Source of the DNA: Tribonema minus
Taxonomy: Eukaryota; Sar; Xanthophyceae; Tribonematales; Tribonemataceae
Length of the DNA: 64,000 bases
Direction: 5' to 3'
NCBI GenBank assembly: GCA_017506865.1
Contig: JAFCMP010000434.1
Location: forward strand, 1 to 64,000
How positions within the stretch are numbered: the first letter of the stretch is position 1; every line of letters starts with the position of its first letter. The translations under genes and the position numbers were made by a program. Below, piece by piece: positions 1 to 64,000 of this stretch. The notes below the pieces were generated by a model. It was not told where the DNA came from. It saw nothing but the letters and a program-made list of their open reading frames with translations, and ran no database searches.

Positions 1-240
1 GCCGACAGCTAACCCTAATAGTAACCCTAACCACGCTGACGGCCTGTTTCAACGAGAAGCTCGCCTGGCACACACGACTCATCTGACTGTCATGAACTGC
101 CAGTTTCACATGAGGATGTCGTGCTGAAGTGCCCATGTGCATGGCCCCTTGCCTGGGATGCGTGCTGCACCAGGATTAGGTGTAGGGGTAGGGTTTAGGG
201 CTTAAAACAGGGGCTAGGGTCAGGTTTAGCGTTAGAGTTT
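1..240. repeat. Scattered telomere-like CCCTAA/TTAGGG remnants at left edge
   Basis: Degenerate CCCTAA motifs occur at about 10-31 and degenerate TTAGGG motifs at about 175-237, in mixed orientation. They are too irregular for a chromosome end and match interstitial tracts elsewhere in the window. Confidence 0.5.
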
Positions 241-282
241 AGTGCCAGTGGGTGGCGTCTGTGTGACGCGATGGCGTCCCTG

Positions 283-328
283 TGCGTCTGCCACAGGGTG
301 CTGGGCAATTGCCACAGTGACAGCACTT
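283..328 (+). repeat. Decayed upstream copy of the acceptor and exon start at 473
   Basis: The stretch around 'ccacagggtgctgggcaat' matches the acceptor and first ~35 bases of the exon at 473 ('gccgcagggtcctgggcaa', then a shared 'gacagca'). It has diverged and no longer encodes the same peptide. It belongs to the class of junction-spanning copies lying 5' of exons. Confidence 0.5.
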
Positions 329-472
329 TTCTGCTTCAGCCAACACATTGCCGAAAGGCGTTCCGATGCACCAACACGTGCTGACTTCAACAGCAAGACC
401 AATTTCAAGTAGCAGATCCAGCACAAAATGCGTCTTCAACTTGTTCCCCCCCCCACCTTGTCTCCGCCGCAG

Positions 473-665
473 GGTCCTGGGCAACTACTATGGGGACAGC
501 AACGCCGCCGCCGCCGCCGCTGCCGCCGCGTCGCCGAACGGCGTGCCGATGCAGCGGCGCGCACCTGCCGGCAGCAGCGCGAGCGCAGGCGTCGCGGGGC
601 GGGATGTACGCGTTGAACGCCCTGTTAGCGACCAGGCGCGCGGCAGCCGCTTCTACACGCCGTGA
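473..665 (+). CDS. Terminal coding exon of an unidentified gene (5' part outside window)
   Basis: A consensus acceptor (tctccgccgcag) precedes an open frame that starts VLGNYYGDS, runs through a nine-Ala stretch and a Gly/Arg/Ser-rich tail, and ends in RFYTP with a TGA stop at 663-665. The frame opens in phase 2, so a preceding exon must donate two bases. No family is recognised and the tail looks disordered. Support comes from codon composition, the acceptor, and a decayed copy of the acceptor plus exon start at about 283-325, the same junction duplication seen around well-proven exons elsewhere in the window. It could be a chance frame, but the repeated junction argues for a real exon. Confidence 0.45.
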
Positions 666-3122
666 GCGGGGGCGTTTTGGCCACGGCTGCCGTCGCGTCA
701 CAGAGCTTTAGGCAGCCAAATGGGGGGGGGGGTGGGGGGCGGGGGGGGGGGGGGGGGGGGTTGCACGTGATAGGGCGGGAAGAACCCACTGAGAAGCCTG
801 GGCACGTAATGTACTTCAAGTAGTTGAAGTGTTGCAGACGGCATCCTTGAAGGGATGGGTGATTTCAAGGGCGGCGCGGGGGGGGGGGGGGGGGGGGGGG
901 GCATCAGGGGTGATACAGGCAGTAGTCAACGGTGTGCAAAATCAGCTTTTGAGCGTAAGGCGCCAACAGCTCCTCCATGTGTTGTGCTGCTGTAGTCACT
1001 GCATACACTTGACAAATGTTGCTTTACACGAGGCGACCTTGCTGCAGCGATAGCCGCTGCTGCCTAGGATACAACGTGCGTCTGCAAATTTTTGGTCGGT
1101 ATCGTGGGTATTGCTGTGGCGGCACCGGAGGTCGTGTGCGCTCAAATCCTCATGTGCACGTTTGGTTACAGATTCCTGTGCCTTTACAGGACTGTAATAG
1201 TACATCGTCTGGAGACAACAATGTCTGTCGCGTGTGCGATTTCGTCTTATCGGTGCCCTTGCTTCTTTTGCTCAACACCACTGCCACTTGTTCACATGAA
1301 GAATGCCTGGCAAAGGTGCACTTCAGGTGTGTCTTGCCTTGGCGCTTGATGCTTGTTTTTAAGTCGATAAACCATGGCATGTTGACCAATTGTTAGGTGG
1401 TACACTTGCACAACACTAGCAGTTGGTAAAGACAAGAAGATGAGGCACTGAAACCAGCAGGCGAGTGGAGGTTCTCCTTCTTGCGCTAGTGATGCTCAGA
1501 AGCATGTTGTGCAAAATGCAAATGCCATGACGTACTACGCGTGCATGCGCACCTTTGCACCTTAGGTCACCATCAAAGCAGGCAGCTTCCAAGCAATTGA
1601 TTTTGTTGCGGCCAGAGGCACCGTTAAAGGCGGAGCTTGCCTCAACTTGTGGCTTCATGCAAACATTTTTGTTGGTGGGCACAAAATGCATACGCAGTAA
1701 GGCTGTGCCCCCCGCCACTCCCCGAAGTGCAATGCATGTACGCTACTACTGACAACTGATGTTGAACCGTATATTCCACTAGTTCGAGCCTTGAGAGCAC
1801 ACTACAAGGTCTGTGATGTGGACGATTGCCATGCTAGTCAGCAAGGTGTCTGTGCCTAACACTGCAAGGCATACCAAACGCTTGTAAAGTTCGTCTGTGC
1901 CTGGCCCCTCTGTGCACTGGCAAAATTTTTACTGTTAGGGCATGGCAAAAAGCAACGTCAATCAATTTCGCCACATGCTACCATTCATTCATCTACCAGC
2001 AGTTGATCTTGTCAAGAGCAATTACTGCAACAAATATCAATCATCACCATGCGCGGTCAGGTGAGAGCTAAGTATACGAGCTGGGACTGAATGCATTTGT
2101 AGCATAAAAAGCAGCACAGCTGGCGCTGAGAGGTGCAAAATGGCATGCATGCACAGGCAGCAGCAGGGCAGAGACATGCGAAGGACGCGCGTACATGTCC
2201 CTGATGCTCCAAACACACGCGGTATGTCATTACGAGAGGATGCAAATGTGAGTGTGAAGGAGGCAGTGCACAGCCTAGCCAGCAGCGCAGCGGCAGAGCA
2301 CATGCCAGCGCCCGTGACATTATCCGAGAATCGGCGCCGCGCACACCAGCTTCACGGGCAGCAGCGGTTGACATGGTACATGTGCCCCTGCTTGTCTGAT
2401 GATAACGATGGGGGGGGGGGGGGGGGGGGGGAAGCAGCCCGTTCTGCCAACTCGAAGAGAGAAAACTGGCGCGTGTGTCTGCTGCCCCCCCCGGAGTATG
2501 TGGTGGCGCGCTGCGACTAGGTTCTTAATCTAAGGCCATCGCGCTCTGCTCTGCCAGCAGCGACCACTTCAATGCGACACCCGCCCGCTGCTCCGCAGGG
2601 CATCAGCTATGGAAGCTGGCACATGCAACTGCGTTTATATCCGTACCTACATACGTGAAATCCAGACACGTGAACACACACAAGCGGTTTACACCCAGCC
2701 CCCTTTGGTTTCTGCCATCATGACTCTACGCCTACTGCGAGCGGCTGCGCGTGCATGCACCCAAGATGTAATGCCTGACTGACTGTGCAGGCCGTCCACT
2801 AATAGCAAGTGAAGTGGCTGGGGTATTGTCACAACAGTGCCGGTAGCATGCCTGATATAGCTGGCGAGCAGCATTGCTTCGCCACAGCCGACCAGCACTG
2901 CCGTCATCACCACCACTGCTGCAGCTGACGCTGCAGCTGCCGCCGCCGCCGCTGCTGCTGCCGCCGCCACTGCTGCTGCGCTTCAGCGACGAGCGGCAGC
3001 GCAACGCCAGTGCAACAGCGACAGCCTGCTCCTCCTCAATACTGCTGCCATAAACCGTTGCCGCCGCGGCCGATGCCACCGCTGCCGCCGCCGCCGCCGC
3101 CGCCGCCGCTACTGCTGCCCTC

Positions 3123-3161
<39 letters not shown>

Positions 3162-3247
3162 TGTAACATGCAGCGGCGGCGGAGGTGGCAGCATCTGCCC
3201 GTGAGACACCACCCGAGCTCCCTCCTGCGCCAACCAACGCCGCGCGC
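666..3247. other. Intergenic region with long G runs; no convincing gene
   Basis: I see no supported coding exon here. The region holds long G homopolymers (about 721-760, 878-900, 2411-2431), a GCC/GCT-rich stretch at about 2930-3175 that makes spurious poly-Ala frames, and otherwise ordinary unique DNA. Its right part should contain the 3' UTR of the minus-strand gene ending at 3248. A TGTAA motif (the usual chlorophyte poly(A) signal) lies on the minus strand near 2688. Confidence 0.5.
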
Positions 3248-5217
3248 CTAGTCATCGAGCTCAAACTTGAACTGGTCGACGACCTCCGCGCGCGCCTCGA
3301 GGTACGCGTCTCGCAGCGCATCGCCGAGCCCGCGCGCGCGCGCCGCCAGCTCGTCCGCGCCGCCGCGCGCCGCCGCCGCCGCGTCGTGCTGCGCCTGCGC
3401 GCCTCCGAGCGCGACGGCCAGAGGCTCGCGCCAATGCCGCGCACGCGCGCGCCCAGCCCCTCCGCCGACTCCTTCGCCTTCGCCTCCGCCGCCGCCGCCT
3501 TCGCCGCTATCGTCTCCTGCGCCTCCTCGGTCGCGTCAGGGCCGGACTTGGCGGAGCTCCAGAAGCTGCGCGCGCGCCCCGCGACACCGTCCGCTGACTC
3601 CTTCGCCTTCGCCTCCGCGGCGCGCCCCTTGGAAGCGATCTGCTGCTGAGCCTCCTGCGCGTTGTCGGCTGCCTGGTCGGCGCCCGATTTGGCGCCGCCC
3701 CAGAGCGAAGAGCCTAGGCTGCGCGCGCGGTCCCCCACACTGTCGGCGGACTCCTTTGCCTTCGCCTCAGCGGCACGCCCCTTTGACGCGATCTGCTGCT
3801 GAGCCTCCTGAGCATTGTCGGCGGCTTGGTCGGCGCCTGATTTGGCGCCGCCCCAGAGCGAAGAGCCCAGGCTGCGCACGCTCGCGCCGGCACCCGCGGC
3901 GGTATCCTTCGCCTTCGTTTCTGCAGCGCGCCCCTTGGAGGCGATCTGCTGCTGCGCCTCCTGAGCGCTGTCAGCGGCTTGGTCGGCGCCTGATTTGGCG
4001 CCGCCCCAGAGCGAAGAGCCCAGGCTGCGCACACTCGCGCCGGCGCCCGCAGCGGACTCCTTCGCCTTCGCCTCCGCCTGTGCCGCCTTCGCTGCTATCT
4101 TGTCCTGCGCCTCCTCGGTCTGGTCGGGGCCCGACGTAGCAGAGCTCCAGAGGCCGCGCGCGCGTCCCGCGACACCGTCCGCGGTCTCCTTCGCCTTCGC
4201 CTCCGCAGCGCGCCCCTTGGAAGCGATCTGCTGCTGAGCCTCCTGAGCGCTGTCAGCCGCCTGGTCGGCGCCCGATTTGGCGCCGCCCCAGAGCGAGGAG
4301 CCCAGGTTACGCGCGCGGTCTCCCACGCCCGCAGCGGACTCCTTCGCCTTCGCCTCTGCAGCGCGCCCCTTGGAGGCGATCTGCTGCTGCGCCTCCTGAG
4401 CGTTGTCAGAGGCCTGGTCGGCGCCGGATTTGGCGCCGCCCCAGAGCGAGGAACCCAGGTTGCGTGCGCGCCCGGCGATGCCATCCGCGGTCTCCTTTGC
4501 CTTCGCCTCGGCAGCGCGCCCCTTCGACGCCGCGTGCGCCTGAGCCTCCTCCGCCTGCTCAGGGCCCACCTTGGGGCTCCAGAACGAGGAGCTCATCCGC
4601 GCCCCCAATCCCGCAGCGGCATCCTTGACGGAAGCCTCCGCAGCGCCAGCCTTCTGGGTGGCCTTGTCCTTTGCCTCGTCCGCCTTGTCCTCGCCCAGCT
4701 GCAGGGGCCAGAAGCGGCGCTTCTCGCTGGTAGGGGTCGATGGGGGCTCAGTGCGTGCCGATCCCGCGTCCTTGTTTCCACGTGGCGAGAAGAAGTGCTT
4801 GCCAGTGGTTGGCTCTTCAGTGGGCGCTGTCGGCGTGTCGGTGGCGCTGGATGGGGCGGAGGGGAGGCGCCAATACTCCTGGCGGGCGCCCCACCAAAAC
4901 AGCAGCGTCAGCAGGCAGGCGATGAACATCCTCAGATTGGGAGGATGGTCCCATTTGTCTTCGTCGGCTGCCTGCCTGGGTTGCAGCTCGACGGCAGGCG
5001 AAACGGAAGCGGTGGCCACAGGCTCGTTTGCGCCATCGTCGTCGGAGCCATCGCTCGTTTCAACCTCCACAGGCGCTGACTTGACGACAGGAGAGAGCGG
5101 CTCAGATACGATTCTGGCTTTTTTGCCATTGGAAGCGGCGGTGCCGGCACTAGAGATCGGCGCGGCTTGCAGGTCCCCTGCCAGGGCTGCGCCAGTGGTT
5201 GCAGTCGTGTCTGTCAT
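3248..5217 (-). CDS. Membrane-anchored protein with LEA-like 51-residue repeats
   Basis: About 656 residues. I start at the ATG at 5217 (MTDTTATTG); an in-frame upstream ATG at 5322 would add 35 less typical residues. Residues ~1-94 are acidic and low-complexity, residues ~95-111 (FIACLLTLLFWW) are a likely membrane segment, and the rest is Ala/Lys/Glu-rich repeats, each carrying a version of SLGSSLWGGAKSGADQA and KGRAAEAKAKE. The composition resembles group-3 LEA and lipid-droplet amphipathic repeat proteins, so coating a membrane or desiccation protection is plausible but inferred. The frame breaks near 3430. Past that point the neighbouring frame gives a coherent tail ending VDQFKFELDD and a TAG at 3248-3250, so one G seems to be missing after the last SLW. 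No introns are needed. Confidence 0.75.
3420..4640 (-). repeat. 153-bp in-frame tandem repeats of the LEA-like gene
   Basis: The motif 'ggcgccgccccagagcga' recurs at about 3691, 3844 and 3997, exactly 153 bp apart, and again further right. Each unit encodes 51 residues. About nine units can be counted in the protein; some have the alternative core SSAKSGPD in place of SSLWGGAKSGAD, implying two subtypes and past unit duplication. Confidence 0.85.
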
Positions 5218-5870
5218 CTTCGACAATGTCTTCTTGTGGTCTGTGCCCTGTGTGCTGCTTTGCTGTCGAGGAATCCACACTTGTCGGAACAACCAAAAAA
5301 CTTCCTCAGACTTCAAGTGCAAGCCAAGTGATCTGGGAAAAACTGGGGGTGTTCAAGTCGTTCTCCTTTGTTTACAAATATTTAAATTGACAAAGGATGA
5401 TGGGATTGTGCTACTTTGCATCCTTGTTGTCGACTTCCATGAGAGGCTGCTCTATAAAAAACGCAACAAGCAGGGCTTCTTTTGAGGTGATGCACGTGTA
5501 TGAGGAGCGGGCAGGTGCTCAGCAGCAGTGCTCACTTTCCTGGCGGCCGCTTTCAGGTAGATGACCAAACATGACGGTGACGCCATTGGCAAGGTCACTG
5601 AGGCCTGTCAGTACAGTCGCTACATTCCTTCACCAAGATTGCACCTGCACGGCACCGACTACACAACATGTTGCATCACCGTTTTCCTTGGCCACCATGG
5701 ATTCTATTTATTGAAATGTTCTGCACACATGTCTGATCTGATTGAATGTCATGGGCATTCATGCAGCAGCCCCTCCTGTCCCCAGCTCGAGCTCAAAACA
5801 CGTGGCGTTGGGAAGTGCAGTCAGTGACGTGATTAAGGGTCATTAAATGGCCGTCAGCGCTTTTATGCTG
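5218..5870. promoter_or_regulatory. Upstream region of the LEA-like gene
   Basis: This is the 5' flank of the minus-strand gene. AT-rich stretches at about 5372-5395 and 5450-5465 (tctataaaaaacg) are possible core-promoter elements on position and composition only. No coding exon is seen. Confidence 0.3.
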
Positions 5871-5879
5871 CTGAGTCAT

Positions 5880-8060
5880 TCCTAGGGACGAAGTCACTAG
5901 GTCTCCGTTTGCACATCGTGCAAAAGACCCAAAATCGCAACAACTTCTGAACTAGAAGCCTGTTTCTCATCCTGTTTGGTGCATGGTACAGACAATACTG
6001 TTAGGTATAATGATGATGCAACAGATCTGCAGCAGACCATTTGTGTGATGCTGTGGGTAATTACAAAGCCTCAAAATAAGGTTTTTGAAGTGTGTGTCCA
6101 CCGAAAACCCGATAATTGTCGCCGGTATTGATGACACCCGAAGCAGCTATCACCACTGGCGAGGCGCAAGCAGACTGTGTAGTGGAGGAGGATGGTCTTC
6201 AAGCAAGTGATGAGGCTAGCTTAACGAGTATGTAGGCGCGCGCAGCAGAAAGAAGCAGCAGCCCGGTGCGGTACAGCTCGCGGAGGACTGTCTGTGGAGC
6301 TGCCTGAGCGAGGCACGGCAACCTAACGCAGCACGCGAGAGCAGGTGCCGAGTGAGGTGCAGCAACAGCCCTTGCTCCATGGTGAGCAGTGCTGACCCAC
6401 GTGTGGCAGCAAGTGGTGCTGGTGAAAGCAATTTGACCCATGCATTGGCGAAGCAGCACCTGAGCACCGGTGTAGCTTGTGAATGTCCAATCAAGACCTG
6501 CTGAGCATGACTAGGCTCAGCTACCACACACATGTCTGCAGCATACGCCCCAATGCAGCTGTGGAACAAGCTGTATCCATCGAGCGAGAGTGTGTCTTAT
6601 GCAACTGTATCTCGGGCACCAGGTTCGGATTTCAGTGTCTGTTGCGACGATGGGCCGCTGCAGGCAATAACAAGGTAAAGCTACTCGACAAGCAGGAGGA
6701 GCACAATAATGCTGGTTCCGGTGACTTGAAGATATGCAGTAAATGGTGATTGACTTGGCAGCCCATCAGCGATGAACCTCCATAGCTGGTGCTTGCCAAC
6801 TGTTCGCAACGGCAACTGGCCTGGCCGGCGGAAACTGAAGCCATAATTCAACAAACGAGTTCGAGGCTTGCAGATCTGTATGCTGTCAAGGCGAGCAGTG
6901 AGCACGCAGCAGACTGCGATTATTGACTTGGCATTCCATCAGCCATGAATTTTCCATTGCTCAGCCTGGTACTTGCCAACTGACAGTGTTTGCAGCGGCG
7001 ACTGGCTTGGGCTGGCTGCAGCTGAAGAAATGTGCAACATGCGAGGCGTGCAGAGCTGCCAGTGCATGCTGTCACACTGGGCCGTGTATGCAGTGAGCAC
7101 GCATCAGGTTGCGGTCGGTTAAATTGGCGACTCATGAGCATTGAACTGCCGTGGCCGGTCCTTGCCGCCTTTTTCGATGGTGACTGCCTTGGGCTGACTG
7201 CAGCTGAAGACATATGCAACATGCGAGGCTTGCGGAGCTGCCTGTGCATGCTGTCACACTGGGCCATGCATGCAGTGAGCACGCAGCAAGTTGTGCTCGG
7301 TTGACTTGGCTCGTCGTGAGCATTGGACTGCCATCTGGCAGCAGGTGCCATGGCAATGCATTCTTCAAGAGGCCAGGTGCTTCCAACAACGCACTGGTGT
7401 CAACAGCATCATGTGGTAGGAGAGCAGCTGAGGCGCAGACCAAGCTGGCACAGCAGGACGTGATAGCACACTTCTGATATCGCCATAAAACCTGCATGGA
7501 GTAAGTGCATTCCTCTGGACAGTGTATGCGTTTGAAGCTACATAATGTGGTATCAACAATCATGACATACAATGTTTCATTTTGTGCTGAACTCCTGCTT
7601 TGCCCTGCTTGCCAACATACACATCTGCAGTGTGCAATGACGCAGCGTCGGGTGTGGCTTTGCCTTTGATAACCCCAGGCGGTGGAGCAGTCATCACAGA
7701 ACTCACAGTGGAGTCGTGCAGCCCTCCAAACGCACGAAATGGCTGCTTGCCTGCAGCTCAGTGTGGCTGAAATTTGCACTTCAAGTCTCTCAAGTTTAGG
7801 GGAAAGTTATGCTCCCGTGTTGTTTTGCAACCACTGACAGCTTCAAAGTTTTGGGCATTTGTAAGATATTACTTCTTTCATTGCACACATTGTCACATGT
7901 GCCGCCTCCTGTGCCCTGCTTCCTCTGCTGCTGTTCACTGACAACGGTGTGCCTGTCTGCATGGCCAGCTTTCCAACATGTTTGCAATTCAACAACCCTG
8001 CCAACAAATTCCACAGCTTGTGACAAACACAATGCCTTGTTGCTTTTTGTAGCACCATGG
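5880..8060 (+). mobile_element. Decayed mobile-element copy A (inverted sister at 52210-54540)
   Basis: Long blocks match the reverse complement of 52290-54050 in the same order. Matching pairs include 5885-6130 with 53790-54045, 6230-6440 with 53450-53640, 7490-7650 with 52420-52550, and 7920-8040 with 52290-52400. The left boundary is near cctagggacgaag at 5882. Copy A carries an extra block at about 7650-7920. Divergence and many stops show that it is old and non-coding. The original coding capacity is better seen in copy B. I cannot assign a class because no transposase motif or clear terminal repeat is visible. Confidence 0.65.
6740..7300 (+). repeat. ~180-bp tandem repeats inside mobile element A
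   Basis: Three diverged units start near 6750, 6930 and 7115. Each contains a 'gacttggc' start, a 'cttgccaactg' block, an 'atgcgaggcttgc' block and 'gcagtgagcacgcagca'. Related units occur at 52760-53190 in the inverted sister copy, so the array predates their separation. Confidence 0.7.
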
Positions 8061-8583
8061 TGCGCTCTATCTGCACGCGTCCCTAGGACTCTCCCCCAGC
8101 CCGCAGGGCTATTATGCATGTGCATTGCAGTAGACCCACGAAAAAACGCTGTCGCGATCGATGTCAGTATGCCATGACTCATAAGGTGAACATGGGGAAG
8201 CCCACTGCCCTCTGTCACAACGAATGTCAGCAAGCGAATCTCACCGACCCGTTGCTATCTTCCAGTACCTGATGTGCCTCTGAAATTTATGCCTTGTTCA
8301 AGCCCACAAGAAACTTCAAGTTCTTTCTTCAAAACTTCAACTCATCGAACTTGAGTTGCAGTTGACATTCCGCACTGGATTATCTCGACACGAGGTGTGC
8401 TGGGGTGGTGAAAACTGCACCCCAACAGAACCTGCAGAGCAAATACCGCAGCAGCAGCACCAGCGATCCCTCTGCAGTGAGACGAAAAGCGCTGCTCAGA
8501 AAGGATAGCAGGCGAGAACAACATCCCAAAAGCGAGAACAGCATCCGAGCCCAAGCGCGCCAGTGGCAAAGCCACCTGCAATC

Positions 8584-11500
8584 ATGTTCTTGCGCCTGGC
8601 TTCCAAAGCCGCCTCCACGGTGATGGATACAGCACGAGCTGTCAGCGAAGTGGTGGCACCTGTGAGTGCACGAATCCAAATGAGTTGAAGTTTCTCGAGC
8701 TTGAAACAGTCTCTCAGGCTTAGCTTGCAATGTGCATTTTCGACTCAGTCTTCTTGTCAAACAATTCAACCACTTATCCTGCTCCTGTCCGTTCCAGGTG
8801 GTGGCAGAGGTGATCAACAGCGACACCGACGAAGGCGACCAGCAGGACGCTGACGATGCGCGTCACTACGAGCAACAGGAGTTCCAGGACCAGAGACCAC
8901 TGACATCTCCTTACTCGAGGTCTCGGACTGATTGGAATGCGGCAGATGAGGGTGATGCCTCTTGTTACGGCGAGGGGAGGGGCAGTGACGCTCCAGAACG
9001 CTGGCATCAGCAGCAGCTGTTGCAGCAGCAGCAGCAGCAGCAGGCGCAAGGGTGGGAGCAGGCGCAACAGCAACAGCAGCAGCAGCAGCAGCAGCAGCTG
9101 GCTGGGTCACCTCAGTTATATGGGGCCGACACGGCATCGCGGGCATATGAGGAGCAGCAGCAGCATCATGAGCAGCAGTATCACGCACAGCAGCAGTATC
9201 AGCGCCAAGGCGTCAGCTCGCCAGCAGCGCAGCAGCAGGCGCCACACGGGCAGTGGCCTCATGATGACGGCGTCAATGCACGTGCTGCCAGCAGCCCAGC
9301 TGCGCGGCAGCATGGCAGCTCCGTTGAAATCAGTGATGGCCAATTTACCCAGGACGCACACGAGCGCCAATCAGTAGAAAGTGATGCCAGCACTGGCCGC
9401 TATGGTGATGGCCACGCAGCAAGCCCCGTTGGCATCGGCGCTCATCACCCGTCGATGAAGCAAGGAGCAGACTACGGCAGCGCTGACGTGGCTGACCATG
9501 CGGCCAATCATGGCGACGACGCAATGCGACAGAGGATGTCGAGCGCTGCCTCATCCGATGTCAGCCACACCGCCAGCCCTGCCGCCGCGCCGTTCTTTGC
9601 CGCACCTCAATCAGATGAGCAGCACCAGCAGCAGCAGCAGCTGCTGCTGCAGCAGCATCAGCAGCAGGTTCAGCGGCTGCAAGCGCAGCATCAGCAGGGG
9701 CTGGCTGCGCGCGACGCTGCGGCGTGCGACGCGGCGGCGTCCGCCGCTCAGCACAGGGCGCGGCAGCTGGAGGATGAAGCGGCGGCGCTCAGGTCCGGCG
9801 CCGCCGCGGCGCAGCGCCGCGCCCGTGAACTTCAACTTGAAGTTGAAGGCCTCCGAGCTGAAGTTGAGGGCCTGCGCGGCGCCAACGCGCGCCTGCGCGA
9901 CGACCTTGCGCAGTTCGAGTCCAATTTCCAGGACTCCGCGCACCACCTGCAGTCCCTCGTGCACGAGCGCGATCGCGAGCTGGCGGCGCTGCGCGCGGCG
10001 AGCGGCGCCGAGGCAGCAGCGGCGGCGGCGGCGGCGGCAGCGACGGCGGCGGACGTGGCGACAGCGCGGCAGGAGGCTGCTGCGCTGCGGCAGCAGGTCG
10101 GGGACTTGATGGCCGCGGCCGCTGCTGAGCCTGATGCAGCTGTGGCGGTGAAAGAGGCGCAGGCAGCGGCGGCGGCGGCGCGCGCGGAGGCGGCGGCGCT
10201 GCAGCGGCAGTTGGCGTCCGCTGCTGCTGACGCGGATTCCGGGCAGCGGCGGCGTGGCGGCAGCGGAGGCGGCGGCAGCAGCGGCGCGTGCGGAGGCGGC
10301 AGCGCTGCGGCAACAGGTGCAGGAACTGTCCGCGGCGGCAGACGCGGAGCGCGGGACTGCAGCAGCAGCGGCGGCAGCAGCGGCGGCAGCGGCGGAGGCA
10401 GCGGCGGCAGCACTGGAGCAGGCACGCGCGGAAGCGGCGGCGGCGCACGCGGACGCTGAGTCGCTGCGGCACGCAATGGAGGAGGCTGTGAGGGGGGTGG
10501 GGGAGGGGGGAGGGGGGGAGGGTTGGGGGCGGCGCGCCTGGGGGAGGAGATCAGGGGCAGGCGCGTGCTGATTGCGGCGCTGGCGGGAAACTATTCTGCC
10601 GGCGAGACGCAGCGCATGGAGGTGGAGTCGCTGTCAAATCAGGTGAGGGCGCTGATGCCTCACGCGCGTGTGCGTGTGAACTGCTGAGGAAACGGCTGGT
10701 GAAGTGGTGCTGTGCACCTGGCGGCGATCGGGCTTGCCTGGCTGGGACTGAGCAGAGCCCAGTGACATTTCCAGACGGTGAAAAGCATAGTGTGCTGGCC
10801 ATGATCCCATGTTCAGGTTATCGATGTTCGGCCACAACTCAGCGTACTCATAGCAGTGCCGTAAATCGCATCGCCTACAGTAGCAGCCACCCCTAACCCA
10901 GCCCGTACACGCGCATTTCATACACTGTGGTGTGCTTTCTGAAGGGTTAGGGGTACGGTTTGCATCGGCATTAGCGTTAGGGTTTGCCGCGACAAGCATG
11001 CGTAGACAACACTTCTCAATGATGCAAGCACCTCAGGGCACGGCTGCGCTTGCTGTGTCCTCGTCCCCGCAATGGCGCCGAGCACTGAAACAACATCAGG
11101 TTCACGCAACATTGCCGCCACCTCGTGCTGCGCCACTTACCCTAACCCTAACTGCGCACCTGCGCGCCGCCAGGTCTCGCGCCTCCACGCTCAGCTGCAG
11201 CACAAGGACGTCATCCTGCGCGCCCTCCAGGCGCAGCTGCACAGCGCAGAAGGCGCCGCGGCCGCCACCGCCGGCGACGCTGCCGCCGTGCACGCCCCCG
11301 GTGCTGCGCACCACGACGCGGACATGAACGGCAGCGCAGCGGCGCCGTGCAGCAGCAGCAGCAGCGCCGGCGACGGTGCCTTGGACTGTCGCGCTGCCGC
11401 CGAAAAGCCTGCAGATACGGCTGTGGATGAAATTGTCAGCAGCGGCGCCGCCGCCGCCACCGAGCTCGCCAGGCTGCGCAGCGAGCTGGCAGAGGCTACT

Positions 11501-14500
11501 GCTCGGCGCGAGCGCGATGCTGAGGAGATGGATCAGCGGCTGGCGACGGCGGAAGCGCGCGCGGCAGAGCTGGGGGCTGCGCTGCAGGGGGGGGGGGGTG
11601 GGGGGGGGGGGGGAGGGGGGGGGCGTGGGGGGGGGGGCAAGGTCGGAGGACGGCGGGGACGCCATTGAAGATGTGAGAGGATTGTTGATGTTTCTCATAT
11701 GTTAAAATAGCGTGCGCGCTGATATGTCGCTTGGACTGTTGGTAGCACTCCGCGCCATTTCCGGTCTGTGTGGTTGATCGTTGGCATCAGCGCCGCAGCA
11801 GCGGCTTTGGTGGGTACAGGTTTGGCAGATGGGGGAGGGGGGGGGGGGGGGGGGGGTAGTGGTTGGTGTGTGTGTGTGTGTGTGTTTACGGGGGGACCGA
11901 TCGAGCAGCCGATGCGATTGCAGGTGCGTGCTGTCCATCCAGCGCCCGGGTTGCAGTTGCATGTGAAGTTGATCAACGCTGTGGCGCAGCAGCGCTGGCC
12001 AGACAAGGCGCGGCAGCGCTGTGCTCGCGTGATGACGCTACGGCCACATTTGTGTGTGTGGTATGTGAGGGTGGGGATTGCGCGTCTCTGCCTTTGTTGC
12101 ATGCGACATGAGCGCCACCCGATCCGGCGCCCGTCTTGAGCCCTGCACGCTTACTCACTCTCGCGGTGCGCGGCTGCTACCGCGCCTCCAGCCGCTGCTC
12201 CGCTGCTGGCAGTTTACACCTGCGCGCGCCGAGTGCGCTCGGTCCCTGAGCTGGCAGAGCGCTGCTGCTTCATGTAGAGGAGCGTCGCCGCCGCCGTGTC
12301 TAACCGCAGGGCGCCGCGCGAGACGCGCATGCACCCCGATCGGCGGCAGTCGTCGCCGAGCCGTCTTGCCGCGTCCGACGTTGCTTCGCTCCCGAGTTTC
12401 ATGATGAAATCCTGGTCGTTCCTCCATGATAAACTTTGCTCATTCATTTGCCGCTGAGCCGACCTCGCGTCCGCTGCCGCCGCCTCAGGCATCGCCCGCT
12501 TCCCAAAGTCCACCACCACATGCGTGCATAATGCGCACTCGTCAGTTGCATGCACTCGTTCCTGGCGCGCGGCACAGCTCAGGAAGGTGTGACCACGTTT
12601 CCGGGTCGCTTGGCGTGGCAGGCATACGTACATACCGCGTACTCATCAGTTGCCCACGCTCATTCCTGGCAGTCAGCGCAGCAAAACTAAGGTGTGACCG
12701 TGTTTTCATGTGGCTTGGCGTGCCAGGCGGCACGGGAGGCGGAGGAGGTGCGGCTGCGCTGGGGCGCGGCGGAGGAGCGCGCGCGGCAGCTGGAGCGCGA
12801 GCTGCAGCAGCAGCGCAGGTGCCCCCCATCTTTGTGGCAATAGTAGTTGTGTATATACTGCAGACGAAGAGCTGCCGTCGAAGTATTTGGCAGGGACGCG
12901 GCGAAGTATTTGGCAGGGGTGCGGCGGAGGACCGCTCGCGGCAGCTTGAGCGCGAGCTGCAGCAGCAGCGCAGGTGCCCCTTGCTCTGGCAATGGTTCAT
13001 ACGACAGACAAACAGCTGCCATGGAAGTATTTGGCGGCGCAATGCATGCATAGCTGGTGAACATGGGTATGGAGGCATGGCCTGCAGCTGCGCGCCTGGC
13101 GCGCGATGTGCAGCAGCAGCGCAGGTGCTGCTATTGTGGTGGCAGCACAGCGGAGTTGCCGCGACGCAAATGCATAGGGCGCGTAGCAGCTGCCGTCGAT
13201 GCAGCGGTGCGTGAAGGAAGTGAAGCGCCATCCAGCCGGCTGCATGTGCAGGTGGCCTGGTCCTACCCCCACCTTGACCCAAGGGCGCCAAGGCTACCCC
13301 GGGCAGGTCGTGTGCGGCGGAAGCACTTCGGCCAGCACTCAGCCAGACCTGAGGCGCATCTGAAGCGCCGCTCAGCAAACCCGCTGAGCGTTGCAACACG
13401 CTTGAAGAGCGCAAAACAGGAGAACCCAATTGCACGATGCAGCAGCACAAGGGGCTTTGATGTGAGCTGTGCGATCACTTTTCAAGGCTGAAGTCAATGG
13501 CTACGGCCGTTGCTCCGCCAGAGGTCTTTCCGCCCACCCCCTGCCCCGCCCCCCGCTCATCGCCCGCTGTCACGCAGCGACGTTGAGGCGCTGACGCAGC
13601 AGCTCAGCAGCGCTCAGCACGAGCTGCAGCGCGCGCGCAGCGATGCTCAGGACGCACGCAGCGCACTGCAGCACGCGCGCGATGCCGCGGCGCAGGCAGC
13701 GCAGCAGCAGCAGCAGCGCGACGATGACGAAGCGGCGCAGTCCGCCGCCGCCGCCGCCGCTGCTGAGCAGCAGCTGCTGCTCGCGCGCAACGCCGCGGCG
13801 CAGGCAGAGCAGCAGCTGCAGCAGCAGCGGCAGCGCGCTGCGGCGGCGGAGCAGCGGCTGCAGCATGCGATGGACGAGCTGAGCGCTGCGCGCGCCGCCG
13901 CGGAGGCGCGTGAGCGCGGCGTGCAGCACGTTCTTGGCAGTGTGGCACCGCTCAGTGAGGTGCGTGTGTGTGCGGTTTGACACCATATAGATTCTATACC
14001 TTGTTGATTGCGTGTGGCGCTGGTGGGCGGCGTGGCACTGCTCAGCGAGGTGCGCATGCTGCGGTCTCATAGCATACAAAGGTACTTACTGTGAGTTGCC
14101 GTTGTATGCCGTGTGGGCGCTGTGCGGTTGCTGAGCGGGGTGTGGCAGCGCCCACCAAGGTCTTTGCGCCGCGATTTCATACCATGCTTACCCTACTGCT
14201 GTGTGCCTTGCCATGGCACGTCTGGTGCGAGTGAGGAGTTGAAGTTCAGTCATTTCTTGACTGAAGGTGACTGCGAGCAGTCGACACATGGTGAACAAAG
14301 CAGTGATTGTATTCTTAGGCCGATACTGACGCAGTTGTGGAAACGGTTGATATGCAAGGCTACAGGCAGTGGTGACTGATCTCAGTCCAGTGGCCATGTT
14401 CTTGAAACCTGTGAGCAGTCTTGCACTTCATTCAACACGATCACTGTCAACCCTGTTCAACACCACTTTCAAGCACTACTTCTGAGCAGGCACTAACTCG

Positions 14501-16060
14501 CTGCCCTTCTCGCGTGCGCTGCGTTAGGTCGCGGCGGAGGCGTGGCGGCGGCAGCAGCTGCTCAGTGCGCAGCAGCACGGCTCAGACGTTGCTTTGGAAA
14601 TCGACTTTCCGCCGGAGGATGCGGGCGCCGTGTGGCTCTCGCGCCACGCTGCGGGGCTGCTCGAGCAGTTGATGCGGTCGCAGGTGCGCGCCGGTTGAAG
14701 TCTCAATTGAAGTTGATTGCCGTTGTTGTGGGCTCTCGCGCCACGCTCCGGGGCTGCAGGTGATGCGGTCGCAGATGCGCGCCGCTTATGAAAGTTGAAG
14801 TTGCATTTGAAGTTGAAGGAGGATGTTGCGGGGAGCTGTGAGGCTCTCGCGCCATGTTGCGAGGCTGCTCGAGCAGCTGATGCAGTCGCAGGTGCACGCC
14901 GGTTTCAGGTTCAATTGAAGTTGATTGCTGTTGTTGTGTGGCTCCGGTTGAAGTTTCAATTGAAGTTGACTGCCGTCATTGTGTGGCTATCGCGCCACGC
15001 TACGGGGCCGCTTGAGCAGCTGATGCGGTCGCAGGTGCACGCCGGTTTAAGTCTCAATTGAAGTTGATTGCTGTTGTTGTGTGGCTCCGGTTGAAGTTGC
15101 AATTGAAGTTAATTGCTGTTGTTAGTGTGGCTCGCGCGCCACGCTGCGGGGCTGCTCGAGCAACTGATGCCGTCGCAGGTGCACCGCTTACACCAGTTGA
15201 AGTTGAAGTAGAAGTTGATTGCCGTCGTTGCATGGAGCTCTAAGGCTCTCGCGCCATGCGGCAGGGCTGGTCGAGCAGCTGATGCGGTCCCAGGTGCCGA
15301 TCAGCGCGCACCTCGCCAGCGAAAGAACGACAGAGCGCGCATGCGTGCGAGGCCACGTGGGCATTGCTCACTCCTGTGCTGCATGGTGCTGCCGCGTGCC
15401 GTACAAGTTGGGGTAGAATCGGAGAACCAGCCTAATCTGCGCGCTCGCTTCGGGCGCTGATGATGATGTTTAAGTGGAATGAAGGTCTTGGAGTGTAGAA
15501 CGTCGAAACCGGTATCGTACAAGGTGGAAACATAGTGATGACTAGGGTCATACACGCACGAGTGCATTGACATACGCTTGGTGGTACCACAGCCGCCAGG
15601 CGCGTACGGCAACAACCTTGCAACAGCTGTAGCTCCAGAGTAAGTCACTTCACCTCCGAGTGCCACTCTCTGCGGGACTTTACAGTGATCAATGCTTTTT
15701 GCATGTGCTTTTTGGCGTTTTTGCCTGTGCAGGATGCCGTGTGCACAGAGCTACAGCGGGCGCTCGCAGGTGAGCTCTGCCGTGCAAACTTGAACTTGAA
15801 CTTGCAGAGGGCATTTGAATTTGAAGCAGTACCGTGTACGGCAGCGTGGTGAACTCATGACATGGGCAGTCCTTGAAGTGGAACACAGACGGCATGACAT
15901 GGTCAATCCTTGAACTGGAACACAAACGGGCGCGTGTACGCAGTGCTTGAACTTGAATATGTTGCTCTTGATCTTCAAGATAGTACTCCTTTTTTTGCCA
16001 CTGCTACAAAGCGGACTGTGGTGAACCGCTGCAGCACTCAATGAGTTTGACACTAGGCTG

Positions 16061-16130
<70 letters not shown>

Positions 16131-19100
16131 TGTTGCAGCTGCCAAGCTACAGGCGGACGAAGATGCGGGCGCGGAATGGCTTGCCTCGCGCGTTCAGCAG
16201 GTAAATACAGATGCCCCTCAGTATGAACACTTCAACAGTACGTTGGAACCACAACTCCAACAGTACTTTGCTGACGACACAAACTGGTGGAACCAGACCT
16301 CAATATTTGCTTAACAATTGCTTAGAGGCGAAATGTAACTTGAAAAAATTCCCTGCGCCACGGCAAAACCGCCGGCGAGCGCGCGCCGGCATGCACGTTT
16401 TGAAAAGCGCGCTGTCTGCACGAGTGTAGATGGCTGTTGCTGAACAGTGTCTCGGCGAGGGGAGGGATGGCGCAGGCGAGAGGACGCGGTCGTGCTTGAC
16501 CAATGGTGCAGCCGCTGTACTCACGCAGCTCAGATCCTGTACTCGCGCGGTGCAGGTGCTCACACTGTTCGCATCATGTACTCGCGCTCGATCATGCGGT
16601 GCGGACGCCGTGCCCGCACACCTCGGGCCCTGTGCTTGCGCGGGGTAGTTAGGGTTAGGGTTAGGGTTAGGGTTAGGGTTAGGGTTAGGGTTAGGGTTAG
16701 GGTGCCTGCCTACCTCGGATGACTTCAGATGCCACGTACGTGCGTGCATGCTTCGCGCCTCAATCGTGGCTGCAACGCAAGAGAATGCTGCTGCTTTTTG
16801 GGGGGCGGGGCTCCACGCCCCCCCCCAGCAGCTCCGTCCTGGGTTGCGGGTTGGGGTCAGGGGTCCATGCACCCCAAAAAGCGTTCCGCCGCATATCGTG
16901 TCCGTCAACGCATCTAGTGGCAGCTTGAGACCATAATCAGGGTTACTCGTTCCTCTGCTGCGCTGCATTGAATTTATCTTGCGCGCGTCTGTACGGAGGT
17001 CACCTGCTGAGTATTACTGCCACCTGTACGATTGTCATCCCTTGTCGCACAGGCCATGACGCGGCTCGTTGCGGATGCCGGCAGTGCTCAGAAGGTGAGC
17101 ACGCATGCAGGCCGTAGCATGCACTGAGTAGAGTCAGAGTAGAGACGTAGAGTCATGGAGAGGAGGCACAGAGTGTTCAGACGCTCGCGGACGCCGGCGA
17201 CGCTTGGCAGGTGAACGAGCATGCAGGCCGCGGCACGCACTGAGTAGACTTGTTAGAGTACAGTCGCTTTTAGGAGTAGAGTCGAGGAGTAGAGTCACGA
17301 CGTGCATAGATGCATCAGGAAAAAGTATGAATGCACTTCGTGTGATGCATCGGGTGGGCAGGAGCGCCGTGCGCGTCGCCGGGCACGTCAAGTCAGAGCA
17401 CCGTCAGTGACTCTGAGTCTCAGGTTGTGCACCTCAAGTGCCTCCTGAAGCATCAGAGGGGAGTCACAGTCAGTGCGTCATCAGGGACAGTCCCGTTGCA
17501 CAAAGCAGCACAGAGGGACACTTCTATACTTCTACACTTTTGACGCCGAGTCACAAAGCGTGTACTTCAAGTATCTCTCGCGGCTTGGAGAGTTTGAAGT
17601 AGGGATGTCAACTGTGGCGCTGCTTCAGAAGGCAGCTTTGCAAACGGCAACGGCAGCTCGCAGCGTTCGCGAGGAGCGGAGTCAAGGAGTGTGTGAATGC
17701 GTGGGTCGAGAGCTTCGGTTCGGGAGCCATTTGTGATGATCGGCGTCAGACTGAGCTGTGGTCAACTGTGTATCTTTGTGGACTTTGCAGGCTGGCACGC
17801 AGGAGCTGTCGGAGCTGCGCGCAGAGGCGGCGCGGCTGCGTGATGCGCTGCAGAAGCAGGCCGCGGCGGCGGCGGCAGAGCTCGCTAGCCGCGACAAGGC
17901 GACCGCCAACATGCGACAGGTGACGCACCTACTTCACCCTTGAAGCACACCACTCACACAGTAGGTCACACAAACCGCTCACACAGAAGCAGGCCGCCCG
18001 CGGCGGCGGCGGCGGCAAAGCTCGCCAGCCGCGACAACGCGACCGCCAACATGCGACAGGTGACGCACAAACTTCAACTCTGAAGCCTCACACACACAGT
18101 GGGTAGAGCAGCGGAGCTCGCTGGCCGCGACAAGGCAACCGCCAGGATGCCGCAGGTGACGTGTAATCTTCAGTCTTACCATACTTCAGAGCCACACACA
18201 CAGTAGGTAGATATAACGGGGCTTGCTGGCCGCGACAAGACGACCGCCAACAGCGACAGGTGATGTGCACACTTCAAATCTGAAGTAACATGAGTTACGT
18301 TAAAGCCTTGCACACAATAGGTAAGTGTGGCAGAGCTCGCCAGCTGCGACAAGGCGACCGCCAACAGCGATAGGTCACACAAAAAACTTCAACTTTGAAC
18401 TACTCCATACAAACAGTAGGTAGGTATGGCGGGGCTCGCTGGCTGCGACAAGGCAACTGCGGACATGCGACAGGTGATGTTTCACAAGTTTATAAGACGC
18501 ACATGAAGTGAAGCATATTTCACAGTGACGCACACAATGTACTTCTCTATGATGTAGTCATACTTTCATGTACTTTAGAAGTTTAGGTGGAAATATGTGC
18601 AAAATTGGCAAGCAGGAAGTATATACACATAAGTCATACAAGTAAGTAATGTTTACGTATTCAGAGTTGGCACTCAAAAGCGCTTTAAAGCATGAACGAC
18701 CTCCCCTGTATACAGGTGTCAGACAAGCTCGAGCGTCCGCAGCAAATCCTCTTCGTTCAGAGATCGTGCTGCCACAAGAGGTCTCGCAGGGCTCAGCCGC
18801 CCTTGCTGTGCCTGGTGGTACTTCGAAGTATACGCCGAGGTGTTTCTGCTCGACGGGGACATCGACCACGATGAGCCGTATCACTGCACACTTTGGGCGG
18901 CTTGCCAGGCGCCTCTCGCGTGCAAGCAGCAGCAGCAGCGGCAGCAGCAGCAGCAGCGGCAGCAGCAGCTGCAGCAGCACATTCTGAAGCGGCCTCAGCA
19001 CGCACGCAAGGGGCAGAAACGGCCGCGGCAGGAGGTTTTTCGCGTACGACAGCAGCGAGGAGGAGCTGGAAGACCTCCTGAGAGAGGACAACGGGAAGAC

Positions 19101-22100
19101 CTCCTGAGAGAGGACAACGAGGACGCGTGCACCATCCACTTGAGAGTGCTCATGGCAGGTCGCCCACAGCGTGCAGTGATATGGCTCATTGTGGTTGATG
19201 TTCTTCGTCCAGCAGAAGCACCTCGGCGCGCAGCACCGGGCACGCTGCCACTGCAGCAGAGCCCTGGCCTCACGTGGAATCGAAGCATCAGGCACACCGC
19301 CACGGTTGCAGAGCCCCGCTTGGCCTCTCGTGGCATCACGCTCTCTGAGAACTCCTGCACATGGAGCCGCGAGCTGGACCTGCGCCTGTTGATAGTGCTT
19401 CGCCGCCTGCTTCTTAGGGCTAGGGTTAGGTTAGGGTTAGGGTTAGGATCAGGCCAGCGCGAGCGCCGCTTCCTTTACGCGCCTTTGTGCCTTCCATGGA
19501 TCTGGTGGTGTGTGGTGCACTGCTGCTTGCACAGCGCAGTTCTGCTTGCCCCGAGAGGACTTGTTTCAACATTGGAATCCGCCGAGAGTTGCTTGAGCCA
19601 CTGAGGGCCTTGTTGCGCTTTCAGGGAGGCTCGTGGAGCCTGCCTCCGCTGCACGGTTTCTCTGCTCTAAACCTAACCCTAATTCTTGCCATTGCTCGCC
19701 GTCGAAATGCTTCAAATCCCGTTGCCGGGCCTTCACGACCTCCTCCTCTTGGGGATCACTCTTGTTCAAGGAATTCTCTAGAGTTCAGTTCAACTACAGA
19801 AGTGTCGACGTTTTTGGGAGGAGCCTGTGTGTGATGTGATAGCGGAAGTGATAGCGGTTGGAGTAGTGGTAGTGCTAGCAGTAGCAGCCCTGTGCAGTTA
19901 AGCAAACAGCCACATAGTAGTGCCTGAGTATGCCCCCCCCCCCCCCCCCCCCTCTTCCAGGTCATGGAGCAGATCCGCAGATCTGCGCACGGAGCGACGG
20001 CGGAGGCTCAGCAGGCCGTGATGGAGGCGTCAAACAGCCTTTCATTTGCCATCAACGTCCTACCTGTCTACCTGACCCCCCCCCCCCCTCCCCTGTCACC
20101 TCGAACCCCCCCCCCCCCCCCCCTCACCTTGACCCCCCCCCCCCTTCGTCTTCCAGGTCATGGAGCAGATCCGCAGGTCTGCGCACGGCGCGACGGCGGA
20201 GGCTCAGCAGGCGGTGGAGGAGCGCGATGCGCTGGCGCAGCGGCTGCGCGCCGCTGCCGCCGAGACAGACGCGCTGCGGCGCTCGCTCGAAGACGCGCGC
20301 CACTACCGCTCCATGGCGGAGGTGCACATTTTTGTGTGTTGTTGTTGTTCAATAAATACTTCGTAAATTCGTGTATCTGTAGGCTGGCATAATGTGGCTA
20401 TTTGTGTGGAAATTCACTTTTACAAGCGTTATTCCGTCCTCGATGGAATGAAATTTTTCTTTCTGCCACCAGCGCTTGATTGTGGACGTATAGGTGTTCA
20501 TAGCGCTTGATTATTCATGGATGCGGAATGAAGCGCCTGTGCGCCGCCGCCGCCGAGACGGACGCGCTGCGGCGCTCGCTCAAGGACGCACGCCACTACC
20601 GCTCCATGGCGGAGGTGCGCGTCTCCATTCTTTCATGTGTTTGTATCACTCTTTGATTCACTGATGAATGTGGAGCGCCTGTGCGCTGCTGCCGCCGAGA
20701 CGGACGCGTTGCGGCGCTCGCTCGGGGACGCGCGCCACTACCGCTCCACAAGGTGTGCATGTTTATTATTTGCTCAGCAACTTTCTCATCGTATCTGAGC
20801 TTATACATCAATATAACATGTTCAAGGCGTTCTGAACCTCTGATTTTGCTGAAAAGCACAGCTCTTGTGTAGCTCGTCAACCACTTTTGTTTTGTCCTTG
20901 GTATGTGTATCACTTGTTGATGCATATATTCAGTTATGTGCACGCTGCCGGTTGTTGAACTATATGATAGTGAAGTAGGTACATGCCACCGCCGCTGAGG
21001 AGGACGCGCTGCGATGCTCACTCGAGGACGCGCGCCACTACCGCTCCATGGCGGAGGTGCGCAATTTTGTTGTTTGTTGAACAAACAAAAAAACTCAAAA
21101 AACTAAACAATAAATCAACAACGCGCCAATGCCGCCGTGAGTCACTGCCGTTCGGTGACGCATACTTGAAGCTTTTAAGATATTTTAAAATGTTATTTAT
21201 CCAGACCTGAAGTATTTCAGGCGCGCTGCGAGGCGCTTGATACTCGCTTACCATTGTCAGAGGTGCTCAATCTACTTTTTTCTGTTAGACTGGTCTACGA
21301 CTGCTGTGATAATGTGATCCTCAACACCGGCAACGCGTGCGCGGTGCCGCCACCGCTGTCAAGGCGTACGTGCCGCGGCGCTTGCTTGAGAATTGCTGCC
21401 CCACGGCAGCGTTGTGCAGCGTTTTCCCTGACGTACAAATTGTAACGAATTGGTGTACGCTTCACTGCGAAATCAGCGATTTCAAGTCATGGACACCACC
21501 TGGTTGTAGTACGTCAGTAGCCCGCGCGTCAACCGCTCCATCTGTAACTTCAACTGCCACCTGGGAACTTCAACTGTTGACCGCAGGCCGGCGGTGAGGA
21601 GCGGGTCGCCCTGGAGCAGGAGCTCAAGCACCTGGAAGAGCAGGTGAAAAATGCGTCTACAGCGTTAGCATGGGGGATTAGACTAGGGCTACTTAGGGCT
21701 AGGGGTAGGGTTAGGGTCTGATGTGAATGAGTGAACAAGCACTGCGCGCGTGCAGTCACCTTAGGGTCAGGGTTACAGACAGCACCCAGTGGTGACAATC
21801 ATTTCATATTGTGAGGTAAGGCCATCTTTTATGGGCACAAAAGTCCCATTCAAAACGGATCGGGCGTCGCCGCATTGAGCCTGCGCCATGCAAACGTCAG
21901 CAGTTCTGCGCCTGTTCGTCTCAAAGAGTCCGTGCCCGATTTGCGTGGCCGTTCTGTTTGCCTCATTTTCACGCAAAAGTCCAGGTCACTTTTCTTCGAA
22001 GCTGGCGTGGATTTAAAAGGGGCGTTTGGGCCCCTTTTTACATCGCCCGATTTGATTGCCATAAAAGACGGCCTAAGTGTCGTTGTTCGTTATGTCAGGT

Positions 22101-25100
22101 ACCGTGTCATCATGTGCCCAGTGCGCACGCCTCACATGTGCCTTCGCGTACCATCACGTGCATGAGAATGAACCGCTGTCATGCTGTACGTGCGTAAGCC
22201 TCAAGTTTCATGCGCTTGAAGTGCTGACACGCACACATGTACAGCACACCGCGACATGCGGTGTGCGTGCATGCAGGTGATGCTGTTGTGTTCGCGCAGA
22301 AGGCCGAGATCGCGCAGAGTCGTCGTTCACCGTACTTGCAGTTCGTGCCACATTCATCACATGTACCACCTGTGAAGTACGCTTATTCTTGCACACCTGT
22401 GCTTAAGAACCATACTTCAACCCAGCGCGCACACGCCGTGTCTGTATGTATGTATGTATGTATGAGCAGGTGGCGGAGGCCATTTCGCAGAAGGCGGATG
22501 CAGAGGCGCGCTGCGCGGCACTGCAGCGCGACGCCGCCGCCGCCGCGCAGCGCGAGCACGAGTTTGCGGCGCGGCTAAGGGCCACAGAGGCTGACGCCGC
22601 AGTGGTAAGGACGGTTTTATGATGAAAGTAACGTTGCCGCTGCCGCTGTGTTGCATTTGTCATCAGCGGCGCTGCGGCGGTGCCCCAGTTGCATGTACTT
22701 TGAAGCAGATGGCAGTCACAAAACCAGTTTTTTTGTTTATGCCATGCGTCATATGCATGACCGTTTCACGGGTACGTCAAGCGCACCAGATGTCAAGAGG
22801 CAATTGCCGGCGACGTGCTATGTACATGCATACCTTCACCGCTTTCATGGTGTGAACATAATAACCATGAGCCCGTGTCCGCGTGACGTGTGTGATCATG
22901 AATTCTATGAGTATGTGGACTCGCAGCCAATGAATGCAGCAGCGGCGACCACGGTTACTGGTGGAAGACACTTGCGGCTCACCACACTTTGTCGACTAGA
23001 TCTCTACGATCTTTTGATTCGTTTCCATTATGTCGCCGCGTGATGTGCAATATCGTCCAGGCGAAGGCCGACGCGGAGAGCTCCAGCACGGCCGCCGCGA
23101 ACCTGCGCGACGCGCTGGAGGCGCTGCAGGCGGAAGCCGCGGTGAGTCATCGCTTGAAGTCTCAAACAATACAAAGTTGAAGTGTTGCTCCGCTGTAAGC
23201 CTTGCATGCGGTGCTTGGGAGGGGGGGCGAGGCAGGTGGGCGCGCCCTCGAAATCGCTGCCATTTTCCTGCTATGCGCCCACGCATGGCTGCACGCAATC
23301 CTGACTTGGCGCGCGCAGCAGCAGCGTTCAACGCGATGGTCGCCACAATCGCACAAAAGGGTGCGCCGGCCGCGCAGCCGAGTGCGCCCAGCGACACTTC
23401 ACCTCCCCAGAGCTCAGCGGTACCCCCGCATCCAATGGCGCGGAGCGCTGACGCCGCTGCGGCGTTATCATTTGTGCTCGTTAAGGCGCGTAACGCGACG
23501 CGCGCCGCTGAGTCGACTGACGGTCCTGAATGGCTTGAAGTAAACGCAATGGCGCGTATGCAGTTCATCCGGTGCCTGCATCAGCTAAGAACGAATGCCC
23601 ACCTCGGAAGTAAAAACGAAGAAGGTGACGATAGCACGCTTGCAGGCACAAGCGCGGCCAGCAGCGCTCGACTCTGTCACCGCGGCCGCACAGCGACCGC
23701 CGGCGTCGCGGCGCGAACCTTGCCGCGCGACTTCGCGTATGCTGGAGCGGAGCGATCGGTGCCAAGCGCGCCAGTCGCGGCAGCGCTGTGCCCTTGGTGA
23801 TGTGATGTGAGCGTGTCGCGATGGCGCACAGGCGGATGCGCGGCAGCGCTCGAGTTCTCTGGTGCAGCGCGTTTTCGGCCGTCACGCGTGATTGCCTTAG
23901 CACTGTTGAAGTGCAGAATTGAAGTACACCACGGCCAGGCCAGGAGAAGTGTACCTGTTGGGGGTAAGATTAGGAAGAACCACTCGTGAAAAGGCAAGAA
24001 GTACTTATCCATTGCTCTTGTGAAGTTGTACCGTCGGCGAAACTGCATCATTCTTGTACAGCCTCCCCTGATCATTGGCAGCTTGCGCGACAAGAAAGCG
24101 CGGGAGAAGCAGGAGAAGCAGGGGTCCAAATGCGACATGTTGAAGGCGAAAGCACCACCACCCACCCACCCGTTGTGTACAGTCGTGTACAGGTGTGTAC
24201 AGTCGTGTACAGGCGTACTTTAAAGCTAACACTAAACCTGACCCTAACTCTGATCAGGCGGGCGCGCGGCAGGCGGCTAACCCCAGTCCTAACACTACCC
24301 CTAATCGTAGCCTGACTGTAATTCTATTCCTGACCAGGCGGAGGCACGGCAGGCGGCGGAGGCGGCGCGGCGCGCGTCGGCGGCGACCGCGCGCGCGCTC
24401 GAGGCGCGCGAAGCCAGCGTGCGCGCCGTGATGGAGGGCAGGGTCAAGGTGCGTGATACTTGCCCTAACCCTAATTTAAGAGAGGCTCCCTGAGAGTACC
24501 ACGTGCACTTTGATCACAATATACTTTGAAATGTACAAAGAAGTAGAAGATGAGAACGCGCACGAAGGCAGCGTGCGCGCCGTCATGGAGGGCAGGGTCA
24601 AGGTGCGTGGCACTCACCTTGACACTACCCCCTAAGGGAGGCTCAGAGGCGTTCCTGAGAGCCTGTCTGGTGTATCATGCACAATATATAAATATCAACA
24701 TATAGTGCTTAGATGAGAAAGCACGCGGAGGCGGCGTGCGCTCCGTCATGGAGGGCAGGGTCAAGGTGCGCGGTGCTAACCCTATTGCTGACCTAACAGA
24801 GGTTCAGAGGCGTCCTTGAGAGCCAGTGTACCATTAGGGTTGGCAAAAACCGTATATTGAGATTTCATATACGGGTAGAAATACGTATTTCTGCGTATTT
24901 CCCGTACATACGTATATGAAATCCGTATCTGACAAACCCAATTCGATGGAACAGGCACTTCCCGGCGTAACTTCAAGTTGAAAAATCAAGGGTGATTTTG
25001 GATGCAGTATATGATGACCATACAGGCAGAAAGACATTGAAATTCTGATGTTGTTGACGTGTTTGATGAGCACATGCCCAATGCCCCCCCCCCCCCCCCC

Positions 25101-28100
25101 CCCCCCTTGAAGCCCCCCCCCAGACACGCACATCCCTGTCAAATAACTCAAAGCAGATATGGACTGAACTCTCAAAGACGCCACCCATACTCTGGTTTCC
25201 CTTTCCCAGCAACTAAGTAGGTAGGCACTTTAGAAATATATATATGTAGTCAGGCAATGAGAAATAGTGAGGTCGACTACATCATCAGCAAGCGTGACCG
25301 CGTGATCGTTGTTGATTCGCCACAGCGGACTCGCGAACACCCGAGCCACTACTGTCCGGTCTATGTGGCTGATCACGCTAGCTATACAACTCGCGTCATA
25401 TCACGCTAGCTATGCAACTCGCGTCATATCGTCGCCGCCACACCACAGTAGCGCGTGCTAACAGCACACACATCCCTCCACCTTCCTTCTGGTAGCTGCA
25501 TGCGTGTTCGCTGCCAGGCGCCGGCCCAGCCCTGCCGCTGCTACTAAACTGGTAGCGCCAGCCGCCATGCTGCGAGGCGCAGTATTTCAATGATGTTCAG
25601 TTGCGTAAACAGTGTGCAACCACCAGCACACGCAACTTCAAGAGAGAAGAAACTAATGAGCCGAGAGGTTCAAACCTCGCTGGATGAGGTGTCTGCTGCA
25701 GTACGCAGCCTCGTTAGCTCAAGCAGAGACAGGATGACCAGTAGTGCGCATCGCAACGTGCATTAAGGCTGATATCCCCCAAAATACGGATTTATACGGA
25801 TTTCGCAGGCCAAAAATTGAGATACGGGTATATACTTCTATACGCGTATATACGGATATACGGTGTATCTACGGAATACGGGTTTGCCAACCCTATGTAC
25901 CACACACTCTCGATAACAACATACTTTGAAGTACACATAGAAAATGAGAGTGCGCGCGAAGCCGGCGTGCGCGCCGTCACGGCAAGGTGCGTGACAGTGA
26001 CGTTGTGAACTTTCACGCGCGGCTCAAAAGCGTCCTTGAGAGCGTGGCGGCGAGTCCACATTGTGAACTTGAGCATAATCATATCGAGATGAGAAAGCAC
26101 GCGCGGGCACTGTGCGCGCCGTCATGGAGCGTAGGGTCAAGGCGCGCAACACTCGCAACCACGACCTTGACGAAGGCTCAGAGGCGTCCTCAATATTGCG
26201 CCCGGCGTACAATATATGCTTGATAACAATATATAGAAGATGCCCATGCGCGTGAAGCCAGGTCCGCGCTGTCGCGGAGGGCCCTAAGGTCAAGTCGTGG
26301 ATGATTTCCGGAGCACTGCCAAGTATTAGAGTGCAAAGGGGTGGGTATGTTAGCACACCGTGCGTTATGCTGGCTGACATGATGTGAGCTGCGTGCTTTC
26401 ACTTGATATGTGAGCGCTGCTGCTCCATAATAATTGTCTGAAGCGTAATCAAGCTGCCGTGTGTTTTCGCTTCATATGTTTAGCAAATGTTCGCTGATCC
26501 AAAATGATCATTTGCGGCGTAAACAAACAGATGTGTGTTTTCACTTGATACAATGTTTACTGAGCTATGTGGTTTGTTGTCAGGTGTAAACGAGCAGATG
26601 CTCAAAGGTACCGCCAACTCACCTGTAGCAATTTCAGCTGCACAGTCAGGGCTCGCTGGAGCAGCTTAGCGACGTGCAGCGTAATGAGATCCCCACCTTG
26701 ATGTTTGAATGATCAAGGCATGGTGAGATAGAAGTACTTCGAACTATGACATTTCACGTCAAATCCTCGTGTTTCCCCTACTGTGTGGTGTCGTGTGCGC
26801 GCTCTCTATTGCGTGCTTCACGCCATGCCAACCCTCTTTCAAACTTCTCAATGTATCCTACTTGTCCAGGCTGCTGTGGAGGAGGTGCAGCAGGCGCTGG
26901 AGGCCGAGCGCCGCGCGGTGCTGGTCAAGGTGCGTTGCCATCTGCTGCGCATTTCAACATGAGCACTGCTGCAGGTCACGCCATCATCATTCGCACATTC
27001 CGTCAGCCGAGCGCCTGCGTGTATTTGCGAGCATCGATTTCGGCGTCGAGCACTGCTGCATGCCAGGTCATCGTTCTCAAGCAGGCATTGTGGTACCTTA
27101 TATTCCCTCTCGCTCAGGGCGCAAAACAGCCCAGATGATTGATGTCGAGCTTGCTACCTGGAACCCACTTGTATCTTGTGACAGCGTGCAAGTGTCTCAA
27201 TGCGCATCGACACTCACTTCACTGTGCCGTTCAGCGCTGAGCACTGCTGCAGGCCAAGGTCATTTTCTTTTGCACAATCCCGTCAGCCGTTCGCCTGCGT
27301 GCATCGGCAACCATCATGGTCGGCGGTGACCGTAGCGCGTGCGATCAGATGCGGAGCCCGGTGATGCCTCTCACTCTGCCAGTTGTACCGCGAACATCTT
27401 TACTGAAAACATGGGTGACTTGGCTCTTTCCCACGTTTGATGCGTCAGTGGCTGGCCTTTGTTTCGCATTAAAAAATGCAGGAGGAGGAGGCAGGTGTGG
27501 CGCGCAGGGAGGCGCGGCAGTTGCGCGCGGCGCTCGAAGCGGCGCGCGCGACGCTCACCTCCGGCCGCGAGGACCAGCTGGACCGCCGCCTCGTGGCGAA
27601 CCTCGTCGTGCGCTACGTGTCGGCGCGCCACGACCGCCGCGTGCTGGAGCTCATGGCGCGCATGCTCGTGAGTGAATGATTTCAACAATTAGCTGAACAG
27701 GGCTCATGAATATCATGAATGTACTTTAATGAGTGCTCGGGAATGGATGAGTGCTGCAGCTCATGGCGCGCATGCCCGTGAGTGATTGCTTGCGAGTAAA
27801 TAGTTTGAATGCGAGTGAGTGAGTAAGTGAGGCAGTGTGAGCTCATGGCGCGCATGTCCGTGAGTGTATGCGCAGAGGACTGGTGAATATCATGAATATT
27901 TCATGACGAGTGCTCGCGAGTGGATGAGTGCTGCAGCTCGTGGCGCGCATGCTCGGGAATAAATGAGGATTGGTGAACATCATGAACATATTATGATGAG
28001 TGCTCGCAAGTGAATGAGTGCTGGAGCTCATGGCGCGCATGCTCGTGAGTAAACGCCTATAGCATTCGTGAATACTCTGCATATTGTACTTCGAAGTATG

Positions 28101-29213
28101 AGTACTTGCGAGTAAATGAGTGCTGGAGCTCATGGCGCGCATGCTGGTGAATGATCGCTTGTGATTTCCAAGTATACTGTATGCCTGTGAGTCAGTGAGT
28201 GGATCAGTGAGTGAGTGATTTGGTGTTTGAACTCATGGCGCGCAGCCTGTGAGTAAATGCTCAGTTGAATCACTGACGAGTGCTTGCCAGTGAGTTAGTG
28301 AGTGGGTCGTGAGTGTTTGCATGAGCTCATGGCGTGCACGCTCATGAGTGCATGCCCACACAACGAGACACTGTGCCCGTGAGTGAATGAATGAGTAAGA
28401 ACTGGAGCGGCCTGCTGGCGCGCATACTTGTTGAGGGCGTGCCTGCAGCAGCTGAACTTATTGGCGCAGGTTTCGCCACTGGTGATTCAGCAGGTGTACA
28501 GAAACGCTTCGCTGTTTGACTGCGCGTACGCTGCTTGACACACACGGCTGAGGTCAGCATTAGAGTCGGGGTCAGGCCATGCGTGCCGATGAACGCGTGC
28601 CTGGCAGCCATGGGCTCTGTGCTGGTGTCTCAACAGCGAGCGGCGCCACAGCGATGGCCTCACACCGATGCATGACGCTGCCGGACAAGCACACGTCCAG
28701 TCTCTGGCGCAGTCTGCCCGCCACCACTGCGCTTCAAGTACTTCACTACCGATTGCACAAGGTTTGAATGGCACACAGCGACGGTCTGGACACGCTTTCA
28801 CAAGGGCTGGCACCAGCGTGCGCGCGCACAAGCAGCAGCGCTCATCTCCGCTGCCGCTGCGCTCACCCCCCAAGCCCCCCCCCCTCTTCTCCCGCCTCCG
28901 CTTTCAGGGCTTCACCGACGAGGAGATGCTCGCAGTAGGTCTCGGCGGCGGCGGCGGCGGCAGGGGCGTCGTGCGCGGGCTGTTCAAGGCCATCGTCGGC
29001 AGCACCACGACGCTCGAGGAGCACAGCGTTTCGTCCGCGGACATACAGGGGGGGTCCCTGGGGGATGCGTGGTTGAACTTCCTAATGGCGGAGTCGGGGG
29101 GCGGGCAGATGCCTGCGACGCCTAGCGCGCCGCCGCCCGGTGTTCGGCCGTCCTCGTTCAGTAGCGAGGGGGGCGTAAGACCCCCCTCCTTTAGCAGTCA
29201 GGGGGGTTCATAG
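8584..29213 (+). CDS. Golgin with C-terminal GRAB-like domain (Arabidopsis GC3/GC4 type)
   Basis: Eighteen exons: 8584-8661, 8798-10642, 11174-~11641, 12727-12818, 13578-13959, 14528-14683, 15733-15769, 16139-16200, 17053-17094, 17791-17919, 20157-20321, 21587-21643, 22470-22604, 23061-23141, 24338-24448, 26870-26929, 27482-27667, 28908-29213. Phases agree at every joint; only the exon 3 donor, in a G run, is unsure. The product is about 1,450 residues: a short N-terminus (MFLRLASKAASTV), a Gln-rich disordered part (~40-300), a long Ala/Glu/Arg/Gln coiled coil, then DQLDRRLVANLVVRYVSA, VLELMARML and GFTDEEM, followed by DAWLNFL. This tail resembles the GRIP-related ARF-binding (GRAB) domain of plant GC3/GC4 golgins, relatives of GMAP-210, which tether vesicles at the Golgi through ARF-type GTPases. 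Exon 2 runs in another frame between ~10240 and ~10500 and then returns, implying two compensating one-base shifts or sequencing errors. A TGTAA lies near 29445. Confidence 0.8.
10240..10540 (+). other. Compensating frame switch inside golgin exon 2
   Basis: Up to DADSG (~10240) the coiled coil is in the exon's main frame. From there to about 10490 the coding-like frame is the next one (AEAAALRQQVQELSAAADAE), while the main frame reaches a TGA at 10457. After the G-rich tract the main frame resumes with EEIRGRRVLIAALAGNY. An extra G in the GGG near 10241 and a change in the G tract near 10495-10530 would explain it. Confidence 0.7.
12530..12735 (+). repeat. Upstream tandem copy of golgin exon 4 acceptor region
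   Basis: Segments 12538-12625 and 12642-12726 are about 100-bp tandem copies (shared 'aaggtgtgacc', 'tcgcttggcgtg', 'gcaggc'). The second runs into the acceptor and start of exon 4 at 12727; the first is a decayed upstream version. Confidence 0.65.
12761..13205 (+). repeat. Downstream tandem copies of golgin exon 4 end plus donor
   Basis: The exon end (…gagctgcagcagcagcgcag, donor gtgcccc) and following intron up to 'gaagtatttggcagg' recur at about 12905-13035 and, more diverged, at 13085-13205. The second copy still reads LERELQQQR. Only the first copy joins exon 5 after the intact exon body. Confidence 0.8.
13937..14210 (+). repeat. Tandem copies of golgin exon 5 end plus donor
   Basis: Three ~90-bp units begin near 13937, 14030 and 14118 with versions of 'gtggcaccgctcagtgag' followed by the donor GTGCG and a shared intron tail ('catac…tt…ctgtgtgcc'). 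The first is the true exon end at 13959. Confidence 0.7.
14625..15300 (+). repeat. Six tandem copies of golgin exon 6 end plus donor
   Basis: The exon end encoding WLSRHAAGLLEQLMRSQ and its donor (cgcaggtgcgc) recurs at about 14727, 14848, 14985, 15132 and 15248. Unit lengths vary from about 95 to 145 bp. Each unit contains an intron part with repeated 'caattgaagttgattgc' stretches. Several copies still encode the same peptide and keep the GT. Confidence 0.9.
15840..15932 (+). repeat. Short tandem duplication in golgin intron 7
   Basis: Two ~36-bp units (catgacatgg, then cagtccttgaa or caatccttgaa, then ctggaacacaaacggg-like) lie side by side. They are purely intronic and do not include an exon edge. 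Confidence 0.65.
16056..16129 (+). repeat. (CTG)n microsatellite ahead of golgin exon 8
   Basis: An almost perfect run of about 24 CTG units ends about nine bases before the acceptor at 16138, in the place of the polypyrimidine tract. The same trinucleotide in exon 2 (as CAG) encodes Gln runs. Confidence 0.9.
16649..16702 (+). repeat. Interstitial telomere tract, nine TTAGGG units
   Basis: Nine perfect TTAGGG units lie in golgin intron 8 (16201-17052), the longest such tract in the window. Shorter ones occur at about 11137-11152, 19408-19448, 19668-19682, 21696-21716, 50846-50870, 55838-55868, 56581-56606, 56668-56688, 58254-58280, 58407-58424 and 58639-58658. Confidence 0.95.
17060..17250 (+). 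repeat. Two copies of golgin exon 9 end plus donor
   Basis: Exon end and donor at 17063-17135 ('gcggatgccggc…cagaaggtgagcacg') recur at 17185-17250 ('gcggacgccggc…tggcaggtgaacgag'). Both are followed by 'catgcaggccg', 'gcatgcactgagtaga' or a near version. The match continues well into the intron. Confidence 0.85.
17850..18480 (+). repeat. Six tandem copies of golgin exon 10 end plus donor
   Basis: The end of exon 10 (ELASRDKATANMRQ, then donor gtgacgcac) is repeated at about 17986, 18108, 18212, 18325 and 18425. Units are about 100-125 bp, each ending in the donor and an intron tail with 'acttcaa' and 'cacacacagtaggta'. Later copies carry substitutions such as loss of 'atg' before 'cgacag'. 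Confidence 0.9.
18777..19285. repeat. Inverted repeat with captured coding fragment in golgin intron 10
   Basis: The left arm (about 18777-18910) and the reverse complement of the right arm (about 19150-19285) share long blocks, for example 'gatgagccgtatcactgcac' against 'aatgagccatatcactgcac'. The left arm has an open peptide AEVFLLDGDIDHDEPYHCTL; the right arm encodes a decayed version. Between them lie CAG runs, an acidic frame (AYDSSEEELEDLLREDN) and a 26-bp tandem (gacctcctgagagaggacaa). It looks like a fragment of an unknown gene carried into the intron and duplicated head to head. It is not part of the golgin frame. Confidence 0.6.
19925..20156 (+). repeat. Upstream copy of golgin exon 11 acceptor and start, with poly-C tracts
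   Basis: A C run followed by 'cttccaggtcatggagcag' at 19933-20025 is a near-exact copy of the poly-C tract, acceptor and first ~60 bases of exon 11 at 20157. Further C runs fill 20079-20145. The upstream copy diverges after VMEQIRRSAHGATAEAQQAV, so it is a decoy or alternative first half. Confidence 0.85.
20240..21065 (+). repeat. Four copies of golgin exon 11 end plus donor
   Basis: The exon end (ALRRSLEDARHYRSMAE and donor gtgc) is repeated at about 20533-20620, 20676-20760 and 20980-21065. Intervening intron pieces differ in length and each copy keeps 'cgcgccactaccgctcca'. The third unit has lost 'tggcgg' before the donor. Confidence 0.9.
24400..26300 (+). repeat. Six copies of golgin exon 15 end plus donor, split by a transposon
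   Basis: The end of exon 15 (SVRAVMEGRVK, donor gtgcg) recurs at about 24563, 24720, 25945, 26095 and 26245, each followed by a version of 'gaggctcagaggcgtcc'. The third and fourth copies are separated by the hAT-like insertion at 24835-25895, so the array existed before the insertion. The last copy is strongly decayed. Confidence 0.9.
24835..25895. mobile_element. Non-autonomous hAT-like element with 8-bp target duplication
   Basis: Ends are inverted (TAGGGTTGGCAAA at 24835, TTTGCCAACCCTA at 25883-25895). Flanks TGTACCAT (24827-24834) and TGTACCAC (25896-25903) form an 8-bp target-site duplication with one mismatch. Subterminal regions carry many 'atacg' motifs. The same ends and subterminal motifs occur on the autonomous element at 39470-42101. 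No coding region is seen. It contains a C run (25085-25106) and a ~30-bp tandem at 25370-25430. Confidence 0.85.
26955..27310 (+). repeat. Repeat pair in golgin intron 16 around a dispersed repeat
   Basis: Segments 26958-27020 and 27237-27305 match (gagcactgctgcagg, cccgtcag or tccgtcag, ccgcctgcgtg-like). Between them, 27105-27200 ('ctctcgctcagggcgcaaaa', 'cccagatgattg') also matches 52063-52150, in an intergenic repeat zone. Confidence 0.6.
27640..28420 (+). repeat. Eight or nine copies of golgin exon 17 end plus donor
   Basis: The exon end 'gagctcatggcgcgcatgctc' with donor gtgagt is repeated near 27759, 27840, 27936, 28024, 28126, 28231 and 28323, with a fainter trace near 28405. Units are about 80-105 bp and contain 'gtgagtgaatga'-like tails. 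This is the longest array in the window. Most copies keep a usable GT donor. Confidence 0.9.
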
Positions 29214-30361
29214 CAGTGGGCTAGGCATCCTGATTTGTCAGTCGGTTCATCATATATTAACAAGCAACACAGCTGTGCATTGCTCTGCGTGTTTCTGTGT
29301 GTCTTGACGGTGTGCTTGTGTTGTGGCAGTACATCGCCCCACGCAGCGCTGGTCAGAAAAGGAGATCTTGTCAAGTGATCATGGGCATAAAATCATCACG
29401 TTCAAAACATCAAGCATCGTGTTGCTTGCGTCATGCCACCCTTTGTAAAGCTCGGCGTGGCAGTATGAGAGACGGTTAACAAGGTTTACCATTACAGCAC
29501 TTTACCAGCAGCCAAGTTCATGGATGCTAGCCAATGCTGTGCTATGTATCAGATCTGCGTCAGCTAGGCTGTCATGAGTCATTTGCAATGGCCATACGAA
29601 CTGAATCGCGTGTGTTGGTGCATTCACAACAGGGCGGTGCAACGTTCCGTGCTGACCAATCTTTGGAGTAAAATCATCACTGTTATCACTCTGAGAACTT
29701 CAAGGCTGCTGATGCTTCAACGCAGCGGCAATGTGGCCAAGGAAAAGCACAATGTGTCCTGCGGTTGACAGATGCAAGAGGGATGAAACTACAGATGAGG
29801 CATAGCAACACGGCATAGCATGTGCTCATTTCTCTAGCCCTGGCTCCTGCTACTGTTGCTTCCGAAACATGAGCTCAATGCACAAGCGGGCGCCCGGCAC
29901 ACAGCAATTGCAAACACAGAGGACCCCTGGGCCAGCACAATTTGTCTGTATATGTGGTCATTCAAGGCCAGTCATCAGGTCAAGCTTGCAGCAAATTTAG
30001 GCAAGGCATTTGCCTACATTGCGCAAATAGTACTGTGATTGCTGCTGCGATCATTCACTGTGACCTTGCAAATCACAGTACGTTTGTGCATTGCAATAAC
30101 GATCAACGTGCGCCATTAGCGACAAAATGCTGGTGGTGCATGTTGAATAGGCTTATTCCCGGGCCTTCTAACATCACCACCAATCATTGCCCAGGTGTTG
30201 GCAAATACCAGACAGTCCCCCAGTAAAAACAAGCGCCCGTTCTCAACCTAGCCAACGGCTGTGTCCCACTTCATTAGGACAACCGCAGCGGCTCATACGC
30301 ATGGTGCAGCGGCAACAGATGTCACCGGCTTTTACTGCTAACTAAACATCGTGATCGATGC
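29214..30361. other. Intergenic region between golgin and ATPase genes
   Basis: The two genes converge here. I see no coding exon, element end or clear repeat. It should contain both 3' UTRs. Confidence 0.5.
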
Positions 30362-32575
30362 TTATGCTTGCTGCAATGTGTGGCAAACTGATACGCCACC
30401 GTCCTTTGTGAGGCGCCTCCGCACAGTCAGATTGTACCATGGCCCGCCCAAATGGTCACCATCCGATTCAACAGCAATATCTGCAAGACTGGCATACACC
30501 ATTGCGTGACCAGGCAATAGCTTGGGCACGAGCTCGCTATCAGCAATGCCAAGGCCCAACTTCTGCTGCAGCAGGCGAAGCATTGGCACCTGTGTACGAC
30601 CATCACGCTCACTAGCGCCAGCATCTCATGCGGCAGTATCGCAGGGCTCTGTGTGCTGACGATGATGCGCATTCCCTGATGACGCATGTTGCGAAAAACC
30701 TTGAGCATCTCGTGAGCAAGGCCATCGCTGTCGCGATCACTGATGTACTTGTGAGCTTCGTCAAATATGACCAGCTTGCGATGCACCGGCGTGCGATGCC
30801 ACTCCTTGCCGCAGAACTGTTGCAGCAGCACTTGGAATACGCAATTGGCCTTCTTGGAGCTGATGAGCGGATCCGACAGGTGTGCGATGACGACGCCCTG
30901 TGTGTCAAACGCATCCTGCAGACGGCAAGAAGAACGACACAACAGGTGATACATCAAATATCTATAGTAGTAAGCAGCACATGAGCGCATCATGCAGGTA
31001 CGTGAGCCAATGAAAGCAGATTGCGGAGTATCGAATAGCATAATGCCGAAAACTACATTGAGATCGCACACAGCACAAAGTCATCCTCATGTCGCAATGT
31101 TTACAGCGTCGCAACATCCTCGTGCATAATGCACTTTTCCTGCACATGAGAATTCAGGCGTCTATGAGGAGAATTCAGTCGTCTATGAGGAGAATTCAGG
31201 CGTCTATGAGGAGATGATCATGAGTGCACATTGCGTCACGATTGCACACCAGTCACATGTGGCCACACTCACCTGCATCACTTCCAGGAAGGTCTTATGG
31301 TCCCTGTACTCCTCATTCTTTGCGGACTGGTGCACGAGGGTGTCGAGCAGCCTCAGCCGCATCTCCAGCGGCAGCGACTGCGCGTTTGTGAAGTCGAGGC
31401 CCCCGCCGCTGCAAAGCTCCCTGAAGTCTTGGTAGGGCGGCATGCTCTGATCCCTCTGGTACTCCGCAAGCTTGTCGAGCAGTGCGCCAAAGTATAGGGG
31501 CTCACTGTTGGACGAGATCTGGTCGGAACTCAGCTGCATGATGACCTTGAGCTGGTCAGCGCTCAGCGCATCCCAGTCAAGCAGCAGCGGCCGCACTGTC
31601 GTACGCGGTACGCCCTCGTACTTGTTGCGCATCTGCTGATAATAGTTGGGCGACACCAGCACTGTCACTTCGCGAATGGCGATGTCCGCATTGAGTGGAA
31701 GGTCGCCATTTGGCTCCGTGACTGTTGCGAGCTCACACGCTAAGTCAGGGTCTTCATCGTAGTGCATCACTAAGGTTGTTGTGAGGGCACTAGTTATCAT
31801 GCTTTCAAACTGCAGCAAGCAGTTCTCCACCACTAACCCAACCGTATGGCTCTTTCCTGCACCCTGAACGTCGACAGCGACGAGACAGAAGGGCTCCTGG
31901 GTATTGAGGTAAAGCTCTACGGGATCGGCTGCCGGAGAAATGCTGGTGAAACTCGGTCTCAAAGCACCAAACAGCCCCCATTGCTGGATTAAAGCACCGC
32001 TACCGTCGGATGTCTGCAGCAGCCGGTGGGACGTGAACAGAGGAGCTCTAGCGAAAATGGTGTCTTGTGTGCACGGGACGAGAAGAGCTGCCTTGATCAC
32101 CGCCGCTGCGACCATTGACGCCGTGCTATGTGCTGCTGGAGCTGCAGGTGGCGCTATGTCAGCAGCTGCTGCTGATGATGCATTCGGCTCCCCCGCCACG
32201 AAGGCGTCCTCCACCTCCCCAGCACGCACGGAACACTTCCTCCTGCCCGGACTCCCCGGTGACTTTCAGCGTATCCTGCAGAGCCGGCCATTTCTTGATG
32301 AAGTGTTTGAGACCACGCTTGTACCCGTGCGCCGACAATTCGCTGTTGTTGAGCCCTGGTACCTCTCTCGGGATCAGCTTCAGGCGCAGCGCCTGTGCGG
32401 TTACCGTCTCTAGAAGTGCACGGGCCTTGCCATTCAGGTATTCTTTCTCCTCTAAGCTGTATCTTTGCATAGCCAAATCACGCCAGACACAATGTGTATG
32501 TCGCAACAACCTCCGCGCTCTGCAGGTCCAGCCCCAGTCAAACTTCTGAAATGACATTTTTTGGCGAGTCACCAC
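30362..32575 (-). CDS. HerA/FtsK-like P-loop ATPase (frame broken)
   Basis: On the minus strand the 3' exon spans 30362-30915 and the 5' exon 31273 to about 32557 or 32575; the 357-bp intron has GTGAGT and CTGCAG ends and joins MQ to DAFDTQGVV in phase 0. Key motifs are a P-loop (DVQGAGKSHT; the usual first Gly is Asp), a Walker B region (KLVIFDEAHKYI), and MRIIVSTQSPAILPHEML as in the HerA/DUF87 branch, whose members pump or unwind DNA as hexamers. The N-terminal ~120 residues (LEEKEYLNGKARALL) are unassigned. The frame shifts near 32215 (VFRA to EVEDAFVAGEP) and near 30590 (VVHRC to PMLRLLQQKLG), where adding one C would restore continuity. It is either a recent pseudogene or an intact gene with assembly indels. 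The role in this alga is unknown. Confidence 0.65.
31155..31214. repeat. Three 24-bp tandem units in the ATPase intron
   Basis: The unit 'gcgtctatgaggagaattca' plus about four bases occurs three times with one or two changes. It is wholly intronic and includes no exon edge. Confidence 0.8.
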
Positions 32576-32694
32576 TAGTGGTGTCAGCTTGAGGTAATTT
32601 CTCGGGGTCGAATCTCACTCGTGCGATTCGTGTCTTTTTTTCGCTCGGCTGGAAACCGTGAGCCGGCGGCCAGAGAAGTGCAGCACCTTGCTTC
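32576..32694. promoter_or_regulatory. Shared divergent promoter region
   Basis: Only about 120 bp separate the first ATG of the minus-strand ATPase from the first ATG of the plus-strand ARM gene. An in-frame TGA at 32659 upstream of the latter supports the start at 32695. The two genes probably share a bidirectional promoter, unless further 5' exons exist. Confidence 0.45.
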
Positions 32695-35600
32695 ATGCAG
32701 AGCCGGCAGCGGCCGCTAGAGAACGCGGAGCCCATAAACGTATGCATGAGTTTGCTGCAGCTGTGGGTGGCAGGCCCCCGCATGCTTGCCAATGTCGGCA
32801 AAGCGGTGCCTGAAAAATTACGTCTTGGTCTACTAAAGCGGCGAAGGCCAAAGAAAGCAGATGAAAGCGCGGCGGCGGAGTCGGACTTGGCTAAGGTGCA
32901 GAGGCTTCTGAATCTGGCGCTGTCAGAGTCGCCCATCGATCAGCACAAGGTGCGTGTCTCATGTTTTTGCTGCGAGTTGTTCCGTCAGCGAGACCATTTT
33001 GTCAGATGACTATGACTTTGCTTACGTAGATGCCGCTGCTCTGTTGGTGACCTCATAAATGCTAAAGCAACGTACGGGTCAGAGGCTCATATGCAGCCAA
33101 TGTGATCATGGCTCCTCTGTAGCTGGTGACACACAGCAACACGCTCACGCACAAGCTGCATTGCATGCCACCTTGCTTAGCTGTGAGCCTTTATCGCACA
33201 GGTGCCACAACGTCGCTTTCACCTGCTCTTGCTGCCCCTGATAATACTGTACGGCCGCTTACACACACATTTTGACCATGCGGAAGCACGGGCATCTTCC
33301 CACTTCAACTACGTGGCGGGGGCTGTTCACAACGGGAGACCTCCCTGGGATCGGATGCTCCAGCCTTCTTCTTGCTATTGATGCTGTATTCGTGTGTGCA
33401 TGACATTTGTCTCACATATCAAAAATGAGGGCCCTCGTATTCAAATTGCAGCATCTCAATGGCGGCTTGTGTGTCGCAAAGGCGGCTGGCGGCTGTGTGG
33501 TCATGTAGTCACCGAGCAGCGCCGCGTCGTTACGCCCTCGCTGCCTTTTGTTGCAGGCGGCGGTGGAGCTCAGTACGCTTGCAGAGTCCCGGCCTTTCGC
33601 GCCGGCGTCCTTCGCGCCCCTATCGCACGCTCTATGCAGGCTCATACCAGGCGGCGGCCGCGCAACGGCTGCCTACGCCGCGCGCGCCGTGAAGCTGTTT
33701 GCCCTGGACGATGCATTTCGGGAGCTGGCCGCGAGTTCGGGGCTGCCGGCGGTGCTTGTGGCGGCGCTGCGACAGTGGAGCGAGGAGCCGCCGTGTTTGC
33801 GAGAGGTACGGCGCCACTAATCGTGCCAGTGGAGTAGTTTTACTTGCGATTCATGACTCATGTCGAGTCATGACTCATGACTGGGTCTGCTCTCATCGTC
33901 AACGCCGGCCTCTGCGCCAATCAGTGCGCACAGCAGCAGTGCCTGGTGTGTATCCCCCCCTGCTGCTGGCCGAGCTTCGGGTTCGCGCAGTTGCTGATGC
34001 CGCGATGCCAAGCATCGCGCTCTCACACTGGGACTCCGTTTGTCAGCACCCTGAGTCATACTTACAAGTAAACATGTGAAAAGAGAGGTTGTAGGCTGGC
34101 AGCGCCTGAAGGTCTGATTCACGAACTGCGTAGAATGCTGCACAACTCATTGCACGGTGTGCCATTGCTGGCTGCCCATGCCTCCGGCGCTGCGCAGATT
34201 GCCCACATAGCCCCAGGCAGCAGGTGGCGGTGCAGTCTATGTACATTCTAGGCACAACCCGTGTGAAGCGCGGCATCTGATGATCGACAGCCCGCCGCTG
34301 CGAGCGTCTGCAGTCACAACTGCCATCAAAGCACATCACTTTTGAACTTGAAGTTCACCTCTGCTTTTGCTGGCGCGCCATCTCACAGGTCCTAGGTGCG
34401 CTCCAGACGCTGTGCTGGGAGCAAGCGTCCGCGCGCGCAGTGGTGGACGGGGGGGGCGTGGAACCACTGCTGGAGCTGCTGCGAGCCCCTGGAGGGGCAA
34501 GGGCAGGGGGTGCAGGGGGGGGGGGCGGGGACGCGGAGATGCGTACGCTGGCGGCTGCGGCGGCAGCAAATCTGCTGGCGTTCGCCGACACGGTCTTTTT
34601 GACGGACGAGGCGTGCATCAACGCGTTCTTTGACGCCATGGAGGTGAGCTGCTCAGACAGGGATTGCTGGCATGTTCAGGGTCACGGTTGACGCTCCAAT
34701 TGTGACATGGTTCTACACTCAGGAGCAGTACATAAAGATTTGGCGCGTTTGTCTGGGTGCATGTGGTCTTCAAGCAGCTTCTGGACACCCTCACTGCCGC
34801 CTCGGTCTGGTGCTGAATGGAACAACGGTTGCAGAACGCCGAATGTCCCAGGCCATGCGTAACTGCCTTGACATTAGTCTAATGCGAGCAGCTTGGGAAA
34901 GGCCAGTGCGCCATGGACTCCCCCCATGATGTTCACCGCCACCACAATGCGCATCGAACCGCGCAGTGCTCTGGCCATAGCCACCGTTCCTGTTGACACA
35001 AGGGTATTTCATGACGCACATCGCCGCACGTGTGCCGCCCATGACTGGCATGCCACTGGCATGCCGCTCATCTAGACGGCGGCGGCGGCGGCAACACCAC
35101 ACGTATCTCATGTAGTAATGCGCCCGCCTGGCATGGACGTACACGCATACAGTTCCCTTTTGATAGATACGTGCATGATCATGCAGGCTGGACGGCGGCG
35201 TCACAACATACTGTACATATACGGTATGTCACACTGTATATACCGTATGTGGCAAACTTCCAAGTACATACTCGCTCTATGCTTGCCGTATGCAGCATAG
35301 CTACGCGTATATACCGTGCGCATGACATGCCGGACGGCGCCGTTGGCGCGCACGCGACGGTATGTCACACTGCATACCGCATGTGGCACACCACAGAGTA
35401 CATGCTCGCTCTATACTCCACGTGTATGCTCGCTCTATGCTCCACGTATATTTATGACACAGCTTAGTGATTTCCACAACTATGTTTACCACGCGCAGGA
35501 CATACTGGAGGGTGCCGTAAGCGCGCACGCGACCGCGGCGCTGCGCCTGCACTGCGCGGCAGCGCTCGCCAATGGCGCCGCGCACCCAGTTCTGGCAGCG

Positions 35601-36443
35601 CGGCTGCGCGGCCTCAAAGCCGCACCGGCGCTGCGTAGGGCGGCGGCGCGAGAGCGGGGCAGGGCGCGGAAGGGGGGTGCGTGGGGGGCGGTCTGGGGCG
35701 GAGGACGGGGGGGCGGCGGGGGGCGGGGGGCGGGGGAGGGGGGGTGTACGCTCGAGGAGTGCGCGGATGAGTTAGAGCGTCACATGCGGGGGAGTGCGCG
35801 GGGGTCTGGCGAGGAGGACTTGGAATTGGGGGTGAGAGAAAGCAGCTGTTATTCAGTCCCGCGTGGGCCGTTGCAAGCTTGTTCACAAATCTTTGTAAGG
35901 ACTGTCGCAAACTCGTAAATTCTTATGAGAATTGGCTGGCGATCAACTTTTTCATCACCAACATTTCATTGCTTTGTCCTCGACGATTGAGGTTACCCAA
36001 TAGGACGTGACTATTCATTGATGGCCTGGCATTGTATTGGCACACGTCCAACGAGCATTTTCCACAGCAACGCACGCAGGCAGGCCTTCAACAGTGCTAC
36101 CCATGCCGCATAACCCTTTGCTGCTGTATCAGTGTCAAAGATTTGCGTTCGGAAGCCTCAGATCGAAGTTGTGAGGTTGGCGGTGCGGCGCTGCGGTCTC
36201 GCACATGCATTCCGTGCCAATCCCCTCTCCACACACGTAAACTCACCGCGTCCTGTGTATCGCTCCAACCTGCCCCGCCCGCAGCTGGTGCAGCACAAGT
36301 TCGGCTTCCCCTGGGGCGAGGGGAGTCACCTCGCGCAGTTGCACGCGCCCGGCGCGGCGCGGCGCCGCGCCGTCAAGCAGGCGGTCGCGGCGGCGTGGGC
36401 CGTCAGCATGCTGCTGCTGCTGCGGCCGCTGCTGGGCGTGTAG
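32695..36443 (+). CDS. ARM-repeat-like protein with hydrophobic C-terminus
   Basis: Five exons, 32695-32949, 33557-33805, 34389-34643, 35499-35831 and 36285-36443, all join in phase 0 and give 416 residues. The start is the first ATG after an in-frame TGA at 32659. Segments such as VLGALQTLCWEQASARAVVD, VEPLLELLRAP and LAAAAAANLLAFADT have the helix pattern of armadillo repeats. A Gly/Arg-rich loop in exon 4 (about 35640-35750) is low-complexity. The C-terminus (AVAAAWAVSMLLLLRPLLGV) is hydrophobic enough for a tail anchor. No specific ortholog is recognised; ARM proteins usually act as binding scaffolds. A TGTAA lies near 36995. The frame is unbroken, unlike that of its neighbour. Confidence 0.75.
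35310..35365 (+). repeat. Decayed upstream copy of ARM gene exon 4 start
   Basis: Sequence around 'gacatgccggacggcgccgt' and 'gcgcgcacgcgac' matches the first ~45 bases of exon 4 at 35499 ('gacatactggagggtgccgt', 'gcgcgcacgcgac'). It sits about 180 bp upstream, within an AT-rich stretch with repeated 'tatacgg/ccgtat' motifs. Confidence 0.6.
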
Positions 36444-37784
36444 GCGCGCGTCTCCACAGCAGTGCTCAGCAGCAGTGCTGCACGTGCTGGCGGCAGCAGC
36501 GCTCGAAGGCGACGGCGCGTGTGCCTTGGCACGCGCGCCATCGGGCAAGCTTTCATTGCTGCTCGGCAGTTGGCCGGTCCTGCTGCCGCCGCCGCCGCCG
36601 CTGCTGCTGGGCGCAGTGCTTGCTGGGCGGCGAGTGCATCGCAGCAGCGAGCCCGCTGCGCTGGCACTGACGAGCGCGCAACGGCGGAATGCGCATGCAA
36701 CAGCACCTTGGCACTGCGGCAGGGTGCATGCGCGCACGACGTTGACTGCGGTCCAGTCATAGTGCGATGCGCAAGGCTGGCGGCGTGCGGCGCTGCGCGG
36801 TGCGCTGCTGCGTGCTCAACAAATGCTTGAAACAGCGCTGCAAAGCGGGCGGACCGCTAATCAGTGCCTTCGCAGCAGTGGCGCGCGCCTGTGCGTTTGT
36901 AGTAGATGCTAGTGCGGCGCGCACTACTTAGTATGCATGGGGGGGGGCAGAACTGCACCCCCAGAATAGCCGTGCCTCCATCAGCCTTCTGCTGCTGTAA
37001 ATAATGTTTGTGCAAACGTGCTGGGCCAGGTCAGGTCACTGACTTTTTGTATACTGCAGCAGTAATAGACCACATACATCGCTCCCCTACACGTTGCGGA
37101 CTTGTGTTAACAAGTGCCCCCTTCATTGTGAGACTGATCGCCTTAGCAGCATTGTTCTCCCTGGTTGTGGATGATGACACCAGCAAGTGCCTGCACCGCC
37201 TGTCTCTTTCATGGTTCACATATTGGGTGCTGGGAGTCTCGTGAGTGTTTATTGCACAACAGGCATTGGATTGTCGCCAAATATGCATGGCGACAAGCAT
37301 GGCACATGCGACTGAGAGCGGGCTCAAAACATCTTGCTTTGGAGTGCCACTCTACCATTCACTGTGGTGCCCGCCCTCCTTGCTGACAAACAAGTGAAAT
37401 GATGCCCATTGTGCATGTTGTGAGGCTGAAATGTCAGTCATCTTGTAGCATGCGTGGGCGGTAGAGACCGCATCCTCTGCTAGCGATGCAAGGCTGAACT
37501 TTAGTAGGATGCTGTCTTTTGCAATCAACATCATCGCCCCAGCACACCTTCCCCTGGAGGTAAATGCCCCCTGAATGACATGAGCTGCATTGACGGCTAT
37601 GCAGCTCATGACAATAAACCAGCCACGTACCACGTTACACGCTAATCATGCAGGTGTTGCTGACAAGTCACGTCATTTGCCTTCCGAAACGCCTCTGTCA
37701 TGGTGACGTCATGGTCGATTTGCATGGCCAGCGAGTCCATGGGTATGTATGCAATGACGCTTTGATTTCACCCAGCACCTACAG
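36444..37784. other. Intergenic region with no convincing gene
   Basis: It contains low-complexity CTG/GCC-rich DNA to about 36850 and otherwise unique sequence. A perfect 12-bp inverted repeat (catgagctgcat at 37579-37590, its complement at 37599-37610, 8-base loop) can form a hairpin. I see no exon with supporting splice sites. Confidence 0.45.
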
Positions 37785-38240
37785 GGTCAGCCACCATGCA
37801 CGGTTGCAAATTGCAAAGATTGAGCACCAAATGTGTAAATGAAGACGGCGTGGAGGGCCTTCGTTGTGCGTGCTGAACCCACACACATAAGTGCCCATCA
37901 TGCCAGCATGAGGTCAAGTTGCAGTACCCGTTGCTGGCGTACATAGTAAGAGGTCACTCTGCCGAGGCTGCCATGGCAGTGATTGTGCTCCTGAATGTGC
38001 AGCTATATAAGATGTGCGATGGTAAGATGGAGCGATCGCAGTTCTGGTGTTGAAGTCCGCAATTATTACTGTCGTGCATTGCCCCTCTCACCCAACATGG
38101 CGCGAGAGCACATTTTGAAAGTTAAAGCAAACCCAAATGCGCCGTATGCCTGGGGGTTTACGTTCTGGTAGAAGTCATTTTTACATGATTGTGTGTACAC
38201 TGAGATGTACAGAGTACATATGGTGTATATCACCCTCATG
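37785..38240 (+). repeat. Direct repeat, left copy (right copy 42215-42675)
   Basis: Many blocks match in order: 'gtgcacgg' variants, 'atgaagacgg', 'gtgatcgtgctcctga' variants, 'acccaacatggcgcgagag', 'aagcaaacccaaatgcgcc' and a shared end 'atatcaccctcatg'. The copies are about 4.4 kb apart, flank the hAT element, and have diverged noticeably. Confidence 0.8.
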
Positions 38241-39469
38241 TACGTTTAGCTCACGATACATGTAATACATTATAATTGGCAATTGATTGGGGGAGCGCGG
38301 GTCCGAGTCCTGGGTCCTGGGTACGCGAGTCGCGCCTCAAAAAGACTTTTTTTTTCTTGTTTAAATCTGTGCAGAACTCGCAGGACTCGCAGACAACTCG
38401 CAGACAGCGACACATCACCTTTCTCGTCATAGCGATGTTCTCTGATCCTCTCGAAGAAAACCGCACGCCCACGCGCCGGCAGCAGCTGCTGCGCCGGGGA
38501 GGCTCTCCCCGCAACGTCTCGCTTCACTTGCAGCCACGGTCTCACAGACTGCGCCTGACACACCTCTGCACTGAGATGAGATGCCTTGACGGTCATGATG
38601 CAGCACCTGGGGAGCCTGATCGTCTAATGGTGAAGGGATGCGAAAGTCCGTGTATATCACGGCGTACGGTATTCGATCTATGCGTATTTTACGGCGTACA
38701 TCTGCAGGCTGTATACACACCACCATCTACGTTTTCTGCCTGCAGCTGGTCCTGCTGCCCTCCTGCGCGCGCATTGCAAGGCCCCGTCGTAGAGGTTTCA
38801 TGTGAGGGACTTCGGGGTGAGCACTGATCTGTGTGTGGCAGGCTGTTGCAGTACTCAAACATTCATGATGTGCAAGCTGACAAGCACGGCAAGTCGCCCA
38901 GTAGATCGTCCGCAGCAGCAGCACCTGCAACGCAAGATAGTTCAAAACCGTCACAGCTTGAAGTTGAACGTGGGGAAACAACGTTTTTTTTTTAGACAGT
39001 TGAGTGCAATAGTGCCACTACTTTGATCAAAAATGACTTGTTGAGCTAGTGTCCAAAGTAACACCAAACTTGCTCTGTATCAGTTGCGTGTTGCATCACA
39101 GCTTTAGCGAGGGCAACCACGCCTAAACTAATTGAGGTCCAGAGTCTTGCGGGAGTGCAGTGGTGTCACATGGTGCTGTGTGCTGATGCCTGCCTATCGC
39201 ACTGTAATGCTACCGTATCATCTGCTGCAGAGCATGATCTGTGCATATCTAAGGCATGCTGATGTGTAACATCATGTGTTTGTGCTACAGTATACTAGTA
39301 GTACGCCGTCATGATGCTGGGGGAGTGATGCCACTGCATGCTCAGCGGCATGTTTGCGGGCTTGCATCACTCCCACTGGCATACACGCCATCATGTACGG
39401 ACATACGTCACTTCATGCGCACATACGCCAATATAGAAGTATACGTCACACGGATATACGGCATATATG
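38241..39469. other. Intergenic region; possible short frames only
   Basis: A frame from an ATG near 38434 (MFSDPLEENRTPTRRQQLL) reads plausibly for about 45 residues, but no splice partner or family is evident. The right end (39400-39469) is rich in 'atacg/cgtat' motifs like those of the adjoining hAT family. Confidence 0.35.
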
Positions 39470-42101
39470 TAGGGTTGGCACTTGCGTAGATAGTATATAT
39501 ACGGTATATTGGTATATACGCGTATATATACGCGTAGACGCCATTCGGGTGCGTATTTTTGCGTATATTCACTTTAAGCCATGGACGACGCCCCTGACCC
39601 TGGGCCCGACAAGGGCAAGGAAGCTAGGGCTCTGTTTGACAAGCTGAGGGGCCAGAAGCTCAAAGGCAGAGCTCATTGGTGGAGCAGCTTTGACGTGGTG
39701 ATGCTCTCAGCCACAGAGGTTGTCCTGCAATGCCTTCGCTGCCCGGAGCAGCTCAGCGCCCTTAACCCGTCGGCTCGGGCAACTTCACACCTGAACAGCC
39801 GAGCCTGCACCAGGGCTTTTGCAGTCGCTACGGAGGCTGCGTCAGCTGCTGCAGCAGCGGCCGCTGCGACTGATGTGGAAGAGGAAGGTGGGAGTGGACA
39901 CAAGCGGCCTCGTACAGCCGCTGAACTGGCCAGCCCTGTGCCTGCAAAGGACGTGAGGCAGCACATGGTCTCAGCGCATCAGATCACCCAGGCAACCACC
40001 TGTCTGGCCCGCTTCTTCTACAAAAGCGGCGTGGCTCTGCACCTTATCGAGCAGGAGGACCTGCTGGCTTCGTTCAAGGCCCTAGGCCTCACCCTCCCTA
40101 GCCGCAAGCAACTGGCCAACAAGATGCTGGACGCGGAGTACGAGCGGGTGAGAGCTGACGTCTGGCAGGAGATCCGTCAGCTCTTCCTGCTCCAGCTTTC
40201 AACAGACGGGTGGCGGCGCAATCACTGCGCCGATGGCGCGCCCCTCATCAACGTGATGGTGCTGAAGCCGAAGGGAGGGTCCCGCTTCGTCAAGGTGGAG
40301 GCAGCGCGGGGCGTGTGCAAGAACGCCGAGTGGATTAAGGAGCAGCATCTGCGCTGGGCACACGAGGTCACGGAGGGTGATCTCAGCCGGATGCTGGGCA
40401 TGGTGATGGACAACACCAAGGTAAGCTTCTTATATCACGTTATGCAACCGTTCTTGATGTGACAAAGTTTCTCTATGCTTCTTTTTTGTCATGTGTATGC
40501 GACCATACCTAGTGTGACAAATGAAGTGTGCTAATGGTGTCTTGATGCGCGCATCATGATCAAGTTTAGTGCTTGACTCAACATCTTCGTGCAATGTGCA
40601 TGTGTCGCGCTGCACCCGCAGGCTAACAGAAAAGCCATGGACATGATGAAGGCGCAGCACCCTCAGTGGATTCTGCTCGGGTGCCAGGCTCATGCTTTGG
40701 CCCTGCTCATCAAGGACCTTCACGGCGACAAGACTACGCGGCTGCCCTGGTCCAAGAAGGCGTACGCCACCGGCCTCATGATGTCCAACACCATCAACGG
40801 CTGCGAGCCGGTCAAGCGCGCGCTGCGCGAGCAGCAGAAGGAGATGTACGGCAGCGTCAAGGGCGTCCGCACGCACTGCCCCACGCGTTTTGCTATCCTG
40901 CACTTCATCATCTGCGACCTGTTGGCGTCTGAGGAGGCCATCAGGCGCATGGCGTCCGCGCGCGACTGGCCCACCATCTCTGGCACCACAACGCACGCGG
41001 ACGAGTTTGCCGGTGCTGCCACCATGGTGCCCGCGCGCGGCCGCACGCCGGCATACCGCTTCTTCAGCGAGGCCAGTGCGCTGAAGACGCTGGTGCAGCC
41101 GGTGAGCGACGCCATCCACCAGCTGGAGGCTGATAAGGCGCTGCTCAGCCAGTTGTTTCCCATTTGGAAGCAGCTGCTGAAGCACGCCGCCAACTTTGAC
41201 GCCCATCCCGACAACGAGGGCCGCGCAGCCGCGCTGCCGCTGTTCGAGCGGCGGTACGAGTTGCATCGGGCCAAGGAGTGGGTGGCCGCCTACGTTGTTG
41301 ACCCCTGCTACGCGGTGCAGACGGACGGCGAGTGGTTCTTGCCCTTCGGATCGCTGGAGCCCATGGAGCTCGCGGCTGCCAAGGCCTGCATCCTGAAGCT
41401 GGGCGGAGCGGAGCATGCGGCGGCTATCACCGCGGAGCTTGTTCGCATGCAGCTGGCGCCCTTGCCAGAGGTCATGTGGGAGTCGCTGCCAACGCTGACG
41501 GAGCGCACCACGCTGGCGTCTGGTAAGGTGCAGCTAGCCAATGGAACCATGCGCCGCGGTTGGTGGCAGACTGTAGGCCGCCAGCACTTCCCTCTTGTGT
41601 CCAAGGTGGCTGTGAGACTTCTATCGTTTCACGCTACCGCGTGCGCCACTGAACGGAACTGGTCGCTGTGGGGCACGGTGTACACCAAGTGCCGCAGCAA
41701 CCTCGCTCTTGCAAAGGCGAGAAGCTGGTGTTCATCAAGGGCAACGACAAGAAGGCTGCCGATGTGCTTGATGAGGAGGTCATGCTTGAGCTGCTGGAGG
41801 AGGGCGCCTAGGCTAGTCAACGTTACACGTCCAACAACGTCTCAATACCATCAACAAACCTGTTTCGTTCTTTCTTTTTGAATTTGGTGCAATCTGTTCT
41901 GATGTTTGCATATCTGTAGCCTGCAGTCTGAGCCTGTTCGAATGCACTTGGTTTGAGAGAAATTCAATAACAGGAAGTGGCAGTTATGTCATTGTGGCTT
42001 TGTCATATACGCTAATATACGCAGTATATACGTATTATACGCCAAAAATACGTATATTAACGGGTATGTAAAATCCAAATATACGCATTGTGCCAACCCT
42101 A
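39470..42101 (+). mobile_element. hAT-superfamily DNA transposon, near complete
   Basis: Ends are TAGGGTTGGCA at 39470 and TGCCAACCCTA ending at 42101, followed inward on both sides by AT-rich 'atatacg/cgtatat' subterminal repeats. These ends match the small element at 24835-25895. Total length is 2,632 bp and it holds one two-exon transposase gene. The eight bases outside the ends (CATATATG and CTATGATA) do not match, so no target duplication is evident. It may be old or inserted into a related element. Confidence 0.85.
39581..41811 (+). CDS. hAT transposase with one-base frameshift near its C-terminus
   Basis: Exon 1 is 39581-40420 and exon 2 starts at 40622; the 201-bp intron has gtaagc and cccgcag ends and phase 0. 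The start MDDAPDPGPDKG lies 110 bp inside the left end. In order: a BED-like zinc finger (WW..F, CLRC, H-x4-C at residues ~25-85), the DUF659/RNase H-like core with LSTDGW (first Asp) and MVMDNTKANRKAM (second Asp), CQAHALALLIKD, and the hAT dimerisation region ATERNWSLWG, TKCRSNLAL. Near 41718 the frame slips. The neighbouring frame gives the expected ending EKLVFIKGNDKKA, LELLEEGA and TAG at 41809-41811, so one base appears missing. The shift removes only the last helix, so dimer formation is probably lost if it is real. It may have mobilised the small element in the golgin gene. Confidence 0.85.
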
Positions 42102-42214
42102 CTATGATATATGAAAACGAATCAAAAGATCGTAGAGCTCTAGGTGACAAAGGATGGTATATATATGTTCGTCACATATATACGTTTCGTTGCAACCATA
42201 CCCAGCATTTAGAT

Positions 42215-42675
42215 CGTCAGCCACAGTGCACGGAACTGCAGAATTTGAGCACTAAATGTGTACATGAAGACGGTATGGAGGGCATGCGCTGTGCGTGCCA
42301 AAACTCACACATGCAATACTCATCACGCCAGCACGACGTGCTGTGGTCGTTGCGTCCCTGGAAGTGGTCACTCTGTCGAAGTTGCCGACCTCCGACCTGC
42401 AGACCTGCCAGTGACAGTGATCGTGCTCCTGAGCGTGCAGCTACAGCACATGCGCGATTTCATGATGGAGTGCCAATAGTTCTGGTGCGGAAGTCCGAAT
42501 ATTATTTTCATGAAGCTCCCACTCACCCAACATGGCGCGAGAGCCATATTTGCGTTTAAGCAAACCCAGATGCGCCATATGCATATGATTTTTTGGTGGA
42601 GGAAATTAGTTTGACATGATATTGTGTACACTGAACTGTATAGCGTACAAACGGCATATATCACCCTCATGGTGT
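42215..42675 (+). repeat. Direct repeat, right copy (left copy 37785-38240)
   Basis: It matches 37785-38240 in order and ends at the same 'atatcaccctcatg'. It ends 205 bp before the PSMA2 start codon, so part of that gene's promoter region may derive from this repeat. Confidence 0.8.
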
Positions 42676-42880
42676 CGCAGGAAGACTTTCAAAAATAATT
42701 AGCGAGGTTCTGGAAGCCAGGCCTTCCGCGAGCCAACTGGAATTCGCGCGCGCTTTGATTCTACTGAAGTCTAAAGGATCCTGTGAGCACGCGAGCCACC
42801 CCGATATACAAAGGAGGAAGGCGTACAAGCAAAGGAGATTCTAGGCAGGCAGCGGTGGCGGAAGCAGCAGGGGTGGCGCC

Positions 42881-45800
42881 ATGGGTGATTCAGCGTACAG
42901 CTTCTCGCTGACCACTTTCAGCAGGACGGGCAAGCTCTTGCAGATTGAGTACGCTCTCAATGCAGTGCAGCAGGGAAAGACCAGCTTAGGCATTAAAGGT
43001 AAGCAAGCGTTTAGTAATCACCAAAGCGGTGGCTGTGTCTCCACACAAAGCAGAGCAACAACTGTACTTCTTCTGCAACGGCATGGCTTCTGAAGATACA
43101 GCTCGACAAGCAACAATCAGAGCCTGTCTGATGCAGTCCCTGCCTGCAATGACGTATTCAATCGAGAAGGTTGTGGGTTACACGAAGCTCTGGGTAGCTT
43201 GCGGGCAGCCGCTTCAAGAAGTACGCCGAACCTCAAATCCTTGAACTTAACAGATGAACAGTTGTTGGTGTGTCATGGTCACCACCGTTCGCAATAGCAG
43301 CACCCCCTGTCAACGGGTATGCAGGCGCTGTGTACAGATCCTGACACTCTGTTGCTGCGCACTTGTCTGGTGCTTCACCAAGGCCATTAACACAGGCAAT
43401 GCCCACCTGGTGCTTCAACAAGGCCATGAATACAGGCGATGCCCATGTAGTTACAGGCATCATGTTCCCTAGGTAGTAGGGCACAGGCGTCACTCCTCCG
43501 CGTGCAAGTTGACAGTGCACCCTTATCCGTAGTGTAGTGCCTGCAGCTCACCATGGCTTTCTGCATAAACTGCAGGCGCATCTCCAGCTACCCGCAGATG
43601 CTCACTCACGCCATCAGCACATGCCACAGTGTGCCAAGCTGAGCCATGTTGAGATAGTTACGCATACTGGTCAGCCCCCCAATAGCTGCACTACGCGATC
43701 CAATTTATGCTCAGCGTAATACCAGGTCATCAACACCATGCTATTGCACAACCAAGAGCTGGCGCAAAGTGGCCTGATTCAGGCGCCGATTCAGTTAGTG
43801 CCGGTCCGCTGCCGCTAAGTACTTGAACTTGCTGTGCCAGATGCGCGCAGTCTCTACATCGCTGCGGCAGTGCACAGCACCGCCTTCTCGCAGCAAGAAA
43901 GTGCGCGGGCTAACAGCTTTAACAGCAACGCGGGGCAAGTGTTCTCCATCAGACTTGGGAAATGATATGCACGGCTCTCTTTCTACTTTAACACTGTCGA
44001 CTACAGCGTCAAACAGTGGTGTCGCTGCCGGGCGAAAGCCCTATCGATGGGTCAGCTTCAATGTCCTGCGGGATCCAGATCGTGCGGCGTATACAGCAAT
44101 AGTTGGCTTGTCCTGTGCAAATGTCATGTTGAAGTTGCATACGAAATCGCCAACCCGTCCGCTGCCAGCAACGATCCCCCGCTGCCACGGCAGCACAGGC
44201 GCAAACGGATGCAGCACGCCAGTGACAAGGATGCCAACTCATTCATTGAACTGAGCAGTGCAAAGCATTTCACCTGTGCGCGCTCGCGCCCGGACCTGTG
44301 CCGTTGTGCAGGAGTCAACAGCACCGCCGTGGCGACAGAAGAGGCAGCTGCCGACTGCCACTGTCAACTTATACACTGTGCCTCCTTTGTCCCCTTTACG
44401 CACCCGTGCGCGCTGGCTGTGACGCTCCAAAGCGATCAGCGGCGTCGTCATAGCGACGAGAAGAAGCTGCCGGTCCTTGTCAATGGAATCGACGCGCTCG
44501 CCTCGCCCCCCACGAAATCGCCCCAGAGAGCCCATCGATGATGACGATGCCAACTGAACTTCTTCTCCACACTCTTGTTCGCCCCCCTTCACACGCACTG
44601 GCTGTGACGCGCCGCAGCGACCAACGGCGTCGTCATAGCGACGGAGAAGAAGCTGCCGACGGTCCTCGTGGACGAGAAAGACGTGGCAAAGATCAACCTC
44701 GTCACGCCCTCCACCGGCTTTGTCTACTCAGGACTGGGGCCGGACTACCGCGTGCTCGTGCGGACGTCTCGGAAAAAGGCACAGGGGTAGGTAGCACACT
44801 ACCCAGGGGGTATGTATCACATGGCAGCATGCATAACCGGCTTTTGTGTACTTGGGCGTTGGGCCGGTCTACTGCAGTGCTCGTGCGGACGTTGCGGGGT
44901 AGGTGGCGCGTTGCCTAGAGGGTGGGTATCAAAGGGCAGCATACATACCCGGCTCTTGTGTACTTGGGGCTCTGGTTAGGCTATCGCGTCCCGTGCGGAC
45001 ATCGCGGAAAAAGGCGCAGGGGTAGGTAGCATGATGGTGGCCTAGGGGGTAGGCATCACATGGAAGCATACATACCCAGCTTTTGTGTACTTGTGCCTTA
45101 GGCCGGACTACTACCGCGTGCTCGTGCGGACGTCGCTGACAAAGGTGCAGGGGTAGGTAACATGATGGTGGCCTAGGGGGCAGGTTTCACATTGCAGCAT
45201 ACATACCCGGCTTTTGTGTACTTTGGGCCTTCGCCCAAACCGCTGCGTGCTCGTGCGGACGTCTCGGAAAAAGGCACAGGGGAAGGTAGCATGAGGGTGG
45301 CCTAGGGGGTAGGTATCTCATGGCAGCATACATACCCGGCTTTGTCTACTCAAGTCTTGGGCTGGCAGTGCTCGTGCGGACATCACGGGAAAAGGGTGCA
45401 GTGGTAGTAGGTAGCATGGGGTAGACATCACTGGAAGTGTGCCGTTGCCTTGAGCATCGTTTCCAAAACTACAGAACCCCGCAGCTGAATGTTAGGTTGT
45501 CCATGAAGCGTCCTTGGGCTGCTTACGAACCAAGTCCAGTGTGAAATGCTCAACAGATACTTCAAGACGGCGTCAGCAGCAGCTCAAGTGCTCCACAGGC
45601 TTTGTACTTCTACAATGTTCCAATGCCGATGATGCAGCACACGACGTCCGCCTTGTGCTATGTGGCTGTGTCTGACGCGTCCGCCTTCTTTTTGCCAAAC
45701 TTCAACTTCCAACTCACCGCGCAGATACTTCAACACGTACCGGGAGCTGCAGCCAGTGTCGCAGCTTGTGCGTGACACGGCAGGCGTCATGCAGGAGTAC

Positions 45801-47957
45801 ACGCAGTCCGGCGGCGTGCGGCCATTCGGCGTGTCGCTGCTCGTGGCAGGCTACGATGACGACGGACCGCAGCTGTACCAGGTAAGCGCTTTTTCCAGAT
45901 ACATTCGATATTATTTGTGATTGTAGGGTACCTCCAGGTAAATTGTAGGGTACCTTCAGGTAAGTTTCATCGGATATAGGTCTTTTCAATAAAGAGTACA
46001 CTCAGTCCGGCGGCGTGCGGCCATTTGGCATCACACTGCTCGTGGCAGGCTACAACGACGACGGACCGCAGCTCTACGAGGCAAGCACTGCTGTCAGAAC
46101 GCTGTACCTGGTTAGTTTAAGGTACCTCCAGGTATGTTGCACCGAATATACATTTGCTTGTTCTTCAGAGTGCACGCGGTTCGGCGGCGTGCGGCCATTT
46201 GGCATGTCGTGTCGCTACTCGTGGCTGGCTACGAGGACGACGGACCACAGCTGTACCAGGCAAGCACGTTGTTGCAATATTAGTTTAAAGTGATCATCGG
46301 TCCTGAATGGTGTGAAAAGCTGCGGCCAACTGGCGTGGCACTGCTGGTGGCAGGCTACGACGACGGCGGACCGCAGCTCTACCAGTTACGCGTTTCTGTC
46401 AGATATGTGCATGGGAGTCAATCACGTACCTCGAAACATGTCAATTTCCGTGTAGTGCAACTGCTATTTTCCTTCTGATCTCTTTCTCAGAAGACATGTA
46501 CATAGAAGTCACGTACTTTGTGACGCACGTCAACCTGCATGCAGTGCAAGTGCCGTTGTGCAACTGTACTGGCCAGTTGTCGTTTTGTGATGGCTACAGA
46601 AGCGTACCTGCAAAACGCAGTTCTTGTTGATGATGGTGCAGCACCCAAGTACTGCTCTCGACCACTTGAGGAGCTCGCACATTTTTTGTCAAGGCCATGA
46701 GCAGGACAGCGTTGCTGCACAAGCAGTGCGTCAAGTCTGCGCGCACCATGCGGACTACTCGTGTGCCTTTGGAACAATAATATATATGACGAATGAGTGC
46801 TGCTGCAGCACATATACTTCAAGTTGAAGTACATCTGCTCTTGTACATTTACGCCTGAACTATGTGATGTATAAGTGTGGGCGCTGCTGCAGGCGGGCCC
46901 CTGGCGGCGCATACGTGGCGCATGTACTTCAAGTTGAAGTGCACTTTATACTTGAAGTTTTGATATATGACTGCATTTGATGCATGACTGCTGCAGGTGG
47001 ACCCGAGTGGCGCATACTTTGGCTGGAAGGCCTCTGCCATCGGCAAGAACTTCCTCAACGCCAAGTCCTTCCTGGAAAAGCGCTACAATGACGAGATGGA
47101 ACTGGACGACGCCATTCACACGGTAAATTCATGAATTCACTTACCTTGTTTCATGAACAAGTCAATAATTTCACATCAGATGGAGCTGGACGGCGCCATA
47201 CACACGGTGAATTATTGAATTCACTTGCCTTGTTTACAAACAAGCATGCTTTGAAGTATTCATTCAACAAATCGTCGTGAAGGATTTTGCAACGGGCACC
47301 TGCGTGCGTGGATGGCGATCAGCAACGGTCCATGTTTGTTGTTCATCCTAGTAGACCCGAAGGGCGCTAGCAACCACAACTCGTCGCGCGTTTGTGCGTG
47401 ATATGACCCCCCACCGCTTGTCAAACGCCATCGCTCCCAAGGCGCGCATTGGGCCAACGTCTCCTTGGCACCGTTGAGCACCACTTGTGCACTCACCTCA
47501 CCACCATGCAATCCACTATTTGCCCGCCGCGACACCTCTCGCCAACTCAAAAAACAACTGTTGTGCACTCATCTCACCACCCTGCGGTCCTGTCGCCGCA
47601 GGCGCTGCTGACGATGCGCGAGGGTTTCGAGGGCGAAACAACCGAGCACAACATTGCAACACCACGCACGCATGTCAACGTCGCCTCGGCTACGTGCAGC
47701 ACCGCTCGTGCACTCATCTCACCACCCTGCAATCCACTTGCTGCAACAGTGCTGCGGCAACATGAATCAAAGCTGTGCACTCGTCTCACCACCCTGCGAT
47801 CCTTTTGCCATCACCGCAGGCGCTGCTGACGATGCGCGAGGGCTTTGAGGGCGAGATGACCGAGCACAACATTGAGCTGGGCATCGTAGGCGAGGACCGC
47901 AAGTTCAGGATACTCACGCCCGCAGAGGTCCGCGACTACCTGGACGAAGCCCTTTAA
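42881..47957 (+). CDS. PSMA2: 20S proteasome subunit alpha type-2
   Basis: Exons 42881-42998, 44618-44786, 45725-45881, 46997-47122 and 47820-47957 join in matching phases to give 235 residues, the family's usual length. The N-terminus [20 protein letters not shown] is the alpha-subunit signature that shapes the gate of the proteolytic core. [72 protein letters not shown] and the C-terminal [14 protein letters not shown] follow the alpha-2 pattern. Alpha-2 sits in the outer seven-membered ring of the 20S particle in nucleus and cytosol. No residue loss is seen. Introns are large (intron 1 is 1.6 kb) and filled with partial copies of the exon edges, so gene finders could pick wrong exons. A TGTAA lies near 48577. 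The gene follows a hAT element and a ~460-bp repeat. Confidence 0.96.
44430..44500 (+). repeat. Upstream copy of PSMA2 exon 2 start
   Basis: 'agcggcgtcgtcatagcgac' and 'gagaagaagctgccggtcct' copy the first ~70 bases of exon 2 at 44618 with changes that break the frame. The region preceding both ('gcgctggctgtgacgc' type) is also shared, so the duplicated unit includes the acceptor side of the intron. Confidence 0.85.
44700..45415 (+). repeat. Six copies of PSMA2 exon 2 end plus donor
   Basis: The exon end encoding [21 protein letters not shown] and its donor (gggtaggtag) are repeated near 44845, 44955, 45075, 45205 and 45338. Each has 'gtgctcgtgcggac', a version of 'ggaaaaaggcacaggggtag' and an intron tail 'catggcagcatacatacccggc'. 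The tail joins directly to the next copy, giving units of about 115-130 bp. Confidence 0.92.
45785..46405 (+). repeat. Four copies of PSMA2 exon 3 end plus donor
   Basis: The exon end encoding [20 protein letters not shown] is repeated at about 45990-46085, 46165-46262 and 46305-46390. Copy 2 still reads [20 protein letters not shown]; copy 4 has lost the donor. Similarity declines with distance from the true exon. Confidence 0.92.
46880..46940 (+). repeat. Upstream copy of PSMA2 exon 4 acceptor and start
   Basis: 'gctgctgcaggcgggccc' then 'tggcggcgcatac' copies the acceptor and first ~20 bases of exon 4 ('tgctgcaggtggacccgag', 'tggcgcatac'). An 'acttcaagttgaagt' palindrome follows. Confidence 0.75.
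47085..47245 (+). repeat. Two copies of PSMA2 exon 4 end plus donor
   Basis: 'gatggaactggacgacgcca' with donor ggtaaattcatgaattcac at 47093-47160 is duplicated at 47178-47245 ('gatggagctggacggcgcca', donor ggtgaattattgaattcac). The intron tail 'ttgccttgttt' is shared. Confidence 0.92.
47485..47830 (+). repeat. Upstream copy of PSMA2 exon 5 acceptor and start
   Basis: 'ccgcaggcgctgctgacgat' at 47595 copies the acceptor and first ~70 bases of exon 5 at 47820. It reads [19 protein letters not shown] before diverging. The preceding intron block ('gtgcactcatctcaccaccc') recurs near 47485, 47555, 47705 and 47770. Use of the first acceptor would give an altered C-terminus. Confidence 0.92.
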
Positions 47958-48215
47958 GCACGCTGCTTGGGGGGGGGGGTCACTGCCCTCGAAATGCCCT
48001 CTGAGCACGCTGCTTGGGGGTCGCTGCCCTCGAAATGCCCTCTAAGCGCGCTGCTTGGGGGGTCACGGCCCTTGGAATGGAAATGCCCTCCAAGCACGCT
48101 GCTTGGGAGGGGGTCACTGCCCTCGAAATATCCTCGAAGTACGCTGCTTGGGGGGTTGCTGCCCCCTGAATCGTGCCCCGGCGTGCCTGCGGGGTCTCCT
48201 CCCATTTGAATTGTG
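47946..48215 (+). repeat. Tandem copies of the PSMA2 stop-codon region
   Basis: The segment containing the stop (gaagccctttaagcacgctg) is followed by five or six ~45-50-bp copies: 'gaaatgccctctgagcac', 'gaaatgccctctaagcgc', 'gaaatgccctccaagcac', 'gaaatatcctcgaagtac' and a weaker one. Each has 'gctgcttgggg' and a G run. The duplicated edge here is the end of the coding sequence, not a splice site. Confidence 0.88.
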
Positions 48216-48628
48216 CCCATCGCGGCAGCGAGCAAGGGACGAGGGGGAGGGGGGAGGGGGGGGGGGGGTCGACTTCACCTGAGGGCTCTTTGCCAGGGTT
48301 TTTGGGGCGGTGGTTGTGTTTGCAATGCATAATACCATGTTGAAAGAAATGTGTCGTCGTTTCGCTGTTCAAGATGTTGCTTGGTGAGCCATGGGTCCAT
48401 TGCATGAGTGATTACTGTGCCTCTTGTTGGGGGCACAGGATCGCTGGTTTCTGCCATCATGATGCGTCGAGTGGCCACAAGCTGGAGCGATCACAAAATA
48501 CGGATGTTCGATGCTGTGGATCCGTGTTGAGCTATGTACTTCAAACATGAAGATTTTGAGTGAAGATTTTGAGTTGTTGTAAAACCGTTTTTTTGATCCC
48601 GTCGAAAGTCTCATTCAGCTGGCGAAAG

Positions 48629-48760
48629 ATGGTGACCACCAGGAAGAAGGCGCGTGTCCTGGGTCTGAGATCCTCTTGTGACGCCAAAGCGGAAGCGAGT
48701 CAACAGCAACGTGGTGAGAGCTGCGGGTGTCCGTTTTTAAGCCTTGAAAAAAGTGGCTAG
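48629..48760 (+). CDS. Possible 5' exon of the F-box/ankyrin gene
   Basis: An ATG at 48629 opens a basic frame (MVTTRKKARVLGLRSSCDAK) of the kind that begins some algal ankyrin proteins. It lies 345 bp upstream of the F-box-like segment, and no convincing donor/acceptor pair joins them. It may belong to the adjoining pseudogene or be chance. Confidence 0.3.
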   Translation: MVTTRKKARVLGLRSSCDAKAEASQQQRGESCGCPFLSLEKSG

Positions 48761-48973
48761 GGGGTATTATCAGACACTTGACTGCGGTGCCCTGTGGCGT
48801 CCGCATCTTCTTTTCGTAGCGAATGAGTCTCGTTTCTGGGCTACCATGAATCTACCGCATGAAATAAACGACTCTTTGGACAACGCTGAATGTGTAGAAA
48901 CGAGGTTTCTTGATAACAGTGTGTTCCGTGTCACTCACTTTCGGCCCCTCCGTTTCCTTATAAATGCCCCGAT

Positions 48974-49945
48974 ATGTGGACAAAATTCTTCGAGTTTCTG
49001 CCGCATGGACGCTACCTTCAGCTGTCTTCCATGAGCACGGGGTGGCGCGCCCTGTATGCCAGCAGCATGCAGCGCAGGGGGGAGGAAACAGCACAGAAAG
49101 AAACGGCTGCAATGGCAATGATTGCATCCCTGCCGCTCATGCAGTGGGCGGTAGCGAACGGATGCGAGGCAACCACGAGGCTGTTGCAGTACGCCGCCGC
49201 GTGCTGCCCCCTAGACGTGCTGCAGTATTTACACGCAGACCTTGTGCGGCGGGGCATCGGCCCGTCTCAGACCACGCGCGTGTGCAACGCTGCCGCGGAG
49301 CGCGGGCACCTGGAGATGCTGCAGTGGGCGCGCGCTCAAGGGTTTCGCTGGAGCCGACTCACGATCGCCGCAGCGGCGCGCTGAGGGCACCTGGAGGTGC
49401 TGAGGTGGGCGCGCGACGCCGGGTGCGGGTGGGACGATGCGACATGCAGTGGCGCCGCGGCAGGCGGCCACCTGGACGTCCTCCAGTACGCACGGAGCCA
49501 CGGCTGTCCGTGGAGCGATGCAACGTCCTTGAACGCGGCGCGTCACGGCCAGCTGCAGCTCCGGCAGTGGGCGCACGCGAACGGCTGCCCCTTGCACCCC
49601 AACATGCACTGCACGGCCGTGCTCGCAGGCCACCTGCATGTCATCCAGTGGCTGCACGACGTAGGCGGCCCCGTCGACCCGCAGGCATGCGCGCTTGCCG
49701 CGCGGCAGGGGCACCTGGACGTCTTGAAGTTGCTGCGGGCGCGCGGCTGCCCGTGGAATGGAGAAACGACTCTTGCATTTTTAGCATATTCGGTGTACCC
49801 GGTCGGGAGTCGCCACCTCAGCAGGGTAACGTCAACGGTAGAGTGGGCACTGGCGAATGGCTGCCCGTGTAGCGACACGTGTAGGTCTCGGTATGCGCAG
49901 CTACAGCGCACAGTGCAGGCTGCCGAGGCAGGCGGCTATATGTAG
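48974..49945 (+). pseudogene. F-box/ankyrin-repeat protein, interrupted by TGA
   Basis: The frame starts with an F-box-like segment (MWTKFFEFLPHGRYLQLSSM, GWRALYAS) and continues with divergent ankyrin repeats of the form GHLEMLQWARAQGFRW, GHLDVLQYARSHGCPWSDAT, GHLHVIQWLHDVGG and GHLDVLKLLRARGCPWN. An in-frame TGA at 49382-49384 interrupts AAAAR/GHLEVL, at a place where other repeats have Arg, Gln or Gly. The same frame then stays open to TAG at 49943-49945. The sequence before 48974 looks like the front of the F-box in another frame (CPDMW), hinting at a second break. Such proteins often act as ubiquitin-ligase adaptors and form large families in algae. One base change would explain the stop, so a recent null allele is possible. 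Confidence 0.75.
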
Positions 49946-52209
49946 TGGCTGAGGATCGTGCGCAATGATTGACGATCGACGTTTGCGACTAGCTTCAGAA
50001 AAGCGTCGCCCTTGGCTTGCGCACGCACATTAGGTGTGCATCACACCAATGTGCACATGCACAGGCGTATTTGCACGTCGTTTTTGTGTTCTTGTGTGGA
50101 CTGCATCGCCCGGTCCGTGTCATCTTGCAGTTTGCAGCAGGGTGTCGGGCTCACTGTGGTCAGTGTACGGGTACCGATGCGCATGCATGTGCATCGACGT
50201 GACCTAGGCGCACAGCGCCACAATCTGGTTCTGACTAGTTGTGCCAATTGGTACGATGATCGCAGGCATGTAGCCATTGAGACATGATTGTGTGTGTGGT
50301 GTCCTGCTCATTTCTCTAGAGCAATCTCTGTTGGCCGCGCTTGCTCGCATGCATGCTTGCATTCTTGGCCAGACCGGCTCCTCTCAATGCCTAGTTTTCT
50401 GGCATTACTTTGCTGCGCTCCAGACAATGTGTTTGCTCATGCCCTTCGACCTGTTGTGTATTGTGTGTTTTTCGGGGTGTTTCCATCGGAGTGATTTTTT
50501 GCACTTACTTGGCTCCTTGATCACACCTACTCTACGCTAATATTGGCGCTACAAAGGACCAAGTAATGCCTCTACTCTACTCGGAGTCAAATCGGGGCGA
50601 AACATGACACTGATGAGCACAAGGGCGTACTTGACAATGCCTGTGAGCTGGTGACCACTCTCTCCAAATATATATATACCTGAGAAGTATATTTTTGAGC
50701 ATTTAGCCTGTGTGAGCTGCGCACACTCAAAACAGACCTTTGCGTAGCCTGTAGTGACCACGTGCGGTGACTTGAGGTGCAAGAGAGGCCGCTTCTCGGC
50801 CGTCCACAGGAAGCAGCGCATTGGTATGGCATGGCTACAGACTAGAGTTAGGGTTAGGGTTAGGGTTAGGACATGGATTGATAATAGCCCTGCGGGCTGG
50901 GGGAATCGTCCAGGGACGCGTGCGAGTAGCGAGCGCACCTTGGTGCTACAAAAGAAGCAGAGATGCCCCGTTAACTGGTAGCACCGGTACCCGTACCAGT
51001 TTTTGTACCAGTTTTAACCGGTAACTGGTTGCCGCTCGCTAACCGGTACGGGTAACTGGCCGCGTGAGGCAACCCTTAAACACACGTACCGATGCCGTAG
51101 CTGATGACCGGCGCCACCAGTTAAAATGCAAGAATAGACCGTTCAGCGAGTTTATTCTTTTCGTGCCTTGAAGTTAGTTCAGCGACACGACAGGTGTAAT
51201 AAACGGTGAATACTGGCATATATGGTCGTGAGTCGACCTACTGATGCTGCTGTTGACATATGATTTTGGCTAGTGATGGCATGCAAGCGGTCCATGTGGC
51301 GCAAAAATCGAACACAGAGTGGCAGTCTCCGATTGATGGATGCGCGACTGTTTGAGGTCGCTGAATGCACAAGCAGCTTCTGCAGGCTGAGATAGCAGGT
51401 TGGATGTAAAGCATAAGCATCCATCAACCGACGTGGGACGTGGTGCATTCATTTACAGGAACGCAACTCCGGACCGGATTGTTTCCGCTCCTATGCTGTC
51501 GCAGCCAATGAAAGGCTCAAGCTTCAGCTGCGTAGACATGAAAACCTGGTCTACAGATATGACAGAGGTTGTTTGCTGATCCACAAGTGCAAGGGTGCCA
51601 ATTGCAGAGCGAAAGCCGAAACAGGTGGCAGCAGGCAGAATGATATATGAGCATGCTGCCCATCATTTTGCTGGCTGCATGCTGCACACATGTTGCTGAC
51701 AGCCTTTGCATCGCGACGGGTGCACTTTGAGTGTCACTTACAGGAGCAAATACTGCGCTAGTATGCTGTGGGTAAGGCTTTGCTGCGCACTTTGCACTTG
51801 AGGCCATTCGGCTGCATAACCTAGAATCCTCGAGCTCCTAACGAGCATTATTCCTGAAGCCTTTGTAGTTGTATGTACTGATCACACGGTATACTATGTA
51901 TGCTATGCATAGAGAAAAGCCCTGGCATCACTAGTAAAAAACTGGTACCACAGGTGAAAACCGGTCAGACCAGTTTTTACCGATTTCACCAGTATACTGG
52001 TACCGGTTGTCACAGCGCACCAGTTAAACTGGTACGGGTAGCTGCTGGTACTTTTTATTAATTCTCGCTCAGGGCGCGAAAAAGCCCAGATGATTGGCAT
52101 CTAGCTGTAAGGAATCTACATGTCGAATGACAGTCTGAAAGTGTCGCAACGACAACCACTCAAACGCTGCTGGTACCAGTTATTGAGTACTGGTACCGGT
52201 ACCGGTTAA
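49946..52209. other. Intergenic region with ACTGGTA/TACCAGT-rich blocks
   Basis: No gene is supported. A TTAGGG tract lies at 50846-50870. Three blocks (50975-51060, 51935-52045, 52165-52212) are dense in 'actggta', 'accagtt' and 'accggta' motifs in both orientations, like subterminal regions of a DNA transposon. Between the last two, 52063-52150 matches a repeat in golgin intron 16. Confidence 0.5.
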
Positions 52210-54540
52210 AATGTTTCTTGCGCTACGCGCAACTGGTGCGATGATGGCAGTACGGGGCATCTCTGAAAAAAAGTCAACAAGAGCAGTGTGTTCGCTCACA
52301 AACTGTGAAAGTTTGACGTCAGGGTTGTTGTATTGCAAACATGTTGCCAATGGAAAGCTGGCCTTGCAGACAGGCACACCGTTGTCAATGCACAGCAGCA
52401 GACAGTCTACCTGCTTCATTGCACACTGCAGATGTGCATGTTGGCAAGCATGGCAAAGCAGGAGTTCAGCCAGTTTCTTGTTGGTGTCAAATTTATGTAG
52501 CTTCAAGCGCATACACCGTCCAAAGGAATGCACTTATCCATGCAGATTTCATGGCAATATCAGAAGTGTGCTGTCACGTCCTGCTGGGCCAGATTGGTTT
52601 GCATTTCCATGGCACCTGCTGCCAGAAGCAGCCATGCCACGACGATGGTAGTGGCATGCAGGTAAAAGCCTTGGTACCCTTTGCAGCATACCGGGAGCCT
52701 CAGGGTGCCACTCAGTGCTAGTTCATGCCGCTCTTCAAGCCTGAAAGCTGGAGTACGTCTTCGGGTGCAACCAGCCCAAGCCAGTCACCATTGCAAACAG
52801 TTGGCAAGGACCGTTCATGGCTGTTTGATGCTCACAGTCAGTCAAGCGCAACCTGCTGCGTGCTCACTGCATACATGGCGCAGTAGCACTGGCAGCTCTG
52901 CAAGCCTCGCATGTTACGTATGTCTTCAGCTGCAGCCAGCCCAAACCAGTCGCCATTGCAAACAGTTGGCAAGTACTAGCCATGGAAGTTCATGACTGAT
53001 GGGAGTCAATTGACAGTCTGCTGCTCGCGCACCTGCCCGATTTGACAGCATGAAGCGCTGCAAGCCTCGGGCTCATACGTTAACTTGTGGCTGCAACTTC
53101 AGCCAGCCAGGCCAGTCGCCGTTGCGAACTGTGGCAAGCACCACCTATGGAGGTTCATTGCTGACGAGTCGCCAAATCAACCGACCACAATTTGCTGCAT
53201 ATCTGCATGTCACCTTGACCACCAGTATTTTGCTCCTCCTGCTAGTCGAATCGCATTACGTTGTCCTTGCCTGCAGCAGCCTATCGTCGGAACACGACAC
53301 GCTCCGTCCGTCCAGGCAGCCCACGCCATGGGTACAGCTTGCTCAACAGCTGCACTGGGGCTTATGCTGGCATACATATGTAGTGAGTGTAGTTCACAAG
53401 CCACACCAAGTCCCCGCCATGCATTCGCCGTAGTCAGCGCCAGCACTTGCTGCCACACGTGGCTCAGCACTGCTTACCGTGAAGCAAGGACTGTTGCTGC
53501 ACCTCACTCGGCACTAGTTCTCGCGTGCTGCCTTGCCTCGCTGAAGGCAGCTCCCACTGTGTTGCCACAGATGTCCTCCGCGAGCTGTACCGCACGGCTG
53601 CTCCTTCTTCTTGCTGCGCACGCCTACTCTTTGAGCTAGCCTCACCACTTGCTTCTGTCTCCATATCACCCTCCTCTGCACACTCTTCGTGCACGCGCGA
53701 TTTCCTGCATGCAATGTGGCTGCCGGGCTCATGCACCACTACTATTATACTGTAGGCGCTCTTTTGACACGAATCAGTTGCAAATCGGGCCGACAGGTCG
53801 AGATTTCGGTGTACAAACTTTTTTATTCAATAAAAACTTATTTTGAGGCTTTGTAATTATCCCACAGCATCACACTGGTAGTCTGCTGCAGATCTGTTGC
53901 ATGATTATTACACCTAACAATATTGGATGTACCACGCACCAAACAGAATGAGAAACAGGGTGCTAGTTCAGAAGTTATTGGGATTTTGGGTGTTTTGCAC
54001 GATGTGCAAACGGAGACCTAGTGACTTCGTCCCTAGGAACTGCCGCGTTCCACTGCACTCTGTGCTGAACGACGCACAGGTACCGAAATGCATTTGCACG
54101 GACAGCACCTGGTTCATGATCAGATGGCATGCAACGGTTGCGCATGGCCTTCCCTACATATCGCAGGAAAGTCACCAAGGACTTCCTTCTCTCACTGGCT
54201 CTTCTCTGGTTTGCTGCCAACTCACGCTTGTCAAACGATGCTGCGTCATTGAACTTGAGCACACAAGAGAGAGGGGTCAATGTCCCGTCCGACAGAAGAT
54301 GTTTCGTTGGGTCTAGAAATTCACAGTGGCTGGCCCAATATGCACCACGGCTTTCTGTTCCGCGTAGGGTCAGCAGGGGTGTTGAGTCATGTTTGTTGCT
54401 GTCTGTCTCGCACATGGCTGCCGTAAGGGAGAACAGGAAATGAAGCCTAAGGTAGATGTTGCACATGGCTGCCATATGGGAGAACAGAAAACGGCGGTGC
54501 AGCACACACACAAGATCACACAACTGATTCTCCCCTTTCA
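52210..54540 (-). mobile_element. Decayed mobile-element copy B with coding-like fragments
   Basis: Its right and central parts are the inverted counterpart of 5880-8060. On the minus strand two stretches look protein-like: 54390-53990 (GAYWASHCEFLDPTKHLL, SFDKRELAANQRRAS, KSLVTFLRYVGKAMRNR) and 52500-52230 (NKKLAELLLCHACQHAHL, LLLCIDNGVPVCKASFPLA, ALVDFFSEMPRTAIIAPV). No known domain is recognised. Stops and frame changes lie between them, so it is not intact. The pieces could be the remains of a transposon protein or of a host gene carried by it. Confidence 0.55.
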
Positions 54541-55280
54541 TGATAAAAGCGGCAATTCACAACGAGCCCCCCCCCCCCCCCCCCCCCCATATCTGCACAC
54601 CACATCACTTACAAACGCCCCCTCCTAGAGGCGGCGGCACACCACGACGAGAGGCGCTCGTGGGCGCCCTATGCTGCTGAATCAAAGATCATTGTCAGCT
54701 TACAGCGGGCTGCGCTCGCGGACAAGACATACGGTCACACTGACCGCGATACTCAACATGAAGATCTCCCCCCCCCCCCCCCCCCACACCCCACGCCCAC
54801 AACAACTCCCGCTGTGGCACAACCGAGACCGAGACAAAGCCGCCGACAAGTGACAGAGACGGGGGGCATGGCGAGCGCTGCTGCAGCGTTGCGCGGCTCA
54901 ATGAGGGCAGCAGCGGCGCTGCCCGGCAGAACTGGCAGCAGCTGAGCACGCGTCCTATCACTGGCAGCAGAGGCATGCGTGGCAGTTCAGACGGCAGCAA
55001 CTGCCTCAGCACCAGTCGCGCTGCACACGTCGTGCTGTGACCACTGTCGGCAGCCAAAGACCAAGTGCTGCCACAGCGGCACCATACACAAGGCGGCAAC
55101 ACCCTGCCTCCCCCCCCCCACTGCTCTCGCCACGGTAGCTCCATACAGGGGAGGGGGAACCGCCTGCCCCCCTGGCACAGTTGGCTTAGTTGTAGAATCG
55201 ATTTTTACAACCAAGCCCACTATCCCCCCCCCCCCCCAACCCCCTGCCCCTCATTACTACTTCAAGAGTGACGCGCCGTG
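54541..55280. other. 3' flank of the PH-SAM-PX gene; C-rich tracts
   Basis: Long C runs occur at 54567-54588, 54769-54785, 55108-55118 and 55223-55237. A TGTAA on the minus strand near 55205-55210, about 75 bp past the stop codon at 55281, is a good poly(A)-signal candidate. No separate gene is supported. Confidence 0.45.
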
Positions 55281-58200
55281 TCATGCGATGCCCGCAGGTT
55301 CCGGCGTCGACGGCAGGAGGTCGAGGGCGTCGCACATGATGGTGAAGTACGGTTCCTGAAGGCCGAAGAGCTGCGTGAGCTCCTGCATGTAGCCCTGCAG
55401 CAGGCGCTTGCGCATGAGGATGAAGGCCGGGTCCTACGGGGGTTTTGGGGGGGGGGGGGGGGTAGCGGCGGCAAGGGCAGGTTGAGCACCAGTGCTGTAT
55501 TGTGCGATAAACGTTCGCAAGTGCACATACATATATAGCGATACACACATATGTATACGCACGGGTGCTGCGGCAGTTTCGGGGAAAGAAATGGCGGGCG
55601 GCGAGGATGCACGGGCAGCGAAGCGCTGGCACTGTACTGATGTAGTGCGCTGATAATCGTGTGCTGAACTGCAAGAGGCGACGTGCCTGTTGCGCCACTG
55701 CGCGCCTCACTGGGCTTGAGTACCGTGGGTACAGAGCAATGCGCCGCACACCGCGGCGACAGCAGCGCCAGCGTGGAGGAGCGCAAGCGGCATAGCGGCG
55801 GCGGTGCGAGCAGGGGTGCGCGGTGCTTCTCAAGTGCAGGTTAGGGTTAAAGTTGGGGTTAGGGTCGGGTGACACGCAAGAGGGACTCTGCGCCGTGACA
55901 CATGGGTTCGCGAGGTTGTTGTCGTCTTTGGCACACAGCGCACACGTGGGGCAGCCGAGATTGCTGCGGCGGTGCCACAGTGCGAGGCGGCTTGAGGCTA
56001 CAGGTGGCGAGGCTTGAAGAGCTTTGCTGTGCTGCACGTGAGCGGTGTCGCAGGTGCGCGATGAGCCATACAGCAACGAGTCATCACGAACCACAAACCA
56101 TGATCACCTCGTCTGTTGTCCACACGAGCATCTGAATTTGATGTTCTATGCGAAAAACATGCAGCGCAGCACAAACCCCCAGCAGCAGCGCCCCACTTGT
56201 GTATTTCATCGTGCAATTGTGCAATTGAAAAAGCAGGCGGCAGCGCTGCGACGCACGCTGCTGTCAAGCAGGTGCAATTGAAAAAGCAGGCGGCAGCGCT
56301 GCGACGCACGCTGCTGTCAAGCAGCAAGGTGATGCTAATGCGTGCCTTGCAGGCTGCTGCTGCTTCTTGTGCACTGATGACAGACGGCCTGAAGTGGCCT
56401 TTATAGTTGAAGTGAACCACTTCAACTTTGAAGTGGACCATGTCGCAAATCCATGAAGGCGCTCACCTTCTGGTTTTGCACGACCTTGCCTTTGCCAGGA
56501 AGTTCCGGCAGGCTGTTGAGAAGCGGCGAGTCGGCGTCTTTCAGCGTGCGCCGCAGCCTGTCGAGCATTGCCGCGCACGAAGGGTTAGGGCTGAGGGGTT
56601 AGGGTCAACCCTGAGCAGCGGCAAGTTGACATCCTTCAACGTGCGCCGCAGCCTGGCGAGCGTTGCCTTAGGGTTAGGGTTAGAGTTTGTGAGCTGAACT
56701 TTGGTGGCAGTTGTGGGTGCGCGGCAGATGAAGACGAGGAACAGTGCGCTCGCGCAGCCTGGCGCGCGTTGCTGATGTGGGCTCTTTGAACCCCCGGGCA
56801 CAGTCAGTTATGGACACATTGGTCTCTGTTTCGAATTGTGTGCTGTGGTGTAAACCATGCGGACATGGCTAGGTTATCCCCTACGCATGCTTTTCAGGCA
56901 GGCAGTACCTTGTACCCATTGTCACTGGAGCGCAGCGGCAGCCAAGTCATTGACGTCCAAGTGGCAACGTGCCTAAAGCTCATCAACGTCAAGTTGTGAC
57001 ATGCCTGTCGTGCAGCTTGTTGAAGTCTCTGTGCAGCTCCTCCATCTTGAACAGCTATGCAAGAAAACAACATCACCTGAGCAATGCCACAGAGGACAGT
57101 AGCAACTCTGACTTCAACTTCCTGCGGCGACTTGCCTGTTGTGCAGCTTGTTGAAGTCCGTGTACAGCTTCTCCGTCTTGGAGTACCACGCGCGCCACTC
57201 GGTCACCACCTTGAATACGACAACATCGCCAAAGCTCCTGTGCCCCACAACTGACACCTGTTGTCGCAGCAGTGACAGCGGCAGCGGAATGACATGGATG
57301 ATCAGATGCAGCAATGTGCACGAGTTTGTGAAGAAATGCAGTGTCATTTACGACCTCGAAACACCACCACATCGCCAAAGCTCCTGTGCCCCACAACCGA
57401 CACCTGTCGTCGCAGTGAGGCGGAATGACATGAATGATCAGATCACGTGAAGTGCAATAATACTGAAGCAACAAATGATCAGATCACGTGAAGTGCAATA
57501 ATGTTGAAGCAACACAGCAGTCATTCACGACCTTGAACACCACTACATCGCCAAAGCCCCTGTGCCGTACGACCGACACCTGTTGCGAGGTGGCGAGCGC
57601 GGCAGCGGAATGACATGTGTGATCAGAGATGCAACGTGCGATCAGATACCGCAGACTGCACCAGTTTGAATGAAAGCAGTGTCATGTACGACCTTGTACC
57701 ACAACGTCACCAAAGCTCCTGTGCCCCACGACAGACACCTGTCGTCGCAGCAGTGAGAGCGGCAGCGGCATGACGTGGATGGTCAGATAGCACGTAATGC
57801 GCTACTTTGAATGAACGCAGGTGTCAACGTAACAGCAAGAACTCACGGTGGCATTGGAGCAGTTGCAGCACCTGGGCGAGGGACAGAGTGTATAGCAGCG
57901 ATGCTCGGAAAAGTCAAAAGAAGAGGACGGCGCCCTCAACTTCATCGCGTGTGTGGGTATTCATACCCAGCAGTTTCATGGCACGTATCGGCGCGTGTTT
58001 CCACAAGATGTGCGTCACGTTGCGTTTACTTCTACCGTATGACGGTTACATCCACGGTTACAGTCTACCGTGTGACAACTCTGTGTGTTTAGAAGTATTC
58101 ACTCTCGTTTGGCCCGGCACATGCGGCGGCGATGCCTCTCAGCCTCTTCTGCTGCCCTTGCAAGTGCACGAAACACTGAATAACATTTTCAGGTTGTTCA

Positions 58201-61200
58201 CTGTCACCTGTGCGCAGCGCGCTCAGCGACCCCGCGCATCTGCGCTCAACGTGCGGTTAGGGTTAGGGCTAGGGTTAGCACGCACCTGCACAATGCGGCC
58301 AGCTGCGAGTGGCGCGTGGGCTTTGTAGGGGTTCTGAATTGCCGCTGTCATCACAGCGGTGCATCCATAGCGAATGCAGAGAACAGGCAGAACGGTGCTC
58401 GATGCCTACCCTAACCCTAACCCAGCACGTCGCCTGCCGAATGCACTTCTGCGGTATGTGCCAGGTAGCGGGCCAACTTTGGTGCGAAAGCGCTAGGGCT
58501 AGAGCTAGGCTGAGGATTCGTGGTTTGCGTACCTGCAGCAACTCTCATCACCTGCCGCATGTGCTTCTACAATTTGTGCCACATAGCACCCTCGCTTAGC
58601 GTCTGTTGGGGTAGATTTAGAGTTCATACGTTGCGTGGGGTTAGGGTTAGGGGCTGGGTTACGGTTTTCATTTTGTCGCATACCTGCAGGAACTCTTTGA
58701 ATGGGCTGCGTCCAAGCGACTCCAGGTAGCGCCGCCGCAATGGGTTCTTCAACTGTGGGGGATGGCGGCGGGCAACGGTGGCAGCGATCAACATGGTGAA
58801 TGGGCGCGACACATTAAATGCACAAATTCTGCAGCACCCAAATGATGATTGCTGAATTAATCAGAAGCGCGGAATATACTCTGGACTGCGCCTTGTGGAC
58901 TGGGTGTTGAACGCGCAGACGCAGACGCGTGTACACATGGGGTACGTATTGCTACTACCATTAGTAGACATCTGTGCTCCGCAACCCGCTTCTTTTTCGC
59001 ATTAGCGTCATAATTGTGAACGCACAGACACGGACCCATGTCTACATTGCAGGTGGGCATACATGGTTGCAGTACAATGAGGTTGTAACAGAATATACTG
59101 CCAAAGTACAAAATTTACATGGGGTATGTATCGATTATAACACTACCGCCTGATATAGAAGTACATAGGGTAAGTATACTATACTCCGCAACTATCCATG
59201 CCGTCATCGTGCATGCCGTCAACTGTGTAGACACGGCATACATAGGGTACGTTCATCCAAACTACGGCCTTGTATACACGAGCACCCCGATCTTGTCCCT
59301 GTCATCGGCGCTCTGGCTGTCGAACACATATACACGGACCCAGGCGCTATGTGGCATTGGGCATGTATGCATACTGAAAACGCTGTCGTGCATACATACG
59401 TACCCCGATCTTGTCCATGTCGTCGGGGCGCAGGCCGCGCGCGCTGATGCGCGCCATATCGACGAGCCCCTTCGCCTGGAACATGGGCCACAGGTCCTCC
59501 ATCTTGAGGCAGCGCAGCCACTCCTGCATGCTAACGCCCTGGCAAGGGGGTATGTACGTATGCCAGAGGGGTAGGCAAGGGTATGGGGGTGAGGGGACAG
59601 CGCGTAACATGCTTGAAGCGATGTTGTAATGATGAAGTGCATCGGACCACAACCATTCCTCCATGATACTCATTACCAGTGCACATATTGAGGCAACGTA
59701 GCCACTCCTGCATGCTGACGCCCTGGCAGAGGGGTACGTATGTATGCCAGAGGGGTAGGCAGGGTATGGGGTGAGGAAACAGCGCGTAAAATGCTGAAAG
59801 CGATGTTGCAATGATAGAGAGCACCGGACCACAGCCATCCATGCATGATGCCCGCGCCCTGACAGAAGGGCGTACAGGTAGGTAGGCATGGGATGAGAAA
59901 ACGGCATGCGCGCTACGGTCAAAAGCGCGTTGTCGTGAGCGCCGCGCAGCCGCTCCTGCGCGCTCAAATACGCCCAGCGCAGGGCGTAGTGTGGGGATGT
60001 TGGTATGATGAGGTCGTGAGTACCTTTGCGTAGGGGGCGTGTACACTTTACATGTAGACATGAACTTAGTCGTGCACCTAACCTCTGCCGCTCTGGCAGC
60101 GCCTGCCCCAAACCTCCGCCGATCATGCCTCTGACATGCACACATTCGAATACTTACCGCCAAACCCCACCTCAACCCAACCCAACCGCCGACCCTGAGC
60201 AACTGTGTGGCTGCCACCGCCGACAGCCAATACATGCCAGAAGAGTGAAAATGCCTAACAAGGGCCCCCCAGGGCGCTTGCGGGTGGCGGGCTCACAACA
60301 GCAGGGTCCAACCGTAACCCAGCCCTGACCTTGCGGGGAGTCGGCGCCCTCTGCGCCGTGCTCCATTGTCAACACTGCAGCACCACGTCATTCATGCCTA
60401 TCGTTGACTTACATATAGCGATGTCACAACGCTTTGCAGCGACGATGCCAAAATGCTGTGCCTGGTCGGCGGCAGGCGACTGGTGGTGGTTTGAAGTCAG
60501 GGGCTTGGGTTACGCCACCGCAACGCCAGTCCCTCATGCCCATCACGTAACATGTTCCTTGTAATTTGACTTCAAAGTACTGATGTAATGAGGGCAGACA
60601 ATAAATGAAATGAGGGCAGACCTGGTCGCTTGCGGGCGGCGGGCTCATGACGGCGGGATCGGTGCCCTCCGCGCCCTGCCCACTGTCAACAACTGCACAT
60701 TGAACAACACATTATTTGTTGTCAACGCAACACCTTTGACACAACGCATTGAAATGATTCACCAACACTCAATTCTGTACCTGATCGTTTGCGGGCGGCG
60801 GGCTCATGACAGCGGGATCGGTGCCCTCCGCGCCCTGCCCGTTGGCGTAGTCGATGCCGCTCTGTATGGCGCTGAGCCATGCCTCGAGGCTGCTGGCGTT
60901 GGTGGCCGCCAGCTCCATTTCCTGCAGCGGGGGAGAGTTGAAGTCGAAGTTCCAGCAGGGAATGAGAGAGGGGGGTGGCAGGATCAGGACTACATAGGTC
61001 AAATAGCATGAGGGCGCTGAGCGATGCCTCGAGGCTGCTGGCGTTGGTCGCCGCCAGCTCCATCTCCTGCGGCAAATAAACAAAAACGGGGTTGAGGTAA
61101 GTGTCGAAATTGTCAAGGCTTACAATGAGCGAGGGTCAGAATGAGGGCTGAATAGGTCAATATAGCAATATGGTGCTGAGCCTTGCCTCGAGGCTGCTGG

Positions 61201-63604
61201 CGTTGGTCGCCGCCAGCTCCATTTCCTGCAACAGAGAGTTAAGTCGAAGTTGGAGCAACGGTTGAGAGGGGGCTGCAGGATGAGGGTCACATAGGTCAAA
61301 TACCAAGATGATTTGAAGACGGCCCTTAGGGTATATGTATATAACCAGGGCAGGCACAAAGGTTGGTATGCATGCGCACCTCGGGGCAGACGAGGTTGTG
61401 CACGCTGTCCTCCTCGCCGAATTCTAACAAGGGTTCAAGTTCAGCAAGGGCCGCGTTTGACAGGCATGTAGGTAGGTATTCACGCACAACCTCGATGCGC
61501 GCTGTCCTCCTCGCCAAGCTCTAAGTAGGGTCGAAGTTCAACAAAGGGTTATGTTTTGACAGGCGTGTAGGTAGGTATTCGCGTGCACCTCGAGGCCGAC
61601 GAGGTTGTGCGCGCTGTCCTCCTCGCCAAGCTCCAAGTACGCTTTAAGTTCAGCAAGCGTCTGACAGGTAGATATTTGCACACAACCTATATGTGTGCTG
61701 TCCTTCTCACCAAGCTCCAAGTAGGGTTGAAGTTGAGCAAGGGTTACGGTTCACAGCCACGTACGTAGGTATGCACACGCACCTCGAGGCCGACGAGGTT
61801 GTGCGTGCTGTCCTCCTCGCCGAGCTTGACAACCTGGAAGCGGTTCGTCTTGCCGCGCACGAGCGTGCAGCCGCGGAGGTCCACCTGGCAGCGGCGGCAG
61901 CAGCGAAACGCGCAGTAGGGGCGTCACATGTTGCAGTACGAGTCTTGCCGCGCACAAGCGTGCAGCCGCGGAGGTCCACTTTAAAGCGGCATCGGCAGCG
62001 AAGTGCGCAGTAGGGGCGTCACATGTTGCGGTACGAGTCTCGCCGCGCTCGAGCGTGCAGCCGCGAAGATCCACCTAGCAATGGCGGCGACGGAGCGTGC
62101 AAGCGGGCGCAGCGGCTGTGCACGCGCGGTCAGCGATCGACACGGCCATTGCGCGACCACGCCACAGGGGCACAGGCATATGCAATAGAACGTGATGTTG
62201 CCGATGCGGAGAGACTTGAGGCAAGCAGCGGCGAGTGCAGGTTCATGTGGCGGCGGCTACAGCGACAGCGTGCAGCACGGGTGTCACATGTTGAAGTACG
62301 AAAGGCATGACCTCAGGGCATGGTCATGCGGATGGGGATGGGGCCCCCCCGTCCTCGCATGCGATGGGCTCGCTGCCCCTTGAAGGCACGCATGACAAAC
62401 TTCAAGTTCAGCCGCGCACGGGCGGTGCAACCGCATTGCAACTGACCGCGGCGGCACAGCGCGCAGGCAGGCGCGATCAGCCGTCAGCGTCGGCGCCTGA
62501 ACGACACGGCCGCTGCGCAGCCGGTCGTGTCACGTACGCCATAGAGAGAGCGGGCGTAGAATGTGCGCGGGGAGAGACGTGAGGTGGGCAGCAGCTTGCA
62601 GCAGTTGACACAGGCCAACGACACTGGGCACGCAGCTGCCACAGAGCCCCAAGCAGGGTCGTCCATGCTTTGAGACATCTCCTGACCTCACTTAGCCACG
62701 CATAAAAGCTTACATTTTCGATGTGGCCTCCGTCCTTGTAGGCAATGAGCTCGCCCCCCTTGAGCACGAACCAGCGCTTCTTCCAGTTCCTGAAGCCCAG
62801 GCCCTGGTTCTTGACGTGCAGGTAGCCCATCTTGCTCGGGATGAAAGCCTGGCTGTTGTGCTGGCTGTCTGCGCGCGCGACAGCACCCGGAGGTTGGGGG
62901 CCAAGAAGGGGGAAGGGGGGGGGGGGGGGTAGGTCAGCACGCTGCCGACTCCACAGGAGCTTTCTAGGGGGTGCAGAGCCCACGGCGGTGGACGCGCAAG
63001 TAGTTTTGGGCTCAGCAGTTGCGTTGGAAGCAGTGCAGATGTGCCGATTGCGCGGTGCGAGCGCTGCGTAAAGCGCGCAGTTGCACGGGAAGCGCATATG
63101 CTTAACCATAACCATGACCCTCACCCTCACCCTACACACAAACGCATGCAGGCAGCCTTTCCCTGGGCCTGGTTGCCAAGGAACTTCAGAGGTACTACCC
63201 TTCGACAGAGCTTCTCGCTCACCGTGCCCGAGGACTGGCGACAGGCCCTGCGCGCCCCTGTTGGCTTCAGGGCAGCAGCGGCTGCATCTCGGAGAGTTGA
63301 TAGGCTGGCGCTGACCCTAACCCTTCTCCTAACCCTCATATTTTAAAACCCTGTTACGCCAGGGCTGGCCCTAACTCAAACCCCCTTGACCCTCATCGTC
63401 ATCCTCATCTCAACCGTGCAAACAGCGCTCACCGTGCCCGAGGATTGGCGACAGGCCCTGCGCGCCCCTGTTGGACTGCGGCGGCAGCGGCGGCATCTCC
63501 GAGGGGTAGTCGGAGGCGTCGGTGGGGGTGGCGGCGGGGCGCTCCGGGGGGCGCGGCGCACGCCCTGACAGCGATGCCTGTGCCAGCGCCTGCTCGAGGG
63601 TCTC
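55281..63604 (-). CDS. PH-SAM-PX domain protein, last nine exons (5' end outside window)
   Basis: Minus-strand exons in gene order: 63604-63433, 62868-62714, 61884-61783, 60921-60781, 59538-59404, 58752-58684, 57257-57136, 56557-56467, 55433-55281. All phases agree and give 379 residues to the TGA at 55281-55283. A Pro/Ser-rich stretch leads to a PH domain (MGYLHVKNQGLGFRNWKKRW, FVLKGGELIAYKDGG, KTNRFQVVKLGEED, ASSLEAWLSAI with the conserved Trp). Next is a SAM domain (MQEWLRCLKMEDLWPMFQ, GLRPDDMDKIG, LKNPLRRRYLESLG) and a PX domain (VSVVGHRSFGDVVVFKVVTE, KLYTDFNKLHNRLRRTL, SLPELPGKGK, FILMRKRLLQGYM). PH and PX bind phosphoinositides and SAM oligomerises, so a membrane-trafficking scaffold is likely. 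The intron after 57136 begins with GC (gcaagt). I know no named family with this order. Confidence 0.8.
56560..56780 (-). repeat. Upstream copies of PX exon 56557-56467 start
   Basis: On the minus strand 'gcaggctgcggcgcac'-like starts recur at about 56655-56600 (ending near 'cttgccgctgctcaggg') and, weakly, near 56765. The intervening sequence includes TTAGGG tracts. The copy nearest the exon is best preserved. Confidence 0.75.
56930..57135 (-). repeat. Downstream copies of PX exon 57257-57136 end plus donor
   Basis: The end of the exon (GAGAAGCTG…TTCAACAAGCTGCACAACAG) is copied at 57050-57003 as 'gaggagctgcacagag' and 'acttcaacaagctgcacgac', followed by 'aggcatgtcac' in place of 'aggcaagtcgc'. 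A fainter trace lies near 56960. Confidence 0.75.
57258..57760 (-). repeat. Upstream copies of PX exon 57257-57136 acceptor and start
   Basis: The sequence encoding VSVVGHRSFGDVVVFKVV with its acceptor (gacag or caacag) recurs at about 57410-57345, 57595-57520 and 57745-57680 (+ strand pattern 'ccaaagctcctgtgcccca'). Each copy is followed by intron sequence containing 'aatgacactg' or similar. Confidence 0.9.
58520..58683 (-). repeat. Downstream copy of SAM exon 58752-58684 end plus donor
   Basis: At 58530-58560 the + strand 'gcgtacctgcagcaactct' copies 'gcatacctgcaggaactct' at the exon end (FKEFLQ plus donor GTATGC). TTAGGG motifs lie in the intron of each unit. Confidence 0.7.
59265..59325 (-). 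repeat. Downstream copy of SAM exon 59538-59404 end plus donor
   Basis: At 59281-59312 the + strand 'caccccgatcttgtccctgt' copies 'taccccgatcttgtccatgt', the segment encoding DDMDKIG with its donor. Only about 35 bases match. Confidence 0.75.
59539..59960 (-). repeat. Upstream copies of SAM exon 59538-59404 acceptor and start
   Basis: The exon start encoding GVSMQEWLRCL, its acceptor and about 100 bp of intron ('atgccagaggggtaggcagg', 'aacagcgcgtaa') recur at about 59685-59800 and, more diverged, at 59840-59925. A remnant ('gccgcgcagccgctcctgcg') lies near 59945. Confidence 0.88.
60280..60680 (-). repeat. Downstream copies of PH exon 60921-60781 end plus donor
   Basis: The exon end (GTDPAVMSPPPANDQ plus donor) is copied at about 60675-60617 ('ggcgggctcatgacggcggg' on the + strand, donor gtctgcc), less well at 60500-60460 and 60360-60280. 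Intron tails include 'aacacattatttgttg'. Confidence 0.85.
60922..61240 (-). repeat. Upstream copies of PH exon 60921-60781 start
   Basis: The start encoding EMELAATNASSLEAWLS and its acceptor is copied at about 61070-61010 and 61229-61165 (+ strand 'cgaggctgctggcgttggtc'). Both carry the intron block with 'gttgaagtcgaagtt'-like and 'cataggtcaaata' sequences, so units are about 150 bp. Confidence 0.92.
61365..61782 (-). repeat. Four downstream copies of PH exon 61884-61783 end plus donor
   Basis: The exon end (KLGEEDSTHNLVGLE plus donor GTGCGT) is copied near 61650-61583, 61535-61490, 61425-61375 and, with losses, near 61715. Each has 'aagctccaagta' or similar on its 5' side and 'gtaggtatt' on its intron side. 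Confidence 0.9.
61885..62080 (-). repeat. Upstream copies of PH exon 61884-61783 acceptor and start
   Basis: The start encoding VDLRGCTLVRGKT and its acceptor recur at about 61985-61925 and 62075-62015 with 'acatgttgcagtacgagtc' intron blocks. The + strand pattern is 'cgtgcagccgcggaggtcca'. Units are about 90-100 bp. Confidence 0.92.
62884..62935 (-). promoter_or_regulatory. Poly-C polypyrimidine tract before PH exon 62868-62714
   Basis: On the gene's strand a C-rich run lies about 35 bp upstream of the acceptor at 62869-62870. Choosing that acceptor, rather than the CAG at 62851, is what keeps the phase with the preceding exon (GH-D-SQHNSQAFIPSK). Confidence 0.6.
63215..63320 (-). repeat. 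Downstream copy of exon 63604-63433 end plus donor
   Basis: The + strand 'ctcaccgtgcccgaggactg' and 'gcgacaggccctgcgcgccc' at 63219-63275 copy the same block at 63428-63475, the exon's 3' end with its GTGAGC donor. TTAGGG/CCCTAA motifs follow in the intron part. Confidence 0.9.
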
Positions 63605-64000
63605 CTGCAAGGGGTAGGTAGGTATGGCATGTGTGAGGGGGGGGGGGGGGGGGGGAGGGGAGGGGGGGTGAGGGGGTATAGTCGCGTGCCCCGAGAGCGA
63701 CGCCTGCGCCAGCGCCTGCTCCAGGGTCTCCTGGTAAGGGTAGGCAGGTATGGCATGTGGGCGGGGGGGGGGGGGGGGGGGGGAGGGGGGTCAGGGGGTA
63801 TAGTCGCGCGACGCCTGCGCTAGCGCATGCTCCAGGGCCTCCTGGAAGGGGTGGGTAGGTATTGCATGTAAGGGGGGGGGGGGGGGGGGGGGTATGGTGT
63901 GGGTACGCTTCGTCTCGGGGTGTTCTGGAAGGGGTAGGTTTGGCATGTGTGTGGGAGGGAAAGGGGGGGGGGGGAGGGGGGGGATGGTGAGGGTAGGTTG
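63605..64000 (-). repeat. Upstream copies of exon 63604-63433 start, acceptor and poly-C tract
   Basis: Three further units begin near 63735, 63845 and 63935 (+ strand 'cctgctccagggtctcctgg', 'gggtaggcaggtatggcatg', then a long G run). On the gene's strand each is a poly-C tract, an acceptor and the start of ETLEQALAQASLSG. The G runs on the + strand are therefore amplified polypyrimidine tracts. The array runs to the window edge. Confidence 0.92.

Follow-up and report, generated by a model that had tools for sequence, protein, structure and literature searches.

The question raised by this stretch of DNA (the window, 64,000 nucleotides) is whether the tandem arrays that span exon-intron junctions in its genes mark the splice junction as a special place for duplication. 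According to the sequence-only reading, introns here grow by repeated duplication across junctions, leaving decoy splice sites; its neutral alternative was that tandem duplications happen everywhere and only those leaving one working junction survive.

The arrays in the golgin, PSMA2 and PH-PX genes were confirmed. Each junction (40 exon plus 40 intron bases) was aligned, with gaps allowed, to its own intron, and a score of at least 44 was required, compared with a maximum of 33 over 80 shuffled introns. By this test, and with corrected junction positions, at least one junction-crossing copy lies within the adjoining intron at 21 of the 50 splice junctions of the three genes, giving 51 copies in total (Table 1). 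Crossing copies were found at 8/14 donors (25 copies) and 1/14 acceptors (1 copy) of golgin, 3/4 donors (9 copies) and 2/4 acceptors (2 copies) of PSMA2, and 3/7 donors (5 copies) and 4/7 acceptors (9 copies) of the PH-PX gene, the biggest array being that of seven crossing copies at the golgin donor after 27667. Three more PH-PX donors have exon-side-only copies and, like the acceptor-like copies before 63604, whose upstream exon was not set, are outside these counts; adding both to the 21 junctions makes a tally of about 25 separate arrays a fair one. The claim that copies keep GT or AG holds for 40/51 copies in the window and 115/146 overall, but not for the remainder.

Table 1. Junction-crossing copies and associated features of the window, with strand and the basis of each assignment.
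Feature	Position	Strand	Basis
golgin exon ending 12818 + 2 downstream donor copies (12934-12996, 13090-13144)	12727..13144	+	alignment, sequence reading
golgin exon ending 13959 + 1 donor copy (14011-14076); weaker one near 14110 by eye	13578..14076	+	alignment
golgin exon ending 14683 + 4 crossing donor copies up to 15225; related runs on to 15297	14528..15297	+	alignment
golgin exon ending 17094 + 1 donor copy (17187-17248)	17053..17248	+	alignment
golgin exon ending 17919 + 3 crossing donor copies (18020-18098, 18221-18285, 18335-18414); exon-part runs on to 18477	17791..18477	+	alignment
golgin acceptor copy upstream of exon starting 20157	19937..20000	+	alignment
golgin exon ending 20321 + 3 donor copies (20575-20648, 20717-20764, 21017-21084)	20157..21084	+	alignment
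golgin exon ending 24448 + 4 donor copies (24563-24644, 24726-24805, 25957-25994, 26112-26179)	24338..26179	+	alignment
inserted element splitting golgin array after 24448	~24837-25896		by eye
golgin exon ending 27667 + 7 donor copies	27482..28354	+	alignment
PSMA2 exons 42881-42998, 44618-44786, 45725-45881, 46997-47122, 47820-47957	42881..47957	+	frame, PF00227 match
PSMA2 acceptor copy upstream of exon 2	44409..44471	+	alignment
PSMA2 exon 2: 5 donor copies	44871..45434	+	alignment
PSMA2 exon 3: 3 donor copies, none with GT (GC, GC, TT)	46041..46405	+	alignment
PSMA2 exon 4: 1 donor copy	47178..47244	+	alignment
PSMA2 acceptor copy upstream of exon 5	47568..47636	+	alignment
PH-PX gene: 3 acceptor copies upstream of exon starting 61884	61942..62475	-	alignment
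PH-PX gene: 3 donor copies following 61783	61351..61627	-	alignment
PH-PX gene: acceptor copy upstream of 60921; second near 61066 by eye	61186..61257	-	alignment
PH-PX gene: 2 acceptor copies upstream of 59538	59684..59999	-	alignment
PH-PX gene: donor copy following 59404	59259..59317	-	alignment
PH-PX gene: 3 acceptor copies upstream of 57237	57350..57756	-	alignment
PH-PX gene: donor copy following 57136 (GC)	56983..57043	-	alignment
acceptor-side copies upstream of exon at 63604 (~63841-63815, 63730-63686), outside counts	63686..63841	-	

That a single set of junctions joins in phase was borne out for golgin, whose 15 outer exons form one stop-free 666-aa frame (the splice from 27667 to 28908 completes a GRAB domain match), and for PSMA2 (proteasome alpha-2), whose five outer exons encode 235 aa that match PF00227 in full. 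No new intron gain was found in these two genes, as the proteins read through the outer junctions alone. No exon of the PH-PX gene was recovered between 59404 and 57237, and the two halves of the gene are thus in different frames; its SAM part had no Pfam match at E 0.01. Identity loss between copies is about 10-25%, with indels, and they are therefore not assembly duplicates. A few near-identical pairs (e.g., 56219-56324) are of the kind that an assembly artefact would leave, but the same pattern occurs across many contigs and we regard an artefact as scarcely credible.

The junction-crossing pattern is not local to the window. Elsewhere in the same 158-Mb genome (236.5 kb sampled) crossing copies were present at 47/166 junctions, so that window and outside together have 68/216 such junctions. 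With the earlier, uncorrected window junctions the crossing copies numbered 147, of which 52 lay in the window, again at 21 junctions. The outside set comprised 83 introns of 150-2500 bp with exons of coding score at least 8 and length at least 45 bp. Gene models were ab initio and trained on the same sequence, and some of their exons are surely wrong; 102 of 114 profile rows were used, 8 of the 102, containing stops, being excluded from training. Before counting, 83 of 384 predicted exons were flagged as decoy copies and dropped, as were the 14 introns, of 54, over which the profile match was not continuous, and removal of low-complexity centres retained 269,921 of 300,529.

The genome also has 92 matches to the chlorophyll a/b-binding family, which point to a photosynthetic eukaryote. 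One of these proteins best matches the solved chains LHCI, ACPI, CAC and ACPII, which we take to be largely red-lineage and cryptophyte antennae, and another had no match at E 1e-10. A search for the phycoerythrin alpha family gave no match, which does not imply its absence from the genome.

The repeats have a characteristic size and arrangement. Among recent events (at least 38/40 matches), 64/76 fall at 90-210 bp, as do 108/157 merged arrays by median lag, or 95/157 if only the smallest lag is taken. The nearest copies are mostly head-to-tail, with no gap >12 bp between units in 51/67 cases and spacers in 16/67, a contiguity to be read against the finding that unrelated sequence extends by chance to a 95th centile of 139 bp (60 controls). 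In 89/203 cases the sequence between matched runs showed greater similarity than any of the 19 controls. Of the high-identity events, 7/55 rows (some rows being repeated) were contiguous without gaps, which is few for a microhomology reading.

The repeats are also concentrated in introns. Outside the window a local copy was found for 1122/5169 intron windows compared with 118/2687 beyond predicted genes, the intron rate being higher at 21 loci, lower at 4 and tied at 1, and ten other loci gave 70/801 and 15/556, respectively. The contrast is weaker in the window itself (335/1696 versus 71/639), and local copies occur in 50/434 windows >2 kb from any predicted gene, perhaps in genes that were missed. 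Genes vary hugely, from 0 to 51% of intron windows duplicated. Longer introns have a greater duplicated share (rho 0.52, 108 introns), in support of the earlier claim that introns grow by tandem duplication.

Are junctions then a preferred place for duplication? In a permutation test, as suggested with the original claim, arrays crossed junctions about twice as often as under random placement (19/28 versus 8.5 expected in the window, 46/67 versus 21.4 outside). Taken at face value these figures, 65/95 arrays versus about 30 expected, would favor duplication targeted to splice junctions, with splicing, R-loops or exon-edge chromatin as the provocation. As a raw count of ungapped genic arrays, purely intronic ones are indeed fewer, as had been supposed (window: 19 crossing, 1 touching, 8 without a junction; outside: 71, 7 and 24). 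However, the copied exon part diverges about half as fast as the intron part, which is what a constrained real exon would predict, and crossing arrays therefore stay visible longer. When only intron evidence is used, 29/76 arrays reach an intron end, compared with 36 expected if duplication is blind to junctions with free overhang and 5.3 if it is confined to introns. Intron-only arrays are thus no more frequent at intron ends than a junction-blind process predicts, and the neutral alternative therefore fits best; the view of the junction as a special place is not upheld by this test.

Other comparisons are divided. Duplication is 1.82-fold more frequent in windows centred on junctions than in interior windows (CI 1.37-2.27), which exceeds the 1.26 obtained when slower exon decay is simulated. 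Intron edges of the three window genes give an ungapped ratio to the interior of 1.50 (6/39; CI 1.06-1.67), and profile-supported junctions have ungapped copies at 9/66 donors and 14/71 acceptors compared with 10.1% of intron interiors. On the other side, ungapped intron-edge windows outside the window are duplicated in 18/217 cases versus 8.0% for the interior, and in 39 introns with continuous profile support the junctions give 9/73 versus 9.1%. For windows lying immediately within the intron ends, the rate of duplication is 1.31 times that of the interior (CI 0.99-1.72). There is no clear junction preference in these data; one of up to about 1.7-fold is possible, and there may be some extra duplication at junctions, although we consider targeting as such unlikely. 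The edge-ratio, identity, decay, order and contiguity tests used earlier, hand-set window junctions, several of which were off by 1-2 bases and one by 13; the corrected set still places one golgin position at 14529 instead of 14528.

The fate of the copied sites is that of DNA without selection. Copied exon bases retain an identity to the original of 0.90 and copied intron bases one of 0.77-0.81, while the GT and AG positions are at 0.899 and 0.929, the pattern expected if the real site alone is constrained. The claim that duplication leaves decoy splice sites is supported. Decoys also resemble one another more in their exon parts (identity 0.868) than in their intron parts (0.754), a difference not expected of a neutral array whose copies all arose at exactly the same time; staggered births from a constrained exon explain much of this, though not surely all. 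The nearest decoy has the greater similarity to the real exon end in 26/35 arrays and the farthest in 8, with one tie (p 0.003), a trend missing from the intron part (20 versus 15).

Tandem exon duplication with mutually exclusive splicing also places exon copies in a neighbouring intron, and in this respect resembles the arrays of this alga. Here, unlike in that system, the copies are partial, have one junction each, are mostly out of frame and are decaying, with only 8/140 decoys offering a usable in-frame alternative. This bears on the idea that selection keeps the decoys for a function, whether as alternative ends of exons, as reserve splice sites or as regulatory decoys. The retention of GT or AG in most copies is in keeping with it, as is the fact that the top decoy equals or outscores the real site in 21/32 donor and 11/29 acceptor arrays. 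However, GT and AG decay at the pace of the adjacent copied exon bases, indels break the frame in 49/60 copied exon parts, and intact decoys are weaker on average than real sites (donors 7.45 versus 8.8 bits, acceptors 7.05 versus 8.08). Nor is there a frame preference: distances from decoy to real site are even modulo 3 (49, 55, 42; p 0.42), a slight lean to 0 in the spacing of successive copies (59 at 0, 38 at 1, 49 at 2) being missing from them, and the insert is open in the true frame in 24/140 cases compared with 36/280 for other frames. We therefore think it very unlikely that the decoys are functional.

Junction-crossing tandem duplication is not without precedent, and the suggestion that no description had been published was too strong. 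An account of the potato RdRp gene (PMC4974935) describes a tandem genomic duplication running from the end of an intron into the exon that follows, with the parent's splice signals present in the copy, and another duplication, of 83 bp, that is wholly intronic. The likeness is in head-to-tail copies with a splice junction inside the unit (51/67 contiguous and 68/216 junctions here). The potato case concerns one gene, which gained an intron and additional exonic sequence through the duplication, whereas the crossing copies here lie within existing introns. We found no report of such arrays at scale in the open-access collection searched, judged largely from titles and the openings of abstracts.

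The arrays could also be traces of intron birth, either by duplication in tandem of an AGGT segment within an exon or by introner-like mobile elements. In the Rogers model (PMC3443670, PMC2891723) intron gain follows duplication of an AGGT exon segment; as in this alga, tandem duplication touches coding sequence and harm is avoided by splicing, and donors here tend to CAG|GT with copies in tandem. That model turns exon into new intron, and its signature, an intron end similar to the upstream exon end and an intron start similar to the downstream exon start, was seen in 1/336 introns, that one being low-complexity. Introners have likewise added intron sequence on a large scale in a range of eukaryotes, protists included (PMC9860276, PMC7789003), and, according to PMC9860276, are disproportionately common in aquatic lineages. 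They form dispersed families, whereas at the one locus tested the copies are local to the junction: a 601-bp golgin query found itself and three local copies, and most of its 14 weak matches elsewhere fall on a part of the query rich in C. Intron birth by either route is highly improbable as the source of the arrays.

The process that we favor, and think probable, is short tandem duplication indifferent to junctions, followed by neutral decay, as a means of intron growth. Duplications, mostly of 90-210 bp, would keep arising within genes of the alga and would heed exon-intron junctions little or not at all. Those within exons would usually be lost by selection, and intronic ones would be tolerated, as would those lapping a junction, because splicing from the outermost donor, or to the last acceptor, would connect the exons as before and make the extra copy part of the intron. 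In this way introns would lengthen, and lapped junctions would leave decoy splice sites free to decay unselected, with new ones tending to appear beside the real junction and to push older ones deeper. We infer that the process is mutational, most likely arising from break repair and fill-in, and that splicing of the RNA uses the outer sites. Small tandem duplications can stem from fill-in repair of breaks whose ends protrude (PMC8355091, which cites rice "patch-mediated" work); these are likewise head-to-tail and a plausible source of the arrays, although introduced there as short insertions <100 bp, compared with a mode of about 150 bp, mainly in introns, here. A more tentative, and on balance doubtful, proposal is that duplication is specific to gene bodies, with a unit close in length to the nucleosome repeat (about 150 bp), and tied to transcription or nucleosome-spaced nicks; it would then be the chief cause of intron growth in the alga, with junctions keeping a layered record in which the youngest decoy lies by the exon and the oldest deepest.

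The arrays offer a concrete route for intron lengthening, and illustrate how nearly junction-blind mutation together with exon conservation can yield a striking junction-centred pattern. They are also a natural experiment on splice-site choice, since 21 of 32 donor arrays hold a copy that scores as high as the donor required by the protein. Should RNA data show the outer sites to be those in use, the choice of splice site in these genes would have to rest on position or exon context.

We read positions 12000-64000 of the window directly and also compared the window against itself. The junction-crossing repeats that the sequence-only reading had described in three genes, golgin (+), PSMA2 (+) and a PH-PX gene (-), were recovered at 21 of 50 window junctions, with 51 intron-located copies (decoys) in total. 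With all copies left out, the PSMA2 exons encode 235 aa and match the proteasome family over its full length. Similarly, 15 golgin exons without copies form a single 666-aa frame, and a golgin splice bypassing seven donor copies completes the match to the GRAB domain. The third gene had been named PH-SAM-PX; its PH and PX parts have matches, but its SAM part has none at E 0.01.

The crossing-copy pattern is general beyond the window. Our outside set comprised 30 stretches (236.5 kb) of the same assembly (554 contigs, 158.18 Mb), selected as loci of CCT-family (PF00118) and proteasome (PF00227) genes. We trained a gene finder first on 94 coding pieces backed by profile matches (83% GC at third codon positions) and then on its own output; it predicted 337 introns and 384 exons, with donors tending toward CAG/GTGCGT or GTAAGT and acceptors toward CAG/G. 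Queries of 40 exon and 40 intron bases, searched against the adjoining intron, found 95 copies among 83 well-scored outside introns (donors 23/83, acceptors 24/83). In profile-supported exons the copies sit on the intron side of the junction: for centres 20 bases within the exon, 18/69 donors and 17/68 acceptors had a copy on that side, and 0/69 and 0/68 on the exon side. Independently of gene models, some of the profile positions matched by an exon recurred next to that exon in 4/62 CCT-family, 1/52 proteasome and 3/134 kinesin rows, counts read from tables by eye and covering large copies only.

The nearest copies had a median exon part of 66 bp and a median distance of 155 bp, and 51 of 67 were contiguous with or overlapped the real unit. 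The other 16 had spacers, and stretches between matched runs were clearly similar in 89 of 203 cases, both of which blur head-to-tail contiguity. Distances of 90-210 bp accounted for 64/76 of the most recent events and for 108/157 (median) or 95/157 (smallest distance) merged arrays; the lower edge of this range is less sure than the upper because the method misses two-copy units below ~45 bp and is weaker at 50-90 bp. The copies decay nearly as unselected DNA does: GT and AG positions are conserved as much as neighbouring copied exon bases, indels in copied exon parts break the frame in 49 of 60 cases, and distances are even modulo 3, with in-frame use possible for 8 of 140 copies. Decoys resemble each other more in the exon part (identity 0.868) than in the intron part (0.754), with the largest differences at third codon positions, as would arise if a constrained exon gave rise to its decoys one after another rather than all at once. 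Of the nearest and the farthest decoy, the nearest was the more exon-like in 26 of 35 arrays and the farthest in 8; for the intron part no nearest-to-farthest order was found (20 vs 15).

The permutation check proposed in the earlier reading came out positive, with crossing arrays numbering 19/28 in the window (8.5 expected) and 46/67 outside (21.4 expected), counts attained in 0 of 500 permutations. The view of the junction as a special place for duplication was nevertheless not borne out. Intron-only arrays extended to 12 bp or less from an intron end in 9/23 (window) and 20/53 (outside) cases, where 10.4 and 25.6 are expected if arrays overhang freely, taking an array's width as its visible width, and 1.0 and 4.3 if they are confined to the intron; the combined 29/76 thus compares with a free-overhang expectation of 36. 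Just inside intron ends, an ungapped test found 18/217 windows duplicated outside vs 8.0% of interior windows, and 6/39 in the three window genes (edge/interior ratio 1.50, CI 1.06-1.67); a gapped test overall gave 41/180 vs 17.5% (ratio 1.31, CI 0.99-1.72). Based on these tests, duplication ignores junctions to first order, and a modest junction preference is possible. Crossing arrays remain recognisable for longer because their exon part diverges about half as much as their intron part (~10% vs ~20%), as expected if the real exon is held while the rest drifts. Such slower decay alone predicts a junction-window duplication ratio of 1.26; the observed value is 1.82 (1.37-2.27).

Local copies were found in 1122/5169 intron windows vs 118/2687 windows outside predicted genes in the outside set, 335/1696 vs 71/639 in the 64-kb window, and 70/801 vs 15/556 in ten further loci (four chosen regardless of genes). 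By locus, introns exceeded non-gene sequence in 21, fell below it in 4 and tied in 1. The duplicated share of intron windows ranged from 0 to 51% among loci and rose with intron length, from ~5% at 150-450 bp to ~32% above 900 bp. Among PF00118-family loci, two (L011 and L013) had 0/215 and 5/193, whereas three (L009, L017 and L018) each exceeded 40%; no cause of this contrast was found. Windows >2 kb from any predicted gene had a local copy in 50/434 cases, which counts against a strict gene-body rule, although undetected genes may be the source. Because of this far-from-gene signal, we consider it rather unlikely that gene-body-specific duplication, with a unit near the nucleosome repeat (through transcription or nucleosome-spaced nicks) and layered at junctions, is the main engine of intron growth.

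Other features along the window are listed below. Golgin array copies flank the element at 24837-25896 on both sides, and this element, perhaps a non-autonomous hAT relative, is therefore younger than part of the array. The repeats in the predicted exon indicate that in-frame tandem duplications may survive in coding sequence too. The telomere-like repeats might mark repaired breaks, and the ankyrin-like frame is perhaps a decaying gene.

Additional features of the window
Feature	Position	Strand	Description
Tandem repeats in predicted coding exon	3403-4698	-	153-bp units (51 codons)
Interstitial telomere-like TTAGGG repeats	16648-16703; 19414-19447; ~50845-50870; 58255-58280		In introns and intergenic
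Element in golgin decoy array	24837-25896		Ends of same kind as hAT-type transposon (by eye)
hAT-type transposon	39473-42102		hAT dimerisation domain PF05699; ends TAGGGTTGGCA and TGCCAACCCTA (by eye)
Short-unit array	47974-48164		~41-bp unit, directly past PSMA2 stop codon
Ankyrin-like open frame	48990-49950		Long, broken by a stop (by eye)

We propose that a mutation process acting chiefly in genes would generate short tandem duplications, and that introns would lengthen because these are tolerated within introns and across junctions. The likeliest source would be repair of breaks or nicks with fill-in, giving head-to-tail copies, for which published fill-in duplications (PMC8355091) offer a break-repair comparison. 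The unit size resembles the nucleosome repeat; links to nucleosomes and transcription are conjecture. In potato, a duplication across an intron-exon boundary in one gene created a new intron (PMC4974935), whereas the Tribonema minus arrays lengthen introns and, in the two genes that were read through (PSMA2 and golgin), leave the protein unchanged. Intron birth by AGGT duplication is not seen: its signature occurs in 1 of 336 introns, and that one is low-complexity. Introners are dispersed, whereas the alga's copies were local at the single locus tested; its matches elsewhere were weak and fell mostly on a C-rich stretch. The arrays are set apart from these known cases by their scale, depth and effect.

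Decoys are weaker on average than real sites, but with a matrix trained on predicted introns, some of them decoys, 37/71 intact donor and 18/49 intact acceptor decoys equalled or exceeded the score of the real site, as did the best decoy in 21/32 donor and 11/29 acceptor arrays. If RNA confirms use of the outer sites, site strength would be insufficient by itself to decide splice-site choice.
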